DNA of 64,000 bases from NCBI RefSeq assembly GCF_030123505.1, contig NZ_CP126115.1, positions 1,378,001 through 1,442,000 of the forward strand, in the 5' to 3' direction. Origin of the DNA: Neobacillus sp. YX16 (GTDB lineage Bacteria > Bacillota > Bacilli > Bacillales > Cytobacillaceae). A program made the position numbers and the translations under genes. The notes beneath the pieces were generated by a model. That model had not been told where the DNA came from, did not search any database, and saw only the letters and a program-made list of their open reading frames with translations. This document shows, one piece after another, positions 1-64,000 of the stretch (positions within the stretch are counted from its first letter, which is position 1; each line of letters begins with the position of its first letter).

Positions 1-344
1 ATAACGTTATAGACAATTTATCGGGATATGTAAAACCGCAAGAATCTGGCAATCGCACTGGTGTACGCTGGGTAAACCTCACAAATAGTGACGGACATGG
101 TATTAAAATTTCCTCCACTTCTCGTCCAGTAGAATGTAATTTTTCACCGTATACTGCATTTGAAATAGAGAATGCAGCTCATCACTATGAACTGCCAAAT
201 GTGCACTATACAGTTGTTACTGTAGCAGGCAAACAAATGGGCGTTGGTGGAGATGATAGCTGGGGAGCACCCGTTTATCCGGAACATCTAGTGAAAGCGA
301 ATGAAGACATGAAATTTGAATTTATGATTCAACCAATTAAATAA
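1..344 (+). CDS. Beta-galactosidase (GH2, LacZ type), C-terminal end only
   Basis: The window opens inside this gene; 113 codons to a TAA stop remain, read from base 3. The fragment includes GVRWVNLTN and the hallmark MGVGGDDSWG, typical of the C-terminal small-chain beta-sandwich (Bgal_small_N) of LacZ-type beta-galactosidases. That domain shapes the active site of enzymes hydrolysing lactose and other beta-galactosides in the cytoplasm. The catalytic TIM barrel lies outside the window, so substrate and intactness cannot be judged. A hairpin terminator follows directly. Confidence 0.85.
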   Translation, partial: NVIDNLSGYVKPQESGNRTGVRWVNLTNSDGHGIKISSTSRPVECNFSPYTAFEIENAAHHYELPNVHYTVVTVAGKQMGVGGDDSWGAPVYPEHLVKANEDMKFEFMIQPIK

Positions 345-352
345 TATAGATC

Positions 353-390
353 GTAAAGAGCCTGAATTAACTCTGAGGCTCTTTACTTTT
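353..390 (+). terminator. Rho-independent terminator after the beta-galactosidase
   Basis: GTAAAGAGCC and GGCTCTTTAC form a 10-bp perfect stem with a 14-nt loop, followed by TTTT. It starts 9 nt after the stop codon. Confidence 0.8.
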
Positions 391-595
391 ATTACAGAAG
401 ATAATTCATCTTTGGAAGCGAAGAGTACTGTGAATTTACCGTGGCCAGAAAATCAAAAAGAAAGAAAGCTTAGAGTAGAGAATCATGTTTTAACTTTTCT
501 TTCGTATCCTGTATCTCAGCCTGAACTGGACCAAATACTTCCAATCTACTATCTTACTTAGTAGACAGATTTAACATAGAGGACTGCAACATTAA

Positions 596-877
<282 letters not shown>

Positions 878-1112
878 TATAACCCCTTCTTTTTTTTAAC
901 TGTTTTATGTTATGCGAACAGGGCTTGGATGACATCGAAAAAACTATTGCGTACCACAGTAATAACCGTTTTTGAAGTGGTTTAAATATGGACTATTATA
1001 GTAGTACAAAGCACATTCCTCCTATAAAGGTAGTTATCGACAATATACGTTAGATACGTATTTATGAGCATGTCTTCTAAAATGATTAAGTGCTTAGTAA
1101 AGATCGTTCCCC

Positions 1113-1173
1113 TTGACATCTTTTTCAAAAAAATATATGGTTATCTTCGGTAATAGTTATCCATGGTAACTAT
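1113..1173 (+). promoter_or_regulatory. Promoter and palindromic operator of the MarR/MFS operon
   Basis: A -35 TTGACA (1113-1118) and a weaker -10 TATGGT (1136-1141) are 17 bp apart. Just downstream, over the expected transcription start, arms ATAGTTA and TAACTAT (1153-1173) flank a 7-nt centre, the kind of site a MarR dimer binds to repress its own operon. The rest of the 320-bp gap (878-1112) shows nothing recognisable. Confidence 0.6.
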
Positions 1174-1197
1174 TTTATGTAGGAGGGGAAGAAAGAA

Positions 1198-1629
1198 TTG
1201 GAAGGTTTTTTTCAGCGTTATTTAAGTCTGTATAGATCACTTATAACTTCATTGAATGAACTAATGAGAACTTATGAGCTTTCTTATTCTCTGTGGCAAG
1301 TTATTTTTTACATTAAAAGAAATGGGCCTTCGACACTTGTAGATATTGCAAATCATTATAATGTAGAAAAGCCAACCATCACAAGGAGGGTTCATCGTTT
1401 GGAAGATCTACAAATGGTGAAGCAAATTCCTGGTATGGATAGGCGAGAGAAAGTCATTCAGTTAACAGAATTAGGAGAAGAGATTTACAAAGCATGTAGA
1501 AAAAAAATAACGGATTTAGAAAATAGTGTTATGGTAGGTATCGCTAATGAAGAGCAAATGATTACGTTTCAAACGCTTCCTAAAATCCAGGATAATATTA
1601 TGAGAAGCGGGGGAAGCAAAAGTGAGTAA
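1198..1629 (+). CDS. MarR-family transcriptional regulator
   Basis: A 143-residue winged-helix repressor of the MarR family. The segment STLVDIANHYNVEKPTITRR is the recognition helix-turn-helix, followed by the wing around DRREKVIQLTELG. Translation starts at TTG behind AGGAGGGG. The stop overlaps the next gene by 8 bp, so it is co-translated with the MFS exporter; this matches the B. subtilis ywoH-ywoG arrangement. A palindrome over the promoter start suggests autorepression relieved by a small molecule that the transporter may export. The ligand is unknown. Confidence 0.85.
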   Translation: MEGFFQRYLSLYRSLITSLNELMRTYELSYSLWQVIFYIKRNGPSTLVDIANHYNVEKPTITRRVHRLEDLQMVKQIPGMDRREKVIQLTELGEEIYKACRKKITDLENSVMVGIANEEQMITFQTLPKIQDNIMRSGGSKSE

Positions 1630-2812
1630 ACCTAAATTATGGACAAAGGATTTTATCATTGTATCCAGCGTCAATTTTTTGTTAACGTTAGTCTTTTATT
1701 TGTTAATTGTGATTATCGGTGTTTATGCGGTAGATGAATATCATGCTACTACAAGCCAGGCCGGGCTTGTTACAGGAATTTTTATTGTTGGGACATTAAT
1801 TGGGCGTCTGTTTATTGGCCGCAGTATGAATTCAATTGGCCTTAAAAAAACGTTGTTCATTGGATTAATTCTATTTATTCTTACAACATCATTATATTTT
1901 ATCCATTTAGGTATCACCTTCCTGCTTATTACTCGTTTATTACATGGGATTACACTGGGGATCGCAAGCACTGCAACAGGAACAATTGTGGCTCAGATTA
2001 TCCCAAAAAGACGTAGAGGAGAAGGTATCGGTTATTACAGTATGAGTTCGACATTATCTACGGCAATCGGACCATTCATTGGACTATATATGAGCCAACA
2101 TACAAGCACTCAAATTATTTTTAGTCTCTGCCTGGCTTTAGGTATCTTCAGTTTGATTACAGCCTTCTTTGTGTATGTACCCGCATCGGAAGGAGCGGCA
2201 AAGACAACTGAAATAAAAGGAGTCAAACTCTCTGATTTTATTGAGCCAAAGGCAGTCCCGATTGCATTGATTACTTTAATAATCGGTTTCTGTTACTCCA
2301 GTGTTCTATCTTTTATTAATTTCTATGCAATTGAAATTGAACTGGTTCGTGCTGCAAGTTTCTTCTTTCTTGTGTATTCAATAGCAGTACTGATTTCCCG
2401 TCCATTCACAGGCCGTTTAATGGACGAAAAAGGGGCAAACTATGTGATGTATCCGGCATTTGTCCTCTTTACTGCTGGAATGCTGATTTTAGGTTCAGCC
2501 CACAACAGCATCACTTTGTTAGTAGCGGGTTTACTGATTGGACTCGGATTTGGGAATATGCAGTCCTGCACACAGGCAATCGCAATTAAACTGACTCCTT
2601 CTCATCGTATGGGACTGGCAACGTCGACTTTCTTTATATTTCTTGATGCCGGTCTTGGATTCGGACCTTATTTGCTTGGATTCATCCTTCCATTTACGAG
2701 CTATAGTACACTTTATATGATTCTAGGAGTTGTAGTGTTGGTATCTTCTGGTCTTTACTTTTTACTGCACGGAAAGAAAGAAAAGGCTAGTATCAATGCT
2801 TTAACTTCATAA
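1622..2812 (+). CDS. MFS transporter (drug/metabolite efflux type, YwoG-like)
   Basis: A 396-residue major facilitator with about 12 hydrophobic segments. The cytoplasmic loop between helices 2 and 3 reads GRLFIGRSMNSIGLKK, the GxxxDRxGRR-like motif A in a variant form; a second copy occurs in the C-half (SRPFTGRLMDEKG). Length is normal for DHA1-type proton-driven exporters. GTG start at 1622 lies inside the end of the marR-like gene, implying translational coupling. Substrate is not predictable; the MarR partner points to export of a toxic or signalling compound. Confidence 0.85.
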   Translation: MSKPKLWTKDFIIVSSVNFLLTLVFYLLIVIIGVYAVDEYHATTSQAGLVTGIFIVGTLIGRLFIGRSMNSIGLKKTLFIGLILFILTTSLYFIHLGITFLLITRLLHGITLGIASTATGTIVAQIIPKRRRGEGIGYYSMSSTLSTAIGPFIGLYMSQHTSTQIIFSLCLALGIFSLITAFFVYVPASEGAAKTTEIKGVKLSDFIEPKAVPIALITLIIGFCYSSVLSFINFYAIEIELVRAASFFFLVYSIAVLISRPFTGRLMDEKGANYVMYPAFVLFTAGMLILGSAHNSITLLVAGLLIGLGFGNMQSCTQAIAIKLTPSHRMGLATSTFFIFLDAGLGFGPYLLGFILPFTSYSTLYMILGVVVLVSSGLYFLLHGKKEKASINALTS

Positions 2813-2818
2813 TAAATA

Positions 2819-2856
2819 AGAAGGGACATCTTTTATAAGAGATGTTCCTTCTTTAA
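2819..2856 (+). terminator. Rho-independent terminator after the MFS gene
   Basis: GAAGGGACATCT pairs with AGATGTTCCTTC (one G-T pair), followed by TTT. It lies just downstream of the MFS stop codon. Confidence 0.75.
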
Positions 2857-2972
2857 TATAAAAATTTAGTAAGAGGAAATATTAGTAAATTGTCGAATAG
2901 TGCATATAGGAAAGTTATTGAAGAAAGGTTAAAAAGGTTTAAAGAGAATGTAAAAGGGGGGGAAACATATTT

Positions 2973-5042
2973 ATGATTCCAGCAAAAATAGAACCCACAT
3001 CAATCACTGCTGCCATAAGAGAAAAAAGTGAGGAATCCATCTTCGATTGGTTCGATCTGAATAAGCAATCGTTCTATACACTTGGCTGGTCTTATCTTGG
3101 CAATCAGCAGCAAATGGAAGAGCTTTTTTACCAGACCATTATAAAAGTCCATAAGGAATTGCCTCGCTTTAAAAGGGAAACATCATTCGAAACGTGGGTC
3201 ACATCCATCTTCATACATATCTGCCGGAAGCTTTCTGAGGATAGAAGTTTACTAACTAGAGTGGAAACTGAAACACGTCAGGATATATTTAAAGCACTTG
3301 ATCAATTAAAAGAGTATGAGAAAGATGCGATGGTCCTTACTTATGTAAAGGGAATCTCTAAGGAAGAGGGGGCACATCTTCTCCAAGTTTCAGTGGAAAA
3401 GATGAAAGAGCTTTTGTTTTCCGGAATTCGGTCACTAAGAAACGAAATGGGGGACGGATCTCTCTATAATGGCTGTAAAGAGTATCAAAAGGATTACATC
3501 GATTACTTAGAAAGAACCTTAGATCGTCCGATAAAGATTGATTTAGAGAAACATATTTATCATTGTCAAGAATGTCAGACGGATTTGGCGACCTTTCAGG
3601 ATGTTATGTTAACCCTAGTAAATCTTACTGATAGAATGAAAGATTTGCATGTGCCATCTGATTTCATGGAGAACATTAAAGATAGGCTGGCAGTTAAGGA
3701 AAAGCATAGGCAACAGAAGAACAAGAAACGTATAAGAAAAGGACTTGTTTTTGCAGGAATATTCGCAATATTAATAGGAATAGAATTTTTTACAGGAGCG
3801 TTTTCCAAATCCTACTATACATGGACAGAGGAGGATCAGGAATTGCGTGCCTTTCTTGAACAAGACCTGGGAGAAAGTCTGAACCTTGAAGCCGAAAGCA
3901 ATGGGGTGAAAATCAAGATCAAGAGTGCGATTGCGGATGAGGTTCAGACGCTTGTTTTTTACGAAATAGAAGATACGAAAGAAGACAATCAATATGTTAT
4001 GGATGCTTTTGATGGGGTTTTTGTGGAGAACGATTTTGAAATCATGAACACGGCAGCATATCCAAGGTACTATCCTCCTGACCTTGAGGCTGCTGTAAAT
4101 AACGAAGAAAAGAACGTGTATCAAGGGAGGATAAGTCTGCAGCCACTCACAAGTGATAAAGGCACTATCAAACTGAAAATCACAAAACTTCATAAATTGA
4201 TTCGTGATACGTCTGACCAGAATGGTCTTGTAGCTTACGGGGGCATGGAAAGTGAAACAGGGAAGTGGAACTTCGAAATCCCTGTAACAAAACAGCCTTC
4301 CGCCGAATATGCCTTGGATGAAGAAACAATAGTCGAAGGTATCCCGGTTCGATTTGATAAACTAACCATTGCACCAACTGCGACGGTTTTGCAATATGGT
4401 GTTAATATTGAACAGCGAGAGAAACGGTTAGACGTTATTAATTTTAATAATCTAGAAGTGAACAATAAAAAAGTGAAAGCTGATAGTTATGGCAGTTCAT
4501 TTTTAGAAACAACTTATGACGAAAACTGGATTCCTATGCAATCACACTTTGACCCACTTTTTGGAGAAAAGCCAAAAAATATTAACGTTCAATTCGAATC
4601 GACTTATTTTACTTTTGAAGACCTAAAAACCATCGAATTGGATGAAATACAGGAATATCCCCATACCTTTGAATATGCAGGCAGTACAATGTCTATCGAC
4701 AAGGTGGAAGTGGGACAGCCGACGAAAGTTGTCATAAGTAATCATGAGAATCGTTCATATGAGTCGCTTAACTTCGAAGTTATCGGTGAGGATGAAAGTG
4801 AAATTGTATCAATGGAGATGGATTCAGAAGGAGTGCTCGTTGATAAAAACGGGGTGGAGTACAATATGAATGAACCTATATCCTATGAAGAAATCGAGCA
4901 ACCCCGTCATTTCATTACAGTTCTTAACACGAAGTTACACCCTAACACCGCTGGAGAAAAAGTAATTCCTAACAGGCTGGTGATTTATGGATATAATGCA
5001 ATGAAATATTTGGATGATGTTGTAAAGATTTCGTTGGAATAA
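2973..5042 (+). CDS. ECF sigma factor fused to a membrane-bound zinc anti-sigma protein
   Basis: A 689-residue single-chain fusion. Residues about 22-90 look like sigma region 2 and 103-158 like sigma region 4 ([20 protein letters not shown]). Then comes an anti-sigma zinc finger with the HxxxCxxC motif (H194, C198, C201), a basic linker, one membrane helix (about 257-277), and a long extracytoplasmic domain of about 410 residues resembling the DUF4179/DUF5643-type ectodomains of Bacillus anti-sigma proteins. The ATG follows a strong AAGGGGGGG site. Sigma factors and anti-sigmas are normally two genes; here the sigma part would be tethered to the membrane. Release could need proteolysis, or the sigma part may have become a sensor or anchor. 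No separate partner gene is adjacent. Confidence 0.8.
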
Positions 5043-5067
5043 TCTTTACTATTATTTACATAGTAGT

Positions 5068-5601
5068 ATGAAAATTAATAGGATTAGATATAGAGAACGA
5101 ATGAATGAATTAGGGGAGGAAGTTCCTGTGGGAGATGTAGGAGAGCTGATTTTCCGCGGCCCAAATGTCATGAAAGGCTACTATAAAATGCCTGAAGAGA
5201 CAAAAAAGGCGGTTAAAGATGGCTGGCTTTATACTGGTGATCTGGCAAAAATGGATGAAGATGGCTATTTTTATATTGTCGATCGGAAAAAAGATATGAT
5301 TATTGTAGGAGGGTATAACGTTTACCCGAGGGAAGTCGAAGAAGTCTTCTATCATCATCCCGACGTATTGGAGGCTGCGGTTTTTGGCGTACCGGATCCA
5401 AATCGCGGTGAGGCAGTGGTAGCTTATGTCGCCGCCAAAGACCCGTTACTAACGGTGGAACAACTGCATGCCTACTATCTGGCAAAATATAAACTTCCTT
5501 CGGTCATTGAAATCATCGAGGAACTGCCGAAAAGTGGAACGGGGAAAATTTTAAGAAGGGCCTTAAAAGAACAGCTGGTTGAAAAAGTTGCTGTAGTTTA
5601 G
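5068..5601 (+). pseudogene. Acyl-CoA synthetase (AMP-binding) remnant, C-terminal third
   Basis: From about codon 11 the reading frame matches the C-terminal part of long-chain fatty-acid/acyl-CoA ligases: [25 protein letters not shown], the hinge [20 protein letters not shown], and the catalytic-lysine region [11 protein letters not shown]. Family members are about 500-560 residues; the adenylation N-domain is absent. Only 25 bp separate it from the sigma-fusion gene, so the 5' part was probably lost when that junction formed. The C-terminal domain alone cannot activate acids. It precedes a broken CoA-transferase, suggesting a decayed acid-activation operon. Confidence 0.8.
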
Positions 5602-5642
5602 AAAAATGGCGGTTTAAAAAAACCGGTAAGGAGTAGACATCG

Positions 5643-6827
5643 ATGTATGCTTTAGAAGGAATTAAAATACTCGATTTATCAAGAACATTAGCAGGCCCGT
5701 TTTCTACCATGTTGCTTGGAGATATGGGGGCAGATGTGATTAAGGTTGAGCAGCCTGGGCAAGGAGATGAGTCCAGGCGCTTCACTCCTCCAACGTGGAA
5801 TGATGAAAGTTGCTATTATCTAAGTTCAAACAGAAATAAACGAAGCATTACGGTCGATCTAAAAAGTGAAGAGGGAAAAGAAATTATTTATAAATTAGCG
5901 AAAGACGCTGATGTTCTAGTAGAAAATTTTCGAACAGGAACACTAGAAAAACTAGGTTATGGTTATGAAACAATGAAAAATATAAATCCTCGTTTGATCT
6001 ATTGTTCTATTTCAGGATTTGGCAGGACAGGTCCCGAAAGGAATAGAGCCGGCTACGACCTTCTTTTACAAGGGTTCGGTGGATGAATGAGTATCACAGG
6101 TGATGCCCATTCAGGTCCGGCAAAAGCAGGTATGTCCATTGTAGATTTAACAACGGGGATGTTTGCAGCTTATGGTATTTTAAGTGCATTATTCTCTGTA
6201 CAGAAAACAGGAAAAGGACAATTTGTTGATGTAAGTTTGCTTGATGGACAAGTTGTATTGTTGAATCATCTGGCAACTGGATTTCTTGCAACAGGTAAGG
6301 CTGCTGGAAGAATGGGATCAGCTCATCCTTCGATTGTTCCATACCAATCGTTTAGAGCAAAAGACATGGATATCATTTTGGCTGTAGCCAATGATCGATT
6401 ATGGAAAAAGTGCTGCCAGGCTTTAGATTGGATTGATTTAATGGAAGATGCTCGTTTTGAAACAAATGCAAAGCGAGTGGATCATCGTCAAGAACTTGTG
6501 AATATTATTTCTGAGAGACTGATTACGATGGAAAGCAAAGATATTTTTGAAAAGATGGATAATGCTGGGGTCCCATGTGGTCCAATTCACACAATTGATC
6601 AAGTTCTCAATCACCCTCAGGTTCGTGCAAGGGAAATGATGATTGAGATTGACCATCCTATTGTAAAGAATCTGAAAGTCCCTGGATTTCCAGGTAAATG
6701 ATCGGAAACTCCGTCAAAAGTTCGACGCCATCCACCATTGCTTGGAGAACATACAGACGAAGTCTTAGAGGAACTGGGTTACTCCAAAGAACAAATTCAA
6801 AACCTAAAAAGTGGGAATGTAATATAA
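5643..6827 (+). pseudogene. CaiB/BaiF-type CoA-transferase interrupted by two in-frame TGA codons
   Basis: Read through, this is a full-length (394-codon) class III CoA-transferase: LDLSRTLAGPFSTMLLGDMG at the N-terminus, the catalytic Asp region GDESRRFTPP...NRNKRSI, and a C-terminal LLGEHTDEVLEELGY. The frame is broken by TGA at 6084-6086 (GFGG-stop-MSITGD) and at 6699-6701 (PGK-stop-SETPS). Relatives carry a Leu or similar hydrophobic residue at both places (GGLMS, IKLSETP), so each is explained by a single TTA/TTG to TGA change. No frameshift is needed. Together with the truncated ligase upstream, this reads as a dying operon. A sequencing error is possible but less likely for two events. 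Confidence 0.85.
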
Positions 6828-6835
6828 TCAAAGAA

Positions 6836-6884
6836 AGTGCCAGGCACCATCCGTAAATTTAGAAGGTGCCAGGCACTTTTTTGG
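6836..6884 (+). repeat. Dispersed hairpin element with GTGCCAGGCACC arms, copy 1
   Basis: AGTGCCAGGCACC (6836-6848) and GGTGCCAGGCACT (6865-6877) form a stem with one central mismatch, followed by a T-run, so it could terminate the CoA-transferase transcript. A diverged second copy with the same internal CATCCG and GAAGGTGCC segments lies at 8214-8262. Confidence 0.75.
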
Positions 6885-7014
6885 CTTAGAAATCCAAGAT
6901 GATGGAAAATGTATTGCGTTTGTAAATACATTAGCATACAATGGCGATATTAATTATTTGAACGGATGCCAAAAGAAGCCTCCGCATAGCGATAAAATAT
7001 GGAGGTGTAAGAGA

Positions 7015-7224
7015 ATGAATAAACGATGGACGATTGGTAAAATTAAAGAATTTGTTGAAAACAATTCGGAAAGTAAGTTGCTAACGACGGAATATCACGG
7101 CTTTTCTCAAAAGTTACTATTTAAATGTGCATGTGGCAGCAACTTTGAAAAAACATTAACGAAATTTAAAAATAATAACCAACGTAAATGTGACGTGTGC
7201 CAACCACCAAAGGAGGCACGATAA
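7015..7224 (+). CDS. Small zinc-ribbon protein of unknown function
   Basis: A 69-residue basic protein with a possible four-cysteine zinc ribbon: CACG (CxC) near the middle and CDVC (CxxC) near the end, separated by a Lys/Asn-rich strand-loop. This pattern recurs as a DNA-binding module beside homing-endonuclease-like and phage proteins. ATG at 7015 is chosen because GGAGGTG sits 8 nt upstream; an upstream TTG at 6958 lacks a site. The reading frame continues open upstream to 6823 without a start codon and includes plausible coding-like sequence, so this may be the tail of a once longer gene. Confidence 0.5.
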   Translation: MNKRWTIGKIKEFVENNSESKLLTTEYHGFSQKLLFKCACGSNFEKTLTKFKNNNQRKCDVCQPPKEAR

Positions 7225-7241
7225 CGTAAAGTGAATAAACA

Positions 7242-7285
7242 AAGTGCCAATTTCTTTTAAAGAGAAGTTGGCACTATTTTTTATT
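7242..7285 (+). terminator. Rho-independent terminator after the zinc-ribbon gene
   Basis: AAGTGCCAA pairs with TTGGCACT, with TTCTTT/AGAGAA extending the stem, followed by ATTTTTTATTTT. Confidence 0.75.
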
Positions 7286-7453
7286 TTAAAAAAAGAAGAG
7301 AAATCATAAGAAACCAAATGAAGTGCGATGTCTTCTTGCAAATACTTTTGAAAGATGTTAAGCTATAGAAGAATTATTTTTGTTCGGTGTAAAGGATAGT
7401 ATAAGATTAACTTTTCGTCTTGATGATCACTGAGTGCAAGGATAGTAATACAT

Positions 7454-7480
7454 TGTGTGCAAAGCACACAGCAGGAGGAA
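7454..7480 (+). promoter_or_regulatory. Leader hairpin abutting the csp ribosome binding site
   Basis: TGTGTGC (7454-7460) and GCACACA (7464-7470) form a 7-bp stem with an AAA loop ending directly next to the GCAGGAGGA ribosome binding site. Cold-shock genes often have structured leaders that control ribosome access; that role is inferred here from position only. Confidence 0.45.
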
Positions 7481-7485
7481 ACAAC

Positions 7486-7686
7486 ATGGAACAAGGTAAA
7501 GTAAAATGGTTTAACGCAGAAAAAGGTTTCGGATTTATCGAGCGTGAAGCAGGAGAAGACGTATTCGTTCATTTCTCAGCTATCCAAGGCGAAGGTTTCA
7601 AATCTTTAGACGAAGGTCAAGCAGTTACTTTTGACGTTGAGCAAGGCCAACGTGGAGCTCAAGCTGCTAACGTTCGTAAAGCTTAA
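7486..7686 (+). CDS. cspD: Cold-shock protein (CspA/B/D family)
   Basis: A 66-residue single OB-fold nucleic-acid chaperone. RNP1 (KGFGFIE) and RNP2 (DVFVHFSAI) are intact, and the start [16 protein letters not shown] is the classic family opening. It binds single-stranded RNA and DNA and melts secondary structure. ATG at 7486 follows AGGAGGAAACAAC. Codon choice is strongly biased, as expected for a highly expressed gene. The leader contains a hairpin next to the ribosome binding site. Family identity is certain; which paralogue (B, C or D) it is cannot be fixed from sequence alone. Confidence 0.95.
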
Positions 7687-7704
7687 TAATTAAGAACAAA
7701 CTAG

Positions 7705-7733
7705 CAGGCTCTTTATAGAGTCTGTTTTTTTTT
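7705..7733 (+). terminator. Rho-independent terminator of the csp gene
   Basis: CAGGCTCT and AGAGTCTG form an 8-bp stem (one G-T pair), TTAT loop, followed by nine T. Confidence 0.9.
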
Positions 7734-7858
7734 CTTTCCAAAACAATACCCATTGCTCAACAATCGGTTAGGTTTAATTTGGCAATTAGATAAATTTATG
7801 TCAGTATAGACTTTGATTACTACTTAAAAATGTCTTAGACGGCTCTTGGAGGATTTGT

Positions 7859-8194
7859 ATGCCACATTTAATCATTAGAGGAGTTTCAGTAGATCAGGTA
7901 AAAACAATTAGTGCTTCATTAGTACAAGAATTGGCGGATTTATGCGAATGTGGAAGTGACAATTTTACCTTAGAAATTGTCCAATCAACCTATGTGTTTG
8001 ATGGCGATGAAGTGCAAGGATATCCATTAATTGAAGTTAAATGGTTCGAACGCGGTCAGGAGATTCAAGACCAATTTGCCAGCATTGTAACCCAACATAT
8101 TCAATCACTCGATATTCCAGAGGTAGAAGTCGCTTTCAGTACATTCTTGGAGTCCGCTTATTATCTAAACGGAAAGAGTTTTGCCTCCTCGTAA
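7859..8194 (+). CDS. DUF1904 family protein
   Basis: A 111-residue protein starting MPHLIIRGVSVDQVKTIS, the usual opening of the DUF1904 family, which has a tautomerase-like (MIF superfamily) beta-alpha-beta fold. Conserved features include FTLEIVQSTYVFDG and PLIEVKWFERGQEIQD. In tautomerases Pro2 is the catalytic base, and a Pro follows Met here. Whether this family is catalytic is not established. ATG follows GGAGG. It stands alone, with a hairpin repeat/terminator behind it. Confidence 0.8.
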   Translation: MPHLIIRGVSVDQVKTISASLVQELADLCECGSDNFTLEIVQSTYVFDGDEVQGYPLIEVKWFERGQEIQDQFASIVTQHIQSLDIPEVEVAFSTFLESAYYLNGKSFASS

Positions 8195-8213
8195 CGAAAA
8201 GATTATCAAAAAA

Positions 8214-8262
8214 AGTAACAGGCACCATCCGCAAAATTGGAAGGTGCCTTGCAATTTTTTTG
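8214..8262 (+). repeat. Dispersed hairpin element with GGCACC arms, copy 2
   Basis: A diverged copy of the element at 6836-6884: AGTAACAGGCACCATCCG then GGAAGGTGCCTTGC and a T-run. It lies 19 nt after the DUF1904 stop and can act as its terminator. Confidence 0.7.
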
Positions 8263-8413
8263 ATATGTGTTTATTTGGAATCTTTATTAATCAAAAATTG
8301 GCAGAATGAAATTAATTGAGGGTATTTATCCTGATACGGTGCATATCATTAAAAAAAGGTCCAATCAGATATTTTGTTTAATGATTTTTTTCGACAAAAA
8401 ATGCGAAATTCCC

Positions 8414-8480
8414 TTGACGATAGGGATAAAACTTTGTAATATTATAAATGTGTTTAAGTTCTTTAACTTTTGTATATAAT
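8414..8480 (+). promoter_or_regulatory. Candidate promoters of tRNA-Gly
   Basis: TTGACG (8414-8419) is 17 bp from TAATAT (8437-8442). A perfect TATAAT (8475-8480) with a weak -35 lies only 10 nt before the tRNA. Either could drive the tRNA; the first has the better overall promoter. Confidence 0.5.
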
Positions 8481-8489
8481 GTCTTTTGT

Positions 8490-8563
8490 GCGGGTGTAGT
8501 TTAGTGGTAAAACCTCAGCCTTCCAAGCTGATGTTGTGAGTTCGATTCTCATCACCCGCTCCA
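8490..8563 (+). tRNA. tRNA-Gly (anticodon UCC)
   Basis: A full cloverleaf: acceptor GCGGGTG/CACCCGC, anticodon stem TCAGC/GCTGA with loop CTTCCAA giving anticodon TCC (reads GGA/GGG), T-arm TGAGTTCGATTCTCA, discriminator T and an encoded CCA end (8561-8563). Confidence 0.97.
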
Positions 8564-8575
8564 TACATATTACCA

Positions 8576-8619
8576 AACGCAGTGTATCGTTACTTGAGAA
8601 CGATGCATTGCGTTTTTTC
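8576..8619 (+). terminator. Rho-independent terminator of tRNA-Gly
   Basis: AACGCAGTGTATCGTT pairs with GAACGATGCATTGCGTT (G-T and one mismatch), followed by a T-run. Confidence 0.85.
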
Positions 8620-8682
8620 TATATTTAGGAAATAAGTTATTAATAAAAAGGCTCCTGTATAAAAAATCTTTTCAAACATCCC

Positions 8683-8797
8683 CTATTCGTTACCGTGAGC
8701 AGACTTTTTAACCCAAGACGGGCACGAATAGCTTCTATTCGTTACTGTGATCGTTTTTTAAACCCAAGACGGGCACGAATAACTTCCATTCGTTACT
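8683..8797. repeat. 52-bp tandem array A (2 full units plus a partial)
   Basis: Units begin at 8683, 8735 and 8787, exactly 52 bp apart. Each has TATTCGTTAC at one end and CGGGCACGAATA at the other, an inverted pair with 7-bp arms TATTCGT/ACGAATA, around a T-rich middle. It fills the gap between the tRNA-Gly terminator and the stop codon of the convergent B3/B4 gene. It is the same family as array C (30213-30435) in the opposite orientation. Confidence 0.9.
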
Positions 8798-8799
8798 CC

Positions 8800-9471
8800 C
8801 TACTGACTTCCTAATATATAGAAGCTCGCTTCACCGCCATGAAGTTGTGTGAACATCTTCATCAACGACTCTGTCAGCCTTTCCGCACTATTCACTGCTG
8901 TAGAAGGCTGTAAATAGATGATCTGAAGCGCATTTTTGGTCGTTTCCGTTACCGGCGCTCTATTAGAATCTACAAATGGACTTCCGAATGGTCCGAGCTG
9001 ATCCGATGATACAATCAGGTTTTCTAATGAGTTCATCCGGCCATTCAGTCCTAAATATTGTTCGCCTGCCTTCGCAACTTCGATCGTTATTTGTCCCTCT
9101 AGTTTATCGCTGTCATAAATACCAATCGGTACTTGATATTGTAAGGAGAAAAAGTTATTGATATCAATGGCACTTTGGACAGCGGAAAGATAATTCTGTT
9201 TCTGAACTCTGCGGTATAGTGCCTCCGAAGAAGGGCGATAGCGGTTAGGGTCCTTGCCAAAAGTTTTAAAAATACTGCGCCATTCTTGGATTCCTGGTAA
9301 CTCAGATAGATTTTTATTTTCTAATTCAAAGTAAATCGATTCTTGAAAAAGCTGCAGTCTTCCTTTGACCATTTGTGGGGAATCGCCTACGGTAATCTCT
9401 TTATATTCTATGATTCCAAGCTTAAAATGAGGAATCTGGCTTATTATTTCTGACGAAAGCTGAATTTCCAA
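8800..9471 (-). CDS. B3/B4 domain (PheT-like tRNA-binding) protein
   Basis: A 223-residue protein with the B3/B4 domain found in the beta subunit of phenylalanyl-tRNA synthetase and in stand-alone bacterial proteins. Typical pieces are WRSIFKTFGKDPNRYRPSSE, ALYRRVQKQNYL, and NNFFSLQYQVPIGIYD. TTG at 9471 is chosen because GGAGGTGGA sits about 5 nt upstream; an upstream ATG at 9510 would place that site inside the gene. In PheRS the domain takes part in editing; stand-alone copies may have a related trans-editing or hydrolytic role, which is inference. It is divergent from queG. Confidence 0.75.
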   Translation of the reverse strand: MEIQLSSEIISQIPHFKLGIIEYKEITVGDSPQMVKGRLQLFQESIYFELENKNLSELPGIQEWRSIFKTFGKDPNRYRPSSEALYRRVQKQNYLSAVQSAIDINNFFSLQYQVPIGIYDSDKLEGQITIEVAKAGEQYLGLNGRMNSLENLIVSSDQLGPFGSPFVDSNRAPVTETTKNALQIIYLQPSTAVNSAERLTESLMKMFTQLHGGEASFYILGSQ

Positions 9472-9577
9472 TGATTCCACCTCCAAAATTTCATAAAAAT
9501 AGTTTATCATAATGAGATGTGGAACGAGAAATTAGCGGCTTACTATAGATTATTTTTAGATGAAGGGAGGTTTCCGA

Positions 9578-10711
9578 ATGAATATTGATCAATTGAAGGA
9601 GGAAGTCATTGCGTATAGTAAAACGATTGGCATTGATAAAATTGGTTTTACCACGGCAGATCCTTTCACTGAGCTGAAAAATAGACTGATTCGCCAGCAG
9701 GAACTTGGGTATCAATCTGGTTTTGAAGAGCCTGATATTGAAAAACGGGTGACACCAGCCATGCTTCTTCCAGAACCGAGATCTATTATTTCCATCGCTC
9801 TGGCCTATCCTTCAAAAATGAAGGTTCGTGTTGAAGGGAGAAAAGGTGAGCGGAGAGGCTTTTTTTCCCGAGCTTCATGGGGATTAGATTATCATCATAT
9901 TTTACGAGACCGTTTAAAAAAGCTAGAGGCATTTATTTTAGAAAAAGTGCCAGAGGCTCGTCTCAAATCGATGGTTGATACAGGTGAGCTTTCTGACCGT
10001 GCTGTTGCAGTGAGGGCGGGGATTGGCTGGAGCGGTAAGAATTGTGCAGTCATGACACCGGAGTTTGGCTCTTACGTCTATATAGGCGAAATGATTACCA
10101 GCATTGCTTTTGCAGCTGATACACCTATGGAGGATCAATGCGGTTCCTGCACAGCTTGTATTGACGCTTGCCCGACGGGAGCGCTGGTGCAAGGCGGACA
10201 GATTAATGCTCAGCGCTGTATCGCCTTTTTAACGCAGACAAAGGCTGTGATTCCTGAAGAATTTAGAGATAAGATTGGCAACCGGGTGTATGGTTGTGAT
10301 TCCTGTCAAACGTCCTGCCCAGTCAATAAAGGGAAGGATTTTCACTTCCATGAGGAAATGGAGGCTGACCCCGAGACAGCCAAGCCATTACTGAGACCGA
10401 TGTTAAAAATGAGTAATCGTGAATTTAAGAACAGATTTGGTCCCGTAGCGGGATCATGGAGAGGTAAAAGGCCGATTCAGCGCAATGCGATCATCGCGCT
10501 GGCCCATTTCAAGGACGAAAGTGCTATTCCAGATTTACTAGATGTGTTAGAAAATGAAACCAGCAGTGTTCTAAAAGAAACGGCGGCTTGGGCTCTGGGG
10601 AAAATTGGCAGTATGGAAGCGGTTGAGGCATTAGAAAAAGCAGCAGAAAAGGAAGACGATTTAGTAGTGAAGAGTGAGATTAATAAAAGTTTACTAAAAC
10701 TAAAGAACTAA
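9578..10711 (+). CDS. queG: Epoxyqueuosine reductase QueG
   Basis: A 377-residue cobalamin- and iron-sulfur-dependent enzyme catalysing the last step of queuosine synthesis, reducing epoxyqueuosine in tRNA anticodons to queuosine. The catalytic Asp region is VDTGELSDRAVAVRAGIG (D134). Two [4Fe-4S] clusters are visible: CGSCTACIDACP (C188-C198) with C247 or C214, and CDSCQTSCP (C240-C247). The C-terminus carries HEAT-like repeats (about 300-375), as in the Bacillus protein. ATG at 9578 follows GGGAGG. It heads the queG-amidase-trmL-nfrA block seen at B. subtilis yhbA-yhbB-cspR. All expected motifs are intact. Confidence 0.95.
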   Translation: MNIDQLKEEVIAYSKTIGIDKIGFTTADPFTELKNRLIRQQELGYQSGFEEPDIEKRVTPAMLLPEPRSIISIALAYPSKMKVRVEGRKGERRGFFSRASWGLDYHHILRDRLKKLEAFILEKVPEARLKSMVDTGELSDRAVAVRAGIGWSGKNCAVMTPEFGSYVYIGEMITSIAFAADTPMEDQCGSCTACIDACPTGALVQGGQINAQRCIAFLTQTKAVIPEEFRDKIGNRVYGCDSCQTSCPVNKGKDFHFHEEMEADPETAKPLLRPMLKMSNREFKNRFGPVAGSWRGKRPIQRNAIIALAHFKDESAIPDLLDVLENETSSVLKETAAWALGKIGSMEAVEALEKAAEKEDDLVVKSEINKSLLKLKN

Positions 10712-10747
10712 ATGAGCGAGGACATTCTGTCTTTGCTCATTTTTTTA
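10711..10747 (+). terminator. Rho-independent terminator after queG
   Basis: AATGAGC pairs with GCTCATT, with an inner GACA/TGTC stem, followed by seven T. It overlaps the queG stop codon. Confidence 0.8.
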
Positions 10748-10798
10748 AATTAAATTTCCCAACTGCACATATGTATGAAACAGAAGGGGGAGATGAAG

Positions 10799-11665
10799 GT
10801 GAATCAATCACTCCAAGAATTGTTTGAAGGACGAGTCGAACAATTTGTTTCAAAGCGTAAGAGGCAGTCGGGGAATTATGAAAAGGCCGAACAGAAGCTG
10901 GAGTCTTTTGCGAAACGGTCCGCAGATATCGTAAAGGTTAAGGCACGGGGGAACATCCTCAAACGATCCGTGGATGGGGATTTTCAAACCACGATCTATC
11001 AGGTTCATTACCAATACCTGATTAAACAAAAAGGAACGCTGTATCAAGAGGAAGAAGTCGAAGTGCGAATGTGCAAGTTTTTTAAAAATGATTTGATTAT
11101 GGATAAAGAAATAAATCCTTATACGAAGCAGCCTGAGTTGGAATTTGCAGCAGAGGATGAACAGGAGGAACGGATTAGTTATCAGTATAATCGCTTAAAA
11201 GCTGTTCAATATGCGGAACGCTGGTGGAATACCTATAATCCAGCGTTTATAAAATTTGAAAATAACTGTACAAACTTTATTTCACAATGTCTTTATGCAG
11301 GAGGAGCTCCAACGAGAGGTTTTCCTAACCGGGGCACTGGCTGGTGGCTCCGAAATAAAAATTATAGTTATAGTTGGGCTGTAGCACATTCTATGCGGTT
11401 ATATTTAGCTAATTCTAAAAGTGGTTTGAGAGCAAAAGAAGTTAGCAGCCCGAATCAATTATTATTGGGGGATGTCATTTGTTACGATTTCGAAGGGGAT
11501 GGCCGTTATAATCATAACACGATGGTCACCGCTAAGGATGCCTATGGAATGCCGCTTGTTAATGCCAATACGTACAACAGCCGTATGCGGTACTGGGCCT
11601 ATGAAGATTCATCTGCCTACACACCGAATATTAAATATAAGTTTTTCACGATTGTCGATGGGTGA
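10799..11665 (+). CDS. YhbB-like protein with C-terminal putative amidase domain (Amidase_6)
   Basis: About 288 residues. The C-terminal half (from about residue 125) is a putative amidase/NlpC-P60-like domain: YNRLKAVQYAERWW, the Cys region NNCTNFISQCLYAGG, a DVICYDFEGDGRYNHNT segment with a likely catalytic His, and a closing NANTYNSR. The N-terminal half is hydrophilic, alpha-helical and unassigned. No signal peptide is visible, so a cell-wall substrate is uncertain. GTG at 10799 lies 8 nt after AGGGGG and is preferred; ATG at 10775 is an alternative. Position and domain match B. subtilis yhbB beside queG and cspR. Confidence 0.8.
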   Translation: MNQSLQELFEGRVEQFVSKRKRQSGNYEKAEQKLESFAKRSADIVKVKARGNILKRSVDGDFQTTIYQVHYQYLIKQKGTLYQEEEVEVRMCKFFKNDLIMDKEINPYTKQPELEFAAEDEQEERISYQYNRLKAVQYAERWWNTYNPAFIKFENNCTNFISQCLYAGGAPTRGFPNRGTGWWLRNKNYSYSWAVAHSMRLYLANSKSGLRAKEVSSPNQLLLGDVICYDFEGDGRYNHNTMVTAKDAYGMPLVNANTYNSRMRYWAYEDSSAYTPNIKYKFFTIVDG

Positions 11666-11731
11666 GAAAATTTGTTTGGCTGGGTGATAATGGTATAATG
11701 TTAGAAGAGTTTTTTTTATGAGGTGAGATTC

Positions 11732-12205
11732 TTGGCAATACATGTTGTACTATATCAGCCGCAAATACCTTCAAACACAGGAAACATCGCAAGAACCTGT
11801 GCTGGAACCGATACATCTTTACATTTGATCCGTCCATTAGGATTCTCAACGGATGATAAAATGTTAAAGAGAGCGGGATTGGATTATTGGGAATTTGTAA
11901 ATATTGTTTATTATGATTCACTAGATGATTTTTATCAGAAAAATGAAGGCGGAGAATTTTTCTATATCACGAAGTTTGGGGAGAAGCCCTATAGTTCCTT
12001 TGATTATGGCAATCCCGATAAAGATTATTTTTTCATTTTTGGCCGAGAAACGACAGGGCTTCCAAAAGACGTGATTGAAAATAATAAGGATGTCAGCCTG
12101 AGGATTCCGATGAATGAGAATATTCGTTCCTTGAATTTGTCCAATACCGCTGCAATTCTAATTTATGAGGCATTAAGGCAGCAAGACTATCGTCATTTAA
12201 AATAA
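11732..12205 (+). CDS. trmL: tRNA (cytidine(34)-2'-O)-methyltransferase TrmL
   Basis: A 157-residue SPOUT methyltransferase (cspR in B. subtilis) that methylates the ribose of the wobble base in tRNA-Leu species using S-adenosylmethionine. Visible motifs are IPSNTGNIARTC near the start, HLIRPLGF, FGRETTGLP, and the trefoil-knot segment SLNLSNTAAILIYEALRQ. TTG at 11732 follows AGGTGA and gives the family start MAIHVVLYQP; the GTG at 11723 overlaps that binding site. Length is typical. It is part of the conserved queG-yhbB-trmL block. Confidence 0.95.
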   Translation: MAIHVVLYQPQIPSNTGNIARTCAGTDTSLHLIRPLGFSTDDKMLKRAGLDYWEFVNIVYYDSLDDFYQKNEGGEFFYITKFGEKPYSSFDYGNPDKDYFFIFGRETTGLPKDVIENNKDVSLRIPMNENIRSLNLSNTAAILIYEALRQQDYRHLK

Positions 12206-12211
12206 GACGCA

Positions 12212-12237
12212 AGAGGCCAAGCCGATGGCCTCTTTTT
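12212..12237 (+). terminator. Rho-independent terminator after trmL
   Basis: AGAGGCCA and TGGCCTCT form an 8-bp perfect stem followed by TTTTT. Confidence 0.9.
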
Positions 12238-12261
12238 GCTAAACAGAAAGGAAGAATAATA

Positions 12262-13011
12262 ATGAATGAAGTAATTACTTCTATATTAAATCATCGATCA
12301 ATCCGTCATTTTAAGGACAAGCAGTTAAGTGATGAACAAATAAAAACGATTGTTGCCTGTGCCCAAGCTGCTTCAACATCAAGTTTTATCCAGGCATATT
12401 CGATTATAGGCATAAAGGATAAGGAAAAAAAGCGGAAGCTTGCGGAGATAGCAGGAAACCAAGAATATGTTGCCCAGAATGGTCATCTATTTGTTTTTTG
12501 CGCCGATTTAAGCCGGCATGAATTGATTGGAAAAATGGAAGGAAAAGATGTACTCGCTTCAATTGAAAGTACGGAGAAATTTATGGTTGCGCTCATCGAT
12601 GCGACGTTGGCAGCTCAAAATGCGGCAATTGCTGCGGAATCGATGGGACTAGGTATTTGTTATATAGGTGGAATTCGAAATAAGCTTGAGGATGTAAAAG
12701 AATTATTAAAAACTCCAGACAGGGTCATCCCGCTCTTTGGAATGACTATAGGCTATCCTGAGAAAATAAATGACCAAAAGCCAAGACTGCCTTTTGAACA
12801 TGTTTATCATGAAGAAGAATATGAACAGGATCAAGACGTATATTTGCGCCAGCTGCAAGAATATAATCAGGTAATCTCCAACTATTATGTAGAGAGGACA
12901 AGCGGGAAAAGGAAGGATACCTGGACTGAGCAAATGGCAAACATGCTTGAAAAGCAAACACGGATGTATATGAAGGAATTTGTTCAAAAAAATAAGATGG
13001 ATTTGAGATAG
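12262..13011 (+). CDS. nfrA: NfrA-type NADPH-dependent FMN oxidoreductase
   Basis: A 249-residue flavin nitroreductase-fold protein. It begins with the family signature SILNHRSIRHFKDKQLSDEQ, and has AAQNAAIAAESMGLGICYIGGIRN and the C-terminal MANMLEKQTRMYMKEFV. NfrA enzymes use NAD(P)H to reduce FMN, nitro compounds or peroxide, and in Bacillus are linked to stress. ATG follows GAAAGGAAG. It is bounded by hairpins on both sides, so it is probably a single transcription unit. The physiological substrate cannot be fixed from sequence. Confidence 0.9.
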   Translation: MNEVITSILNHRSIRHFKDKQLSDEQIKTIVACAQAASTSSFIQAYSIIGIKDKEKKRKLAEIAGNQEYVAQNGHLFVFCADLSRHELIGKMEGKDVLASIESTEKFMVALIDATLAAQNAAIAAESMGLGICYIGGIRNKLEDVKELLKTPDRVIPLFGMTIGYPEKINDQKPRLPFEHVYHEEEYEQDQDVYLRQLQEYNQVISNYYVERTSGKRKDTWTEQMANMLEKQTRMYMKEFVQKNKMDLR

Positions 13012-13030
13012 TAGTGTATAGGTTATGCTG

Positions 13031-13080
13031 AAAAGTGTACAGTTCCTACAAAAAAGCGTACAGCTTCTACAAAACGCATA
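13031..13080. repeat. Short degenerate tandem repeat, about 21 bp
   Basis: AAAAGTGTACAGTTCCTAC, then AAAAGCGTACAGCTTCTAC, then AAAACGCATAC: about 2.5 copies of a 20-21 bp unit between the nfrA stop and its terminator. Confidence 0.7.
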
Positions 13081-13090
13081 CACAAATAAA

Positions 13091-13118
13091 AAAGGCTGCC
13101 CCTATGGCAGCCTTTTTA
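13091..13118. terminator. Rho-independent terminator after nfrA
   Basis: AAGGCTGCC and GGCAGCCTT form a 9-bp stem, followed by TTTTT on the plus strand and by TTTTTT on the minus strand. It can serve nfrA and the convergent small gene. Confidence 0.9.
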
Positions 13119-13130
13119 AATGGAAAGATA

Positions 13131-13223
13131 TTATTTACTGGATCCTGGCTTATCATTATAACCTGATGCAAAAATAGCTGCTAGAAACGCCACCATAACC
13201 AAAATAACTAGAAAAGTTCCCAT
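13131..13223 (-). CDS. 30-residue membrane miniprotein
   Basis: A very short gene encoding 30 residues: MGTFLVILVMVAFLAAIFA forms one hydrophobic helix, followed by the polar tail SGYNDKPGSSK. The ATG lies 12 nt after an AAGGAGG site, slightly far but strong. It is flanked by the nfrA/own terminator downstream and transcribed away from prkA. Such tiny membrane proteins are common in Bacillaceae and are often sporulation- or stress-expressed. The family is not recognised and function is unknown. Confidence 0.6.
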   Translation of the reverse strand: MGTFLVILVMVAFLAAIFASGYNDKPGSSK

Positions 13224-13369
13224 GCTTATGTAAAGCCTCCTTAATTTTAAGATATTTCTTAGTTTAGACACATATACATTTATTATAGCCTATCTTTAAA
13301 AAATGAAAAGAGCAATATTCCAATCTTTTCATAAAACAAAAAAGATAGGCAGGAATACTTCAACGTTAC

Positions 13370-13398
13370 GCATGTTCAAGTTCTTTGGTGCATAGAGT
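13370..13398 (+). promoter_or_regulatory. Candidate SigmaE-type promoter of prkA
   Basis: GCATGTT (13370-13376) and CATAGAGT (13391-13398) with a 14-bp spacer resemble the mother-cell SigmaE pattern (about TCATATT, 13-15 bp, CATACAAT). It lies 41 bp before the prkA start. The match is partial. Confidence 0.4.
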
Positions 13399-13438
13399 AT
13401 ATTAATCGTCTCTGATAACGCTACAGGGGGAGGGCCTT

Positions 13439-15334
13439 ATGGATATCCTAAAAAAAATTGAGATGTTTCGAGAAGAGGAAGAAAAGCTACGTTGGGAAGG
13501 GTCATTTGGAGATTATTTACTGTTGTTAAAAGAGAAGCCATGGGTAGCACAATCGGCACATTCACGAGTATATAATATGATCAAAGACGCTGGAATTGAG
13601 GAAGTAAAAGGGACTAAGAATTACAATTTCTTTGGGAATCAATTATTTGGTTTAGAGGAATCATTGGAAAGACTTGTCGAGGAATACTTCCATCCTGCGG
13701 CTAAAAGGCTGGATGTAAGAAAGCGGATTTTATTGCTAATGGGTCCGGTAAGCGGAGGTAAATCTACACTTGTTACCATGCTGAAACGTGGTTTAGAGGC
13801 CTATTCCCATACGGATAGAGGCTCTGTTTTCGCCATTAAAGGCTGCCCGATGCATGAAGACCCGCTTCATTTAATCCCTCATCATTTACGTCGTGATTTT
13901 TATGAAGAGTATGGTATTCGCATTGAAGGAAATCTTTCACCATTGAATATGATGCGCCTTGAGCAAGAGTATGGTGGAAGAATCGAAGATGTGTTAGTTG
14001 AAAGAATCTTTTTCTCAGAGGATAAGCGAACTGGAATTGGAACCTTTAGCCCATCGGATCCAAAATCACAGGATATTGCTGATTTAACAGGAAGTATTGA
14101 CTTCTCTACTATTGCCGAATTTGGTTCAGAATCAGATCCACGCGCCTACCGCTTTGATGGTGAACTGAATAAAGCGAATCGGGGAATGATGGAATTCCAA
14201 GAAATGTTGAAGTGTGATGAAAAGTTCTTGTGGCATTTGCTTTCTTTAACACAAGAAGGAAACTTTAAAGCTGGAAGGTTTGCGTTAATTAGTGCGGATG
14301 AACTTATCGTAGCTCACACAAACGAAACGGAATACCGTTCATTTATTTCGAATAAGAAGAATGAAGCCTTGCATTCCAGGATTATCGTTATGCCAATTCC
14401 GTATAATTTAAAAGTTTCACAGGAAGAAAGAATCTATGAAAAGATGATTAGCGAAAGTGATGTATCGGATGTGCATATTGCACCGCATACATTACGGGTT
14501 GCAGCGATGTTTACGATTCTAACCCGTCTGAAGGAACCAAAGAAGGGTGATATTGACTTAGTTAAGAAAATGCGCCTGTACGATGGTGAAAATGTGGAAG
14601 GCTTTAATGCGGTTGATGTCAGTGAACTTAAGAAAGAATACCCAGATGAAGGTATGAGTGGGATTGACCCGCGTTATGTTATTAACCGGATATCATCTAC
14701 TATCATCCGTAAAGAAGTACCGTCTATAAATGCACTGGATGTTTTAAGATCGTTAAAAGACGGTCTGGATCAACATCCTTCTATCACAGCTGAACTCCGT
14801 GAGCGCTATATGAATTATATTTCGGTTGCACGGAAAGAGTATGATAATATTGCCAAAAATGAAGTTCAAAAAGCTTTTGTATACTCCTATGAAGAGTCCG
14901 CTAAAACGTTAATGGATAATTACCTTGATAATGTTGAGGCTTACTGCAACAAAGCGAAGCTTCGTGATGTGTTAACAGGTGAGGAAATCAACCCAGATGA
15001 AAAATTAATGCGTTCGATTGAAGAACAAATTGGAATTTCTGAAAATGCGAAAAAGGCATTTAGGGAAGAAATCCTGATTAGAATCTCCGCCTTTGCTAGA
15101 AAAGGTAAACGATTTGATTACAATTCTCATGATCGACTTCGTGAAGCAATTCAAAAGAAATTATTTGCAGACCTTAAAGATGTTGTCAAGATTACCACTT
15201 CTTCCAAAACTCCTGATGAGCAGCAGTTAAAGAAAATAAATGATGTTGTTGCTAGATTAATTGACGAACACGGCTATAACTCAACATCAGCAAATGAACT
15301 ATTACGGTATGTCGGAAGTTTATTAAACCGGTAA
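13439..15334 (+). CDS. prkA: PrkA family serine protein kinase / AAA+ ATPase
   Basis: A 631-residue protein. The N-terminal AAA+ part has Walker A GPVSGGKST (102-110). It also shows RIEGNLSPLNMMRLEQEYGG, DKRTGIGTFSPSDPKSQD and NKANRGMMEFQEMLK, all characteristic of PrkA. The C-terminal third is the PrkA kinase-related domain. In Bacillus it acts during sporulation in the mother cell; kinase and Lon-like protease activities have both been proposed. ATG follows GGGGAGGG. It is followed by yhbH; PrkA, YhbH and SpoVR form a conserved trio (YeaG, YeaH, YcgB in E. coli), with spoVR at the far end of this window. Confidence 0.97.
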   Translation: MDILKKIEMFREEEEKLRWEGSFGDYLLLLKEKPWVAQSAHSRVYNMIKDAGIEEVKGTKNYNFFGNQLFGLEESLERLVEEYFHPAAKRLDVRKRILLLMGPVSGGKSTLVTMLKRGLEAYSHTDRGSVFAIKGCPMHEDPLHLIPHHLRRDFYEEYGIRIEGNLSPLNMMRLEQEYGGRIEDVLVERIFFSEDKRTGIGTFSPSDPKSQDIADLTGSIDFSTIAEFGSESDPRAYRFDGELNKANRGMMEFQEMLKCDEKFLWHLLSLTQEGNFKAGRFALISADELIVAHTNETEYRSFISNKKNEALHSRIIVMPIPYNLKVSQEERIYEKMISESDVSDVHIAPHTLRVAAMFTILTRLKEPKKGDIDLVKKMRLYDGENVEGFNAVDVSELKKEYPDEGMSGIDPRYVINRISSTIIRKEVPSINALDVLRSLKDGLDQHPSITAELRERYMNYISVARKEYDNIAKNEVQKAFVYSYEESAKTLMDNYLDNVEAYCNKAKLRDVLTGEEINPDEKLMRSIEEQIGISENAKKAFREEILIRISAFARKGKRFDYNSHDRLREAIQKKLFADLKDVVKITTSSKTPDEQQLKKINDVVARLIDEHGYNSTSANELLRYVGSLLNR

Positions 15335-15346
15335 TTAAAATAGTAG

Positions 15347-15380
15347 GGACTGGCGGAAGGAATCTGCCAGTCTGTTTTTT
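15347..15380 (+). terminator. Rho-independent terminator after prkA
   Basis: GACTGGC and GCCAGTC form a 7-bp stem, with a T-run after GTCTG. prkA and yhbH may therefore be separate units or be only partly coupled. Confidence 0.8.
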
Positions 15381-15603
15381 TCAATAATGGTTGATAAATT
15401 TTAATAATTTTGTCAAACCAAAGTAGCTCGTCCATTTTTAAAGGTGTGAGCCTAATTGTCAAAATAATTTGTAAATTATTTGCTGCTTCTGCATAGGATA
15501 AAGTAATCAACATTATCTGCATTTTTACACTCGGGTTATCTTATGATTTTTCAAAAAAAATGTGACTCTGAAAACAACAAAAATTAATAAGGAGGGGTTT
15601 ACA

Positions 15604-16770
15604 TTGTCTGACAATAACCATCAATATGTGATTTCAAGAGAAGATTGGTCCCTCCACCGTAAAGGCCACGATGATCAGCAACGGCATCAAGAAAAAGTTC
15701 AGGAGGCAATTAGAAACAATCTTCCCGACTTAATTACAGAAGAAAGTATTATTATGTCCAATGGACGCGATGTGGTGAAAATACCAATTCGTTCATTAGA
15801 CGAATATAAAATCCGCTACAATTATGACAAAAACAAACACGTGGGCCAAGGTGACGGTGAAAGCCAAGTAGGTGACGTAGTTGCTCGTGATGGTTCAAAT
15901 GCGCAAAAGGGTCCAGGAAAAGGGCAGGGCGCTGGGGATCAAGCTGGTGAGGATTACTTTGAAGCAGAAGTTTCATTAATGGAATTAGAGGAAGCTTTAT
16001 TTAAACAACTAGAGCTGCCAAATCTGAAAAGAAAAGAAGACCAGGAACATTTAGTAGAAAATATTGAATTCAATGATATCCGTAAGACTGGATTAATGGG
16101 TAATATCGATAAAAAGCGGACCATGATGTCTGCATTTAAGAGAAATGCCATGACGGGGAAACCTGCATTTCATCCTATTTATAAGGAAGATTTGAAATTT
16201 AAGACTTGGAATGAAGTAATCAAACCAGATTCCAAGGCAGTTGTTATTGCCATGATGGATACAAGTGGATCGATGGGTATATGGGAAAAATATATGGCTA
16301 GAAGCTTCTTCTTCTGGATGACACGCTTCTTACGTACAAAATATGAAACCGTCGAAATTGAATTTATTGCGCATCATACAGAAGCTAAGGTCGTTACAGA
16401 GGAGGATTTCTTCTCAAAAGGTGAGAGCGGCGGAACCATTTGTTCTTCTGCATACCGAAAAGCCTTAGAAATCATTGATGCAAAATATAATCCACGTAAG
16501 TTCAACATTTATCCATTCCACTTTTCTGATGGTGATAATCTAACATCTGATAATGCTCGCTGCGTCAAGCTTGTTGAAGAACTAATGAAGGTTTCAAACA
16601 TGTTTGGATATGGAGAAGTTAATCAGTACAATCGCCATTCCACATTAATGTCAGCCTACAAGAATATCAAGGATGAGCAGTTCCGTTATTATATTCTTAA
16701 GCAAAAAGCGGATGTATTCCATGCGATGAAGAGCTTTTTCCAAAAAGAAGAGAATAAAATGTATGCCTAA
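15604..16770 (+). CDS. yhbH: YhbH, DUF444/VWA-like sporulation protein
   Basis: A 388-residue soluble protein of the DUF444 (YeaH/YhbH) family. The N-terminal region has [20 protein letters not shown]; a Gly/Gln-rich linker lies at about 80-120. The C-terminal half contains a von Willebrand A-like metal-site motif MMDTSGSMG (about 217-225) and a second motif [11 protein letters not shown] at 15604 is preferred because GGAGGGG precedes it and it gives the familiar [15 protein letters not shown] start. Family members are co-inherited with PrkA and SpoVR and act in sporulation or starvation. The molecular role is not established. Confidence 0.95.
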
Positions 16771-16772
16771 CT

Positions 16773-16803
16773 AAAATCGACAGGTACAATACCTGTCGAT
16801 TTC
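16773..16803. terminator. Bidirectional terminator between yhbH and the kinase gene
   Basis: AAATCGACAGGTA and TACCTGTCGATTT form a 13-bp perfect stem with a very short loop, shared by the two convergent genes. Confidence 0.85.
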
Positions 16804-18077
16804 TATTGTATTTGAGAATTTTCATTTTTCATAAACGAGGTGATAGTTGGAAACTTAATGCGAAATGTGGTGCCAGCGTCTAATTCACTTTCGACTCGAA
16901 TAAAACCATTCATAGCACGGACAATACTATAAACGACCATCATTCCGAGACCTGTACCATTCTTCCCTTTCGTTGAATAATAAGGCTCACCGAGACGTTC
17001 AAGCTGCTCAGAAGTCATCCCAATTCCTGTGTCCCTGATACAGATGGTTATATAATCCTTGCTAAAATGGGTTTCAACATAAAGATGACCGCCAGTCGGC
17101 ATCGCTTCAACTGAATTTTTGAGGATATTAATGAAGCATTGACGAAATCTTTGTTTATCCCCTTTAATGAATCCAATGACCGAAAAATCAGTGATAATTT
17201 CAACGGAATTTTGGTTTGCCATTGGAGTTAAGATGTTAATAATTTGCCTAAGTTCATTCTTAACATTTAGTTCTTCAATCGAGACTAAAGACGGCTTAGC
17301 AAACGTTAAATAATCTTCAATTACTCTTTCAGCTGAATTAAGTTCGTCTTTTACGATTGAAAGGTATTCTCTACGTTTATGTCTAGGGAGGTAGTCATCA
17401 TTAAGTAACTGGACAAACCCGCTTGCAGCGGTTAACGGATTTCGGATCTCATGTGAGATGGCAGCACCCATTTGTTCGACAGCTTTTAGTTTTTCCACTT
17501 TGATTAATTGATGTTTTAGTTCAACACTTTTTTTGATGTATTCAATCGAATAGGCAATTAGACCAATGCCTAGCGGGGGAAGTACCAGGTAGGCAAACAA
17601 TACATCATACCAAGGGCTGCCTGTATCTTTAAGCAATTCCCCAGCAGTACTTAGTACCCCAAGTATCATACCTAAACAAATTGCAGTATAAATTCTTCGT
17701 TCTGAGGATTGTTTCCAAAACCAAGGTGATAACCGAAAAAAAACAATAGCGAGTGGTACATAAAGAAGAATCGTTCCTACCAAACCTGAGTCAAGGCCGT
17801 AAAGGCTTCTAATGATTATCAATCCTGCGACAAGTATAAGACCGATTCCGAGATATAAACCGCCAATGACGATAGGAATGATACGCAAATCGTATCTTGC
17901 ATATGGAACAGGACTATAGGCGAACTGAAGACATATCCATAATAATAAGACAGAAATGATGATAATAGTCGTTTTGGAAAAAGGAAGTGTTCTGCTTCGA
18001 TCAAGCCAAATTAGGCAAAAAAGAAGCAATATTATTAAAATGGAAAGATTTAAGAAAAGGTGTTTAGTAATTTCCAT
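16803..18077 (-). CDS. Sensor histidine kinase, KinB-like (5TM-type input domain)
   Basis: A 424-residue membrane histidine kinase. The N-terminal 185 residues hold about six hydrophobic helices and almost no extracellular domain, like KinB/LytS-type sensors. The HisKA domain has GAAISHEIRNPLTAASGF with phospho-acceptor H209. The ATPase domain has the N box (NILKNSVEAM), DTGIGM and GTGLGM. No response regulator is adjacent. That orphan status, the membrane type, and the neighbouring prkA-yhbH fit a phosphorelay kinase feeding Spo0F, as KinB does in B. subtilis; the partner is inferred. Confidence 0.85.
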   Translation of the reverse strand: MEITKHLFLNLSILIILLLFCLIWLDRSRTLPFSKTTIIIISVLLLWICLQFAYSPVPYARYDLRIIPIVIGGLYLGIGLILVAGLIIIRSLYGLDSGLVGTILLYVPLAIVFFRLSPWFWKQSSERRIYTAICLGMILGVLSTAGELLKDTGSPWYDVLFAYLVLPPLGIGLIAYSIEYIKKSVELKHQLIKVEKLKAVEQMGAAISHEIRNPLTAASGFVQLLNDDYLPRHKRREYLSIVKDELNSAERVIEDYLTFAKPSLVSIEELNVKNELRQIINILTPMANQNSVEIITDFSVIGFIKGDKQRFRQCFINILKNSVEAMPTGGHLYVETHFSKDYITICIRDTGIGMTSEQLERLGEPYYSTKGKNGTGLGMMVVYSIVRAMNGFIRVESELDAGTTFRIKFPTITSFMKNENSQIQ

Positions 18078-18198
18078 CTATTTCACCATCCAATGTGCTT
18101 ATAGGAAAATTTTACATTTTTCTTCGTATTAATACAATAAAATTTACTAATTATTTTGAATAAATAAGTGAAAAGGGATGGAAATTGTAGAAATATGT

Positions 18199-18236
18199 AT
18201 AAAAACGGAAGGATTAAAGCCCTTCCGTTTTTATTT
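18199..18236 (-). terminator. Terminator of the diguanylate cyclase gene
   Basis: AAAAACGGAAGG and CCTTCCGTTTTT form a 12-bp stem with flanking T-runs on both strands, directly after the minus-strand stop codon. Confidence 0.85.
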
Positions 18237-19388
18237 TTATAGAGTTGAAATGGTATTCCTTCCTTTAGCCTTGGAGGTATATAAAGAAGTATCAGCTAAA
18301 TGAATTAAATCTTTTGGCTGCAAATCACAATTCGGAATGATTGATGCAATTCCAATACTGATTGTAACGATGTCCGAAACTTCCGAACTACTATGGTCAA
18401 TTTTAAGTGACTGAATCTTTTTTTGAATCAAATTAGCTATTTCAATTGCCTTATCCAACTTCGTTTTGGTTAAGATAAGGGCAAATTCCTCACCGCCATA
18501 TCGACAAAAAGTAGCATATGGGTTATTGGCCACAAGTTCTTTTATGGCAGATGAAATGGTTTGCAGGCACTGGTCACCAGCAAGGTGACCGTAAGTATCG
18601 TTGTACTTTTTAAAGTAGTCAATATCAAACATGAGAAGAGTTAATGGTGACTCGGTTGAAGTTAATCTGGTCCATTCCTTGTTAAGAACTTCATCAAAAT
18701 GCCTTCTATTTCCGATGCCTGTCAGCCCATCCATATAAGAAAGTTGATTTAGAAGTTCATTTGCTTTGTGCAGCTTCTGTTCGCTTTCCTGTAATTTTAG
18801 TAGACTAAGATTTAATTCTCTTTCTGCTGCATTTGAATTAACAATATATACCGATAGATGATAAGCAAAAAATCCCCCAATTAAGGAAATAAGATAATGA
18901 TTCAATAAAACATTTAAAAGGGTCTTTGTTTCTTCTATATAAATGGCAAAGACAATTGATATAAAAAATAATCCAATAAGGTTCATAGTAAATGCTTTTA
19001 AGGTTGGTTGGATGTTTAATTTAGAAAACCAGCCACACACGATTCCTGTCAGGAGTGCACTAATGGCTGCCACAAATGCAGTTTCCGTAAAACCAAAGAG
19101 AGTAACCCTTCCTAAAGCAATGAATATAGAAGCAATAATTGCAGGAACAACGCCCCCAAAGGCAGCTGAAATGACAATCGCAAGGTGCCGTAAATCAGCA
19201 ATCGTAGTGGAGTTAATTTGAAAACTAAATACCATTAAGATGTTTCCAAGAACACCATAGCAAATTCCCCAATAAAGCTTTGTTGAATGTGACGAAGAAG
19301 GAGACAATGGCATATATTTAAAAATTTGACCCATCACTGCAAATGATGCAATCAGAATGGTTGCATTTGAAAAGAAATCTTTTAACAT
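18237..19388 (-). CDS. Membrane diguanylate cyclase (5TMR-type sensor + GGDEF)
   Basis: A 383-residue protein with about six membrane helices (residues 8-185) resembling the 5TMR/LytS-type sensor, a short coiled linker, and a GGDEF domain (about 215-380). The active-site loop is RYGGEEF (298-302), a competent variant; substrate residues FDIDYFKKYND are intact. The RxxD inhibitory site expected a few residues before the GGEEF motif is missing (NPYA instead), so product feedback is probably absent. It should make cyclic di-GMP in response to a membrane signal. AGGAGAAC precedes the start. Confidence 0.9.
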   Translation of the reverse strand: MLKDFFSNATILIASFAVMGQIFKYMPLSPSSSHSTKLYWGICYGVLGNILMVFSFQINSTTIADLRHLAIVISAAFGGVVPAIIASIFIALGRVTLFGFTETAFVAAISALLTGIVCGWFSKLNIQPTLKAFTMNLIGLFFISIVFAIYIEETKTLLNVLLNHYLISLIGGFFAYHLSVYIVNSNAAERELNLSLLKLQESEQKLHKANELLNQLSYMDGLTGIGNRRHFDEVLNKEWTRLTSTESPLTLLMFDIDYFKKYNDTYGHLAGDQCLQTISSAIKELVANNPYATFCRYGGEEFALILTKTKLDKAIEIANLIQKKIQSLKIDHSSSEVSDIVTISIGIASIIPNCDLQPKDLIHLADTSLYTSKAKGRNTISTL

Positions 19389-19530
19389 TCATGTTCTCCT
19401 AATAATAGATACAATCTATTTTCTGTTTCGCATATCCATTTATTATAGAAGAAAAACATTCTCCTGTGAAATAGAATATTTAAGCAAGTAACCGAAAACT
19501 ATATAGATGAATACTTTTAGGGAGGGCCTA

Positions 19531-20532
19531 ATGAAAAATAGAGGTAAAGTCTTCATCTTGTTCGTATTGGTTATTGTTTGTACACCTCTTTTTGTAGACG
19601 CACATGTAAAATGGTTTACAGAAGTTACTCCAGAAAAAGAAGAAATTGAACATATCTTATCGCCGCTGTTCATGACGATTACCTTATTGGTTGCGGCTTT
19701 GCTCGCTATGTTGACTCAGTTATTGCCTCTGCTGGATAAAGTTCCTATTACTAAAAAAATCGATGAAGTATTGGACAGATACCGAAAATCCTCTAGGTAT
19801 ATTTTAAAATATGGTACTGCGATTGCGTTAATTATTCAGGTTTTGGCAGGGACGATATTTGCACCAGAATTTGCTATCACAAATCAAATCATAAGAATCC
19901 TAATGTGGATAACGATTATCCTGCTATTGATACCTATTCATTATGCAACAAAAGCTGGTGCCCTTATTTTATTGGGATTATTTATTCATCAACTCATCCA
20001 CTCTGGATTGTTTCATATGCTAGACTATGGCTTTTATCTAGCCATTGTGGGGGTATTATTAGTCGGGAAAACGAAGATTGAAGATTGGGGATTTCCGTTT
20101 CTATATTTAGGGACAGGATTATCCTTATGCTGGGTAGCCGTTGAGAAATGGGTCTATCCTGCAATGAGTATGGATATTATTCATCAGCACGGAGTGCCGA
20201 CCTTTGGTTTTCCACCGGCAACGTTTGTGGTACTAGCTGCTTTTATTGAATTTGTCGTTGGATATTTATTAATCGTAGGGATCTTAAATCGTCTCCTGGC
20301 CTTTGTCTTGACATTGATATTTATTTCAACCACCATGTTATTTGGTGTCACAGAAATTATTGGGCACCTGATGATTCATATCGTGTTAATTATCTTTATC
20401 ATAGAAGGAGTATCATTTTATGATCCCCCAATAAAAATACATCGGACCAAAATTTCTCAAATGGTGTTTGTATTTTTGAATTTTGTTTTTACAATGGCCA
20501 CCTTTCTTCTTATTTACTATCGTTTTGCATAG
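19531..20532 (+). CDS. Multi-pass membrane protein, DoxX-like C-terminal half
   Basis: A 333-residue integral membrane protein. An N-terminal signal-like helix (VFILFVLVIVCTPLFVDA) precedes AHVKWFTEV, then about eight more hydrophobic helices. The second half (from about residue 175) resembles DoxX/DUF-type quinone-linked membrane proteins, with conserved charged positions such as GTGLSLCWVAVEKWVYP and EIIGHLMIHI. ATG at 19531 is chosen because GGAGGG lies 4-5 nt upstream. Several His residues in the membrane suggest a redox or metal role, which is speculative. It stands alone between hairpins. Confidence 0.65.
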   Translation: MKNRGKVFILFVLVIVCTPLFVDAHVKWFTEVTPEKEEIEHILSPLFMTITLLVAALLAMLTQLLPLLDKVPITKKIDEVLDRYRKSSRYILKYGTAIALIIQVLAGTIFAPEFAITNQIIRILMWITIILLLIPIHYATKAGALILLGLFIHQLIHSGLFHMLDYGFYLAIVGVLLVGKTKIEDWGFPFLYLGTGLSLCWVAVEKWVYPAMSMDIIHQHGVPTFGFPPATFVVLAAFIEFVVGYLLIVGILNRLLAFVLTLIFISTTMLFGVTEIIGHLMIHIVLIIFIIEGVSFYDPPIKIHRTKISQMVFVFLNFVFTMATFLLIYYRFA

Positions 20533-20568
20533 AGAAAAAGCTTCCTGTTGGGGGAAGCTTTTTCTCTA
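20530..20568. terminator. Bidirectional terminator
   Basis: AGAGAAAAAGCTTCC and GGAAGCTTTTTCTCT form a 15-bp perfect stem shared by two convergent genes. Confidence 0.9.
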
Positions 20569-20570
20569 TG

Positions 20571-21233
20571 CTATTGCTGAAGAATGGGCATTTTTATCAT
20601 TTCCTTGGCAGCTTGAATTGCCTCTTCTTTGGCTTTTTCAACTATTTCCGGTACCTTTTGCGGATAGAGGTCTAAAGCTTCTGCAATAATGGTATCCATA
20701 ACCTCAATTCCGAGGAATTCAAGCGCTATTCTTAAATAACGATCGCCGCATTCTAATTCCTTCATTGGTGTACCTGTGTAGAGGCCGCCGCGTGTATTGA
20801 TATGGATTGCTTTTTTACCAGTGAGGAGACCTTTTGGACCATTTGCTGTATGAGCAAAAGTTTTACCAGCAATAAACAAATTATCTAAATATGCTTTTAA
20901 CACGGCTGGAGAGCTCAAGTTCCAAATAGGAGAGACGAAAACATAGTAGTCATAAGAAAGAAATTCATCAGCAAGTGCATGCATTTTAAGAATTTTCTTT
21001 CGTTCTCCCTCTGTTAACTGATCTAAGGTATAACCATAGCCGGCTAGTTTGCCTCTTGCAGACACTAATTCTGCATCCATATGTGCGATATCGAATGAAA
21101 ACAAGTCAATTGTTTTCATTTCCATCTCTGGGCATTCTTCTATTATTGTATTGATAAATGCCTCACCGATTTTCAGCCCTTTTGATTTCTCAAGTCCTTT
21201 TGGATTTGCTGTAATATATAATAATTTTCCCAC
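20571..21233 (-). CDS. azoR: FMN-dependent NADH:quinone/azo oxidoreductase (AzoR family)
   Basis: A 220-residue flavodoxin-fold protein. Typical AzoR segments: LLYITANPKG at the start, YVFVSPIWNLSSPAVLKAYLDNLFIAGKTF in the middle and INTRGGLYTG for FMN contacts. The family reduces azo dyes and quinones with NADH, and protects against thiol-reactive quinones. The reading frame begins with GTG at 21233 with only a weak binding site. It is a single-gene unit. Substrate cannot be told from sequence. Confidence 0.9.
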   Translation of the reverse strand: MGKLLYITANPKGLEKSKGLKIGEAFINTIIEECPEMEMKTIDLFSFDIAHMDAELVSARGKLAGYGYTLDQLTEGERKKILKMHALADEFLSYDYYVFVSPIWNLSSPAVLKAYLDNLFIAGKTFAHTANGPKGLLTGKKAIHINTRGGLYTGTPMKELECGDRYLRIALEFLGIEVMDTIIAEALDLYPQKVPEIVEKAKEEAIQAAKEMIKMPILQQ

Positions 21234-21478
21234 TTAGACACATCCAATCATTTTAATAAACCTCATTACTACTATTATAAAAAACATAACCCTCTCAATT
21301 TTTGTAAAAATGGTGAAGTTCGTGAACATTAAGTGTCGAAAAGTGGTAAGTATATTATTAATTTTAAGTAGGAATAAATTCATTAAATTGTTAGAATTCT
21401 TTTATGATAATTAATCAGTAATGCAATATGATTAAGTTAGAACATTGTGAAGATTTAATACCAAAAGGCGGAATTACT

Positions 21479-22501
21479 ATGAATGTACAAAATTCCCAAA
21501 TGAATGATGAAAGTGAATTAGCGTTATTACGTCAGAGAGTTGTAGAACTAGAGGAGAGAGAAAAACAGCTAGTCAAAAGTCTTCGCTTAAATCAATCCTT
21601 GCATTCAATGATTCTTAATACATTACCTATAAATGTTTTCCTAGAGGATCCTGAAGGTGGAACGATATTTGCAAATAAGCAGGCCTGTCTTGCACATGGT
21701 TTAAATATGGAGGAACTTGTGGGGAAAACAGTGTTTGACTTTTTTCCACATCCTATTGCAATGAAACAGCGTGAAATCGACTTAGAGGTATGGAAGAAGC
21801 GTACTCTTCAAACGAATGAGGTGGAGACCGAATTTCAAGGAAAAAAAGGGCATATGCTTACCGGAAAGACGATTATCCACCTAGAAGAATCTAAGAGAGA
21901 CTATTTGCTCGGATTTGGATTGGATATTACGGAGTTGAAAAATGCCGAAGAAAAAATTTCACATATGGCCTACCATGATGCCCTAACAGGTTTGCCTAAT
22001 CGTTGGTTTATAAAATCGTGTTTAAAGAACTTTAACATTAATAAAATCCATAGTATGCAGGGTGTACTGTTGCTTGATTTAGATCATTTCAAAGTGATTA
22101 ATGATAGCCTGGGGCATGAAGCAGGAGATCAGTTATTACAATTAGTTGCCGGCAGACTGGGTGAAGTAATTCAAGCTGATAAAGTTTTATCACGTTTTGG
22201 CGGAGATGAATTTATTATCTTTATTCCTGAATTATTATGTGCAGACGAGGTATTTGATTTTGCAGAAGAAATCGTAAAAGTTATGAAAAATCCATTTTGT
22301 ATTTATGGTCAAAAGTTTACGATATCAACAAGTATCGGTATTAGTTTGCATCCCAACCATGGTGAAGATATGGAAACACTAATAAAGAATGCTGACCTTG
22401 CGATGTATCATTCTAAAGAGCGGGGAAGAAATTGTTACTCCTTGTTTACTCCCTTGATGAAAGAGAAAGCCATTGTTCGTATGAACATGCTGACAAAATA
22501 A
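21479..22501 (+). CDS. PAS-GGDEF diguanylate cyclase (cytoplasmic)
   Basis: A 340-residue soluble protein: an N-terminal coiled coil (10-40), one PAS domain (about 41-155, SMILNTLPINVFLEDPEG), and a GGDEF domain (about 158-335). The active loop is a perfect RFGGDEF (241-245), with DLDHFKVINDSLGH intact. The inhibitory RxxD site is degenerate (IQAD). It is the second diguanylate cyclase within 3 kb, but cytosolic. ATG at 21479 is favoured by the GGCGGA upstream; ATG at 21428 has no ribosome binding site. The PAS ligand is unknown. Confidence 0.9.
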   Translation: MNVQNSQMNDESELALLRQRVVELEEREKQLVKSLRLNQSLHSMILNTLPINVFLEDPEGGTIFANKQACLAHGLNMEELVGKTVFDFFPHPIAMKQREIDLEVWKKRTLQTNEVETEFQGKKGHMLTGKTIIHLEESKRDYLLGFGLDITELKNAEEKISHMAYHDALTGLPNRWFIKSCLKNFNINKIHSMQGVLLLDLDHFKVINDSLGHEAGDQLLQLVAGRLGEVIQADKVLSRFGGDEFIIFIPELLCADEVFDFAEEIVKVMKNPFCIYGQKFTISTSIGISLHPNHGEDMETLIKNADLAMYHSKERGRNCYSLFTPLMKEKAIVRMNMLTK

Positions 22502-22543
22502 AAAAGAATCGGAATCACCTTTGAGTGGATTCGATTCTTTTTT
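22502..22543 (+). terminator. Rho-independent terminator after the PAS-GGDEF gene
   Basis: AAGAATCGGAATCAC pairs with GTGGATTCGATTCTT (one unpaired base), followed by TTTTTT. Confidence 0.85.
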
Positions 22544-22558
22544 CAGCCTTAGCTTAGC

Positions 22559-23572
22559 TTAATAAATAACAAACAAAATGACAAAATAAATGGCCATAGT
22601 AATAAGTCCAACGGGAACACCAAAGCTTGCCCATTCTTTACTGGTAATGTTGAGTTTTCCTGCTGAAATAATATTTGGTATATTACCTGGTATTAGCATA
22701 CCACCACTAATAATTAGCCCCATTAAAACAGCCTGAATGGTTGCTTGGTCCATGGCTGGACTAATTTCGGCTGCAGCCAGGGTAGCATTATCTAAAATAG
22801 CGGAAATCATGTTAATCCAATAGAGCAGCATCGGATGTAGTCCTAAAATATATTCATTTATTAACGGTTCAAATCCATGTCCAAGGAAGGTTAATCCCAT
22901 AACAAATAAGTAAATTTTGGCTGATCTAATAATAATTTCTTTATAGCTTTCTACTTTTTGTTCTGACTTTAAACCATCAGCACTTTCTTGTGGTTTAACT
23001 AAAAATATTGTCAAAATACCAAAAATCACTACGGCGGGAATCACTTCAGGACCAATTAATTTCAGTAAATAGAAGAAGTCTTCATTTAACTTACTGAGTG
23101 TTATGGTTGCTAAAGGCTCACCGATGGGTGTGAGGGCTGCGCCAAGTCCAATCGAAAAACAAGCTAAAACGGTAAAGCGAATTTCAGATTTACGGTCAAG
23201 TGGAAGGACATTAATGATGATTACGAGCACAATCGCTGCAATAATTGCCGTAATAATGCTTGATGCAAGTCCTAGTATAATGACGGTTAATCCGAAGAAA
23301 ATTCTAGGAGTTAGTATTCTGCTCAACCATAGTATTGATTTTTCCAGCTGAACCTGTCCCCATTTACAAACTAATCCTGCAATTAAAACAGCTAGTGTAA
23401 TATTAATAGGATCAACCAGGGATTTTTCGATTAAATGAAGATTCATCATGCCGCTTATCGAAGCAGCTGCAATTCCCATTACAAATAAGAATAGTTCCAA
23501 ATTGTGTTCGACCTTTTTTACCGAAAACGGTAAAAATAAAACTAAAAGTAAGATAATTACTAATCCAAACAA
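22559..23572 (-). CDS. DUF1646 family membrane transporter
   Basis: A 337-residue membrane protein with about ten helices, matching DUF1646 (putative cation antiporter, ArsB/NhaD-like ion transporter group). Conserved helices include GLGAALTPIGEPLATI and ISAILDNATLAAAEISP, where the Asp and the Pro-Gly pairs resemble ion-binding segments of NhaD-like antiporters. Translation probably begins at TTG (23572) behind AAAGGAT. Expected role: sodium/proton exchange or a related ion flux across the cytoplasmic membrane; the substrate is inferred only. Confidence 0.75.
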   Translation of the reverse strand: MFGLVIILLLVLFLPFSVKKVEHNLELFLFVMGIAAASISGMMNLHLIEKSLVDPINITLAVLIAGLVCKWGQVQLEKSILWLSRILTPRIFFGLTVIILGLASSIITAIIAAIVLVIIINVLPLDRKSEIRFTVLACFSIGLGAALTPIGEPLATITLSKLNEDFFYLLKLIGPEVIPAVVIFGILTIFLVKPQESADGLKSEQKVESYKEIIIRSAKIYLFVMGLTFLGHGFEPLINEYILGLHPMLLYWINMISAILDNATLAAAEISPAMDQATIQAVLMGLIISGGMLIPGNIPNIISAGKLNITSKEWASFGVPVGLITMAIYFVILFVIY

Positions 23573-23847
23573 TTCATACCAAATCCTTTTTTAGTCTAAT
23601 GAATAAATCTATTATAAACTTTTGCGTTAACTATTGGGAGATTTATCAGTAATCGTATTGTAAATATGATTATATTATCCTAAATATCTACACAAAAGTC
23701 TAAAGAATCTCTATTAGGGCGGAAATTATTTTTATGTGAAATGATATGCCGGAGTAAATTAATTTGTCCAGCCACTCTGAATTCGATAAACTATAGAAAG
23801 AGTGTAGTGTAAGAATTATCAAGAATCTATTTGGGAGTGAGCATTAA

Positions 23848-25089
23848 ATGAATAAAAGAGTAGTGATTACAGGTGTTGGAGCAGTCACTCCTTTGGGAAA
23901 TGATGCTCATACATCATGGAAACAAATTAAAAGTGGAGTTTCCGGAATTGGTCCTGCAACCCTATTTGACGTCGAAAAGGTTGACGTTAAGATTGCAGCG
24001 GAAGTTAAAGGATTTGCACCAGAAGAGTTTATGGATAAAAAAGAAGCAAGAAGGATGGGGCGTTATAGCCAGTTTGCTATTGCAGCAAGTCAAATGGCAA
24101 TTAAGGATGCAGGAATCCAAATTGGAGAGGATATCCAACCAGAACGTGTCGGCGTATGGATTGGATCAGGAATTGGCGGCTTGGCTGAATTTGAGGAACA
24201 ACATCGGAAGTTTATAGAAAAAGGCCAAAGAAGGGTCAACCCGTTTACAATACCGATGTTTATTCCTGATATGGCGGCAGGTCAAGTATCCATTTCACTT
24301 GGTGCTAAAGGAATCAACAATTGTTCGGTTACAGCATGTGCGTCTGGTGCCAATTCCATTGGTGATGCATTCCGCGTGATTCAAAAGGGGGATGTGGATG
24401 TGATGATTGCTGGTGGAACGGAAGCAACCATTACCGGGATGACGGTTGCGGGATTTTCAAATATGACTGCACTTTCAAAAAATCCAGACCCGGCCACAGC
24501 AAGCAGACCATTTGATAAAAATCGTGATGGATTTGTCATTGGGGAAGGTGCAGGGATTGTGGTCTTAGAAGAATTAGAACATGCATTAGCTCGTGGTGCT
24601 GCCATTTATGGAGAATTAATAGGTTATGGGGCTACAGGTGATGCCCATCATATTACGACTCCTGCACCAGAAGGAGAAGGGGCTGGAAGGGCAATGAAAT
24701 TAGCATTAGCAGATGCTGGTATTACCCCTGACCATGTTGACTATATCAATGCTCATGGCACGTCCACCTATTATAATGATTTGTATGAAACATTAGCCAT
24801 CAAAGAAGTTTTCAAAGACCATGCCTATAAATTATCTGTCAGTTCCACGAAATCAATGACAGGCCACTTGTTGGGCGCAACGGGGGCAATAGAAGCGATT
24901 TTTTCTCTTTTTACAATCAAGGATGGAATCATCCCGCCAACGATCAATTATGAAACACCTGATGAACAACTGGATTTAGATTATGTCCCTAACGTAGCTA
25001 AGGTAAAGGATGTTCAAGTGGTATTATCCAACTCATTAGGATTTGGCGGTCATAATGCCACTTTGGTTTTTAAAAAATTTACCGAATAA
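23848..25089 (+). CDS. fabF: Beta-ketoacyl-ACP synthase II
   Basis: A 413-residue condensing enzyme that elongates acyl-ACP with malonyl-ACP. The catalytic triad is in place: C164 ([10 protein letters not shown]), H303 (NAHGTST) and H340 ([12 protein letters not shown]). Length and fold are those of FabF. Two features are unusual: it is not next to fabH or other fab genes, and the usual STPYND after the first His is STYYND. It may be a second FabF copy with altered chain preference. ATG follows GGGAGTGAG. A 52-bp tandem array lies downstream. Confidence 0.93.
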
Positions 25090-25151
25090 AATTAGCTGTG
25101 ATATTTACTATTAAAGCTCTATAAAGACCAAAATGCGATGAAAATAGGGGG

Positions 25152-25490
25152 GCGGTCACTATAAGGGCACCATAGTGACCGAAATTCCCAAAAAGTAGGG
25201 GCTGCGGTCACTATAAGGGCACCATAGTGACCGAAATCCCCAAAAAGTAGGGGCTGCGGTCACTATAAGGGCACCATAGTGACCGAAATCCCCAAAAAGT
25301 AGGGGCTGCGGTCACTATAAGGGCACCATAGTGACCGAAATCCCCCAAAAAGTAGGGGCTGCGGTCACTATAAGGGCACCATAGTGACCGAAATCCCCAA
25401 AAAGTAGGGGCTGCGGTCACTATAAGGGCTCCTTAATGACCCAAACTCCAAAAAAGCTGAAGCCACGATCACTATAAAGGCTCCAGCTTT
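25152..25490. repeat. 52-bp tandem array B (5 near-perfect units plus 1-2 diverged)
   Basis: Units begin at 25152, 25204, 25256, 25308, 25361, 25413 and (partial) 25465, spaced 52 bp with one 53. Each unit has perfect 10-bp arms CGGTCACTAT and ATAGTGACCG around AAGGGCACC, then a second small hairpin CCCC-N8-GGGG. The first five units are almost identical. The array lies between the 3' ends of fabF and the convergent phosphoesterase gene. No protein-coding sense is apparent. Confidence 0.95.
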
Positions 25491-25493
25491 TTT
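25451..25493. terminator. Terminator at the end of array B
   Basis: AAAAAGCTGAAGCC pairs with GGCTCCAGCTTTTT (one mismatch), with T-runs on both strands, so it can terminate both convergent transcripts. It is built from the last, degenerate repeat unit. Confidence 0.75.
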
Positions 25494-25509
25494 TCATGTA
25501 TATAAATTG

Positions 25510-26613
25510 CTATAAACCAAGCTTTTTTAGGAAGTCTACTGTTTCTTGATGCTCAGGTTTAATTAGTTTAAGTAATCTTTTATCAGTCTTTACAAGGGGC
25601 TTTCCGGTTTCATCTGCAATCGCTCTTGTAAACGAAGTACTGTTTAAAACTTTCCACTTTCCGTCTTGAACCTCTAACTGAAGATCGATAATTCCAAGCC
25701 TGCTTCCAAAAGCACCTGCCATGACAACTGGCTTTCCCTTGATTTTCCCTTCGTCAATATTTGTATTAGGTAAATCCTTGTAGGCGCGTCCCGGGAAAAT
25801 GCCATGAGAATGTCCGGCTAGAATGGCATCAATTTCTTGAATCTCACTTAGGTAATAGACTGCATTTTCCGTTTCAGGATGGTATGGTTCACTATCAATA
25901 CCTGTATGGGCAAGAGCAATGATAATATCTGCTCCTTTGGCCTTCATCTTCGGTACGAATTCCTTCGCGGCTTCCACTATGGGCCGCGCAATCACTTTAC
26001 CTTCTAAATTTGCTTTATCCCATCGCATAATTTGAGGCGGCATAAAACCTATGACTCCAATTTTTAATTCATGACTTTGTCCCTGAATGTCGACAACATT
26101 CCTTTTTAAAATAACATAAGGCTTAAAGTAAGGCTTATTGGTTTTTGCTTTATATACATTTGCATTAACCACAGGCATTTTAGCCCCTTTTAGGACAGTT
26201 TTTAGGAATTTAAGCCCATAATTTAATTCATGATTGCCGATTGCAATCCCATCATACTTTAGATAATTAAAGGCACTGTAAACGGGATGTATTTTTCCTT
26301 TTTGAATTCCTTTTATTCTAACCAGGTATTCACCAAGCGGGTTTCCTTTTAAATGGTCGCCATTATCAAACAGAAGGGAATTCACTGCTTCATTTCTGGC
26401 CTGATGAATAAGGCTGGAGGTCTTTACCAGTCCAATTGTATTGTCTGTTTTCGTCTGGTAATAATCATAATTCACTAAAGTAGCATGTAAATCGGTCGTC
26501 TCGAGGATTCGTAAATCAACGATTCTTGTGTTTTCTGCATCCATGTTAGAAGGAAATAGTACTTGAGTGATTGTAAACATGATGAGTAAAAGGAACACCT
26601 TTTTATTGTTCAT
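25510..26613 (-). CDS. Secreted metallophosphoesterase, 5'-nucleotidase/CpdB type, catalytic domain only
   Basis: A 367-residue exported protein. An N-terminal signal (KKVFLLLIMFTITQVLFPS) leads into a calcineurin-like domain: LRILETTDLHAT (metal Asp and His), FDNGDHLKG, IAIGNHELNYG, ALAHTGI and AGHSHGIFPG. These motifs match 2',3'-cyclic-nucleotide phosphodiesterase/3'-nucleotidases. It ends at PEHQETVDFLKKLGL, just where the C-terminal substrate-binding domain normally begins, so it is about half usual length. It could be truncated or a natural single-domain enzyme. ATG at 26613 follows GGAGGGGG; a TTG 9 nt upstream is possible. Confidence 0.8.
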   Translation of the reverse strand: MNNKKVFLLLIMFTITQVLFPSNMDAENTRIVDLRILETTDLHATLVNYDYYQTKTDNTIGLVKTSSLIHQARNEAVNSLLFDNGDHLKGNPLGEYLVRIKGIQKGKIHPVYSAFNYLKYDGIAIGNHELNYGLKFLKTVLKGAKMPVVNANVYKAKTNKPYFKPYVILKRNVVDIQGQSHELKIGVIGFMPPQIMRWDKANLEGKVIARPIVEAAKEFVPKMKAKGADIIIALAHTGIDSEPYHPETENAVYYLSEIQEIDAILAGHSHGIFPGRAYKDLPNTNIDEGKIKGKPVVMAGAFGSRLGIIDLQLEVQDGKWKVLNSTSFTRAIADETGKPLVKTDKRLLKLIKPEHQETVDFLKKLGL

Positions 26614-26793
26614 AAACGTCAACCCCCTCCAAACAGTTAATTATGTGTTATTATTTGGCAGATTGCAGCTGTTGATACATGCGAAAAGAACCATTAAAAG
26701 TACAACAACATGTTCATTAAACTGTGACATTGGTCAACGCCGATTGGTGAAAACGTACATTATAATAAAGTATATAATAGGTATTTATTTAAA

Positions 26794-26807
26794 TGTAACC
26801 GTTTGCA
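26794..26807 (+). promoter_or_regulatory. Candidate catabolite-responsive element (CcpA site)
   Basis: TGTAACCGTTTGCA matches the cre consensus TGWAANCGNTNWCA at 13 of 14 positions. It sits 33 bp before the first gene of the oxidoreductase operon and after TATAAT-like boxes (26761, 26773), so CcpA would act as a roadblock repressor. Confidence 0.5.
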
Positions 26808-26839
26808 AAAGAGCTTCGTTTAAGGAGGTATCCTTTACA

Positions 26840-27508
26840 TTGAACAGAATCACCATCCTAACCGGTCACTTTGGTAGTGGCAAAACAGAGATTGCGATAA
26901 ATCTGGCAATGAATGAGAAAAAGCTACATAACAAAACAGCTATTAACGACTTAGATGTCATTAATCCTTATTTTCGTTCTAGGGATGTTTCCGATCTTTT
27001 CGAGCAGCGGGATATTGAATTAATAGCTCCTGCCAACCGCCTGGCAACCTCAGATTTACCCATTGTTTCGGGAGAAATCTATCGTGTTTTACATGATCCT
27101 CGCTACAGAGTGATTATCGATGCCGGTGGCGATAAAGATGGAGCTATGGCTTTAGGACAGTATTATCACGAATGGAAGTATTTAGAACCAGAGCTGTTAT
27201 TCGTCCTGAACGCGAATCGTCCATATGTCAGTACCATAGAAGGTGCGATCTACACGATTGAGCAGATTGAAAAGGCTGCTCGTTTAAAGGTAACGGGAAT
27301 CATCAACAATTCAAATATCGGCAGCGAAACGAGCATGGCAGATATCCTCAACGGGTATGAGATGAGTTTGGAGGTGTCAAACATACTTTCAATTCCGCTG
27401 CTATACACTACCATCTCTGTTGATTTAGAAAATAAAGCCAGTTGTTTTGCAAATAGCCATCAGGTGATGTTCATCAAGCGTTATATGAAAGTACCCTGGG
27501 AAGGATAG
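26840..27508 (+). CDS. P-loop ATP-binding protein heading the 2-oxoacid oxidoreductase operon
   Basis: A 222-residue cytoplasmic NTPase of the MinD/CobQ-like P-loop group. Walker A is GHFGSGKTE (residues about 9-17); INDLDVINPYFRSR and VIIDAGGDKDG carry the Walker B-like region. TTG at 26840 is chosen for the excellent AAGGAGG upstream and the start MNRITILTGHFGSGKTE. Genes like this recur as the first gene of clusters encoding 2-oxoacid:ferredoxin oxidoreductases in Bacillaceae. A role in cofactor loading or maturation is plausible but unproven. Confidence 0.8.
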   Translation: MNRITILTGHFGSGKTEIAINLAMNEKKLHNKTAINDLDVINPYFRSRDVSDLFEQRDIELIAPANRLATSDLPIVSGEIYRVLHDPRYRVIIDAGGDKDGAMALGQYYHEWKYLEPELLFVLNANRPYVSTIEGAIYTIEQIEKAARLKVTGIINNSNIGSETSMADILNGYEMSLEVSNILSIPLLYTTISVDLENKASCFANSHQVMFIKRYMKVPWEG

Positions 27509-27520
27509 GAGTGAAAACAG

Positions 27521-27751
27521 GTGGAAAAAAGAGTTGTTTTTAATGAGGATATTTGTAAATCGTGCGGACTTTGTGTTCAGGTATGCCCAACAAATGTTAT
27601 TTTTCTAGCAGACTATTTAAATGGAAAAGGCTATCGTCCCGCAGCCGTCACCGATCAGGACCATTGTATTAGCTGTGCGAAATGCGCCCAAATTTGCCCG
27701 GATTGTGTCATTTCCGTATACAGACCAGTCAAGGTTTTGCAATCTGTTTAA
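27521..27751 (+). CDS. 2x[4Fe-4S] ferredoxin-like subunit of 2-oxoacid:ferredoxin oxidoreductase
   Basis: A 76-residue protein with two complete CxxCxxCxxxCP sets: CKSCGLCVQVCP near residue 11 and CISCAKCAQICP near residue 46. It is the delta (electron-transfer) subunit of VOR/KOR/POR-type enzymes, passing electrons from thiamine-linked oxidation to ferredoxin. GTG start follows TAGGAG. It lies 12 bp after the P-loop gene and 19 bp before the alpha subunit, clearly in the same operon. Confidence 0.92.
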   Translation: MEKRVVFNEDICKSCGLCVQVCPTNVIFLADYLNGKGYRPAAVTDQDHCISCAKCAQICPDCVISVYRPVKVLQSV

Positions 27752-27770
27752 TTTGAAAGGAGCCTTATTT

Positions 27771-28835
27771 ATGGGGAAAGTGTTGATGAAAGGAAATGAA
27801 GTCATCGCGGAAGCAGCTGTCCAAGCAGGTTGTAAATACTTTTTTGGCTATCCGATTACACCGCAAAGTGAGCTTGTAGCCTACATGGCGAGAAGACTCC
27901 CAGAGGTTGGCGGGTTATTTCTGCAGGCTGAAAGTGAAATCGCTGCGATCAATATGGTTTATGGTGCTGCTGGGACAGGAGTCAGGGTTATGACCTCCTC
28001 TTCAAGTCCTGGATTCAGCTTAAAACAGGAGGGAATTTCCTATTTAGTAGGTTCAGAGTTACCCGCTGTCGTTGTAAACATCGTTCGGGGCGGCCCTGGC
28101 TTAGGGAATATCCAGCCTGCCCAGTCTGATTACTTCCAGGTAACAAAGGGCGGCGGTCATGGGGACTATAATATCCCCGTGTTGGCACCCGCTTCTTTAC
28201 AAGAAATCGTCGAATTAACAAGTGAAGCATTTGACATCGCCGACCGCTACCGTACACCTGTGATTCTTATGGGGGATGGGATGCTCGGGCAAATGATGGA
28301 GCCAGTAGAGTTTATAGATGGGACTGAATCAGAGCTTCCAGAAAAGAATTGGGCAACAACCGGAACCCGCGGAGACGGACCGCGAAGAATTATCACCTCA
28401 CTGGAGCTTAATGCTAAAAGCTTGGAAACTCGTAACGAAGCCTTGCAGAAAAAGTTTGCGAGAATCAAAGAAAACGAGGTTCGCTACAAAACCTATCTAA
28501 CCGATGATGCTGACTATATTATGGTAGCTTTTGGCACAGTAGCCCGAATTACGATGAATGCTATTAATAAAGCTAGACAGCAAGGTTTAAAAGTAGGACT
28601 AATCCGTCCAATTTCACTTTGGCCATTCCCAGAAAAACCGTTCCTAGAAACGAGAGATGTAGTAAAAGGATATATTTCCGTAGAAATGAGTGCCGGTCAA
28701 ATGGTTGAGGATGTGAGATTGGCTGTTAATGGTCATGCAGAGGTGGACTTTTACGGACGGACAGGCGGAGTGGTACCAACTCAGGAAGAAATTTATCAAA
28801 AGATTTTAACTGTAACCGGAGGTATTACGGTATGA
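27771..28835 (+). CDS. vorB: 2-oxoacid:ferredoxin oxidoreductase alpha subunit (VorB/KorA type)
   Basis: A 354-residue subunit with the N-terminal pyrimidine-binding domain ([54 protein letters not shown]) and the C-terminal transketolase-like domain ([11 protein letters not shown]). In these enzymes it cooperates with the beta subunit to oxidise a 2-oxoacid to its acyl-CoA and reduce ferredoxin. Substrate could be a branched-chain 2-oxoacid or 2-oxoglutarate; sequence alone does not decide. ATG at 27771 follows AAAGGAG. The stop overlaps the next start (ATGA). Confidence 0.92.
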
Positions 28836-29584
28836 GTATGAAAACAGTTTTTAAAAAGACAAACGGTTTGACCGATAACCCAACACACTACTGTCCGGGC
28901 TGTACACACGGCGTCATCCACCGGCTTGTCGGAGAGGTTCTGGAAGAAATGGATATTTTAGAGGACACGATTGGAGTTGCCTCTGTCGGGTGTTCGGTTT
29001 TATCCTATGAATATTTTAATTGTGATATGACTCAGGCGGCTCACGGCCGTGCTCCAGCTGTGGCAACAGGAGTGAAAAGGGTGCTGCCTGACCGCTATGT
29101 ATTTACCTATCAAGGTGATGGGGACCTAGCATCCATCGGTATAAGTGAAGTCATTCATGCTGCCGCTAGAGGGGAAAAAATTACGGTTATTTTTGTAAAT
29201 AATGCGATTTATGGTATGACAGGCGGACAAATGGCACCGACTACCTTGATCGGCCAAAAAACAGCTACTACCCCTTTTGGACGTGATGAAAGTATTCAGG
29301 GATCGCCGATTAAAGTCTGTGAAATGCTGGCTACTTTAGATGGAACTGCCTACATTGAAAGAGTTTCTGCACATGATGTACCACATATCCAAAAGGCAAA
29401 ACGTGCGATTCGGAAGGCGTTTGAAGCACAAAAAAATGGGCTTGGCTTTTCAATGGTTGAGATATTATCAACCTGCCCGACAAACTGGGGTCTTGATCCT
29501 TACGAATCCCTTGAATGGGTAAAAGATAATATGATTCCTGCTTATCCTCTAGGCGTTTACAAAAATATAGAGGGGGGCCAGTAA
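28832..29584 (+). CDS. 2-oxoacid:ferredoxin oxidoreductase beta subunit (TPP-binding)
   Basis: A 250-residue subunit carrying the thiamine diphosphate site: [20 protein letters not shown] (cluster/cofactor cysteines), [17 protein letters not shown], the GDGD motif ([12 protein letters not shown]), and [18 protein letters not shown]. It overlaps the alpha subunit by 4 bp and is followed 2 bp later by the gamma subunit. Together they form an alpha-beta-gamma-delta enzyme. All key residues are present. Confidence 0.93.
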
Positions 29585-29586
29585 AC

Positions 29587-30129
29587 ATGTTGGAGGAAAT
29601 CATTATCGCAGGTTTTGGCGGACAGGGTGTCATGTCAATGGGTCAACTGATAGCATATGCTGGCATGCTCGAAGGGAAAGGAGTTTCATGGCTTCCATCC
29701 TATGGTCCTGAACAACGCGGCGGAACGGCAAACTGTGCAGTGATTGTATCCGATGAACCCGTTGGTTCCCCGCTAGTCACAAATCCTTCGACAGCTATAA
29801 TTCTAAATAATCCTTCCTTCGATAAATTCGAACACCGAGTACGTCCAGGAGGATTATTGATTATTAATTCATCATTAGTGACAAGAGTTTCCGAACGCAG
29901 TGATATCGAAATCATTGAATTAACTGCAACCGATATGGCAGCAGATCTTGGAAATGCACGGGTCGCGAACATGATTTTATTAGGCGCCTTTATCGAACAG
30001 ACAAAGGTAGTTTCGAGTGAATCCATCATAGAATCATTGAAAAAAGTACTGTCAAAAGAAAAACACCATTTAATGGAGGTTAACAAACATGCTCTCAATA
30101 AGGGGTTTAGTTCTGTAAAAACAGCCTGA
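29587..30129 (+). CDS. 2-oxoacid:ferredoxin oxidoreductase gamma subunit
   Basis: A 180-residue protein with the gamma-domain signature IIIAGFGGQGVMSMGQLIAYA, then WLPSYGPEQRGGTANCAVIVSD and NARVANMILLGAFI. This domain binds coenzyme A in the complex. It is the last gene of the five-gene operon (P-loop, delta, alpha, beta, gamma) and ends in a strong terminator. Length is normal. Confidence 0.93.
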   Translation: MLEEIIIAGFGGQGVMSMGQLIAYAGMLEGKGVSWLPSYGPEQRGGTANCAVIVSDEPVGSPLVTNPSTAIILNNPSFDKFEHRVRPGGLLIINSSLVTRVSERSDIEIIELTATDMAADLGNARVANMILLGAFIEQTKVVSSESIIESLKKVLSKEKHHLMEVNKHALNKGFSSVKTA

Positions 30130-30150
30130 TTATCATTCAGGCTGTTTTTA
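30117..30150 (+). terminator. Rho-independent terminator of the oxidoreductase operon
   Basis: AAACAGCCTGA and TCAGGCTGTTT form an 11-bp stem, followed by a T-run. It overlaps the stop codon of the gamma subunit. Confidence 0.9.
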
Positions 30151-30212
30151 CATTTGGGCCATCATTAAATGGAAGCATATACGGGAAATTTAGAAATTTT
30201 TCGGACATTACC

Positions 30213-30435
30213 GCTATTCGTACCCGTTCAGGTTGAAAAAGGGGCCAAGCGGTAACGAATAAAGGCTATTCGTGCCCGTGGGTGATAAAAAAGGAGTCAA
30301 GCGGTAACGAATAAAGGCTATTCGTGCCCGTGGGTGATAAAAAAGGAGTCAAGCGGTAACGAATACAGGCTATTCGTACGCGTTCGGACTAAAAAAGGAG
30401 CCAAGCAGTAGCGAAAAGTTCTAATCGTGCGTTAT
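30213..30435. repeat. 52-bp tandem array C (4 units plus a diverged fifth)
   Basis: Units begin at 30213, 30265, 30317, 30369 and 30421, exactly 52 bp apart. Each runs from TATTCGTGCCCG (or TATTCGTACCCG) through an A-rich centre to GCGGTAACGAATA. Units 2 and 3 are essentially identical; units 1, 4 and 5 are diverged. The inverted arms TATTCGT/ACGAATA pair within each unit and also across the short gap between units. The reverse complement matches array A. It lies between convergent genes. Confidence 0.95.
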
Positions 30436-30440
30436 TGATT

Positions 30441-30803
30441 TTATAACAACTTATATAGGTAATATTCGTTTGCGAATTTTTCGTTAATTTTCAGTGAGTG
30501 AATTTTTTCTCCTTTTAAAACAAACCCCATCTTCTTATATAAGTTAAACGCCTTCGTGTTGCCTTTAATAACCATTAATCCCAATCTGGATATTCCAACG
30601 TCTTTTGCCCAAACAAACAATTTGTTAAATAGCTTAGTGGCAATACCTTGACCTCGGTAATCTTCTGAAACTCCTAAAACAAGATAGACGGCATGTTGAT
30701 TTCGTTTTAACTTACTGCCTATTGCTGCAATAAACCCTACAAGTTTGTTTTCCGTTTCGGTAACAAAGGAATATACAAACAACAAAACTAGCAGTTCACT
30801 CAC
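30441..30803 (-). pseudogene. GNAT acetyltransferase, 5'-truncated
   Basis: The frame holds the core and C-terminus of a GNAT fold: ENKLVGFIAAIG, motif A VLGVSEDYRGQGIATKLFN (acetyl-CoA P-loop QGIATK), and GNTKAFNLYKKMGF. Family members are normally about 150 residues; here the first strand and helices are missing. The only possible start lies inside a hairpin (30784-30813) with no ribosome binding site, so the gene seems to have lost its 5' end there. If expressed at all, the product would have 120 residues. Substrate unknown. Confidence 0.6.
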
Positions 30804-30850
30804 TGCTAGTTTTCATCATAATAACGCAAAGTTGCTATGTACTTTGCGTT
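30784..30850 (-). terminator. Two adjacent hairpins downstream of the DUF3231 gene
   Basis: Going along the minus strand: AACGCAAAGT/ACTTTGCGTT (30823-30850), then AAAACTAGCAGT/ACTGCTAGTTTT (30784-30813, 12 bp perfect) followed by TTTGTTGTTTG. The second is a good terminator for the DUF3231 transcript and overlaps the start of the truncated GNAT frame. Confidence 0.7.
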
Positions 30851-30902
30851 TTCTTATGTAATTTGTTGTTTAATTATATTCCAGTGGTTATGAGGTTTTC
30901 TT

Positions 30903-31892
30903 TTAATTAGCTTCAGGTTGTTTTTCTAACCATCCATGTTTAACCATAATATTATAAGAAATTGCACCTGCCTCCATAGCATGGGTAAATACTTTACTAT
31001 AGTTTACGATTATATCGGACCTGTAGCTTGAACCTAATGATGCACCATAATAAGTAAGAGCCGCATTAACTAAAAACCCGGCATGAAACATGATCAATTT
31101 ATCAGAAAATGGACTTACGGTAGAATTTGTAATCTCGTCATCCCACTTTTCAGGTATTGGTAAATAATCCTGTTGTAATATAGTGTCAAAGCTTTCAGCA
31201 TCTTTCCCTGCTAATTTAACGTTTTTTAACATAAAATTACGAACATCTTCACGCACCGCCACTTGACTAAAAGCTAAACTTAACGAGCTGATAAATCCAG
31301 TTTTCGTTGAATTAAAGAAAAGGGTGCTGATTTCCGAACTATTTAGTGGTCTTTTGTCTCCAATTAAATTAGAAATGAATCCTGTCGATTCCATAAACTC
31401 CACACCATGAGGTGAAGGAATGGATGGAACACTTGTATATTTTGATTGGTTTTTAGCCAATTCCACTATTTTTTGGAACAATTCTTTAGAGGATACTGTG
31501 CAATCAAAAAAGTAATCTTGTAGGTCTAGTCGCTCCGTGTTTGAAACAGCCAAGCCATATGCAGTTATCCCATGTATTGTCATAATATAGGAATAAAATA
31601 GTAGAAATTGGTCAGAAAATAGACGAGGTGCATTAACATTCACGTCATTCTCTGTAAATCCTATTGGGATTTGGAAATTTGCATTTTCTAAGAATTCGGT
31701 GATTTTCGTAATATGGCTCTCAGCTAACTGAAATGCGAATTCTAAAATAGGTTTTATCTCATTATTTTCAACTATGTTAAGAAAATATTTGTAAACACAT
31801 ATTGCCATACTATCACCCAAATACTGAAGCCAAAGGGCGGATACTTCTGCAGCGGTCAAGGTATTGGTCTTTGATTTCCTGAAAATCCCCAT
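30903..31892 (-). CDS. DUF3231 family protein, copy 1
   Basis: A 329-residue soluble, mostly helical protein with an internal duplication: residues about 12-160 and about 180-325 each look like one four-helix unit (LTAAEVSALWLQYLGDSMA against LNSSEISTLFFNSTKTGFIS; IPIGFTENDV against LPIPEKWDDE; PFSDKLIMFHAGFL). This is the DUF3231 pattern, related to ferritin-like/CotF-like bundles of Bacillaceae. Members are often sporulation-associated; function is not established. ATG at 31892 follows GGAGGTG. A second copy lies 3 kb away at 34836-35840 in the same orientation. Confidence 0.85.
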   Translation of the reverse strand: MGIFRKSKTNTLTAAEVSALWLQYLGDSMAICVYKYFLNIVENNEIKPILEFAFQLAESHITKITEFLENANFQIPIGFTENDVNVNAPRLFSDQFLLFYSYIMTIHGITAYGLAVSNTERLDLQDYFFDCTVSSKELFQKIVELAKNQSKYTSVPSIPSPHGVEFMESTGFISNLIGDKRPLNSSEISTLFFNSTKTGFISSLSLAFSQVAVREDVRNFMLKNVKLAGKDAESFDTILQQDYLPIPEKWDDEITNSTVSPFSDKLIMFHAGFLVNAALTYYGASLGSSYRSDIIVNYSKVFTHAMEAGAISYNIMVKHGWLEKQPEAN

Positions 31893-32053
31893 AGGAAACA
31901 CCTCCAATTTTACTCTTTTCTATTTTAGTTTTAGTTTATGATAATGGTATTGAAGTATACAGTTTCCTTTATTTTATTCTGGAGGAATGGATTTTCATAA
32001 TCAGCTATATTAATGTAAACTAAATTCACATAGTTACTAAGGGGGAAATTAAC

Positions 32054-32635
<582 letters not shown>

Positions 32636-32734
32636 ATTTTTGCACGGACAGCTAAATTTGAATTTGAGAACGAGATCACCTAGGGAAAAGCTTTAATTTC
32701 ATTCTTCAACAAACGGGCGTGTTTATGGAAGATT

Positions 32735-32782
32735 AAAAGCCTAATTCCTCGCTAAGTTGCGGAGGGATTAGGCCTTTTTTTC
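32735..32782 (+). terminator. Rho-independent terminator after DUF4256
   Basis: AAGCCTAATTCCTC pairs with GAGGGATTAGGCCT (one mismatch), followed by TTTTTTT. It lies 100 bp after the stop; nothing recognisable lies between. Confidence 0.8.
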
Positions 32783-32827
32783 TTTCAAAGCTTTGTTGTG
32801 AGTAAAATCAGTTAATAAACAAAATCT

Positions 32828-32853
32828 TGTAACTTTTTCTTAAGTTAAACGAT
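32828..32853 (+). promoter_or_regulatory. Candidate ECF-type autoregulatory promoter
   Basis: TGTAAC (32828-32833), a 16-bp spacer and CGAT (32850-32853) resemble the SigM/SigW/SigX class (TGAAAC, N16, CGTC). It lies 37 bp before the sigma gene. The -35 AAC core is intact; the -10 has one change. Confidence 0.45.
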
Positions 32854-32889
32854 TAATAGTTGAATAATTCAATTTAAGGGGGGAAAAGG

Positions 32890-33429
32890 TTGTTTGATTT
32901 AGAGAATTTGGAAGAAAAAATCAGCGAAATATATAATCTTCATTATTTAGATGTTTATAGATTCCTTATTTGTTTTTCGGGGAATCAAGATGAAGCGGAG
33001 GATATGACACAAGAAGTATTTATTCGTGTACTGAAAAACTTATCAAACTTCAATGGTCATAGTACTATCAAAACTTGGATTTTTTCAATCGCAAAACATG
33101 TGGCAATTGACCACTATAGAAAGAAGAGGTTTTCTTCTATTTTTAAAGAGGGATTTTTCAAGAATATGATTTCAAAGGAAAAAGGACCAAATGAATTAGT
33201 TGAAATTAGTGAAATGCAAAAGATAGTGCATGAAGGAATCTCAACATTAAAGCCAAATTATAGAGCAGTCGTTTTGCTTAGAGGAATAAATGAATTTTCA
33301 ATAAAAGAAACAGCTGAGATCCTCAATTGCAGTGAATCAAAGGTCAAAGTAGATTATCACAGAGCTTTAAAAGACCTTAAACGAAAATTGCATTTAGATG
33401 TAAAGGAGGCAATTGGAAATGCAAACTGA
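32890..33429 (+). CDS. ECF RNA polymerase sigma factor (SigX/SigM-like)
   Basis: A 179-residue ECF sigma factor. Region 2: YLDVYRFLICFSGNQDEAED, MTQEVFIRVLKNLSNF, TWIFSIAKHVAIDHYRKKR. Region 4: LKPNYRAVVLLRGINEFSIK, ETAEILNCSESKVKVDYHRA. It would direct RNA polymerase to cell-envelope stress promoters. TTG at 32890 follows GGGGGGAAAAGG. The next gene overlaps by 11 bp and encodes a membrane protein with anti-sigma layout. A TGTAAC/CGAT promoter upstream suggests autoregulation. Confidence 0.9.
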   Translation: MFDLENLEEKISEIYNLHYLDVYRFLICFSGNQDEAEDMTQEVFIRVLKNLSNFNGHSTIKTWIFSIAKHVAIDHYRKKRFSSIFKEGFFKNMISKEKGPNELVEISEMQKIVHEGISTLKPNYRAVVLLRGINEFSIKETAEILNCSESKVKVDYHRALKDLKRKLHLDVKEAIGNAN

Positions 33430-34102
33430 TAAAGATTTGTTCAATCTAATTAAAGAATCATATCCTTTACAACCAAGGCAGGAATTTGTTTCATCAACGG
33501 AAGATAAACTTAGACAAAGTGCAAGAAAAGTCAGTAGGAGGTACATGATGAAACGGTTATCGTATGTATCAAGTGGTATCGCATTGTGTGTTCTGGCATT
33601 TTCATGGTTTTTCTTTTTTAATGGAAAGGATATTGTTTTGAATACTCTCACTTCACTAGGAGCAAACGAAACTCAAGATGAAAATATACGGACTATAGAA
33701 GCTGTTTTACAGAATGCCCTTACAGGTCCAAGTGAGGAATTGAAAGAAATTATCAATCAGACGGAATGGATAGAACCTTTACGGCAATATGAAGAAAAGC
33801 GATATAAAAAATATTTTGCAGATGATTCGTCCTACATGAAATTCGTTAATAGCTATGGAGCAGTATTAATGAATACCCCGCTAAGGAATGGTTACCAATT
33901 AAAGGTGAAAAACATCGAATACGAAAAAATAGATGCCAAAGACATGGTCTATAGTTTCTCAGTAGAATTACAGTATCAAAAGGAAGGTAGTGAGTTATGG
34001 GAAGTTGAAACGGTGAATGGGCAAGCGAATTTAACTAAAGAACATAAACTAGAAGGTGTGGTCATTCGTATTAATGACTTTTTGGGTTTCTTGGAGAATT
34101 AG
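33419..34102 (+). CDS. Membrane anti-sigma factor paired with the ECF sigma
   Basis: A 227-residue protein: a cytoplasmic N-terminal segment (1-42, LFNLIKESYPLQPRQEFVSS), one membrane helix (about 46-66, YVSSGIALCVLAFSWFFFF), and an extracytoplasmic domain of about 160 residues. The N-segment resembles RsiX/YhdL-type anti-sigmas that bind the ECF factor without a zinc finger; the HxxxCxxC motif is absent. The ATG at 33419 lies 10 nt after AAAGGAGG; TTG at 33413 is an alternative. Position and topology support the role; sequence identity to known anti-sigmas is low by eye. Confidence 0.75.
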   Translation: MQTDKDLFNLIKESYPLQPRQEFVSSTEDKLRQSARKVSRRYMMKRLSYVSSGIALCVLAFSWFFFFNGKDIVLNTLTSLGANETQDENIRTIEAVLQNALTGPSEELKEIINQTEWIEPLRQYEEKRYKKYFADDSSYMKFVNSYGAVLMNTPLRNGYQLKVKNIEYEKIDAKDMVYSFSVELQYQKEGSELWEVETVNGQANLTKEHKLEGVVIRINDFLGFLEN

Positions 34103-34196
34103 AAGTAGATTCTAAAGCCCGCCATTACATGCCATTTCCTACTAACGGGTTAGTTAAATATAAGAAATTTAACAATTGTTTGAATATTTGGGTTTA

Positions 34197-34218
34197 TTTA
34201 TACTAGAATTAGTATAAA
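34197..34218 (+). promoter_or_regulatory. Perfect palindrome upstream of the MaoC-like gene
   Basis: TTTATACTA and TAGTATAAA (9-bp arms) flank GAAT, about 20 bp before the start codon and just upstream of AAGGAGG. It may be a TetR-type operator or an mRNA hairpin. Confidence 0.5.
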
Positions 34219-34237
34219 ATTCAAGGAGGAGTCCAGA

Positions 34238-34615
34238 TTGGTATTAAATGTAGGAGAAATAATTAGGTTTGAACGTACCTTCAACAAAGAAGATGTGGAA
34301 ATGTTTACAAAAGTATCTTTGGATGAAGGGAATCATCATATTACTCCAGATGAAAAGGGAAGACTTGTCATACAAGGATTGTTGACAGCCACATTACCTA
34401 CAAAAGTTGGTGGAGATAATAATGTACTTGCTCGCTCTATGAATTTTGAGTTCTTGAGACCAGTTTTTACAGGAGATACAATAATATGTGAAGTAACAAT
34501 TGAGCAGTTTGAAAAGCAAGATAAAAATAGAATGTCTATTGTGGCAACTTTCCTTTGTACAAATCAGAATGAGAAACAGGTGTTGAGAGGGAATTTTGCG
34601 GGAGTAATATTATAA
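34238..34615 (+). CDS. MaoC-like hotdog-fold dehydratase
   Basis: A 125-residue single hotdog domain. The N-terminus FERTFNKEDVEMFTKVSLDEG followed by NHHITPDE corresponds to the catalytic Asp/His loop of (R)-enoyl-CoA hydratases (usual D-x4-NPxHxD), though Pro and one acidic residue differ. SMNFEFLRPVFTGDTIICEV is the standard beta-sheet segment. Expected reaction: hydration of enoyl-CoA or a related acyl-CoA step. TTG start at 34238 follows AAGGAGGAG. Alone with a palindrome upstream and a terminator behind it. Confidence 0.7.
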   Translation: MVLNVGEIIRFERTFNKEDVEMFTKVSLDEGNHHITPDEKGRLVIQGLLTATLPTKVGGDNNVLARSMNFEFLRPVFTGDTIICEVTIEQFEKQDKNRMSIVATFLCTNQNEKQVLRGNFAGVIL

Positions 34616-34706
34616 AAATTGGAGCATTGACGCAGGGACGGCAAAGAGCAAACATTCTTTTCTCAACCTAAACAATCCAGAGTAAATTTTCATACATTTA
34701 TACATT

Positions 34707-34746
34707 AAAAAACCATCTTCTTAAAAGTAAATGAGGATGGTTTTTA
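34707..34746 (+). terminator. Rho-independent terminator after the MaoC-like gene
   Basis: AAAAACCATCTTC pairs with GAGGATGGTTTTT (one G-T pair), 92 nt after the stop codon. T-runs exist on both strands. Confidence 0.75.
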
Positions 34747-34835
34747 GAATTAATCCAATTATTATTCCAGGAAAAACAAACAATGTTGAGACCAAACAGG
34801 ACCCATAACTCTCCAAATATCGTTAAGTTGTTTGG

Positions 34836-35840
34836 CTACACTTCTTCAGCAATTTCTTTTCTATTAGGAGCAAGTGGCGGCTGTTCTAGCCATTTATTTT
34901 GAACCATAAGATTAAACCACTTTTTTGTAACCATAAGATTTTTTAGAATAGTACCCTCATAAGCGGCCACAAGGTCTGTTCGCATGGCTGATGCTAGACC
35001 TGCACCATGATAGTTTTGTGCAGCTTGAAACAAGAAGCCGATATGATACAACATTAACTTATCCGAAAAAGGAGAGTCCGTTGAAGTTGTAACTTCTGTT
35101 TCCCAAGATTTCGGAACTGGTAAGTTATCCGTTTGCATTATTTTCGAAAATGTTTTTATTTGACCATCAGCCGTGTTCTGAGAATCCGTTAGAAACTTTC
35201 TTACTTCTTTTGTTTGGGCGACTTGACCGAAAGCAATAGAAAGGGTTTTTGCCATAATGCTTTTTTTTAGGTTGAGAGAAATACTAATGATTTCAGTCGC
35301 TGTTAATTTTCTACCTTTTCCGAAAAATCCATCTGTGAAATCTTGGCTGGATACATATTCAGGGTTTTTTGCTGGATAAAATAAAGGATCCCTCTGAAAA
35401 TTTCCTTTCTCCAGTAAAAGCTCAATCGTTTGATGATACATCTTTTTTGCATCATTATCACATGAATCATAAAATTCTCGTAAGTCTTTTCGAACAGAAA
35501 CAGCTAAAGAGGTGCTATGACCCAGCAGACCATGTAATGTCATGATATGTAAATAATTTAGGCAAAATATATCCGTGAATAATCTTTGTTTACCTTCAAA
35601 AAGGTCTGTTTCTGTAAATCCAATTGGAACTGGAAAGCCCTCCTTCTCAATAAAGGTTACGATTTGTTTCTTTTGTTTTCCAAACGTCATAATAGCGCTC
35701 TCAAAAATGGCTTTAATTTGCGCGTCCTCAATAATTGTGACCATATATCTATTTACCACATCTGTCATGGTACCGTTCACATATTCTCCCCATAGTGTTC
35801 CTATTTCAGAGGATGTAAGCTTTAAGTTAATCTCATCCAC
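34836..35840 (-). CDS. DUF3231 family protein, copy 2
   Basis: A 334-residue paralogue of the gene at 30903-31892, with the same two-unit helical layout (LTSSEIGTLWGEYVNGTMT and LTATEIISISLNLKKSIMA; FPVPIGFTETDL and LPVPKSWETEV; PFSDKLMLYHIGFLFQAA). GTG start follows AGGAGGTGATATT. The two copies have diverged widely, so the duplication is old or they were acquired separately. Between them lie DUF4256, the ECF sigma pair and the MaoC-like gene. Function unknown. Confidence 0.85.
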   Translation of the reverse strand: MDEINLKLTSSEIGTLWGEYVNGTMTDVVNRYMVTIIEDAQIKAIFESAIMTFGKQKKQIVTFIEKEGFPVPIGFTETDLFEGKQRLFTDIFCLNYLHIMTLHGLLGHSTSLAVSVRKDLREFYDSCDNDAKKMYHQTIELLLEKGNFQRDPLFYPAKNPEYVSSQDFTDGFFGKGRKLTATEIISISLNLKKSIMAKTLSIAFGQVAQTKEVRKFLTDSQNTADGQIKTFSKIMQTDNLPVPKSWETEVTTSTDSPFSDKLMLYHIGFLFQAAQNYHGAGLASAMRTDLVAAYEGTILKNLMVTKKWFNLMVQNKWLEQPPLAPNRKEIAEEV

Positions 35841-35925
35841 AATATCACCTCCTAAATATTATTTACCAATTTATCAAGTGTTATGAATACATGATTCCCT
35901 TGAAGGGAGATGAAAATTATAAATA

Positions 35926-35954
35926 TTGACGAAAGGGGAATTATTGAATAAACT
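35926..35954 (+). promoter_or_regulatory. Promoter of the T-box/metG unit
   Basis: TTGACG (35926-35931), a 17-bp spacer and TAAACT (35949-35954) lie just before the T-box leader. The 86 bp between here and the DUF3231 start hold nothing else recognisable. Confidence 0.55.
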
Positions 35955-35960
35955 ATTGAT

Positions 35961-36270
35961 AATTATCAAATAAAGGCAATGAAGAGAAAAAGTAAAATGA
36001 TCTTGTTTTTCACCAGAGAGCTTCGGCAGCTGAAAAGAAGCAAAAACATTCATTTGAACAATGGTCTCTGAGCTTCGTACTGAACATACTTTTGTATTAG
36101 TAGGATACGACGAGTTTTGGCACTCGTTATCAATGTCACAGTATAAGAGTAATATTTTAGTACTCCGTACTTGTTGAGGCAAATGGTGTGAACCATTTGC
36201 GAATTAAGGTGGTACCGCGTGGAAATTCAAACCTCGTCCTTAACTTTTACAGTTAAGACGAGGTTTTTTT
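35961..36270 (+). promoter_or_regulatory. T-box riboswitch, methionine-specific
   Basis: A tRNA-sensing leader of about 310 nt. Stem I carries the AGAGAG...CGGCAGCTGAAAAGAAGC apical signature, and a likely ATG (Met) specifier in GAACAATGGTCTC near 36058. The T-box core AAGGTGGTACCGCG is at 36206-36219, pairing with the tRNA CCA end. The terminator CCTCGTCCTTAACT/AGTTAAGACGAGG plus seven T is at 36230-36270. Uncharged initiator/elongator tRNA-Met would stabilise the antiterminator and switch on the downstream methionyl-tRNA synthetase. The matching specifier and gene make this assignment firm. Confidence 0.93.
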
Positions 36271-36307
36271 GTATTCAAAAATACATTATTACTGGGGGTT
36301 TTTATTT

Positions 36308-37942
36308 ATGAGTATTTTTATTGGCGGGGCTTGGGCTTATGCGAACGGCTCCTTACACTTAGGTCATATTTCTAGTTTGCTGCCCGGAGACATTCTTGCG
36401 AGATATTACCGGTTAAAAGGAGAAAAGGTTTTATATGTTTCAGGAAGTGATTGTAATGGAACACCGATTACAGTTAGAGCAAAACAAGAAGATGTTTCTC
36501 CGAAAGTGATTGCAGACCGTTACCACAAAGAATTTGTAGAATGTTTTACAAGTTTAGGATTCTCATACGATACCTATACAAGAACCGATTCAGAACATCA
36601 TCATAAAATTGTACAAGAGATATTTTTAGAGTTACTTGAAAAAGGATTAATTTACAAAAAAGAAATAGAACAAACTTATTGTGATCATTGTGAACAGTTT
36701 TTACCTGACCGTTATGTTGAGGGAATTTGTCCTGTTTGCAAAGAGCCTTCTCGTGGGGACCAATGTGATAATTGTTCAACTATTTTAGAACCACTTGATT
36801 TGCTTGAAAGAAAATGCAAAATTTGTGGGCACGAACCTACTGCAAGATATACAGAGCATTTTTACTTTTCTTTAAGCACTTTCCAAACTGTTTTGGAAAA
36901 TTATACTCAAGAAGCGGAAGTTAAGAATCTGTGGAGAGAAAATGCCATTTCTCTTACGAAACGCTACCTAAAGGAAGGACTGCAGGATAGAGCTGTTTCA
37001 AGGGATTTGCCTATTGGTGTAAGTGTTCCGGTTTCTGGTTATGAAGATAAGAAAATCTACGTTTGGATTGAGGCTGTTTCAGGATATTTCACAGCAAGTA
37101 AATTGTGGGCGAAGGAAACAAATAATGATGATTCTATGTTTTGGAATTCTTCAACTGAATCTTATTACATTCACGGGAAAGATAATATTCCATTCCATTC
37201 GATTATATGGCCAGGAATTCTTGCTGGTCTTGAAAAAGGACCATTACCAACACATATTGTGTCCAACGAGTATTTGACTCTAGAAAAGAAAAAATTATCC
37301 ACGAGTAAAAATTGGGCCGTGTGGGTTCCCGATATTTTAGAAAGGTACGAACCAGATTCCATACGATATTTTTTAACAATCAATGCACCAGAGAGCCGAG
37401 ATGCTGATTTTTCTTGGAAGGAATTCATTTATAGCCATAATAGCGAATTATTAGGCGCATATGGAAACTTCGTAAATCGGACATTAAAATTTATTCAAAA
37501 ATCTTTTGATAGTGTAATTCCCGAGAAGGACATATCTCCAAAAATCCAAGATAAAGTAAATCAATTATACAATGAAGTTGGGCATTGTATCGAAGCTGCT
37601 TCTTTCAAACAAGGATTAGAAAAAACTTTTGAACTTGTCAGATTCTCCAATAAATACTTTGATGAGCAACAGCCTTGGAAACAAATAAAGGATGATCCTG
37701 AGTCTTGCAAACAAACCTTGGCAGATTGTGTGTATCTTATTGCAAATTTAGCTCATATTCTCACCCCATTCCTTCCTTTTTCAAGCAGAAAAGTCAAGGA
37801 AATGATAAACACAACAGAAAGTGAATGGAAAGCGTTTTTAGTCAAATCAAAGCATTTATCAAATGTGTACCCATTGTTTGAACGAATAGATCCTGTTAGG
37901 ATTGAAGAAGAGCTAAAAAGATTAAACACCCAAACTGTTTAA
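36308..37942 (+). CDS. metG: Methionyl-tRNA synthetase, second type (no C-terminal tRNA-binding domain)
   Basis: A 544-residue class I synthetase that charges tRNA-Met. The ATP-binding HIGH motif is HLGH (17-20) and the KMSKS loop is the variant KLSTS (about 328-332). The connective domain has four Cys pairs (CDHC, CPVC, CDNC, CKIC), a two-zinc type as in E. coli and unlike the zinc-less main B. subtilis enzyme. The usual C-terminal EMAP-like domain of long MetRS is missing. ATG follows GGGGG. Control by the T-box is direct. Such second MetRS enzymes occur in some Bacillus and Streptococcus and can give resistance to MetRS inhibitors (known for S. pneumoniae MetRS2). The main metG should lie elsewhere. 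Confidence 0.93.
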
Positions 37943-37956
37943 AACTCATAAAATGG

Positions 37957-37988
37957 AAAAGGAGCATAACTCATATGCTCCTTTTTTA
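37957..37988 (+). terminator. Rho-independent terminator after metG
   Basis: AAAGGAGCATA and TATGCTCCTTT form an 11-bp perfect stem followed by TTTTT. Confidence 0.9.
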
Positions 37989-38100
37989 GTGCTAATTTAG
38001 TTGTTATTTAAGTTCCCAATTAAACAAATAAATAGTTCACTTTTTTAATAGGTGAATTTAACTTATAAAGATTGAATGATACGGTACGGTTCCTTCATCA

Positions 38101-38153
38101 CGCAACCATACAGTTGCGTATGTTTGACAGGCAATCCTAGAGTTGCTTATACT
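38101..38153 (+). promoter_or_regulatory. Promoter and doubled operator of the ArsR-like gene
   Basis: TTGACA (38124-38129) and TATACT (38148-38153), 18 bp apart, form a strong promoter. Two copies of GCAAY-N6-GTTGC lie at 38102-38117 and 38131-38146, 29 bp apart, one just before the -35 and one between -35 and -10. The layout fits autorepression by a dimeric regulator. Transcription should begin almost at the start codon (38160). Confidence 0.65.
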
Positions 38154-38159
38154 TAATAT

Positions 38160-38438
38160 ATGAATTGGGACAAAGACGCTATATTTAAAGCACTGGGAGA
38201 TTCGACTCGGAGGCTGATATTAGACGAACTATCCGACCGCAACGAGCTGACGTTGTATGAACTTACGGTCCGTCTCATTATGAAGCACGACCTTTCCATT
38301 TCGCGACAAGCGATAGCTAAACATCTTTCTGTATTGGAAGATGCAGGGCTCGTAAAGTCAAAACGAAAGGGAAAATACCGAGTACTTATATTTAACAACG
38401 AACCACTTAAAAATTTGCTGAAAGGATGGTTAGAGTAA
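38160..38438 (+). CDS. ArsR-type winged-helix regulator, probably from a leaderless mRNA
   Basis: A 92-residue DNA-binding protein: IFKALGDSTRRLILDELSDR is the ArsR-family opening, and SISRQAIAKHLSVLEDAGLV the recognition helix, followed by the wing KSKRKGKYRV. No metal-binding Cys are present, so it is not a metal sensor of the classic type. The ATG has no ribosome binding site and lies only 7 nt after the -10 box, implying a leaderless or near-leaderless transcript. The next gene, a VOC/glyoxalase protein, lies 89 bp downstream with its own strong site. This pair (ArsR + VOC) is common. Confidence 0.85.
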   Translation: MNWDKDAIFKALGDSTRRLILDELSDRNELTLYELTVRLIMKHDLSISRQAIAKHLSVLEDAGLVKSKRKGKYRVLIFNNEPLKNLLKGWLE

Positions 38439-38527
38439 TTTTATTCAACAACATCGGATAAATGTTGTGGTTTTTCTACTCGTAGCCAGAGCACGAACTT
38501 CTAAAATATAAAAGGAGGCAAAACAGT

Positions 38528-38911
38528 ATGAAAATAATTGTTACCAGTTTATTCGTACAAGATCAAGACAAGGCGCTGGAGTTTTATACAGAAAAGCTAG
38601 GCTTTGTTAAAAGGCATGACGTTCCCACCGGAGAATATAGGTGGATAACACTTGTTTCTCCAGATGAACAAAACGGTACTGAACTTTTGCTCGAACCTAA
38701 TGTCCATCCTGCTGCAAAGGAGTATCAAAAGAAGATAACTTCTGAAGGCATCCCAGCAACAATGTTTGGCGTTGCGGATATTCGAAAAGAGTACGAACGA
38801 TTAATGGAAAAAGGCGTAAAGTTTACTATGGAACCGACAAAAATGGGCGAAGTCACAATAGCTGTCTTTGACGATACATGCGGCAACCTTATTCAGATAA
38901 TACAGCAGTAA
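38528..38911 (+). CDS. VOC (glyoxalase/bleomycin-resistance) family protein
   Basis: A 127-residue vicinal-oxygen-chelate protein. It has two beta-alpha-beta modules: VTSLFVQDQDKALEFYTEKLG and MFGVADIRKEYERLMEKGVKF; metal-ligand candidates include E54 or nearby in TELLLEP and the final FDDTCGNLIQIIQ. The family covers glyoxalases, extradiol dioxygenases and antibiotic-binding proteins. It is co-located with the ArsR-like regulator, suggesting induction by its substrate. AAAGGAGG precedes the ATG. Substrate unknown. Confidence 0.85.
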   Translation: MKIIVTSLFVQDQDKALEFYTEKLGFVKRHDVPTGEYRWITLVSPDEQNGTELLLEPNVHPAAKEYQKKITSEGIPATMFGVADIRKEYERLMEKGVKFTMEPTKMGEVTIAVFDDTCGNLIQIIQQ

Positions 38912-39060
38912 CTTCATGACGAAGTAGCCAAATTCTAACGACTTTATTAGTCCCTTTAAGTTCAGTTAAGTGTTTTTTTATCAAAAATTAAACAACTTTA
39001 TAGTAACTAAAGAAGAAGTCCTTAGAAATTATCTAAGGGCTATTCTTGTTGAAATAAGTT

Positions 39061-39158
39061 TTGTTTTCGGTAATTTTTTATGATATATTATAAACATTAC
39101 TTATTAAAGACGTTTAATAAGTTTTTTGTTCGATACTTATTAAAATGGTTTAATAAGT
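39061..39158 (+). promoter_or_regulatory. Promoter and twin operators of the ROK regulator gene
   Basis: Two perfect sites ACTTATTAAA-N4-TTTAATAAGT lie at 39099-39122 and 39135-39158 (10-bp arms, centres 36 bp apart). A promoter TTGTTT (39061-39066) / TATATT (39084-39089), 17 bp apart, is just upstream, so the operators cover the start of transcription. The second ends 24 bp before the ROK start codon. Confidence 0.75.
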
Positions 39159-39181
39159 CTATTTAATGGGAGGTAACCCTT

Positions 39182-40207
39182 GTGAATGCTACTCCAAAAA
39201 CGCTGAGAACGGAAATCCTTCGTAATATTCGTAAATCTCTTTTAGAAGTTGAAAGTGCAACCAAAGTTGAACTAAGCGATAAATTAGGAATTAGTTTCCC
39301 TACAATAAGTAAATTCTTAGCACAGATGGAAAAAGAAGGTGAACTTATTTTAGTCGGCCTTGATGATTCTAGTGGTGGAAGAAGGGCAAAAAGATATACA
39401 TACAATCCGGAATACATGCTAGGGTTGGCCATTTTTTTAGAGAGAACAGAGATAAATTATATTGTTTTTAACTGTTTAGGAGAGGTGAAGGATGCGGGAA
39501 ATACCTCAAACTTTTTAGTAGATGATGGTTTAACATTTATAACCGACTGTATTGAAGAGATAATGGAAAAATATCCGAAGATTAATTCTATAGCCATTGG
39601 TGTACCTGGTTCCGTTGATAATGGGCGAATCTTTTATATACCAGGTTATAAGCCTCTTCAGAACTTTGATTTAAAGGGATTCTTGGAAAATCGTTTCTCC
39701 ATACCTGTTGTAATAGAGAATGATGTGAATGCGGCAGTGCTTGGTTATCACGATAGTAAGGGTATCAAAAAAAATAACTCTCTAATTTATTTATATTCAG
39801 GTCAAAATGGCCCAGGTGCAGGAATCATGGTAAATGGAGTTGTGGTGCGAGGCAGCACTAATTTTTCAGGTGAAGTTTCTTTCGTACCACAGTATGATGA
39901 ACGAAATTTCGGGCAGGCTTTGGAAAGTGGAAACAGGTCTAAAAAAGCAATTATAAGTAAGGAAAATGAGATCGATGCCATTAGCAGATTAGTAGCTTCA
40001 TTTGCAGCGATAATTAACCCTCACGCCATTATTTTTTGCGATGATGAAGTCAACCAATTTATCATAGACCAAATTGTAGAACGAAGCTCAAAGTATATTC
40101 CAGGGGAGCATCTTCCAGATCTTTTAATGAGTGATTGGAAACAAGACTATCTACTTGGATTACAAAGTCTTGGTCTTGACCTCATGATCACCGATATGAG
40201 CAGCTAA
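39182..40207 (+). CDS. ROK-family transcriptional repressor (XylR/NagC-like)
   Basis: A 341-residue protein: an N-terminal helix-turn-helix (about 22-60, KVELSDKLGISFPTISKFLA) and a ROK sugar-kinase-like domain (about 78-335) with IGVPGSVDNG and ENDVNAAVLGYH. The CxCGxxGCxE zinc motif found in ROK kinases is missing, so this is probably a pure sugar-responsive repressor. GTG start follows GGGAGG. Twin 24-bp operators at its promoter indicate autoregulation. The next gene is an MFS permease 39 bp downstream, presumably co-regulated; the sugar is unknown. Confidence 0.85.
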   Translation: MNATPKTLRTEILRNIRKSLLEVESATKVELSDKLGISFPTISKFLAQMEKEGELILVGLDDSSGGRRAKRYTYNPEYMLGLAIFLERTEINYIVFNCLGEVKDAGNTSNFLVDDGLTFITDCIEEIMEKYPKINSIAIGVPGSVDNGRIFYIPGYKPLQNFDLKGFLENRFSIPVVIENDVNAAVLGYHDSKGIKKNNSLIYLYSGQNGPGAGIMVNGVVVRGSTNFSGEVSFVPQYDERNFGQALESGNRSKKAIISKENEIDAISRLVASFAAIINPHAIIFCDDEVNQFIIDQIVERSSKYIPGEHLPDLLMSDWKQDYLLGLQSLGLDLMITDMSS

Positions 40208-40246
40208 GACAAATTAACGCATTTCAAATTCAAGGGGAGTTTATTC

Positions 40247-41473
40247 ATGGCTACATTCTTTTTAGTTATTATTTACTTAGCTTTTATCAGCTTAGGTTTA
40301 CCAGATTCATTATTGGGAGTGTCATGGTCTTTGATGCAATCGGAATTTGGAGCACGGCTAGAAACTGCCGGATTGCTTTTTATGACCATTGCTGGAGGAA
40401 CGATCATTTCCAGTTTTGCTAGCGGAGCTGTGCTTAAACGCTTCGGAACCGGCATTGTCACATTTGTCAGTGTCTTAATGACAGCCGGAGCATTGCTCGG
40501 CTTTCACTTTGCCCCTTCAATTTTTTGGTTATTTATTTGTGCGATACCACTTGGTTTAGGTGCGGGTGCAGTGGATGCTGGATTAAACAATTATGTAGCT
40601 TCCCATTACAAAGCCCACCATATGAGTTGGCTTCATTGTTTTTGGGGAGTAGGGGCTACAATGGGACCTGTAATTATGGCACAGTATATTTCTGGTCAAA
40701 ATTCTTGGAGAAGCGGGTATCTTGCCATTGCAGGTTTTCAGTTTGTTTTAGTTGTTATTCTCTTCTTAACTTTGCCCTTATGGAACAAAGTTGCAGGAAA
40801 CAACAATGAGATCGCAGCTGCGGAGCATGAAAAAACAAATAGTGGATTGAATGAAGCAAATTCTAAAAATCAAAAGCCCTTACAAATTAGGGGCGTGAAG
40901 CTAGCCTTACTAGCTTTCTTGTTTTATTGTGGAGCAGAAGCAACAATGGGACTTTGGGGAAGTAGTTTCCTGGTAAATGTTAAAGAATTATCCGTGGATG
41001 TCACAGCAAAATGGGTTTCCTTGTATTACGCAGGAATAACGGTCGGAAGATTTATAACAGGCTTTATTACCTTTAAAGTAAGTAACCGCAATCTCATTCG
41101 GATGGGGCAAATAATTGCATTGACTGGTGCCGCACTTCTATTCTTGCCATTGCCGTCCGCATTCTCGCTTGTAGGCTTTATTTTGGTCGGGCTAGGATTA
41201 GCACCTATTTTTCCATGTATGTTACAAGAGACACCAATCCGATTTGGACAGGAGCATTCTCAGACTATTATGGGGTATCAAATGGCTGTTGCTTATACAG
41301 GCAGCACGTTCTTGCCTCCTCTTCTTGGTTTCATTGCAGCAAACTCGACAATAGGAATTTTCCCGTTTTTCATTGCTGGTTCCATTGCAATCATGCTTTT
41401 GGGCTCTGAAAAGTTAAATGGACTATTGATCAGAAACGATTTATTATGCCGAAAAGGTAGGAATTTAATTTAA
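40247..41473 (+). CDS. MFS sugar permease (FucP-like)
   Basis: A 408-residue major facilitator with about 12 helices. The first segment LAFISLGLPDSLLGVSWSLM and GLGAGAVDAGLNNYVASHYK, SWLHCFWGVGATMGP resemble FucP/YbjJ-like sugar transporters. It is in an operon with the ROK repressor (39-bp gap; GGGGAG before the ATG), so it likely imports the inducing sugar or derivative. No sugar-metabolism gene follows, so the pathway is incomplete here. Confidence 0.8.
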   Translation: MATFFLVIIYLAFISLGLPDSLLGVSWSLMQSEFGARLETAGLLFMTIAGGTIISSFASGAVLKRFGTGIVTFVSVLMTAGALLGFHFAPSIFWLFICAIPLGLGAGAVDAGLNNYVASHYKAHHMSWLHCFWGVGATMGPVIMAQYISGQNSWRSGYLAIAGFQFVLVVILFLTLPLWNKVAGNNNEIAAAEHEKTNSGLNEANSKNQKPLQIRGVKLALLAFLFYCGAEATMGLWGSSFLVNVKELSVDVTAKWVSLYYAGITVGRFITGFITFKVSNRNLIRMGQIIALTGAALLFLPLPSAFSLVGFILVGLGLAPIFPCMLQETPIRFGQEHSQTIMGYQMAVAYTGSTFLPPLLGFIAANSTIGIFPFFIAGSIAIMLLGSEKLNGLLIRNDLLCRKGRNLI

Positions 41474-41573
41474 TAGATTTATTTAATTTATATTTAACAT
41501 GTCTACAAGCTGTTTTTTTTTTTTTTGATTTTTCTCCATTAGAAATAATAAACAGTGATAGGTTGCACTTAAT

Positions 41574-41588
41574 TGAAAATGATTTTCA
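41574..41588 (+). promoter_or_regulatory. Candidate Fur-family box (7-1-7 palindrome)
   Basis: TGAAAATGATTTTCA is a perfect 7-1-7 inverted repeat and matches the Bacillus Fur/Zur/PerR type TGATAATNATTATCA at 13 of 15 positions. It lies 40 bp before the cupin start codon. Confidence 0.5.
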
Positions 41589-41627
41589 GTTAAAATAAAG
41601 GCAGGAAATCACTGGGAGGGAAATAGG

Positions 41628-41969
41628 ATGGAAAAAAATTCAGTTAAAGCCTATCAAGAGTTCAGCGAAGAAAGATTTACAAAACGTATTATTTACAAAA
41701 AAGGTGAGGCAACAGCGTTTGTATTAAATTTCATGCCTGGACAACAGCTTCCCGTTCATAAGCACCCTGGTACAGAAGTTTATCTTTATGTAGTCACTGG
41801 GACTGGCACCTTCATTGTCGATGGTCAGGAAACACCAGTATCAGAAGCCGATTTGGTTCATGTTGGCAGCGACGAAGAGCTTGCCTTTAACAATAATGGC
41901 AGTGAACCTGTCAGCTTATATGTTGTGTTAAATAAAGTACCTAGCGAACAATACGCGAAAAATATCTAA
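41628..41969 (+). CDS. Cupin-domain protein
   Basis: A 113-residue single cupin barrel. Motif 1: LPVHKHPGTEVYLYVVTGTG (His and Glu metal ligands) and motif 2 PVSEADLVHVGSDEELAFNN. It likely binds a divalent metal and a small ligand; specific activity unknown. The ATG follows GGGAGGG. A Fur-like palindrome lies just upstream, so expression may respond to iron, zinc or peroxide. A separate single-gene unit with its own terminator. Confidence 0.85.
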   Translation: MEKNSVKAYQEFSEERFTKRIIYKKGEATAFVLNFMPGQQLPVHKHPGTEVYLYVVTGTGTFIVDGQETPVSEADLVHVGSDEELAFNNNGSEPVSLYVVLNKVPSEQYAKNI

Positions 41970-41986
41970 TTCCCAATTATAAAAAG

Positions 41987-42015
41987 GAAAGGCAGCAAAT
42001 TTGCTGCCTTTTTTG
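41987..42015 (+). terminator. Rho-independent terminator after the cupin gene
   Basis: AAAGGCAGCAA and TTGCTGCCTTT form an 11-bp stem followed by TTTT. Confidence 0.9.
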
Positions 42016-42051
42016 CATTAATGCCTTAATTGATTGTTGAATTTTACAAGT

Positions 42052-42094
42052 ATCGTTCCCTTGATCCATCCTTTTCGTTATCTAAGGGAACGAT
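42052..42094. repeat. Inverted repeat downstream of the MMPL gene
   Basis: ATCGTTCCCTT and AAGGGAACGAT (11 bp perfect) flank a 21-nt loop. No T-run follows on either strand, so it is not a clear terminator. It lies between the convergent cupin and MMPL genes. Confidence 0.6.
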
Positions 42095-42155
42095 TCCTAA
42101 CGGGAGGCTATAAAGTTATTTTATATAGCCCTTCAATTCTAAACTACTTATGATA

Positions 42156-44330
42156 TTATGCTGGCCTCTTTCTTTCCTTCGATTGTACTTTATTCTTAAG
42201 TCCAAAAAACCACCAGTTCCAATCCCCGAATAATTTCATCAAAGCTGGCACAAGGACCATTCTAACAATAGTGGCGTCAATGAAAATCGCAATCGCGATA
42301 CCGACACCAAGCTGCTTAATCGGCATGACGCCTGTAAAGGCAAAAGCACCTGTTACCACAATCATAATCGCGGCGGCAGAGGTGATAATTTTACTAGTGT
42401 ACGTTAACCCCGATATCGTAGCCTCGGTATTATCTCCTGTTTTTAAATAAAACTCTTGAATCCTCGATATCAAAAACACCTCATAATCCATTGATAGCCC
42501 AAAGACAAGGGTAAATACAAAAACGGGTAATATTAATGCAATATCTGCAGGCTCTACTCCTAGATGCCCCTGCTGGAAAATCCAGACGACTATTCCGAAC
42601 GTACAGCAAAGACTTAATATATTCATTATTATGGCTTTCAGTGGAATGAGGATTGAGCGAAAAGCTGCCATCAGAATGAAGAAGGTTGAGACAACAATTA
42701 GTAACAATCCATAGGGAGCCTTTTCAGATATCTCATCAAAGATTTCTTGCTCAAACTTTATTGCTCCTCCGAAATGGGTGGTCAAACCCAAGTCCCTGGA
42801 GGACCAATCACGAATCCACTCCCTTGCTTCAGCGGAATGATCAGTAGTTTTTAAATACACCTCAATCAGCATTTTATTATCTCGAACAAAGTAGTCTAGA
42901 ATGGGAGCAGTCTGTTGTTTTTGTCCATATATGAGCAGTTGAGACAATGTTTTCTCCTCCTGTATACCTGTAGCGGAAAAGGGAGAAACAACTGTATCAA
43001 CAAGTTTATCCTTTGAAAGCTGATCAAGTAAGCTGCTTACCTTCTCAAGATTATTTAATTCTAGAATACTTCCTTTTGTTTCCAATACGATAGATACTTT
43101 CTTTTCAGTGCGTTTATCTTTAGAGATAAAATGCTCCTCAAAGGTTTCAAATGCAACTCTTGATGGATATTTAGCCGGAAGAGATTCGGTCCCAGGAATC
43201 GACATCGTCATTTGTGCAACAGGTATAAGACCTGCAAGGAGGATGGCTAGGGCAGCCCCTGCCATAAGAACCGGACGCCTCATCACAAATTTTGCAAACC
43301 GATGCCAAATGCTAGTTTTTGTATCTTTTAATCCCAGGATGCTAAATTTATTTATTCTAGTCCCTATTACAGCCAATAAGGCAGGAAGAAAGGTCAAGGC
43401 ACAAAGGGCTGAAATAAATACAACGGCCATGCCGCCTAGCGCAACATTTTGAAAAATATCTATTTGAATAAACCATAAAGCCGATAAGCCAATAAATACA
43501 CAAAGTCCTGAGAAAATAATCGACCGTCCAGCCGTTGCTACGCTTATTTCGATGGCTTCCCGAATGGATTTTGTATGTAATTCCTCTTTGTAACGGTTTA
43601 TTAGTAATAAGGCAAAGTCAATACTTAAAGCGAGTCCAATCATCGGGACAATATTTAATATAAAAATGGTCAAATCGGTACCATAACTAAAAAAGAAAAC
43701 AGCACCCATCGTGGTTAGTATCGATACAACCCCGATAACAATTGGAATGGAGGCTGCAATTAAACCTCCGAAAGCAAGGACTAAGACAAGTAAAGCAATC
43801 GGCAGTCCAATCATTTCAGCTTTAGCTAAATCCTCTTGGCTGGCAATATTGAGGTCTTGAACAATAATTGGCTCACCCGTCATGGTAACGGTTAATCCCT
43901 GTTTATTTTTAAGAATCTTGTTTAATTGATCAATCTCAGTGCTGAGATCCTCTGCTTTTTTATCAAAAGCCAACAGACCATAGGCAACTTCGTCCTTTAT
44001 CATTCCTTCGCGGTCAAAAGGACTTGTCACGCTTTTGCTACCGTCAAAGTTTTTTAAATCTTCAAAGGTTTCTTTGATATATTGATTCCAGTCACGATCA
44101 TTAACCGAACTCTTTCTTTCGAAGACAAGGATAATGGACGATTTGGCTTGTCCATATTCCTTTTCAAGGAGCATTCTTGTTTCGTTATATTCACCTTTGT
44201 ATTCAAAGCCGTTACCGCTTAATACGGAAGGTAGTTTTATGGCGAAAACCACTGAAATTATAATAATAAGCAGCCAAAATGCAAGCATCGTTTTCCGGTG
44301 ACGGTATATGAGTCCACCAAGTTTCCCCAA
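42156..44330 (-). CDS. MMPL family transporter (RND-like)
   Basis: A 724-residue membrane protein with the duplicated RND/MMPL layout: TM1 (FWLLIIIISVVFAIKLP), a large extracellular domain, a bundle of five helices with IVPMIGLALSIDFALLLINRYKEE (sixth-helix motif), then a second TM-domain-bundle set with VFVFTLVFGLSMDYEVFLIS. The proton-relay Asp pairs are present. TTG at 44330 follows AGGAGGTC; an upstream ATG at 44441 is less likely. Homologous to YdfJ/YdgH. Such pumps export lipids, polyketides or antibiotics; the substrate is unknown. Confidence 0.88.
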   Translation of the reverse strand: MGKLGGLIYRHRKTMLAFWLLIIIISVVFAIKLPSVLSGNGFEYKGEYNETRMLLEKEYGQAKSSIILVFERKSSVNDRDWNQYIKETFEDLKNFDGSKSVTSPFDREGMIKDEVAYGLLAFDKKAEDLSTEIDQLNKILKNKQGLTVTMTGEPIIVQDLNIASQEDLAKAEMIGLPIALLVLVLAFGGLIAASIPIVIGVVSILTTMGAVFFFSYGTDLTIFILNIVPMIGLALSIDFALLLINRYKEELHTKSIREAIEISVATAGRSIIFSGLCVFIGLSALWFIQIDIFQNVALGGMAVVFISALCALTFLPALLAVIGTRINKFSILGLKDTKTSIWHRFAKFVMRRPVLMAGAALAILLAGLIPVAQMTMSIPGTESLPAKYPSRVAFETFEEHFISKDKRTEKKVSIVLETKGSILELNNLEKVSSLLDQLSKDKLVDTVVSPFSATGIQEEKTLSQLLIYGQKQQTAPILDYFVRDNKMLIEVYLKTTDHSAEAREWIRDWSSRDLGLTTHFGGAIKFEQEIFDEISEKAPYGLLLIVVSTFFILMAAFRSILIPLKAIIMNILSLCCTFGIVVWIFQQGHLGVEPADIALILPVFVFTLVFGLSMDYEVFLISRIQEFYLKTGDNTEATISGLTYTSKIITSAAAIMIVVTGAFAFTGVMPIKQLGVGIAIAIFIDATIVRMVLVPALMKLFGDWNWWFFGLKNKVQSKERKRPA

Positions 44331-44581
44331 CTTAAGACCTCCTTTTTCTAGCCCTGAACTTAGAATATCATAACAGACCAATAGCAGTGGTTGACTATTT
44401 CGTGTCAACGTAATGGACATAGTAAATATGATAGGAATCATTCCCTCTTTTTAGAATGAAAATGCAACAGGAGGGATGTTAAATAATGTTCATCGGAAGT
44501 TTTACAAATGTAAAAATATTAGGGGAATCACTTAACTTCTTGCTATAATAAAAAAAAAATCAGGATAGAAGGTGACGTACA

Positions 44582-45523
44582 GTGGACCGAGAGAAACTAA
44601 GTAAAGTAATAGAAGCAGCAAAACTATATTACTTATTGGATTATAATCAAAACGAAATTGCGAAGATACTGGGTATTTCACGCCCAACAGTGTCCCGTTT
44701 ATTACAGCAGGCCAAAAGCGAGGGAATCGTCCAAATCACTATTATGGACCCAACCGAGGATGTTGAAAATTTAGCTCTTCAGTTAGAAAAAAAGTTCAAC
44801 TTGAAAAAAGTAATCGTTGCGTCTATTCCGCAATTTGAAAATCATATTATTAAAAATTACCTTGGTGAAAAAGCGGCCCAATATCTACATGAAATTGTAA
44901 AGGATCATGACATTATTGGAGTAACTTGGGGAACTACGTTATACCATATTGCCGTTGAGCTAAAACAGAAATTTGTCAAAGATGTTAAGGTTGTTCAGTT
45001 AAAAGGCGGAGTCAGCCATGCTGAAACGAATACATATGCGTCTGAAATTCTGTACCTTTTTGGAAAAGCATATAATACTACACCACATAATCTTCCTTTG
45101 CCGGCGATTGTGGACCATGTTGTCGTAAAGCAGGCGATGGAGGCTGACCGGCATATTCATAAAATCCTAGAGCTTGGCAAAAAGGCCAATATCGCAGTGT
45201 TCACGATGGGTTCGATTAAAAAGGACTCTCTATTGTTTCAAATGGGATATTTTACAGAAAGTGATCAAAAGGCCTTAAATGAAAAAGCGGTTGGGGACAT
45301 TTGTTCACGTTTCTTTGATAAAGAGGGGGAAGTGTGTAATGAAAGTTTGAACGAAAGAACACTGGGAGTGAAATTAGAGGATTTACGGGACAAAGAATAT
45401 TCGATACTTGTCGCCGGCGGACCGAATAAAATTGAGGGCATCTACGGTGCATTAAAGGGGAATTATGCCAATGTGTTAATAACAGACCAATTCTCGGCAA
45501 AGTTCCTACTTGATAAAAAATAA
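44582..45523 (+). CDS. deoR: DeoR, SorC-family regulator of deoxyribonucleoside catabolism
   Basis: A 313-residue protein: N-terminal HTH (AKLYYLLDYNQNEIAKILGISRPTVSRLL split over about 13-40) and a C-terminal SorC/CggR sugar-phosphate-binding domain with IGVTWGTTLY and FTMGSIKKDS. In B. subtilis DeoR represses the dra(deoC)-nupC-pdp operon and is relieved by deoxyribose-5-phosphate. Here it sits directly upstream of deoC, matching that system. GTG start follows AGAAGGTG. Candidate operators lie between deoR and deoC. Confidence 0.93.
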   Translation: MDREKLSKVIEAAKLYYLLDYNQNEIAKILGISRPTVSRLLQQAKSEGIVQITIMDPTEDVENLALQLEKKFNLKKVIVASIPQFENHIIKNYLGEKAAQYLHEIVKDHDIIGVTWGTTLYHIAVELKQKFVKDVKVVQLKGGVSHAETNTYASEILYLFGKAYNTTPHNLPLPAIVDHVVVKQAMEADRHIHKILELGKKANIAVFTMGSIKKDSLLFQMGYFTESDQKALNEKAVGDICSRFFDKEGEVCNESLNERTLGVKLEDLRDKEYSILVAGGPNKIEGIYGALKGNYANVLITDQFSAKFLLDKK

Positions 45524-45525
45524 AT

Positions 45526-45577
45526 TTTACATTTGTTCAAAATGGTGTTTACAAATGTTCATAGGTTTTGTTATAGT
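45526..45577 (+). promoter_or_regulatory. Candidate promoter and DeoR direct repeats before deoC
   Basis: TTTACATTTGTTCA (45526-45539) and TTTACAAATGTTCA (45548-45561) are direct repeats 22 bp (two helical turns) apart. The second contains a TTTACA -35 paired with TATAGT (45572-45577) at 18 bp. A similar ATGTTCAT/TTTACAAATGT pair occurs before deoR near 44487-44510. DeoR is the likely binder. Confidence 0.5.
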
Positions 45578-45634
45578 TAGCTTGTGAAAAGTAACAATTA
45601 AATGTAATTCTTCAAATACAGGAGGAAATATCTT

Positions 45635-46309
45635 ATGACTATAAATGTGACTAAAATGATTGATCATACATTATTAAAGGCCGATGCTACTAAGGAAGAA
45701 ATCGTGAAGTTAGTGGAAGAGGCTAAGAAATATTCCTTCGCTTCCGTATGTGTCAATCCAACTTGGGTAAAAATATCAGCAGATATGCTTAAAGATACAC
45801 CAGAAGTAAAAGTATGTACGGTAATTGGATTTCCTTTAGGAGCATCTACACCAGAAACCAAAGCATTTGAAACAAGAAATGCGATAGAAAATGGTGCAAA
45901 TGAAATCGATATGGTGATCAATATCGGTGCACTCAAAGATAAACAAGATGAATTAGTAGAAAAAGATATCAAAGCAGTGGTTGAAGCAGCGAAAGGTAAA
46001 GCACTTACAAAGGTAATTATCGAGACATGTCTATTAACGAAAGAAGAAAAAGTAAGAGCATGTGAACTCTCAGTTAAGGCTGGAGCCGATTTTGTAAAAA
46101 CCTCTACTGGATTTTCAACCGGCGGAGCAACTGTTGAAGATATTCGTCTAATGCGTGAAACCGTTGGACCTGAAATAGGTGTAAAAGCTTCTGGAGGCGT
46201 TCGCAGCCGTGAGGATGCACTTGCAATGATTGAAGCAGGGGCTACTCGAATCGGTGCAAGTTCTGGAGTGTCAATCAGTAAAGGTGAAATTTCTCAAAGC
46301 AATTATTAA
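45635..46309 (+). CDS. deoC: Deoxyribose-phosphate aldolase
   Basis: A 224-residue class I aldolase that splits deoxyribose-5-phosphate into acetaldehyde and glyceraldehyde-3-phosphate. The Schiff-base Lys is K155 in [15 protein letters not shown]92 ([10 protein letters not shown]) and K184 ([10 protein letters not shown]) complete the active site. Length and motifs are complete. ATG follows AGGAGG. In an operon with xapX-like and cdd genes for nucleoside salvage. Confidence 0.96.
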
Positions 46310-46331
46310 TATTTAGATTTGAGGGATACAA

Positions 46332-46502
46332 ATGAAAGAAACAGTATTAGCATTAGTTGCTGGTTTAATTGTAGGGATCATATTTAAATTTATGAAGCTT
46401 CCATTACCTGCACCTCCAGTGTTTTCTGCAGTAGTTGGCGTTTTCGGTGTTTATTTTGGCGGAGTTATTGCTAGTTGGATGGTTAAATTTTTCCAAGGGT
46501 AA
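46332..46502 (+). CDS. XapX-domain small membrane protein
   Basis: A 56-residue protein: MKETVLALVAGLIVGIIFKF is a first membrane helix, then KLPLPAPPVFSAVVGVFGVY and a second helix, ending WMVKFFQG. This is the XapX pattern (LPxPAPP motif between two helices), found beside xanthosine or nucleoside genes. ATG follows GAGGG. It lies between deoC and cdd where B. subtilis has the transporter nupC. A transport-accessory role is inferred; two helices alone are unlikely to form a transporter without multimerising. Confidence 0.85.
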   Translation: MKETVLALVAGLIVGIIFKFMKLPLPAPPVFSAVVGVFGVYFGGVIASWMVKFFQG

Positions 46503-46925
<423 letters not shown>

Positions 46926-46931
46926 AAAGTT

Positions 46932-46966
46932 GAGGCAGGATTGATTCTAATCCTGCCTTTTTTTCA
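46932..46966 (+). terminator. Rho-independent terminator after cdd
   Basis: AGGCAGGATT and AATCCTGCCT form a 10-bp stem followed by seven T. Confidence 0.9.
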
Positions 46967-47047
46967 TGCAATTTAATAAAAAGGGCATAATTAAAAAATA
47001 ATTAAAGTCAGTGGATGATTTTGAAAATGCAAACGAAAGAGGAAACC

Positions 47048-47449
47048 ATGAGAAGTAATAATAAATTGTTTATATCTATCATTGATAATGATGAAATGGT
47101 TCAATCACTGCTGGTAAAGATTCTCAATTTGATGAATATAGACCACTTTGAGATTTATATTAAAGCATATGACGATGGTGTTCAATTTTTTGAATCAAAC
47201 AACCTGGAAGAAGCCGGGGAACACCTCTTGATTCTGGATGGTGTTATGCCAAATATGGACGGTATTGAGATTCTGCAAAAAGTAAAAAGTACACGAAGTA
47301 ATGTTTATGTATTAATGCTTTCAGGCAGAAAAAGTCAATCTGAAATTGAAAAGGCACTTAAACTAGGAGCTGATGATTATGTTACGAAACCGTTTAGTAT
47401 TAAGGAACTCCAGGCAAGAGTTCTACAAATCATTCAAAGGATGAAGTAA
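47048..47449 (+). CDS. Single-domain response regulator (receiver only)
   Basis: A 133-residue CheY-like receiver. Acidic pocket D13/D15 (IIDNDE), phospho-acceptor D64 (LLILDGVMPNMDG), switch S92 and K114 (VTKPF) are all present. No output domain follows. It is the first gene of a tightly packed operon: the HEAT protein begins right after its stop. ATG at 47048 follows AGAGGAAA; an upstream ATG at 47015 exists. It likely controls the synthase by protein contact, as the HEAT neighbour may act as its target. Its kinase is not encoded nearby. Confidence 0.88.
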   Translation: MRSNNKLFISIIDNDEMVQSLLVKILNLMNIDHFEIYIKAYDDGVQFFESNNLEEAGEHLLILDGVMPNMDGIEILQKVKSTRSNVYVLMLSGRKSQSEIEKALKLGADDYVTKPFSIKELQARVLQIIQRMK

Positions 47450-48490
47450 ATGATAAATCAAGAGGTTATATTCCTTTCTATAATTACTTTATCTCTTTTG
47501 TCTTTACTATTTATTTTATTGCTTTATTTGTTGACTCGGAAATTTAACGATATAAAAAAAAGAAGAAAGATTGAAAACTATAAAAATAAAATATATCCAA
47601 AAGTTCTTTCGATAATTGCTGAAGGCGACTTAGTCAGGGGAATAAGATTTGAAAAAAAAGCTTTAAAACAAAAAGCTATCGAAGAACTCCTTAGTAAGTA
47701 TGTGAAAATTTTAGAGGGTGAAGAGGAAAAAAAGAGATTATCAGAATTGGCCACTCTTTGGCTAGAGGATGACTATCGGAAACGTCTTAAAAGCAAAAGA
47801 TGGAGTCAGCGTATGAATGCTCTTTACCATATTGAGGATTTCCATATGGTAAAGCTAATAGACGATGTTGTTCTGTTATCTAGTAAGAAGAATATTACCC
47901 ATCAAGAAACGATTCATATTCTGAGAATCCTTGCATCCTTTCAATTTAGCGGTTTAAAAGACTTACTTCCAAATCAATATCATTATTTATCTAGGTATGA
48001 CTACCGAAGTATTTTAACCCGGTTAGAACACGGATTATTTGATCAGTTTGTATTAACTTTTCATAAAAGCCCCACTCCATTTAAATATGCCATTCTAGAT
48101 GTTATTTCAGTGAAAAGAGCAAAAGAATATCGTGTATTTACCGAAAATGTCTTTTCAACCTATCAAGGTGAATTGAAGCTTCGTGCCTTAAAGGCTCTAG
48201 CGGAAATAGGCTATGTTAAAGATATAGAGCCATGCTTAGAAATGTTGCACTCTTCTAAATGGCAGGAGAGGATGGTGGCGGCAAAACTCATAGGTTCGAT
48301 TAAGGAAGAGAAGGGTATTCCAAGATTAATTGAGCTGCTGCATGATCAGACTTGGTGGGTCCGTTCACAGGCAGGGCAATCGATTCGTCAGTTCCCTAAT
48401 GGAAAGGCAATTTTGCAAAAAGTTTTAGAAACATCCAAGGATGCATATGCAAGAGATATGGCTTGGGATTGGCTGCATAAAGGAGTATAG
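47450..48490 (+). CDS. Membrane-anchored HEAT-repeat protein
   Basis: A 346-residue protein: one N-terminal membrane helix (about 8-28, FLSIITLSLLSLLFILLLYL), then an all-helical cytoplasmic region with HEAT-like repeats (FSTYQGELKLRALKALAEIG; KWQERMVAAKLIGSIKEEKG; WWVRSQAGQSIRQFPNG). Such scaffolds mediate protein contacts. It starts immediately after the response regulator stop, and 3 bp separate it from the glycosyltransferase. A scaffold linking the regulator to the polysaccharide synthase is the simplest reading, but is not proven. Confidence 0.8.
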   Translation: MINQEVIFLSIITLSLLSLLFILLLYLLTRKFNDIKKRRKIENYKNKIYPKVLSIIAEGDLVRGIRFEKKALKQKAIEELLSKYVKILEGEEEKKRLSELATLWLEDDYRKRLKSKRWSQRMNALYHIEDFHMVKLIDDVVLLSSKKNITHQETIHILRILASFQFSGLKDLLPNQYHYLSRYDYRSILTRLEHGLFDQFVLTFHKSPTPFKYAILDVISVKRAKEYRVFTENVFSTYQGELKLRALKALAEIGYVKDIEPCLEMLHSSKWQERMVAAKLIGSIKEEKGIPRLIELLHDQTWWVRSQAGQSIRQFPNGKAILQKVLETSKDAYARDMAWDWLHKGV

Positions 48491-48493
48491 AAG

Positions 48494-49906
48494 ATGTTAA
48501 ATGTTCAATGGCTGGATATTGTTTCATTTTTTGGTTGGTTTATAGCATTATATATGGTCATTGTTATTATTTTCTATTCGGTTATATTAATTATTTCAAC
48601 ATATCAACTTCGAAAGGATTACCAATTAGACAGAATACAGGCTTTTGAGGATTACATGGATGAATTTAATACTAGACCTGTCTCGATTATTGTTCCTGCT
48701 TATAACGAGGAGGCAGGAATCATACAAAGTGTACGTTCTCTATTGAGCGTGAACTATCCAACTTATGAAATCATCGTGGTCAATGACGGGTCCACAGATA
48801 ATACCTTAAAAAAGATGATTGATCATTATAATATGAAAGAAATAAGTAGAGTGGTACGTAAACAAGTTCATACAAAGCCGATTAAGACTATTTACCAATC
48901 TTCCTTACTTTCCAACCTATTCTTAATTGATAAAGAGAATGGCGGGAAAGCGGATGCTTTGAATGTAGGTCTTAATTTTTCACATTATCCCTACTTTTGC
49001 TCTCTAGATGGTGACTCGGTATTAGAGCCAGATGCATTTTTAAAGGTTATGAAACCGATTATTGATTCCAATGAAGAGGTGATAGCTTCTGGCGGCAGTG
49101 TGCGAATTGCGAATGGCTGTGAAATAAAGAACGGACATATTTTGAAAATTGGTCTTTCTAATAATCCTATCGTCGTCATGCAGATTATTGAATATCTACG
49201 TGCCTTTTTAATGGGAAGAATCGGTTTAAGCAGACATAATCTTCTTTTGATTATATCCGGTGCATTTGGCGTTTTTTCTAAACATTGGACGCTCGAGGCG
49301 GGAGGATATAAGACAGATACGGTTGGAGAAGACATGGAGTTAGTTGTGAGAATTCATCGTCTATTGAAAGAAAGGAGGGTAAATAAAAAGATTGTTTATG
49401 TTCCTGACCCGGTTTGTTGGACAGAAGTACCCGAAGATATGACGATCTTAAGAAGACAAAGGCGGCGCTGGCATAGAGGCCTCTTTGAAAGCTTATGGAC
49501 ACATCGTGGATTAACATTTAACCCCAAATACGGTTCCATTGGAATGATATCATTTCCATATTTTTGGATTGTTGAGTTTTTGGGACCAATAATTGAGCTT
49601 TTAGGTTACTTGTTTATGATTCTTTGCCTTTTTTTAGGCGGGGTTTATATTGAATTTGCTATATTATTATTTCTACTATCCTGTCTATATGGCTCACTTT
49701 TTTCAATGACAGCCGTTTTATTAGAAGAGTGGAGTTTAACAAAATACCCCAAAGTATTAGATATTGTAAAGCTCTTTTTATTCTCATTAACGGAAACGAT
49801 CTGGTATCGGCCCATGACTGTCTTTTGGAGATGTGAGGGAATATGGCAGATGCTAATAGGGGATACGAGTTGGGGAGAAATGAAAAGAAAAGGTGTTTCA
49901 AAATGA
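48494..49906 (+). CDS. Processive glycosyltransferase family 2 (BcsA/PgaC-like polysaccharide synthase)
   Basis: A 470-residue membrane GT2. One or two N-terminal helices (11-35), a GT-A domain with PVSIIVPAYNEE, VVNDGSTDN (D98), LDGDS (D172, D174), GED (E279, D280) and the processive signature Q322-RRRW, then about three to four C-terminal helices. This matches synthases making cellulose, poly-N-acetylglucosamine or hyaluronan-like chains. No PilZ domain is present, so direct c-di-GMP binding is not evident. RBS-less coupling: 3 bp from the HEAT gene, ATGA overlap with the next. Polymer unknown. Confidence 0.9.
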   Translation: MLNVQWLDIVSFFGWFIALYMVIVIIFYSVILIISTYQLRKDYQLDRIQAFEDYMDEFNTRPVSIIVPAYNEEAGIIQSVRSLLSVNYPTYEIIVVNDGSTDNTLKKMIDHYNMKEISRVVRKQVHTKPIKTIYQSSLLSNLFLIDKENGGKADALNVGLNFSHYPYFCSLDGDSVLEPDAFLKVMKPIIDSNEEVIASGGSVRIANGCEIKNGHILKIGLSNNPIVVMQIIEYLRAFLMGRIGLSRHNLLLIISGAFGVFSKHWTLEAGGYKTDTVGEDMELVVRIHRLLKERRVNKKIVYVPDPVCWTEVPEDMTILRRQRRRWHRGLFESLWTHRGLTFNPKYGSIGMISFPYFWIVEFLGPIIELLGYLFMILCLFLGGVYIEFAILLFLLSCLYGSLFSMTAVLLEEWSLTKYPKVLDIVKLFLFSLTETIWYRPMTVFWRCEGIWQMLIGDTSWGEMKRKGVSK

Positions 49907-52900
49907 AAAAACAAAGGACACTAATTGTGTACGCCATACTATTTATCATTGTCTTATTAAGCCCATTTTGGATTTGGACATTACTACCCTCTAAAGAATT
50001 AAATGTACTAATCTTTGATAAAACAGTTCCAGATCAGACCTATAGGGAACACAAAGGACTCGTTTGGATATTAAATAATGCAAAATATGTAAAGGAAAAT
50101 AAAAAGCCTTATGAAATAAATAAGGATTATAAAGGATTTGTTCCAAAAAATGGACAAAAATATTCCATCACATCATTACCTAATAATTTAAGAACATATG
50201 ATGTCTATTATTTAACCGATCAGTATGGAGTGTACGAAGAAGATTTCGTAGGGGAAAACGAAACAGGTGAGAAATCTTCCATCATTTATGGAGGCTTAGA
50301 ATCATCGGATATAGATCGAATAGAACAAGCATTACTCGGGGATAAAGGGAAGACATTAATTGCAGAATTTAATACATTTGCAAGTCCAACTCCAGATATC
50401 GTCCGGGATAAACTAGCGAACCTATTAAATCTTGAGTGGACAGGTTGGATTGGCAGGTATTTTCCAGACCTCAACAATAGCGAAGTTCCTATATGGGTGA
50501 GAGAGCAATACGAAGTAAATAATAAAAAGTGGAATTTTAAGGGAAAAGGTTTTGTTTTTGTTAATAAAAATAATGAAATTGTTGTAGTGGACCAAGAAAA
50601 TGTTAAGAAGAATGGCGCTCTATTTAATCTAACTAAAAAAGGCGAGAGCTATTTTAAACGAGAACTCCAAGGGAAGTATCAGTATTGGTTCGATATCAAT
50701 GTTGCTAGAAGCAATGATGAGATCTTAGCGGAATATAACCTACCTATTACAGATAGTAAGAAAGAAGAGTTAAAAGGTCTAGGGATACCAACTAATTTTC
50801 CGGCAATTATCCATCATCAAAATGCAAAATACAATTCTTATTATTTTGCAGGAGATTATGCAGATGAAGCAGAAGTACCTGCCATTTATCAAACAAAAGG
50901 GCTGGATGTTTGGAAAAAACATTTTGGAACACAAGGTTCCTTCTATTGGGAAGTTTATGTTCCTATGATGAAAGTTTTATTAGCTAGTGATCTTAAGCAA
51001 ACAATAAAGCAAGAACAAGTGGAAGTTGTCAAAAGGAATGGAATTAATACAAATAGCACCACAGGTGAAACATATATACAAGTTCAAAAGAATGGTAAGT
51101 GGAACGACTTCTTAATAAAAGGAGTCAATATGGGAATCGCCAAACCAGGGTATTTTCCTGGAGAAACAGCTATTAGTAAAGAGGAATATTCCCGTTGGTT
51201 TAAGGAAATTGGTGAAATGAACGCCAACGCGATTCGAATCTATACGCTCCATCCACCACAGTTTTATGAAGCTTTCTACGAGTACAATCAGATTGCCGAA
51301 AAACCATTATTCCTTTTTCATGGTTCCTGGGTTAATGAGGAAAAGCTCCTTCACAATCCAGATGCATTCGCACCTGAAAATGAGGAGGATGCAAAGACTG
51401 AAATAAAAAATATGATTGATATTATTCATGGAAAAGCTGATATTCCTGAACGTCCAGGGCACGCCTCAGGGGTTTACAAATACGATATATCGAAATATGT
51501 GCTGGGGATTATAGTGGGCACAGAGTGGGACCCTTATTTAGTATCAGAGACTAATCTTAAGCATAAAGATATTGGAGAGTTTGAAGGGAAATATTTTAGA
51601 ACAATAGGCGCTAGTGCCTTTGAATTTTGGCTGGCAAAATTAATGGAATATGCTGCTGACTATGAAACAACCCAATATAAATGGCAGCATTCCACGAGTT
51701 TTACTAATTGGGTAACAACAGACTTATTGAAACACCCCTCAGAGCCATCAGAAAAAGAGGATATGGTATCAGTTAACCCAAATCATATTATGGCTGGTGA
51801 TAGCTTTAATGCAGGCATATTCGCTTCCTATCATATCTACCCATACTATCCTGATTTTCTTAATTATGAGAGGAAATATCTAGAATATGTCGATCATGAA
51901 GGCAAAAGGAATAATTATGCTGGGTATTTAAATGAATTAATAACTGCTCATAAAATGCCAGTGCTAGTGGCTGAATTTGGCGTTCCATCCTCTAGGGGGT
52001 TAACTCATAAAAATGTCTTCGGAATGAATCAAGGATTTCATTCTGAGGAAGAACAGGGCCTAATTGACAAACGATTATTTCAGTCGATTGTTTCAGAAGG
52101 CTATGCCGGAGGATTAATTTTCACTTGGCAGGATGAGTGGTTTAAACGAACATGGAATACTATGGACTTCGATAATCCAGATCGGCGACCATATTGGAAT
52201 AATCAGCAGACAAACGAGCAGCACTTTGGATTGCTTTCATTTGAACCGGGAAATAAAGACACAGCCATATTGATAGATGGTGAAAGCGAGGATTGGAAAG
52301 AAAAAAACAGTAAAACCATTTATCAGACTGAAGATAAAAATGAGGCAATAAAGGAAGTTAGGATCTCCTCTGATAGTGGATATTTATACTTCCTACTTTC
52401 ATTAGGACAGCCTGTAGACTTTGCTGCCCAATCAATCTATTTACTCCTTGATTCTATCGGGGACCAAGGTCAAAATCATATTCAATTATCGAAAGATGCT
52501 GTATTACTATCAGATCTTGGGGTTGACTTTTTAATCGATTTATCAGGAAAAGATCATTCAAGGATTATGGTAGATAGTTATTATGATACTTACTACTACC
52601 AATATGCTCATTTGCTAAACATGATAAGTAGAGAATCTTATGTTAATCAAAAAAATAATGGAGTTTTCCATCCCATTCGGTTAGCTCTTAATAAAGAATT
52701 GATTATCCCCTCAACCAATACTCGTGTTCCTTTTGAAGGGTATGAAACAGGTATCCTTAAGTTTGGTAATGCTAACCCTGAACATAAGGAGTTTAATTCG
52801 TTAACGGATGTTAGTATGAGTAGGGATAAAAAAATAATTGAAATGAGGATACCATGGCAGCTCATTAACGTTAAAGACCCTAGCTTAAAAGAGGTGATGG

Positions 52901-53112
52901 GTGACATATGGAAATCTGGATTAACTAAGAGTGAAAGGATTGAAGGAATCCGAGTAGCATTAGCAACAACATTTAAAGGGGAAATTCAGCAGACGATACC
53001 AGGACTATTATATACATGGGATGAATGGGAACAGCCAACCTATTACGAACGTTTGAAAAAATCGTATAAAATTATTCAACAGACTTATGGAGAGGCGAGG
53101 GTGAGTAAGTGA
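49903..53112 (+). CDS. Giant membrane-anchored glycoside hydrolase-like protein of the polysaccharide operon
   Basis: A 1069-residue protein. An N-terminal membrane helix (about 7-27) leaves the rest outside the cell. From about 400 to 760 it looks like a TIM-barrel hydrolase: LIKGVNMGIAKPGYFPGE, NANAIRIYTLHPPQFYEAF, VGTEWDPY (E near 541) and LVAEFGVPSSRG (E near 690), two Glu placed as in clan GH-A enzymes. The C-terminal 250 residues have beta-sandwich features (sugar-binding or DOMON-like, by pattern only). The N-terminal 400 residues are unassigned. ATGA overlap with the synthase and GTGA overlap with proC prove co-translation. It may trim, transfer or release the polymer. No family number can be assigned by eye. 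Confidence 0.75.
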   Translation: MKKQRTLIVYAILFIIVLLSPFWIWTLLPSKELNVLIFDKTVPDQTYREHKGLVWILNNAKYVKENKKPYEINKDYKGFVPKNGQKYSITSLPNNLRTYDVYYLTDQYGVYEEDFVGENETGEKSSIIYGGLESSDIDRIEQALLGDKGKTLIAEFNTFASPTPDIVRDKLANLLNLEWTGWIGRYFPDLNNSEVPIWVREQYEVNNKKWNFKGKGFVFVNKNNEIVVVDQENVKKNGALFNLTKKGESYFKRELQGKYQYWFDINVARSNDEILAEYNLPITDSKKEELKGLGIPTNFPAIIHHQNAKYNSYYFAGDYADEAEVPAIYQTKGLDVWKKHFGTQGSFYWEVYVPMMKVLLASDLKQTIKQEQVEVVKRNGINTNSTTGETYIQVQKNGKWNDFLIKGVNMGIAKPGYFPGETAISKEEYSRWFKEIGEMNANAIRIYTLHPPQFYEAFYEYNQIAEKPLFLFHGSWVNEEKLLHNPDAFAPENEEDAKTEIKNMIDIIHGKADIPERPGHASGVYKYDISKYVLGIIVGTEWDPYLVSETNLKHKDIGEFEGKYFRTIGASAFEFWLAKLMEYAADYETTQYKWQHSTSFTNWVTTDLLKHPSEPSEKEDMVSVNPNHIMAGDSFNAGIFASYHIYPYYPDFLNYERKYLEYVDHEGKRNNYAGYLNELITAHKMPVLVAEFGVPSSRGLTHKNVFGMNQGFHSEEEQGLIDKRLFQSIVSEGYAGGLIFTWQDEWFKRTWNTMDFDNPDRRPYWNNQQTNEQHFGLLSFEPGNKDTAILIDGESEDWKEKNSKTIYQTEDKNEAIKEVRISSDSGYLYFLLSLGQPVDFAAQSIYLLLDSIGDQGQNHIQLSKDAVLLSDLGVDFLIDLSGKDHSRIMVDSYYDTYYYQYAHLLNMISRESYVNQKNNGVFHPIRLALNKELIIPSTNTRVPFEGYETGILKFGNANPEHKEFNSLTDVSMSRDKKIIEMRIPWQLINVKDPSLKEVMGDIWKSGLTKSERIEGIRVALATTFKGEIQQTIPGLLYTWDEWEQPTYYERLKKSYKIIQQTYGEARVSK

Positions 53113-53912
53113 ATAAGAAGATTGGATTCATTGGTGCAGGAAAAATGGCTCAAGCAATGATTGAAGGGATCCTCAAAACAAATCAAGTAGCAAAAGAAGA
53201 CATTATCGCTAGTGCTATTTCAGATACAACAATTAATAAAATTCAAACAACCTATCGAATAGCAGTCACCAATAATAATAAGGAAGTTGCCATGTTTTCA
53301 GATATCCTTTTTCTTGCAATAAAACCTGACTTACATACAAAAATCATTGAAGAAATAAAGAGTGTGATTAGTCAAGATGTGATCATAATAACGATTGCTG
53401 CAGGTGTTGCATTAGCTGATATTGAAAGGGATTTTGGTTTTAAAATCAAGACTGTTCGGACAATGCCCAATACCCCTTCGTTAGTAGGGGAAGGTATGAG
53501 TGCTATTTGTCCTAATGATAGCATTAGCGAAAATGAAATCCTGGAGGTAGAGAGGATTTTTCATACTTTTAGTAAAACCGAAAGAATGGATGAAAAATTA
53601 ATGGATGCCATACCGGCAATAAGCGGATCATCACCTGCATATGTGTATATGTTCATTGAAGCACTGGCAGATGGAGGTGTTCTTCAGGGAATTCCAAGAG
53701 ATAAAGCCTATCGTTTGGCTGCGCAGGCAGTCCTTGGTGCTGCTAAGATGGTACTAGAAACAGGCAGTCACCCCGGAGTACTTAAGGATAATGTTTGTAC
53801 TCCTGGGGGGGCAACGATCGAAGCAGTATCTACACTGGAGAAAAAACAGTTTCGCGGGTCAGTCCTTGCAGCAATGGAAAGCTGTACAAAAAAGGTGAAA
53901 TCACTAGGTTAA
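53109..53912 (+). CDS. proC: Pyrroline-5-carboxylate reductase
   Basis: A 267-residue NAD(P)H-dependent enzyme for the last step of proline synthesis. IGFIGAGKMAQAMIEGI is the dinucleotide-binding start; LFLAIKPD, TVRTMPNTPSLVGEGMSA and the dimer-contact AISGSSPAYVYMFIEALADGG are classic. GTG start overlaps the preceding stop by 4 bp, so it is translated from the polysaccharide operon. That placement is odd for a proline gene; other P5C reductases may exist elsewhere in the genome. Confidence 0.95.
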   Translation: MNKKIGFIGAGKMAQAMIEGILKTNQVAKEDIIASAISDTTINKIQTTYRIAVTNNNKEVAMFSDILFLAIKPDLHTKIIEEIKSVISQDVIIITIAAGVALADIERDFGFKIKTVRTMPNTPSLVGEGMSAICPNDSISENEILEVERIFHTFSKTERMDEKLMDAIPAISGSSPAYVYMFIEALADGGVLQGIPRDKAYRLAAQAVLGAAKMVLETGSHPGVLKDNVCTPGGATIEAVSTLEKKQFRGSVLAAMESCTKKVKSLG

Positions 53913-53925
53913 TACGTTTACATGA

Positions 53926-53954
53926 AAAAGAACCTGCAATATGTAGGTTCTTTC
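53926..53954. terminator. Bidirectional terminator after proC
   Basis: AAAGAACCT and AGGTTCTTT (9 bp) around GCAATATGT, shared with the convergent YitT-like gene. Confidence 0.75.
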
Positions 53955-54528
53955 AATTTGCTTCTGGTTTTCTAATGACTGTTATTGAGGTCATCAAGCC
54001 AACAAAAATAATGGTTAATAAAGAGTAGAAGAATTTTTCTAAACCCACTACTTGAATACCGCTAGTAATGACGAGACCATCAATGAAGAAAATGATAATC
54101 CCTATATTAACAGAAGTAAATTTGGTGAGAATTTGGGCTAGTAAATCTGTTCCACCCGTACTTGTTTCATAGCGGAGCATTAGACCAATCCCAACTCCGA
54201 CCAGAATTCCCCCAAGTATCGTACTTGGAAAAATGCCAAGCTGAATTTTCCCATTCATAAAGGATAGTAAGTCAATACAAAAAGAAGAAATGATAAGTCC
54301 ATGCAGGCTGTAGTAGAAATAACGTCTTTCAAAGAACCATGCCAAGATATAGAGAGGGAGACTTAAAACAATCATACTAAGGCCAGTTGGCCAACCATAA
54401 AAATAGTGAATGATTAACCCTAACCCAATCACTCCGCCATCAAGCAAATGATAGGGTACGAGAAATCCATTAACACCAAGGCTTAATAATAAACTGCCTA
54501 TCAGCATAGCAATAATTTTTTGTTTCAA
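53953..54528 (-). CDS. YitT/YczE-like membrane protein (DUF161 type)
   Basis: A 191-residue membrane protein with five to six helices: LIGSLLLSLGVNGFLVPYHLLDGGVIGLGL and GILVGVGIGLMLRYETSTGGTDLLAQIL are the YitT family repeats. The C-terminal cytosolic DUF2179 domain of full-size YitT proteins is missing, as in some short members. TTG start follows GGAGTG. Function is unknown; the family has been linked to transport. Confidence 0.8.
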   Translation of the reverse strand: MKQKIIAMLIGSLLLSLGVNGFLVPYHLLDGGVIGLGLIIHYFYGWPTGLSMIVLSLPLYILAWFFERRYFYYSLHGLIISSFCIDLLSFMNGKIQLGIFPSTILGGILVGVGIGLMLRYETSTGGTDLLAQILTKFTSVNIGIIIFFIDGLVITSGIQVVGLEKFFYSLLTIIFVGLMTSITVIRKPEAN

Positions 54529-54599
54529 TAAAAATCACTCCAAACTTGTCCCTACATAAAAAGTATGAAAATGATTTAGATTTAGAAGTGTTGCAAATA

Positions 54600-54632
54600 A
54601 AAAAGAGGATGGAAAAACCATCCTCTTTAATC
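54600..54632 (-). terminator. Terminator of the DUF47-pit operon
   Basis: AAAGAGGATGG and CCATCCTCTTT form an 11-bp perfect stem; T-run on the minus strand. Confidence 0.9.
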
Positions 54633-54640
54633 GTATTTTT

Positions 54641-55633
54641 TTAAAAGAAAAGGTTTAAAATGAAATAACAAATTGCAGCGATTCCTGCAGAGATAGGAAG
54701 GGTTATTACCCATGTTATCAGCATACGTTGTGCTGTATCCCATTTTACTCCTTTAAGTCGGTGTGAAGCACCAACCCCTAAAATACCAGAAGAAATGACG
54801 TGTGTCGTACTAACTGGTACATGCATGAAAGTAGCACCAAAGATAACAGCTGCACCAGTCAAATCGGCTGCTACACCGTTAATGGGTCTGATTTTCATGA
54901 TCTTGCCGCCAACGGTTTTAATAATCTTCCATCCTCCGACAGATGTACCTAATCCCATTGCCAGCGCACAGGAGAACTGTACCCAAAATGGAACTTCAGC
55001 ATTACTGCCAAGGTAGCCATTTGCAATTAAAGCCATCGTGATAATCCCCATTGCTTTTTGGGCGTCATTCGTTCCATGTGAATAAGACTGTAGGGCCGCA
55101 GTGGCTATTTGCATATAACGAAAATTTCGATTCGTCTTCGCTAGATTTGCATTCTTAAACACCACTTTAAAAATACTGTACACAATATAACCGACCCCAA
55201 ACGCTAATATTGGTGAAAGTATTAGGGCTTGGAGGATTTTCAAGAATCCACCGTAGTTAAGGGCACCAAAACCAGCTGATGCAAGTGCGGCGCCTGCAAT
55301 GGATCCGATAATTGCATGTGATGAACTACTCGGAATTCCATAATACCATGTTAATAAGTTCCAAAAAATGGCTGATAATAGTGCTGCCAGAATAACCACC
55401 GATCCGTTCTCAAGCGTAAAAGGGTCGACAATATCCTTAGAAATGGATTTAGCTACACCCGTAAACGTCATCGCCCCTACAAAATTCATGATTGCGGCTA
55501 ACAGAATGGCATGCCGTGGTCTTAAAGCCTTTGTAGAAACAGATGTTGCAATCGAGTTCGCCGTATCATGAAACCCATTAATAAAGTCAAATGCAAGGGC
55601 ACCAATGACAACTAAAATAATTAAAATTTCCAT
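54641..55633 (-). CDS. pit: Low-affinity inorganic phosphate transporter PiT
   Basis: A 330-residue transporter of the PiT family. The N-terminal signature is FDFINGFHDTANSIATSVSTKAL, with the matching repeat QSYSHGTNDAQKAMGIITMAL in the second half. About ten helices. It imports phosphate (as metal-phosphate) with protons. It lies 11 bp after DUF47, the arrangement of B. subtilis ykaA-pit. Confidence 0.93.
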   Translation of the reverse strand: MEILIILVVIGALAFDFINGFHDTANSIATSVSTKALRPRHAILLAAIMNFVGAMTFTGVAKSISKDIVDPFTLENGSVVILAALLSAIFWNLLTWYYGIPSSSSHAIIGSIAGAALASAGFGALNYGGFLKILQALILSPILAFGVGYIVYSIFKVVFKNANLAKTNRNFRYMQIATAALQSYSHGTNDAQKAMGIITMALIANGYLGSNAEVPFWVQFSCALAMGLGTSVGGWKIIKTVGGKIMKIRPINGVAADLTGAAVIFGATFMHVPVSTTHVISSGILGVGASHRLKGVKWDTAQRMLITWVITLPISAGIAAICYFILNLFF

Positions 55634-55644
55634 TTGTTTGCTCC

Positions 55645-56259
55645 TTATGCATTTTTCATAATAATGGTTTCAAGTGTATTTGCAACAGATTGACAGCTGT
55701 CAGCAATATCCTCAAGATTTTCGTATATTTCTTTGTATTGAATAATTTTTATTGGATCCTTCTCGACTGTAAATAAATGCTTAATGGATTGACGAAGGAT
55801 ATTATCGCATTTTGATTCATAATCTTTTATTTTGATAGCATGTTCTCGCATTTGAGGAAGTTTCTTATTCGCCAGCAATTCCATTGCTTGATCAATTTCG
55901 TGAACACTTGCTTTTAAGGCAGCCACAAATTGAAGCATAAAATCATCTGCCTGTGTGATTGAATACATTTCAAATAATGCAGCAGTTGCTTCTAGGCCGT
56001 CCAGTACGTCATCCATACTGTTTGCTAGATGGAGAATATCTTCACGTTCAATAGGCGTGATAAATGCATCATTTAGCTGCTTAATGACTTCATGAACAAA
56101 GGTATCACCCTTCGTTTCAATCTCTTTCATCTTCTCTGAGAAAATTTTCAAATCACTTATATTTTTTAATTTATAATCAGCAAAGTAATTTGCACCTTCC
56201 TTTAAGTTTGAAGAAATATTACTTAATAAAGCAGAAAATTTATCAACTTTTTTTGCCAT
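55645..56259 (-). CDS. DUF47 (PhoU-like) PiT accessory protein
   Basis: A 204-residue helical protein of the DUF47 family, PhoU-like: NDAFITPIEREDILHLANSMDDVLDGLEATAALFEMY carries the E/D-rich metal pattern (a longer run, at about residues 65-101). Members are co-transcribed with PiT and restrain or modulate phosphate uptake. ATG follows AGGAGGAAAA. A 17-bp palindrome lies 23 bp upstream of the start codon. Confidence 0.9.
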   Translation of the reverse strand: MAKKVDKFSALLSNISSNLKEGANYFADYKLKNISDLKIFSEKMKEIETKGDTFVHEVIKQLNDAFITPIEREDILHLANSMDDVLDGLEATAALFEMYSITQADDFMLQFVAALKASVHEIDQAMELLANKKLPQMREHAIKIKDYESKCDNILRQSIKHLFTVEKDPIKIIQYKEIYENLEDIADSCQSVANTLETIIMKNA

Positions 56260-56281
56260 TTTCTTTTCCTCCTAAAAATTA

Positions 56282-56298
56282 TGTAAAAAGTTTTTACA
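56282..56298 (-). promoter_or_regulatory. Perfect 17-bp palindrome upstream of DUF47-pit
   Basis: TGTAAAAAGTTTTTACA, an 8-1-8 inverted repeat beside the ribosome binding site of the DUF47 gene. It could be an operator or a leader hairpin. The remaining sequence of the 333-bp gap up to 56592 is AT-rich. Confidence 0.5.
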
Positions 56299-56475
56299 CT
56301 AACGTTCAACATTTTACAGAAAAAAAACCAAAAATAAATAAAAAGTTAACCTAATTTACAAAAACTTAACAAAAGAATATTCTGAAAAAGTCTTAGGGGA
56401 TTACCTTTATTCATTTTTTTAATGTTTCCTGTACAAATTTTATTATGTATTTATTGAACTGAGTAAATTTCCTTT

Positions 56476-56500
56476 GTATGTAAATCTATAAAAAGGGTAC
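56476..56500 (+). promoter_or_regulatory. Candidate SigmaB-type promoter
   Basis: GTATGT (56476-56481), a 13-bp spacer and GGGTAC (56495-56500) resemble the general-stress SigmaB pattern (GTTTAA, 12-15 bp, GGGTAT). It lies 92 bp before the GlsB-like gene, a family often under general-stress control. Confidence 0.4.
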
Positions 56501-56592
56501 TTTAATGGTACAAGACAGTGTTAAAAAAAATTAATACTGCTTGTTAAGTAAATGTGATTCTTTAAAAGAATGATTAAAAAAGGAGTGTTCTA

Positions 56593-56850
56593 ATGAGTTT
56601 CATTTGGGCATTAATCGTCGGTGGAGTGATTGGCTGGTTAGCTGGTCTTATTGTTGGTAGAGATGTTCCAGGTGGTATTATAGGTAATATAATTGCAGGG
56701 TTTATTGGTGCTTGGCTCGGTACTTTATTATTAGGAGATTGGGGACCAAATGTTGCCGATTTTGCGATTATCCCTGCCATTATCGGATCAGTTGCACTTG
56801 TCTTCCTGTTATCACTGATAATGAGGGCATTTAGAAAAACTGACAGATAA
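56593..56850 (+). CDS. GlsB/YeaQ/YmgE family stress membrane protein
   Basis: An 85-residue membrane protein with three Gly-rich helices: SFIWALIVGGVIGWLAGLIV, IIGNIIAGFIGAWLGTLLLG and IPAIIGSVALVFLLSLIM. This is the GlsB/YeaQ/transglycosylase-associated family, small general-stress membrane proteins. The name transglycosylase is historical and not supported. ATG follows AAAGGAGTG. A SigmaB-like promoter lies upstream, and a strong terminator behind. Confidence 0.9.
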   Translation: MSFIWALIVGGVIGWLAGLIVGRDVPGGIIGNIIAGFIGAWLGTLLLGDWGPNVADFAIIPAIIGSVALVFLLSLIMRAFRKTDR

Positions 56851-56855
56851 TTGAA

Positions 56856-56887
56856 AGAGAGGCCGCCCAGATGGGCGGCCTCTTAAT
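56856..56887. terminator. Bidirectional terminator
   Basis: AGAGGCCGCCCA and TGGGCGGCCTCT form a 12-bp perfect GC-rich stem between convergent genes. Confidence 0.9.
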
Positions 56888-56892
56888 TTGAA

Positions 56893-57810
56893 TTATAGCT
56901 TATTAATGTCTACACTCTCGAAGATAGGTGGGTTATCTATAAATGGGGCATAACAAATGATTTCTTCTCCAGTAATAGGGTGAGTAAATTCTAATTTTGC
57001 CGCGTGTAGTGCCTGTCGACTGAATTTCGGCTTTCCTCCATATAAAATATCGCCCAGTAATGGGTGACCAATATGGCTGAAATGCACACGTATTTGATGG
57101 GTTCTCCCTGTTTCTAGCCAACATTTTACATAGGTATAACTGTTTTCCTCTTTAATAAGTTGATAATGCGTAATTGCCTCTTGACCAGTTGAAGAAACTC
57201 TTCTTCTTGTTGCATGATGACGGTCACGTCCAATTGGCTCATTTATAATCCCTTTTTTCTTTTTCAAAGGTCCTTGAACAATAGCAAGATAAGTTCTCTT
57301 CAATTCATGTTTTTCGAGCATTCTGTCCAAAATCGCACCTGCTAATGCGTGTTTAGCAAAGAGGATAGCGCCTGTGGTATCCCTGTCTAAACGATGGACA
57401 TGCCGAATCTCAACTTTTTCACCTTTTGAATGCAGATAAAATTGTGCTGCTTGTAAAAGTGTACTTTTATCGGTTTCGTCGTTAGGATGTGTGTTCATAA
57501 AAGCAGGTTTATTAAAAACGATTACATGGTCGTCCTCAAATAGAACCTGTATATCATAAAAGAAAGAAGGAAGGTCCATTCTGTCCTCATCTTCAAATAA
57601 CTTAATTAGCACCTTATCTCCTAATTTAAGAGGAGATGTCCACGAAGCTTTATTTCCATTAACAAATACTTTGTGTTCCATTCGGAATAAATGAGTAAGT
57701 TTCTTTGAGACCTCCCATTCTTTTCGAAAAATTTCTTCTATGGTTTTTCCTTCCCAGCTTTTGGGTGTATTAATTTCCATCCAATTCCCTTTTCGTGTCG
57801 TTTTTAGCAT
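56893..57810 (-). CDS. RluA/RluD-type pseudouridine synthase (YhcT-like)
   Basis: A 305-residue enzyme. An N-terminal S4-like RNA-binding region (10-80) precedes the catalytic domain with RHVHRLDRDTTGAILFAK, where the Asp after HRLD-R is the nucleophile, then LKRTYLAIVQGP and WLETGRTHQIRVHFSHIGHP. It isomerises uridine in rRNA or tRNA. The target base is not predictable. ATG follows AAGGAG. Position next to yhcU and pgcA resembles B. subtilis yhcT. Confidence 0.92.
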   Translation of the reverse strand: MLKTTRKGNWMEINTPKSWEGKTIEEIFRKEWEVSKKLTHLFRMEHKVFVNGNKASWTSPLKLGDKVLIKLFEDEDRMDLPSFFYDIQVLFEDDHVIVFNKPAFMNTHPNDETDKSTLLQAAQFYLHSKGEKVEIRHVHRLDRDTTGAILFAKHALAGAILDRMLEKHELKRTYLAIVQGPLKKKKGIINEPIGRDRHHATRRRVSSTGQEAITHYQLIKEENSYTYVKCWLETGRTHQIRVHFSHIGHPLLGDILYGGKPKFSRQALHAAKLEFTHPITGEEIICYAPFIDNPPIFESVDINKL

Positions 57811-57945
57811 TTGAACTCCTTATATCATGAGATTTCTCTAAAGTAGTGGCGTGGTTATAATTACCACCGAATTTCATTCTTATTTATGCTATCCTTATGT
57901 ATATATATTACGATAGATTATAGTTATCGCAAAGGTGGGTTACAA

Positions 57946-58332
57946 GTGAAAATTGTTTTTGCCTCGACACCAGGTCAGGAAGAAGAAATTTGTGGACTTG
58001 TGAGGTACATCTATTCAACTGTTTTTCCACTCTATTTTACGGATAGGGAAATTAGTGAGTTTGAACATTTAAAAGTATTGCATACTCCAGATGACTTTAA
58101 TACATTAAAGGACGCTTTTCAAGTAATGGCAAGTATGCAAACCGTGATTTCCATACTTGAGTCTCCTACTCTTGATGAGCAATATGCAGTTCTATTTAAT
58201 AAAAATGTTTCGAACCTGCAAGAATTTGGTCTTTTCTTTCCGTTTGAGTATGAACAATTCGTAGAAGCAAAAAACATGAAAAACAGTGTGTTTAGTGTCT
58301 ATATCAAAGCCGCAAATGAACTGCTTGTATAA
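57946..58332 (+). CDS. YhcU family protein (DUF5365)
   Basis: A 128-residue soluble protein, KIVFASTPGQEEEICGLVRY at the start, FPLYFTDREISEFE and FKVMASMQ-like segments matching YhcU of B. subtilis. Function unknown. GTG at 57946 follows AAAGGTGG. It lies between yhcT-like and pgcA, the yhc gene block order. Confidence 0.8.
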   Translation: MKIVFASTPGQEEEICGLVRYIYSTVFPLYFTDREISEFEHLKVLHTPDDFNTLKDAFQVMASMQTVISILESPTLDEQYAVLFNKNVSNLQEFGLFFPFEYEQFVEAKNMKNSVFSVYIKAANELLV

Positions 58333-58341
58333 GTTCTAGGG

Positions 58342-58373
58342 AAAATGTCTGCAAATTGCAGACATTTTTTTTT
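58342..58373 (+). terminator. Rho-independent terminator after the YhcU-like gene
   Basis: AAATGTCTGCA and TGCAGACATTT form an 11-bp stem, AAT loop, then a T-run. Confidence 0.9.
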
Positions 58374-58476
58374 ATAATCCTTGAACTTACAGAGATAAAA
58401 TATAAAATAAATAGAAGGTGTAAGTTTATTGGGAAAATCAAACAATATGAAATAGGTAAAAAGGGAGGATATAATA

Positions 58477-60219
58477 ATGGATTGGAAAGAAAATGCAAAT
58501 AGGTGGATGGAGTTTTCAAATTTAAATGAGGAACTAAGGCAGCAGCTTGAGGAAATCAAGAAAGATGAAAAACAACTTGAAGAAGTTTTTTATAAAAATT
58601 TAGAGTTTGGGACCGGCGGGATGAGAGGCGAAATTGGTGTAGGAACCAATCGGATGAATCTATATACAGTTCGTAAAGCTTCTGCTGGATTAGCTGCATA
58701 CATAGATGGCCAAGGTAGTGAAGCAAAACAACGCGGAGTGGTGATTGCCTACGATTCACGACATAAATCTCCTGAATTTTGTATGGAGGCTGCAAGGACA
58801 CTTGCCACTAAAGGGATAAAAACCTACGTATTTAATGAATTAAGACCAACTCCCGAACTATCATTTGCTTTAAGATATCTAAACGCATTTTCTGGAATTG
58901 TCGTTACAGCAAGCCATAATCCGCCAGAGTACAATGGATATAAAGTATATGGTTCTGACGGCGGACAGCTGCCGCCTGCAGCAGCTGACGAGGTAATAAC
59001 GAAAGTTGACGAAATAGAAAATGAATTGTTGATCGAAGTAGATACGGAGGAAAACCTTAGATCACTTGGATTAATTAACACTATTGGTGATGAGATTGAC
59101 CAAGCCTATATTGAAATGCTGAAAACTATTTCTGAGAATCCTTCCATTTCGAAAGAAACAGATGTCAACATTGTATTTACACCACTGCATGGTACGGCTA
59201 ATAAACCAGTTCGTCAAGCCTTGAAGGCGCTGGGCTATACCGACGTGACGGTCGTTGCGGAACAGGAACTGCCTGATCCTGAATTTTCAACAGTGAAGAG
59301 TCCAAATCCTGAGGAACATGCAGCATTTGAACTAGCCATCAGGGATGGTAAAAAAGTGGGTGCAGATCTATTAATTGCAACCGATCCAGATGCAGACCGC
59401 TTAGGAATTGCTGTACGAAACCATGAAGGAGAATATGTTGTTTTAACAGGGAACCAAACAGGCGCCCTATTATTAGATTACATTCTTTCACAAAAGCAAA
59501 GCAAAGGGACCCTTCCTTCAAATGGTGTGGTGTTAAAAACAATTGTGACTTCAGAAATCGGCAGGAAGATTGCCCAAGAATACCAATTACCAACCTTTGA
59601 TGTGCTAACTGGTTTTAAATTTATTGCTGAAAAAATAAAGGAATACGAGGAAACGGGAGAATTTACTTTCTTATTTGGCTATGAAGAAAGCTATGGCTAT
59701 TTAATCGGAGATTTTGCTCGGGATAAGGATGCTGTCCAAGCAGCTATTTTGTCTGTAGAAGTATGTGCCTACTATAAAAAACAAGGCATGTCACTCTATG
59801 AAGGTTTACTGCAGGTATTTGAAAAGTATGGCTACTATCAAGAAGGATTAAGATCTTTAACGTTAAAAGGAAAAGAAGGTGCAGAACAGATTCAGCAAAT
59901 TTTAGCTTCCTTCCGTTCTGAGCCAATAAAGCAACTTGGTGACTTAACAATAGCAATGTCGGAAGATTACCTAACAGGCCTTAAGCAAACCTCTAATGGG
60001 GAAGAGAAAATCGATTTACCAAAATCCAATGTATTAAAATATACCTTCACAGACGGTTCCTGGGTTTGCTTGAGACCTTCTGGTACAGAACCAAAAGTGA
60101 AATTCTATTTTGGTGTGAATAGCAATGGATTAGAAGAAAGTAGAAGTAAATTACTCGAGATCGAAAAGAATTTTATGGATCTGGTGGACGAAAAAGTCAA
60201 AAGGGTAACAGGAAACTGA
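58477..60219 (+). CDS. pgcA: Alpha-phosphoglucomutase / phospho-sugar mutase
   Basis: A 580-residue alpha-D-phosphohexomutase interconverting glucose-6- and glucose-1-phosphate, for glycolipid anchor and wall polymer synthesis. [18 protein letters not shown] near the start, phosphoserine loop [13 protein letters not shown] (S146), metal loop [13 protein letters not shown], sugar loop [12 protein letters not shown], and phosphate-binding [13 protein letters not shown]. Length equals the Bacillus enzyme (pgcA/yhxB). ATG follows GGGAGG. Confidence 0.95.
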
Positions 60220-60265
60220 TTTTTCATCAAGCATCTTAGTACCTCAACATGAAAGGAACAAAAGC

Positions 60266-60988
60266 ATGTTAAAAAACCAAATCGCAATTGTTACTGGAGC
60301 GTCCAGAGGAATTGGCAAGGAAATTGCTGTTAAACTTGCAGAGCAAGGAGTGAAATTAGCAATAATCGGGAGTTCAGCACAAATTTCAGAAACAGCTGAT
60401 GACCTGAAGAAAAAAGGGTTTCCACATGTATTGCCTATTCAAGCCGATGTTTCGAAAGAAGAAGACCTACAGCAAGTAGTTTCGAAAACCATTGAGGAAT
60501 ATGGACATATAGATATGTTGGTTAATAATGCAGGTGTGGGATTCTTTAAATTAACAGAGGAAGTAACGCTCGAAGAATGGAAAAAGGTGTTTGAAGTTAA
60601 CGTACAAGGTGTGTTTCTGGCAACAAAAGCTGTCCTTCCGCATATGAAGAAGCGAAAATCAGGAACGATTATTACCATTGCTTCTGACGTAGCCAGATAT
60701 ACGATAGCTAACGGCTCAGCTTATACAGCTTCAAAATACGCTGTACAAGGTTTTTCTGGTTCGGTAGCACAAGAAGTACGTGAATATGGAATCAGAGTAG
60801 GTACTATTAACCCAGGAATGGTGGATACCTATTTTGCTGAGTCTACACAAGGTTTACCGGAAAAACAAGATTGGCTTAAGGTTGAAGATATAGCAAACGC
60901 TGTGGTATATATGGCTTCAGCTCCTAAGTATATGCTTATTGATGAAATTGTCATTCATCCACTTGTTCAACAATATCCTATCGCCTAA
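60266..60988 (+). CDS. Short-chain dehydrogenase/reductase (FabG-like)
   Basis: A 240-residue classic SDR. NAD(P) motif TGASRGIG (10-17), NNAG, and catalytic S140, Y153 and K157 (AYTASKYAV). Most similar by pattern to 3-ketoacyl-ACP reductases, but it stands alone near pgcA, so its substrate may be different. The ATG follows GAAAGGAAC. Confidence 0.9.
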   Translation: MLKNQIAIVTGASRGIGKEIAVKLAEQGVKLAIIGSSAQISETADDLKKKGFPHVLPIQADVSKEEDLQQVVSKTIEEYGHIDMLVNNAGVGFFKLTEEVTLEEWKKVFEVNVQGVFLATKAVLPHMKKRKSGTIITIASDVARYTIANGSAYTASKYAVQGFSGSVAQEVREYGIRVGTINPGMVDTYFAESTQGLPEKQDWLKVEDIANAVVYMASAPKYMLIDEIVIHPLVQQYPIA

Positions 60989-60992
60989 CATA

Positions 60993-61026
60993 AGAAAACG
61001 GCTCCTCCTTGAGGAAGCCGTTTTTG
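60993..61026. terminator. Rho-independent terminator after the SDR gene
   Basis: AAAACGGCTCCTC pairs with GAGGAAGCCGTTTT (one bulge), then TTGGTTT. It may also serve the convergent YhdB-like gene. Confidence 0.8.
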
Positions 61027-61094
61027 GTTTTGGTGGAATTCTTTGGTCCGGTTGTTAATATATTTCTCAATAAAAATTGTATCCACTTGTTTTT

Positions 61095-61346
61095 TCAGGA
61101 AAGACTATACATCGGTAACTCATTATCAGGTTCAACGGTTTCGTTAGCATGGTCGATATAACGAAGTAAAGAATATAAGCTTTTTTCAATTACAGAGTAG
61201 TCACGTTCAAAGTGATAAGCATGCAGGAATTGCTCTATCCTCTTTGATAAAAATTGGTCTTTTGTTCGTACCATGAGTATCAGCAAATTATCCCATTCAG
61301 AGCGATGTGTATAATACAAAGCTCGATCATAATCCATTTTATTCAT
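61095..61346 (-). CDS. YhdB family small protein
   Basis: An 83-residue protein matching YhdB of B. subtilis: DYDRALYYTHRSEWDNLLILMVRT, FLHAYHFERDYS, and SLLRYIDHANE. Function unknown. ATG follows GGAGGAG. Conserved near spoVR in relatives. Confidence 0.8.
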   Translation of the reverse strand: MNKMDYDRALYYTHRSEWDNLLILMVRTKDQFLSKRIEQFLHAYHFERDYSVIEKSLYSLLRYIDHANETVEPDNELPMYSLS

Positions 61347-61496
61347 TTGTTTTGTCTCCTCCTTACTAGGAGTTGAAGTTATTTTATGATATTTCGGCGA
61401 TAACTTTCACAGAAAATGTTGGACAATCCGTTCTAACGCTGTTTGCAACTTTTACCTGTATAACATGCAGCGAAATGGTAACGAAAAGGAGCCAGT

Positions 61497-62483
61497 ATGA
61501 AGAAGCTATTATGTATTTTGATGGTTTTATTATTCCAGCATGAAAATGTCTCACTGGCAAAAGTTGTTGAAACAAATCGTCCTTATACATATGAGAAAAT
61601 GAAGGATGACCTAGAAAAGCTCAATCATCAATACCCGGTAGTAAAAGTAAAAAAAATAGGGGAAACTCATTTTGGAAGAGACATTTATGCGATTAGGCTT
61701 GGAAAAGGAAAGAAGAATATCGTTTTAATTGGAGCCCATCATGGACGTGAATGGATAACAAGTATGCTTTTAATGAAGAAACTTGAAGTGTATGCTGATT
61801 TGTACCAAAGAAAAAGAGAGTTTGGGTCAATTTCAACAGATATTTTAAATGATGTTTCCATCTGGTTTATTCCAATGCTCAATCCAGACGGTGTGACCAT
61901 CCAACAAAATAAGCTCAATCTGTTCCCTGAAAAACACATGAAACAACTAGTGTCCATGAATGATGGTGTAGAGAACTTTGAGCGCTGGAAAGCGAATGGA
62001 ATCGGGATTGATTTAAATAGACAATATCCAGCAGGGTGGAAGGAGCTCACCGATGGGCCTCCATTTCCCTTTTTCCAATTTTATAAGGGAAAGAGGCCTT
62101 TGGCAGCAAAAGAAGTAAAGGCAGTAACAAAATTCATTCGCGACATTCATCCTGAAATTGCTGTTGCTTATCATTCGGCAGGCAGAGAGATTTTTTGGAA
62201 TTATAAAAATGGCAAGCAATTAAAACGTGACAAACGGATTGCAAAAAAAATTTCAACATTGACCGGTTATCCATTAGCAAAACCACCTAAACAAGCAACG
62301 GGCGGCGGTTTTACGGATTGGTTTATCACGAACTATCACCGCCCGGCAATGACGATTGAGGTTAGTCCACTTGTTGGAGAAACTTCCCCGCCTTTATCGG
62401 TCTTTAAAGCAGAGTGGGAAAGAAATAAATATGTAGGACTTACCCTGGCAGAAGAGGCAAAGAGCTTGAAAAAGCGAAAATAA
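61497..62483 (+). CDS. Secreted M14 zinc carboxypeptidase
   Basis: A 328-residue exported peptidase. A signal peptide (KLLCILMVLLFQHENVSLA) is followed by the M14 catalytic domain: zinc ligands H82 and E85 (GAHHGREW), H226 (AYHSAG), and catalytic E288 (TIEVSP). It hydrolyses C-terminal residues, often gamma-D-glutamyl-diaminopimelate bonds in peptidoglycan in this subgroup. ATG follows AAAGGAG. Located just before spoVR, a role in spore or wall processing is plausible but inferred. Confidence 0.9.
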   Translation: MKKLLCILMVLLFQHENVSLAKVVETNRPYTYEKMKDDLEKLNHQYPVVKVKKIGETHFGRDIYAIRLGKGKKNIVLIGAHHGREWITSMLLMKKLEVYADLYQRKREFGSISTDILNDVSIWFIPMLNPDGVTIQQNKLNLFPEKHMKQLVSMNDGVENFERWKANGIGIDLNRQYPAGWKELTDGPPFPFFQFYKGKRPLAAKEVKAVTKFIRDIHPEIAVAYHSAGREIFWNYKNGKQLKRDKRIAKKISTLTGYPLAKPPKQATGGGFTDWFITNYHRPAMTIEVSPLVGETSPPLSVFKAEWERNKYVGLTLAEEAKSLKKRK

Positions 62484-62570
62484 GCAGGAGACTTGCTGTT
62501 TTTTACATCTTGTTTCATCATTCCCGGTTTTTCTTCATACATTGTGGTAAGAGGAAAAGGGGGAATGGCG

Positions 62571-63983
62571 ATGAATGGGGACGATCGCAAGGCTCTAGAA
62601 TACGCGATTAGTGAGATCACTGAAATTGCTCGGGGCTTTGGCTTGGATTTTTATCCTATGCGATATGAAATTTGCCCAGCTGAAATCATTTACACGTTTG
62701 GTGCCTATGGAATGCCTACCAGATTTTCACACTGGAGCTTTGGGAAGCAATTTCATAAGATGAAGCTTCATTATGATTTAGGATTAAGTAAAATTTACGA
62801 ACTTGTTATCAATTCAAATCCTTGTTATGCCTTCTTATTAGATTCCAATTCACTTATCCAAAACAAATTAATTGTTGCACACGTATTGGCTCATTGTGAT
62901 TTCTTTAAGAATAATGTCCGCTTCCAAAATACCAAACGGGATATGGTTGAAAGCATGGCCGCCACAGCTGAAAGAATCAGGCGCTATGAAATACAATTTG
63001 GGAAAAAGGAAGTGGAGACCTTCCTGGATGCCGTACTGGCCATTGATGAACATATTGATCCTTCATTAATGAGACCAAAGCTGGCATGGTCTCTAGAGGA
63101 TGAAGGGGATGAAGAATCGCCGCAGATCGCAGCGACCCCTTATGATGATTTATGGAAGTTAGATGATAGTGCTAATAAGCAGCCAAGTCAGCCAAGGAAA
63201 AAACAATTTCCGCCAAAACCGGAAAAGGACCTATTATTATTTATTGAAAGCTATAGCAGGGAACTGACGGATTGGCAGCGAGATATTTTAACAATGATGC
63301 GTGAGGAAATGCTTTATTTCTGGCCGCAGCTAGAAACGAAAATCATGAATGAAGGCTGGGCTTCGTATTGGCACCAGCGAATCATCCGTGAGATGGATTT
63401 AACGAGTGGGGAAGCAATTGAATTTGCAAAATTAAATGCGGGGGTTGTACAGCCGTCAAAGACCGGTATAAATCCTTATTACCTAGGAATTAAGATATTT
63501 GAGGACATTGAAGAACGGTATAATAACCCAACAGAAGACATGATGAGAAGAGGAGTTATTCCAGGCTCTGGCAGGGAAAAGATGTTTGAGGTTCGTGAAG
63601 TGGAATCAGATATATCCTTTTTGCGGAATTATTTAAACAAGGATCTTGTCATGAGGGAAGATATGTATCTCTTCCAGAAGCAGGGAAGGGACTATAAAAT
63701 CGTCGATAAGGAATGGGAGCATGTTCGCGATCAGTTGGTAAATATGCGTGTAAATGGAGGGTTCCCGTACATTACCGTCAATGACGGCGACTATTTGAAG
63801 AACGGTGAACTCTATCTAAAGCATTGGTATGAGGGCGTGGAATTAGATGTGAAATACCTTGAAAAGGTATTGCCATATATCCATCAGCTATGGGGAAGAC
63901 CCGTCCATATTGACACCATGATTGAAGAGCGTAGGATGTTATTCTCTTATGACGGGAAAGGCGTTCACAGGAAGTATATGTAA
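62571..63983 (+). CDS. spoVR: SpoVR family sporulation protein
   Basis: A 470-residue cytoplasmic protein nearly identical in layout to B. subtilis Spo[81 protein letters not shown] and [12 protein letters not shown]. It is needed for normal spore cortex formation. ATG at 62571 lies 7 nt after AAAGGGGG and yields the family start. It completes the PrkA-YhbH-SpoVR trio but lies 46 kb from prkA. Confidence 0.97.
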
Positions 63984-64000
63984 CAAATAAGGCAGCTTAT

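What the first reader, a model, noticed from the sequence alone, without database searches (positions are those of the whole stretch)
8683..30435. Three 52-bp-period palindromic arrays, all between convergent genes
Arrays at 8683-8797, 25152-25490 and 30213-30435 all repeat at 52 bp (one 53-bp step). Each unit holds inverted arms. A and C share half-sites TATTCGT(K/M)CC in opposite orientation; B has unrelated 10-bp arms CGGTCACTAT/ATAGTGACCG but the same period and placement. Every array lies tail-to-tail between two 3' ends. About five helical turns per unit suggests protein binding on one face or RNA hairpin trains. This may be a family of terminal transcription insulators, DNA-organising sites, or a mobile intergenic repeat. 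I know of no named element with this design.
Basis: partly seen in the sequence, partly recalled or inferred. Interest (0 to 1): 0.85.

Follow-up and report, generated by a model that had tools for sequence, protein, structure and literature searches.

The report
Helically phased 52-bp DNA repeat modules
Scattered through this Bacillus relative are short DNA arrays that repeat every 52 base pairs, five turns of the double helix, whatever their sequence; they belong to a known but unexplained class, and their layout suggests DNA sites that wrap around a protein at the ends of genes and ribosomal RNA operons.

Summary
The three arrays are real. They belong to a published class of unknown function: constant-size (52 nt), variable-sequence tandem repeats of Bacillus (Subirana & Messeguer 2021, PMC8161180). 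What I did not find in print is the anatomy and placement. (1) Period: in 2.06 Mb of this genome, noncoding self-matches give 27 stretches at lag 52 and at most 3 at any other lag from 30 to 103. (2) Module: units are ARM(~11)-N25-ARM' plus a short linker. Dyad-aligned, 30 of 30 arrays (20 of 20 found by period alone) have C at -14 and G at +14. Array ends cluster at arm ends. Solo modules exist, one at 42051-42095 here. (3) A/T content alternates at 10.4 bp (z 8.5; 18 published repeats of other species, z 7.0), so 52 is five helical turns. (4) Placement: after 7 of 7 5S-ended rRNA operons found; convergent gaps enriched (8 of 27 against 12%) but not exclusive. (5) Some orthologous gaps carry other arm families with the same geometry. 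I favour DNA modules bound, probably wrapped, by an architectural or topological protein, still unidentified.

The parts
8684..8730 (-). Array A, module 1 (TATTCGTTACC-N25-GGGCACGAATA as read on +)
8736..8781 (-). Array A, module 2 (inner spacer one base short)
8788..8797 (-). Array A, extra left half-arm
25120..25479 (+). Array B: 5 clear ATAGTGACC-N25-GGTCACTAT modules at 52/53-bp steps with a degenerate module at each end; the last overlaps a terminator hairpin
25448..25488 (-). Intrinsic terminator-like hairpin and T-run of the 25510-26622(-) gene, built over the last module of array B
30215..30417 (+). Array C: 4 modules TATTCGTGCCC-N25-GGTAACGAATA at exact 52-bp steps, last one degenerate
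30122..30151 (+). Intrinsic terminator-like site of the 29587-30129(+) gene, upstream of array C
42051..42095 (.). Solo module TATCGTTCCC-N25-GGGAACGATT in the convergent gap between 41628-41969(+) and 42156-44441(-)

Best explanation
Each repeat is a double-stranded DNA module: two inverted ~11-bp half-sites held 25 bp apart, iterated in 52-bp steps (five 10.4-bp turns), so that every module and its A/T-rich helix faces keep one rotational phase. Most likely a sequence-tolerant architectural or topological protein binds the half-sites and bends or wraps the DNA over about five turns per module. The arrays tend to sit at the ends of transcription units, above all rRNA operons and convergent gaps, where positive supercoils collect, and would anchor or trap that protein there. 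Shown here: the geometry, the 10.4-bp alternation, the placement, the turnover. Inferred: that a protein is bound, the wrapping, and the supercoil role. DNA gyrase is the best-motivated candidate; an unnamed wrapping nucleoid protein is the alternative.
For: Period 52 for different sequences. C-14 and G+14 each in 30 of 30 arrays, the dyad being set by arm complementarity and not by base identity; 20 of 20 for the arrays found by period alone. Both bases in 27 of 29 non-redundant arrays of related genomes (partly by construction, see Tried and rejected). In family A the spacer is 23 in 167 of 181 distinct unit strings, both strands counted, although 16-30 was allowed; the inner sequence differs between arrays while the arms stay, as expected for a trans-acting recogniser. 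A/T power at 10.4 bp: 31.8 against 13.7 in intergenic 52-mers, reached by 0 of 2000 bootstraps; the 20 period-found arrays alone, z 6.2; 8 arm-distinct arrays, 0 of 500 shuffles; 18 published repeats of other Bacillus species, z 7.0, or 15 without near-duplicates, z 5.7. Ends fall 21-28 bp from the terminal dyad at 18 of 29 5' and 16 of 29 3' edges. 7 of 7 5S-ended rRNA operons found carry an array just after the 5S. In E. coli the gyrase motif shows symmetrical G/C content with a 10.75-bp period, and gyrase sites accumulate downstream of rRNA operons and in BIME-2 (PMC6379681, passages read).
Against: No binding protein was identified. AA/TT and AAA/TTT show no 10.4-bp enrichment, so intrinsic A-tract curvature is not supported. 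The 10.4-bp component is the strongest one in only 12 of 30 arrays (10% of intergenic 52-mers) and 6 of 15 published repeats; a 6.5-bp component also beat all 2000 bootstraps (z 4.3), though it vanishes in the 8 arm-distinct arrays, and a 4.7-bp one is high in the published set (z 3.9). Arrays are dispensable at given places: array B is reduced to part of one module in a same-species genome, 42 of the 60 orthologous loci fetched show no array at lags 51-53, and 0 of 5 5S-ended rRNA operons of G005 have one. Detectable intrinsic terminators are not enriched in gaps with arrays (12 of 26 against 461 of 724). The gyrase motif itself could not be scored, and B. subtilis, which has gyrase (recalled), is listed without 52-nt repeats (PMC8161180 Table 4). 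Inner-only periodicity cannot tell 10.4 from 12-13 bp.
Confidence: 0.5

Rival explanations
1. RNA-level function: the transcribed array is a train of tight hairpins (arm'-linker-arm) acting as 3' end protector, protein sponge or small RNA.
For: Arms are inverted and 52-nt repeats are reported transcribed in B. coagulans (PMC8625621, one section and passages read). Most arrays lie at 3' ends (25 of 27 outside the window).
Against: Most array ends keep ARM-N25-ARM modules whole and cut tight hairpins: 34 of 58 ends lie 21-28 bp from the terminal dyad, 3 of 58 at 37-41 where whole tight hairpins would end; solo modules have no tight hairpin. Arm positions 15 and 16 pair in only 17 and 16 of 30 arrays, while 13, 14 and 17-22 pair in 22-30 (the dyad was chosen for pairing, so these levels lean high). 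A 10.4-bp composition wave is a double-helix property. No array matched an Rfam family over its gathering score (window whole; 16 loci at E up to 1).
Confidence: 0.15
2. REPIN/MITE-like mobile units spread by a Y1 (RAYT) or other transposase and then tandemly amplified.
For: Inverted arms with a constant-length variable spacer resemble REP doublets (recalled); solo and tandem copies coexist.
Against: Only 2 Y1_Tnp genes found, no module within about 1.5 kb of either. The most conserved bases are at the inner, not the outer, arm ends. Different arm families sit in the same orthologous gap. No exact family-A match in viral contigs. Other transposase families were not examined.
Confidence: 0.1
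3. By-product of recombination or replication: tandem duplication with no function, the 52-bp size set by the duplicating machinery.
For: Copy number changes by whole units between same-species genomes (array C 4 against 2; array B 6-7 against part of one). The purine-rich strand is the leading strand in 27 of 30 arrays (57.5% of background intergenic 25-mers). Many orthologous gaps have no array.
Against: Slippage alone does not explain one period for different sequences, conserved arms with free inner sequence, helical composition, or 7 of 7 rRNA ends.
Confidence: 0.15
4. Back-up transcription terminators or road-blocks (insulators) at unit ends.
For: Depleted from divergent gaps (2 of 27 against 24.5%), enriched in convergent gaps, present after rRNA operons.
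Against: In the arrays read out, arm hairpins are not followed directly by a T-run, apart from the last unit of array B; terminators are not enriched in array gaps. A protein road-block variant merges with the best explanation.
Confidence: 0.1

Closest known systems
52-nt constant-size, variable-sequence tandem repeats of Bacillus (Subirana & Messeguer 2021, PMC8161180; parent J Bacteriol 2020 paper not held)
   Same: Period 51-53, noncoding, many sequence families per genome, short motifs and their reverse in one repeat, copy number differing between strains. The authors already suggest a protein that needs a constant repeat size to polymerise on the DNA, with a nucleoid role.
   Different: In what I read it gives no common module, no gene-end or rRNA placement and no helical signature. 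Its text holds 0 occurrences of convergent, palindrom-, hairpin, terminator or intergenic and of curv-, bend or superco-. Array A (2 modules) and solo modules fall under its 4-repeat cut-off.
E. coli REP/BIME-2 elements (gyrase sites)
   Same: Intergenic inverted-repeat arrays; gyrase cleavage sites are overrepresented in BIME-2 (PMC6379681 passages).
   Different: Here a strict 52-bp step and N25 spacing with variable arms; no Y1 transposase link found.
E. coli DNA gyrase binding motif (PMC6379681, passages)
   Same: Long, degenerate, symmetrical, periodic G/C content; sites accumulate downstream of rRNA operons.
   Different: 130 bp with 10.75-bp period and not tandem; its matrix was not available, so no direct score. 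BIME-2 signals rose when transcription was blocked, so not all of its sites follow transcription.
20-21-nt tandem repeats of Bacillus and other bacteria (same paper)
   Same: Constant size, variable sequence, about two helical turns (noted in the paper); one congener (G020, L255) has a 21-bp array right after a 5S terminator.
   Different: Two turns instead of five; module structure not studied.

Membership tests
52-nt Bacillus tandem repeats (PMC8161180) | repeat length 51-53 nt | tested here: met
52-nt Bacillus tandem repeats (PMC8161180) | noncoding, several different families of the same size in one genome | tested here: met
52-nt Bacillus tandem repeats (PMC8161180) | short characteristic sequences and their reverse in the same repeat | tested here: met
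52-nt Bacillus tandem repeats (PMC8161180) | copy number only partly conserved between strains | tested here: met
   same-species genome G100: array B reduced to part of one module, array C 2 against 4
52-nt Bacillus tandem repeats (PMC8161180) | at least 4 repeats (their detection cut-off) | tested here: inconclusive
   B and C meet it, A (2 modules) does not
REP/BIME or REPIN | associated Y1 (RAYT) transposase flanked by the element | tested here: not met
   2 Y1_Tnp loci, no modules
REP/BIME or REPIN | GTAG/CGTC-tagged palindrome (PMC3733652, search listing only) | not tested
   no systematic test made
Rfam structured RNA | match over gathering score | tested here: not met
   over threshold only tRNA, T-box and rRNA; below threshold cspA and MIR2587
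DNA gyrase sites | gyrase binding or cleavage in vivo | not testable with these tools
   needs Topo-Seq
DNA gyrase sites | helically periodic G/C content around a dyad | tested here: met
   (period 10.4; E. coli motif 10.75)

The most novel reading that the evidence does not exclude
The 52-bp repeats are a bacterial nucleosome-like positioning code: modules selected for rotational phase rather than sequence, on which DNA gyrase or an undescribed wrapping protein stacks at five turns per module at the ends of rRNA operons and convergent genes, giving topological sinks or domain boundaries. The 20-21-nt class (two turns) would be an interchangeable version.
Probability: 0.25. Interest if true: 0.88.

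Novelty: new member of a known kind. Interest (0 to 1): 0.6.

Why it matters
The published class had 'no obvious explanation' for its constant 52 nt (PMC8161180). A common ARM-N25-ARM module, a 10.4-bp composition wave also present in published repeats of other species, and placement at rRNA operon ends turn that into testable statements: helical phase matters, a protein reads the arms, and supercoiling is the likely context. It would give these Gram-positive bacteria a counterpart of BIME/gyrase sites and a set of ready-made sites for isolating the protein.

Tried and rejected
Bacillaceae-1 RNA, suspected because of the rRNA neighbourhood (recalled): no Rfam hit, and the paper search was uninformative. 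REP/RAYT: no link. Polarity by transcription: a pattern seen early (first-arm type, A-rich centre on the sense strand) did not hold up; purine strand equals gene strand in 12 of 15 codirectional gaps but equals the leading strand in 15 of 15 and in 27 of 30 overall. Replichores were split at 3.1 Mb, while the skew turns nearer 3.4 Mb; only L119 (3.41 Mb) is doubtful for that reason. 'Arrays follow terminators': seen by eye in many loci, not enriched when tested. General search for solo inverted arms: no peak at spacing 25 outside arrays, because ordinary hairpins dominate (14 at spacing 25, 16 at 24, 11 at 26); only some of the 14 look like modules. YbaB/EbfC as binder (GTnAC, recalled): not tested. 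Gyrase matrix: in a supplement, not read. Phylogenetic profiling for the binding protein: not done.

Rows dropped, and limits of counts. The weak stretch L089:8449 is left out of the 30 dyad-aligned arrays (31 stretches found) but kept in the 27 contexts; L077 is left out of edges and context (runs off its stretch); L112 was re-phased by hand by half a unit. Of the 30, 3 are the window's and 7 were known from pattern searches; 20 were found by period alone. Coding stretches were dropped before the lag counts. Chain steps were allowed 51-53 only, so they do not test the period; the lag counts do. In one search one of 17 arrays fell out of the integer-dyad profile. In one search eight stretches were skipped (redundant, coding or containing N); of its 29 arrays 14 come from loci fetched with a pattern that contains C-14 and G+14, and the automatic dyad of two (L182, L040) looks placed on the linker axis; L189 and L034 lack the two bases. 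The published test used all 18 of the 52-nt rows of the table's 27 consensus rows; two 53-nt rows were typed for the dyad test only, seven other rows (50, 51, 53 and 54 nt) were not used. Several of the 18 are near-duplicates; without three of them z falls from 7.0 to 5.7. With automatic dyads 12 of the 20 typed rows show both C-14 and G+14. Background gaps count protein genes only; rRNA and tRNA neighbours of arrays were reassigned by hand. The 13 rRNA operons are those with an exact 21-base 5S match; arrays after them were called at at least 32 of 52, and a stricter scan (32 of 42) recovers 4 of the 7. In some searches only 30 loci each were returned of the matches listed. Six arrays shown for the B search include two (L153, L155) that lie on the other side of the query gene and are not counted as the same gap.
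Full report
WHAT WAS SEEN. The three arrays are at the stated places. A and C are one family read in opposite directions; B is another. The window lies at 1,378,001-1,442,000 of a single-contig genome of 6,231,385 bp. The 19 named stretches that hold the exact family-A pattern come from Neobacillus or Bacillus sp. records, one MAG among them, and one from Scopulibacillus darangshiensis, so the genus is inferred to be Neobacillus.

IS IT CHANCE? No. In the window and 60 evenly placed 20-kb stretches (1.264 Mb), noncoding self-matches of at least 39 of 52 gave 15 stretches at lag 52 and at most 2 at any other lag between 20 and 160, apart from the harmonics 104 (12) and 156 (9). With 40 further hand-placed stretches (2.064 Mb): 27 at lag 52, at most 3 at any other lag from 30 to 103. 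The arrays have many different sequences and up to 15 copies.

ANATOMY. Units are ARM(10-12)-N25-ARM' plus a linker of 3-9 bp, 52 in all. In family A the spacer (23, counted between 12-mers) holds in 167 of 181 distinct unit strings, both strands counted, although 16-30 was allowed. Aligned on the dyad, chosen by arm complementarity and not by base identity, 30 of 30 arrays have C at -14 and 30 of 30 G at +14; for the 20 found by period alone it is 20 of 20 and 20 of 20. Arms pair in 22-30 of 30 arrays at positions 13, 14 and 17-22 but only in 17 and 16 of 30 at positions 15 and 16, where one arm often reads TTACC and the other TGCCC; the choice of dyad lifts these levels. Of 29 arrays from related genomes 27 have both bases, about half of them from loci fetched with a pattern containing them. 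Automatic dyads on 20 published repeats of other species give both bases in 12. Array ends lie 21-28 bp from the terminal dyad at 18 of 29 5' ends and 16 of 29 3' ends; ends placed at random over 52 phases would give about 4.5 each by arithmetic. So arrays are mostly whole modules. Single modules occur, one at 42051-42095 of this window.

WHY 52? A/T content along the unit has a dominant mean Fourier component at five cycles per 52 bp (10.4 bp): z 8.5 over shuffles in 30 arrays, mean 31.8 against 13.7 in 5615 intergenic 52-mers, reached in 0 of 2000 bootstraps. It holds in the 20 period-found arrays (z 6.2), after reduction to 8 arm-distinct arrays (z 4.9, 0 of 500 shuffles), in 29 arrays of relatives (z 8.7), in 18 published 52-mers of other Bacillus species (z 7.0, next highest 3.3) and in 15 of these without near-duplicates (z 5.7). 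Against: it is the top component in only 12 of 30 arrays and 6 of 15 published repeats; a 6.5-bp component also beat the bootstraps (z 4.3) but is lost in the 8 arm-distinct arrays; a 4.7-bp component is high in the published set (z 3.9). In the 30 arrays A/T peaks at the dyad and near +-10 and +-21, G/C near +-7, +-14 and +-26. AA/TT steps are not enriched. This fits DNA lying on a surface better than A-tract curvature. The inner region alone cannot separate 10.4 from 12-13 bp. PMC8161180 notes two helical turns for the 20-21-nt class and suggests a polymerising protein that needs a constant repeat size, but does not say why 52.

PLACEMENT. An exact 5S pattern finds 13 rRNA operon ends. Seven have no tRNA within 1.4 kb, and all 7 have an array (lag 52, one lag 51; at least 32 of 52) starting 40-96 bp downstream; 6 are followed by 2-14 tRNAs, and one of those clusters (16 tRNAs) is followed by array L073. 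A stricter scan recovers 4 of the 7. In relatives the 5S-ended operons carry arrays in 3 of 5 (G055), 0 of 5 (G005) and 1 of 4 (G020, where another has a 21-bp array). Outside the window 8 of 27 arrays are convergent (background 115 of 994 gaps, p 0.009), 2 of 27 divergent (244 of 994, p 0.02), 17 codirectional. Detectable terminators are not enriched in array gaps (12 of 26 against 461 of 724). The purine-rich strand is the leading strand in 27 of 30 (background 57.5%).

TURNOVER. In a same-species genome (98% identity in a protein flanking B) the array B gap holds part of one module, and array C has 2 units instead of 4. In congeners the array C gap carries other arm families (CTATATTGCCC in L182 and L187, TTATAGTGACC in L188, ATTGGCGAC in L189), at 52 bp. 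Of the 60 loci fetched for the two flanking genes, 18 show a lag 51-53 array somewhere and 42 none; none shows an array at lags 30-50 or 54-79. So geometry persists where sequence has changed, but many gaps simply lack an array.

MECHANISM. Constant arms with free inner sequence and fixed spacing point to recognition in trans. Whole modules at most array ends, recurrent unpaired arm positions and a helix-phased composition point to double-stranded DNA rather than RNA. Ends of rRNA operons and convergent gaps are where positive supercoils gather (twin-domain view, recalled). The E. coli gyrase motif has similar features: symmetrical, degenerate, G/C period 10.75 bp, with gyrase sites enriched downstream of rRNA operons and in BIME-2, and 35-52 bp thought to wrap each GyrA C-terminal domain (PMC6379681, passages read). 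Gyrase is therefore the first candidate, but no binding evidence exists here.

KNOWN OR NEW. The class is published (PMC8161180: abstract, sections 1 to 3.4, 4.1, 4.2 and tables read). A companion paper reports transcription in B. coagulans (PMC8625621: one section and passages). The text of PMC8161180 does not mention convergent genes, palindromes, hairpins or terminators. Searches of the held library listed no other description; one search listed 10 of 19 hits. The 2020 parent paper could not be read and may hold more. So: new member of a known kind, with anatomy, helical signature and placement that I did not find in print.

Noticed in passing
   Followed up: yes
L255 (G020), about 44-163 bp after the 5S end: A 21-bp tandem array (lags 21, 42, 63) occupies the rRNA-end place that 52-bp arrays hold elsewhere, suggesting that the 2-turn and 5-turn repeat classes may be interchangeable (one case).
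   Followed up: partly
window 13031-13082: Short 21-bp tandem repeat (about 2.5 copies) right after the 3' end of the 12262-13011 gene; may be a small member of the 20-21-nt class.
   Followed up: no
L155 (G034) flipped 2854-3789: One gap holds two 52-bp array types head to tail: 16 units of ACTTCGGACA type followed by two units with a different inner sequence and opposite A/T bias.
   Followed up: no
L088 13732-14043 and L226 890-1053: The only two of 27 arrays in divergent gaps; L088 lies between a chemoreceptor-like gene and a Dps-like gene (names recalled from the sequence), so it may overlap promoters.
   Followed up: partly
L017 (own genome 3,841,574) and L009 (array A): The L017 array lies beside a cold-shock-like (csp) gene (named from sequence, recalled); both L017 and L009 show a cspA thermoregulator hit below the gathering score.
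   Followed up: no
window 35970-36244: T-box leader (119 bits) upstream of the 36269-37942 gene.
   Followed up: no
L047 7741-8000 (Scopulibacillus darangshiensis): The same family-A arms in another genus, with a different inner sequence: old arm specificity or horizontal spread.
   Followed up: partly
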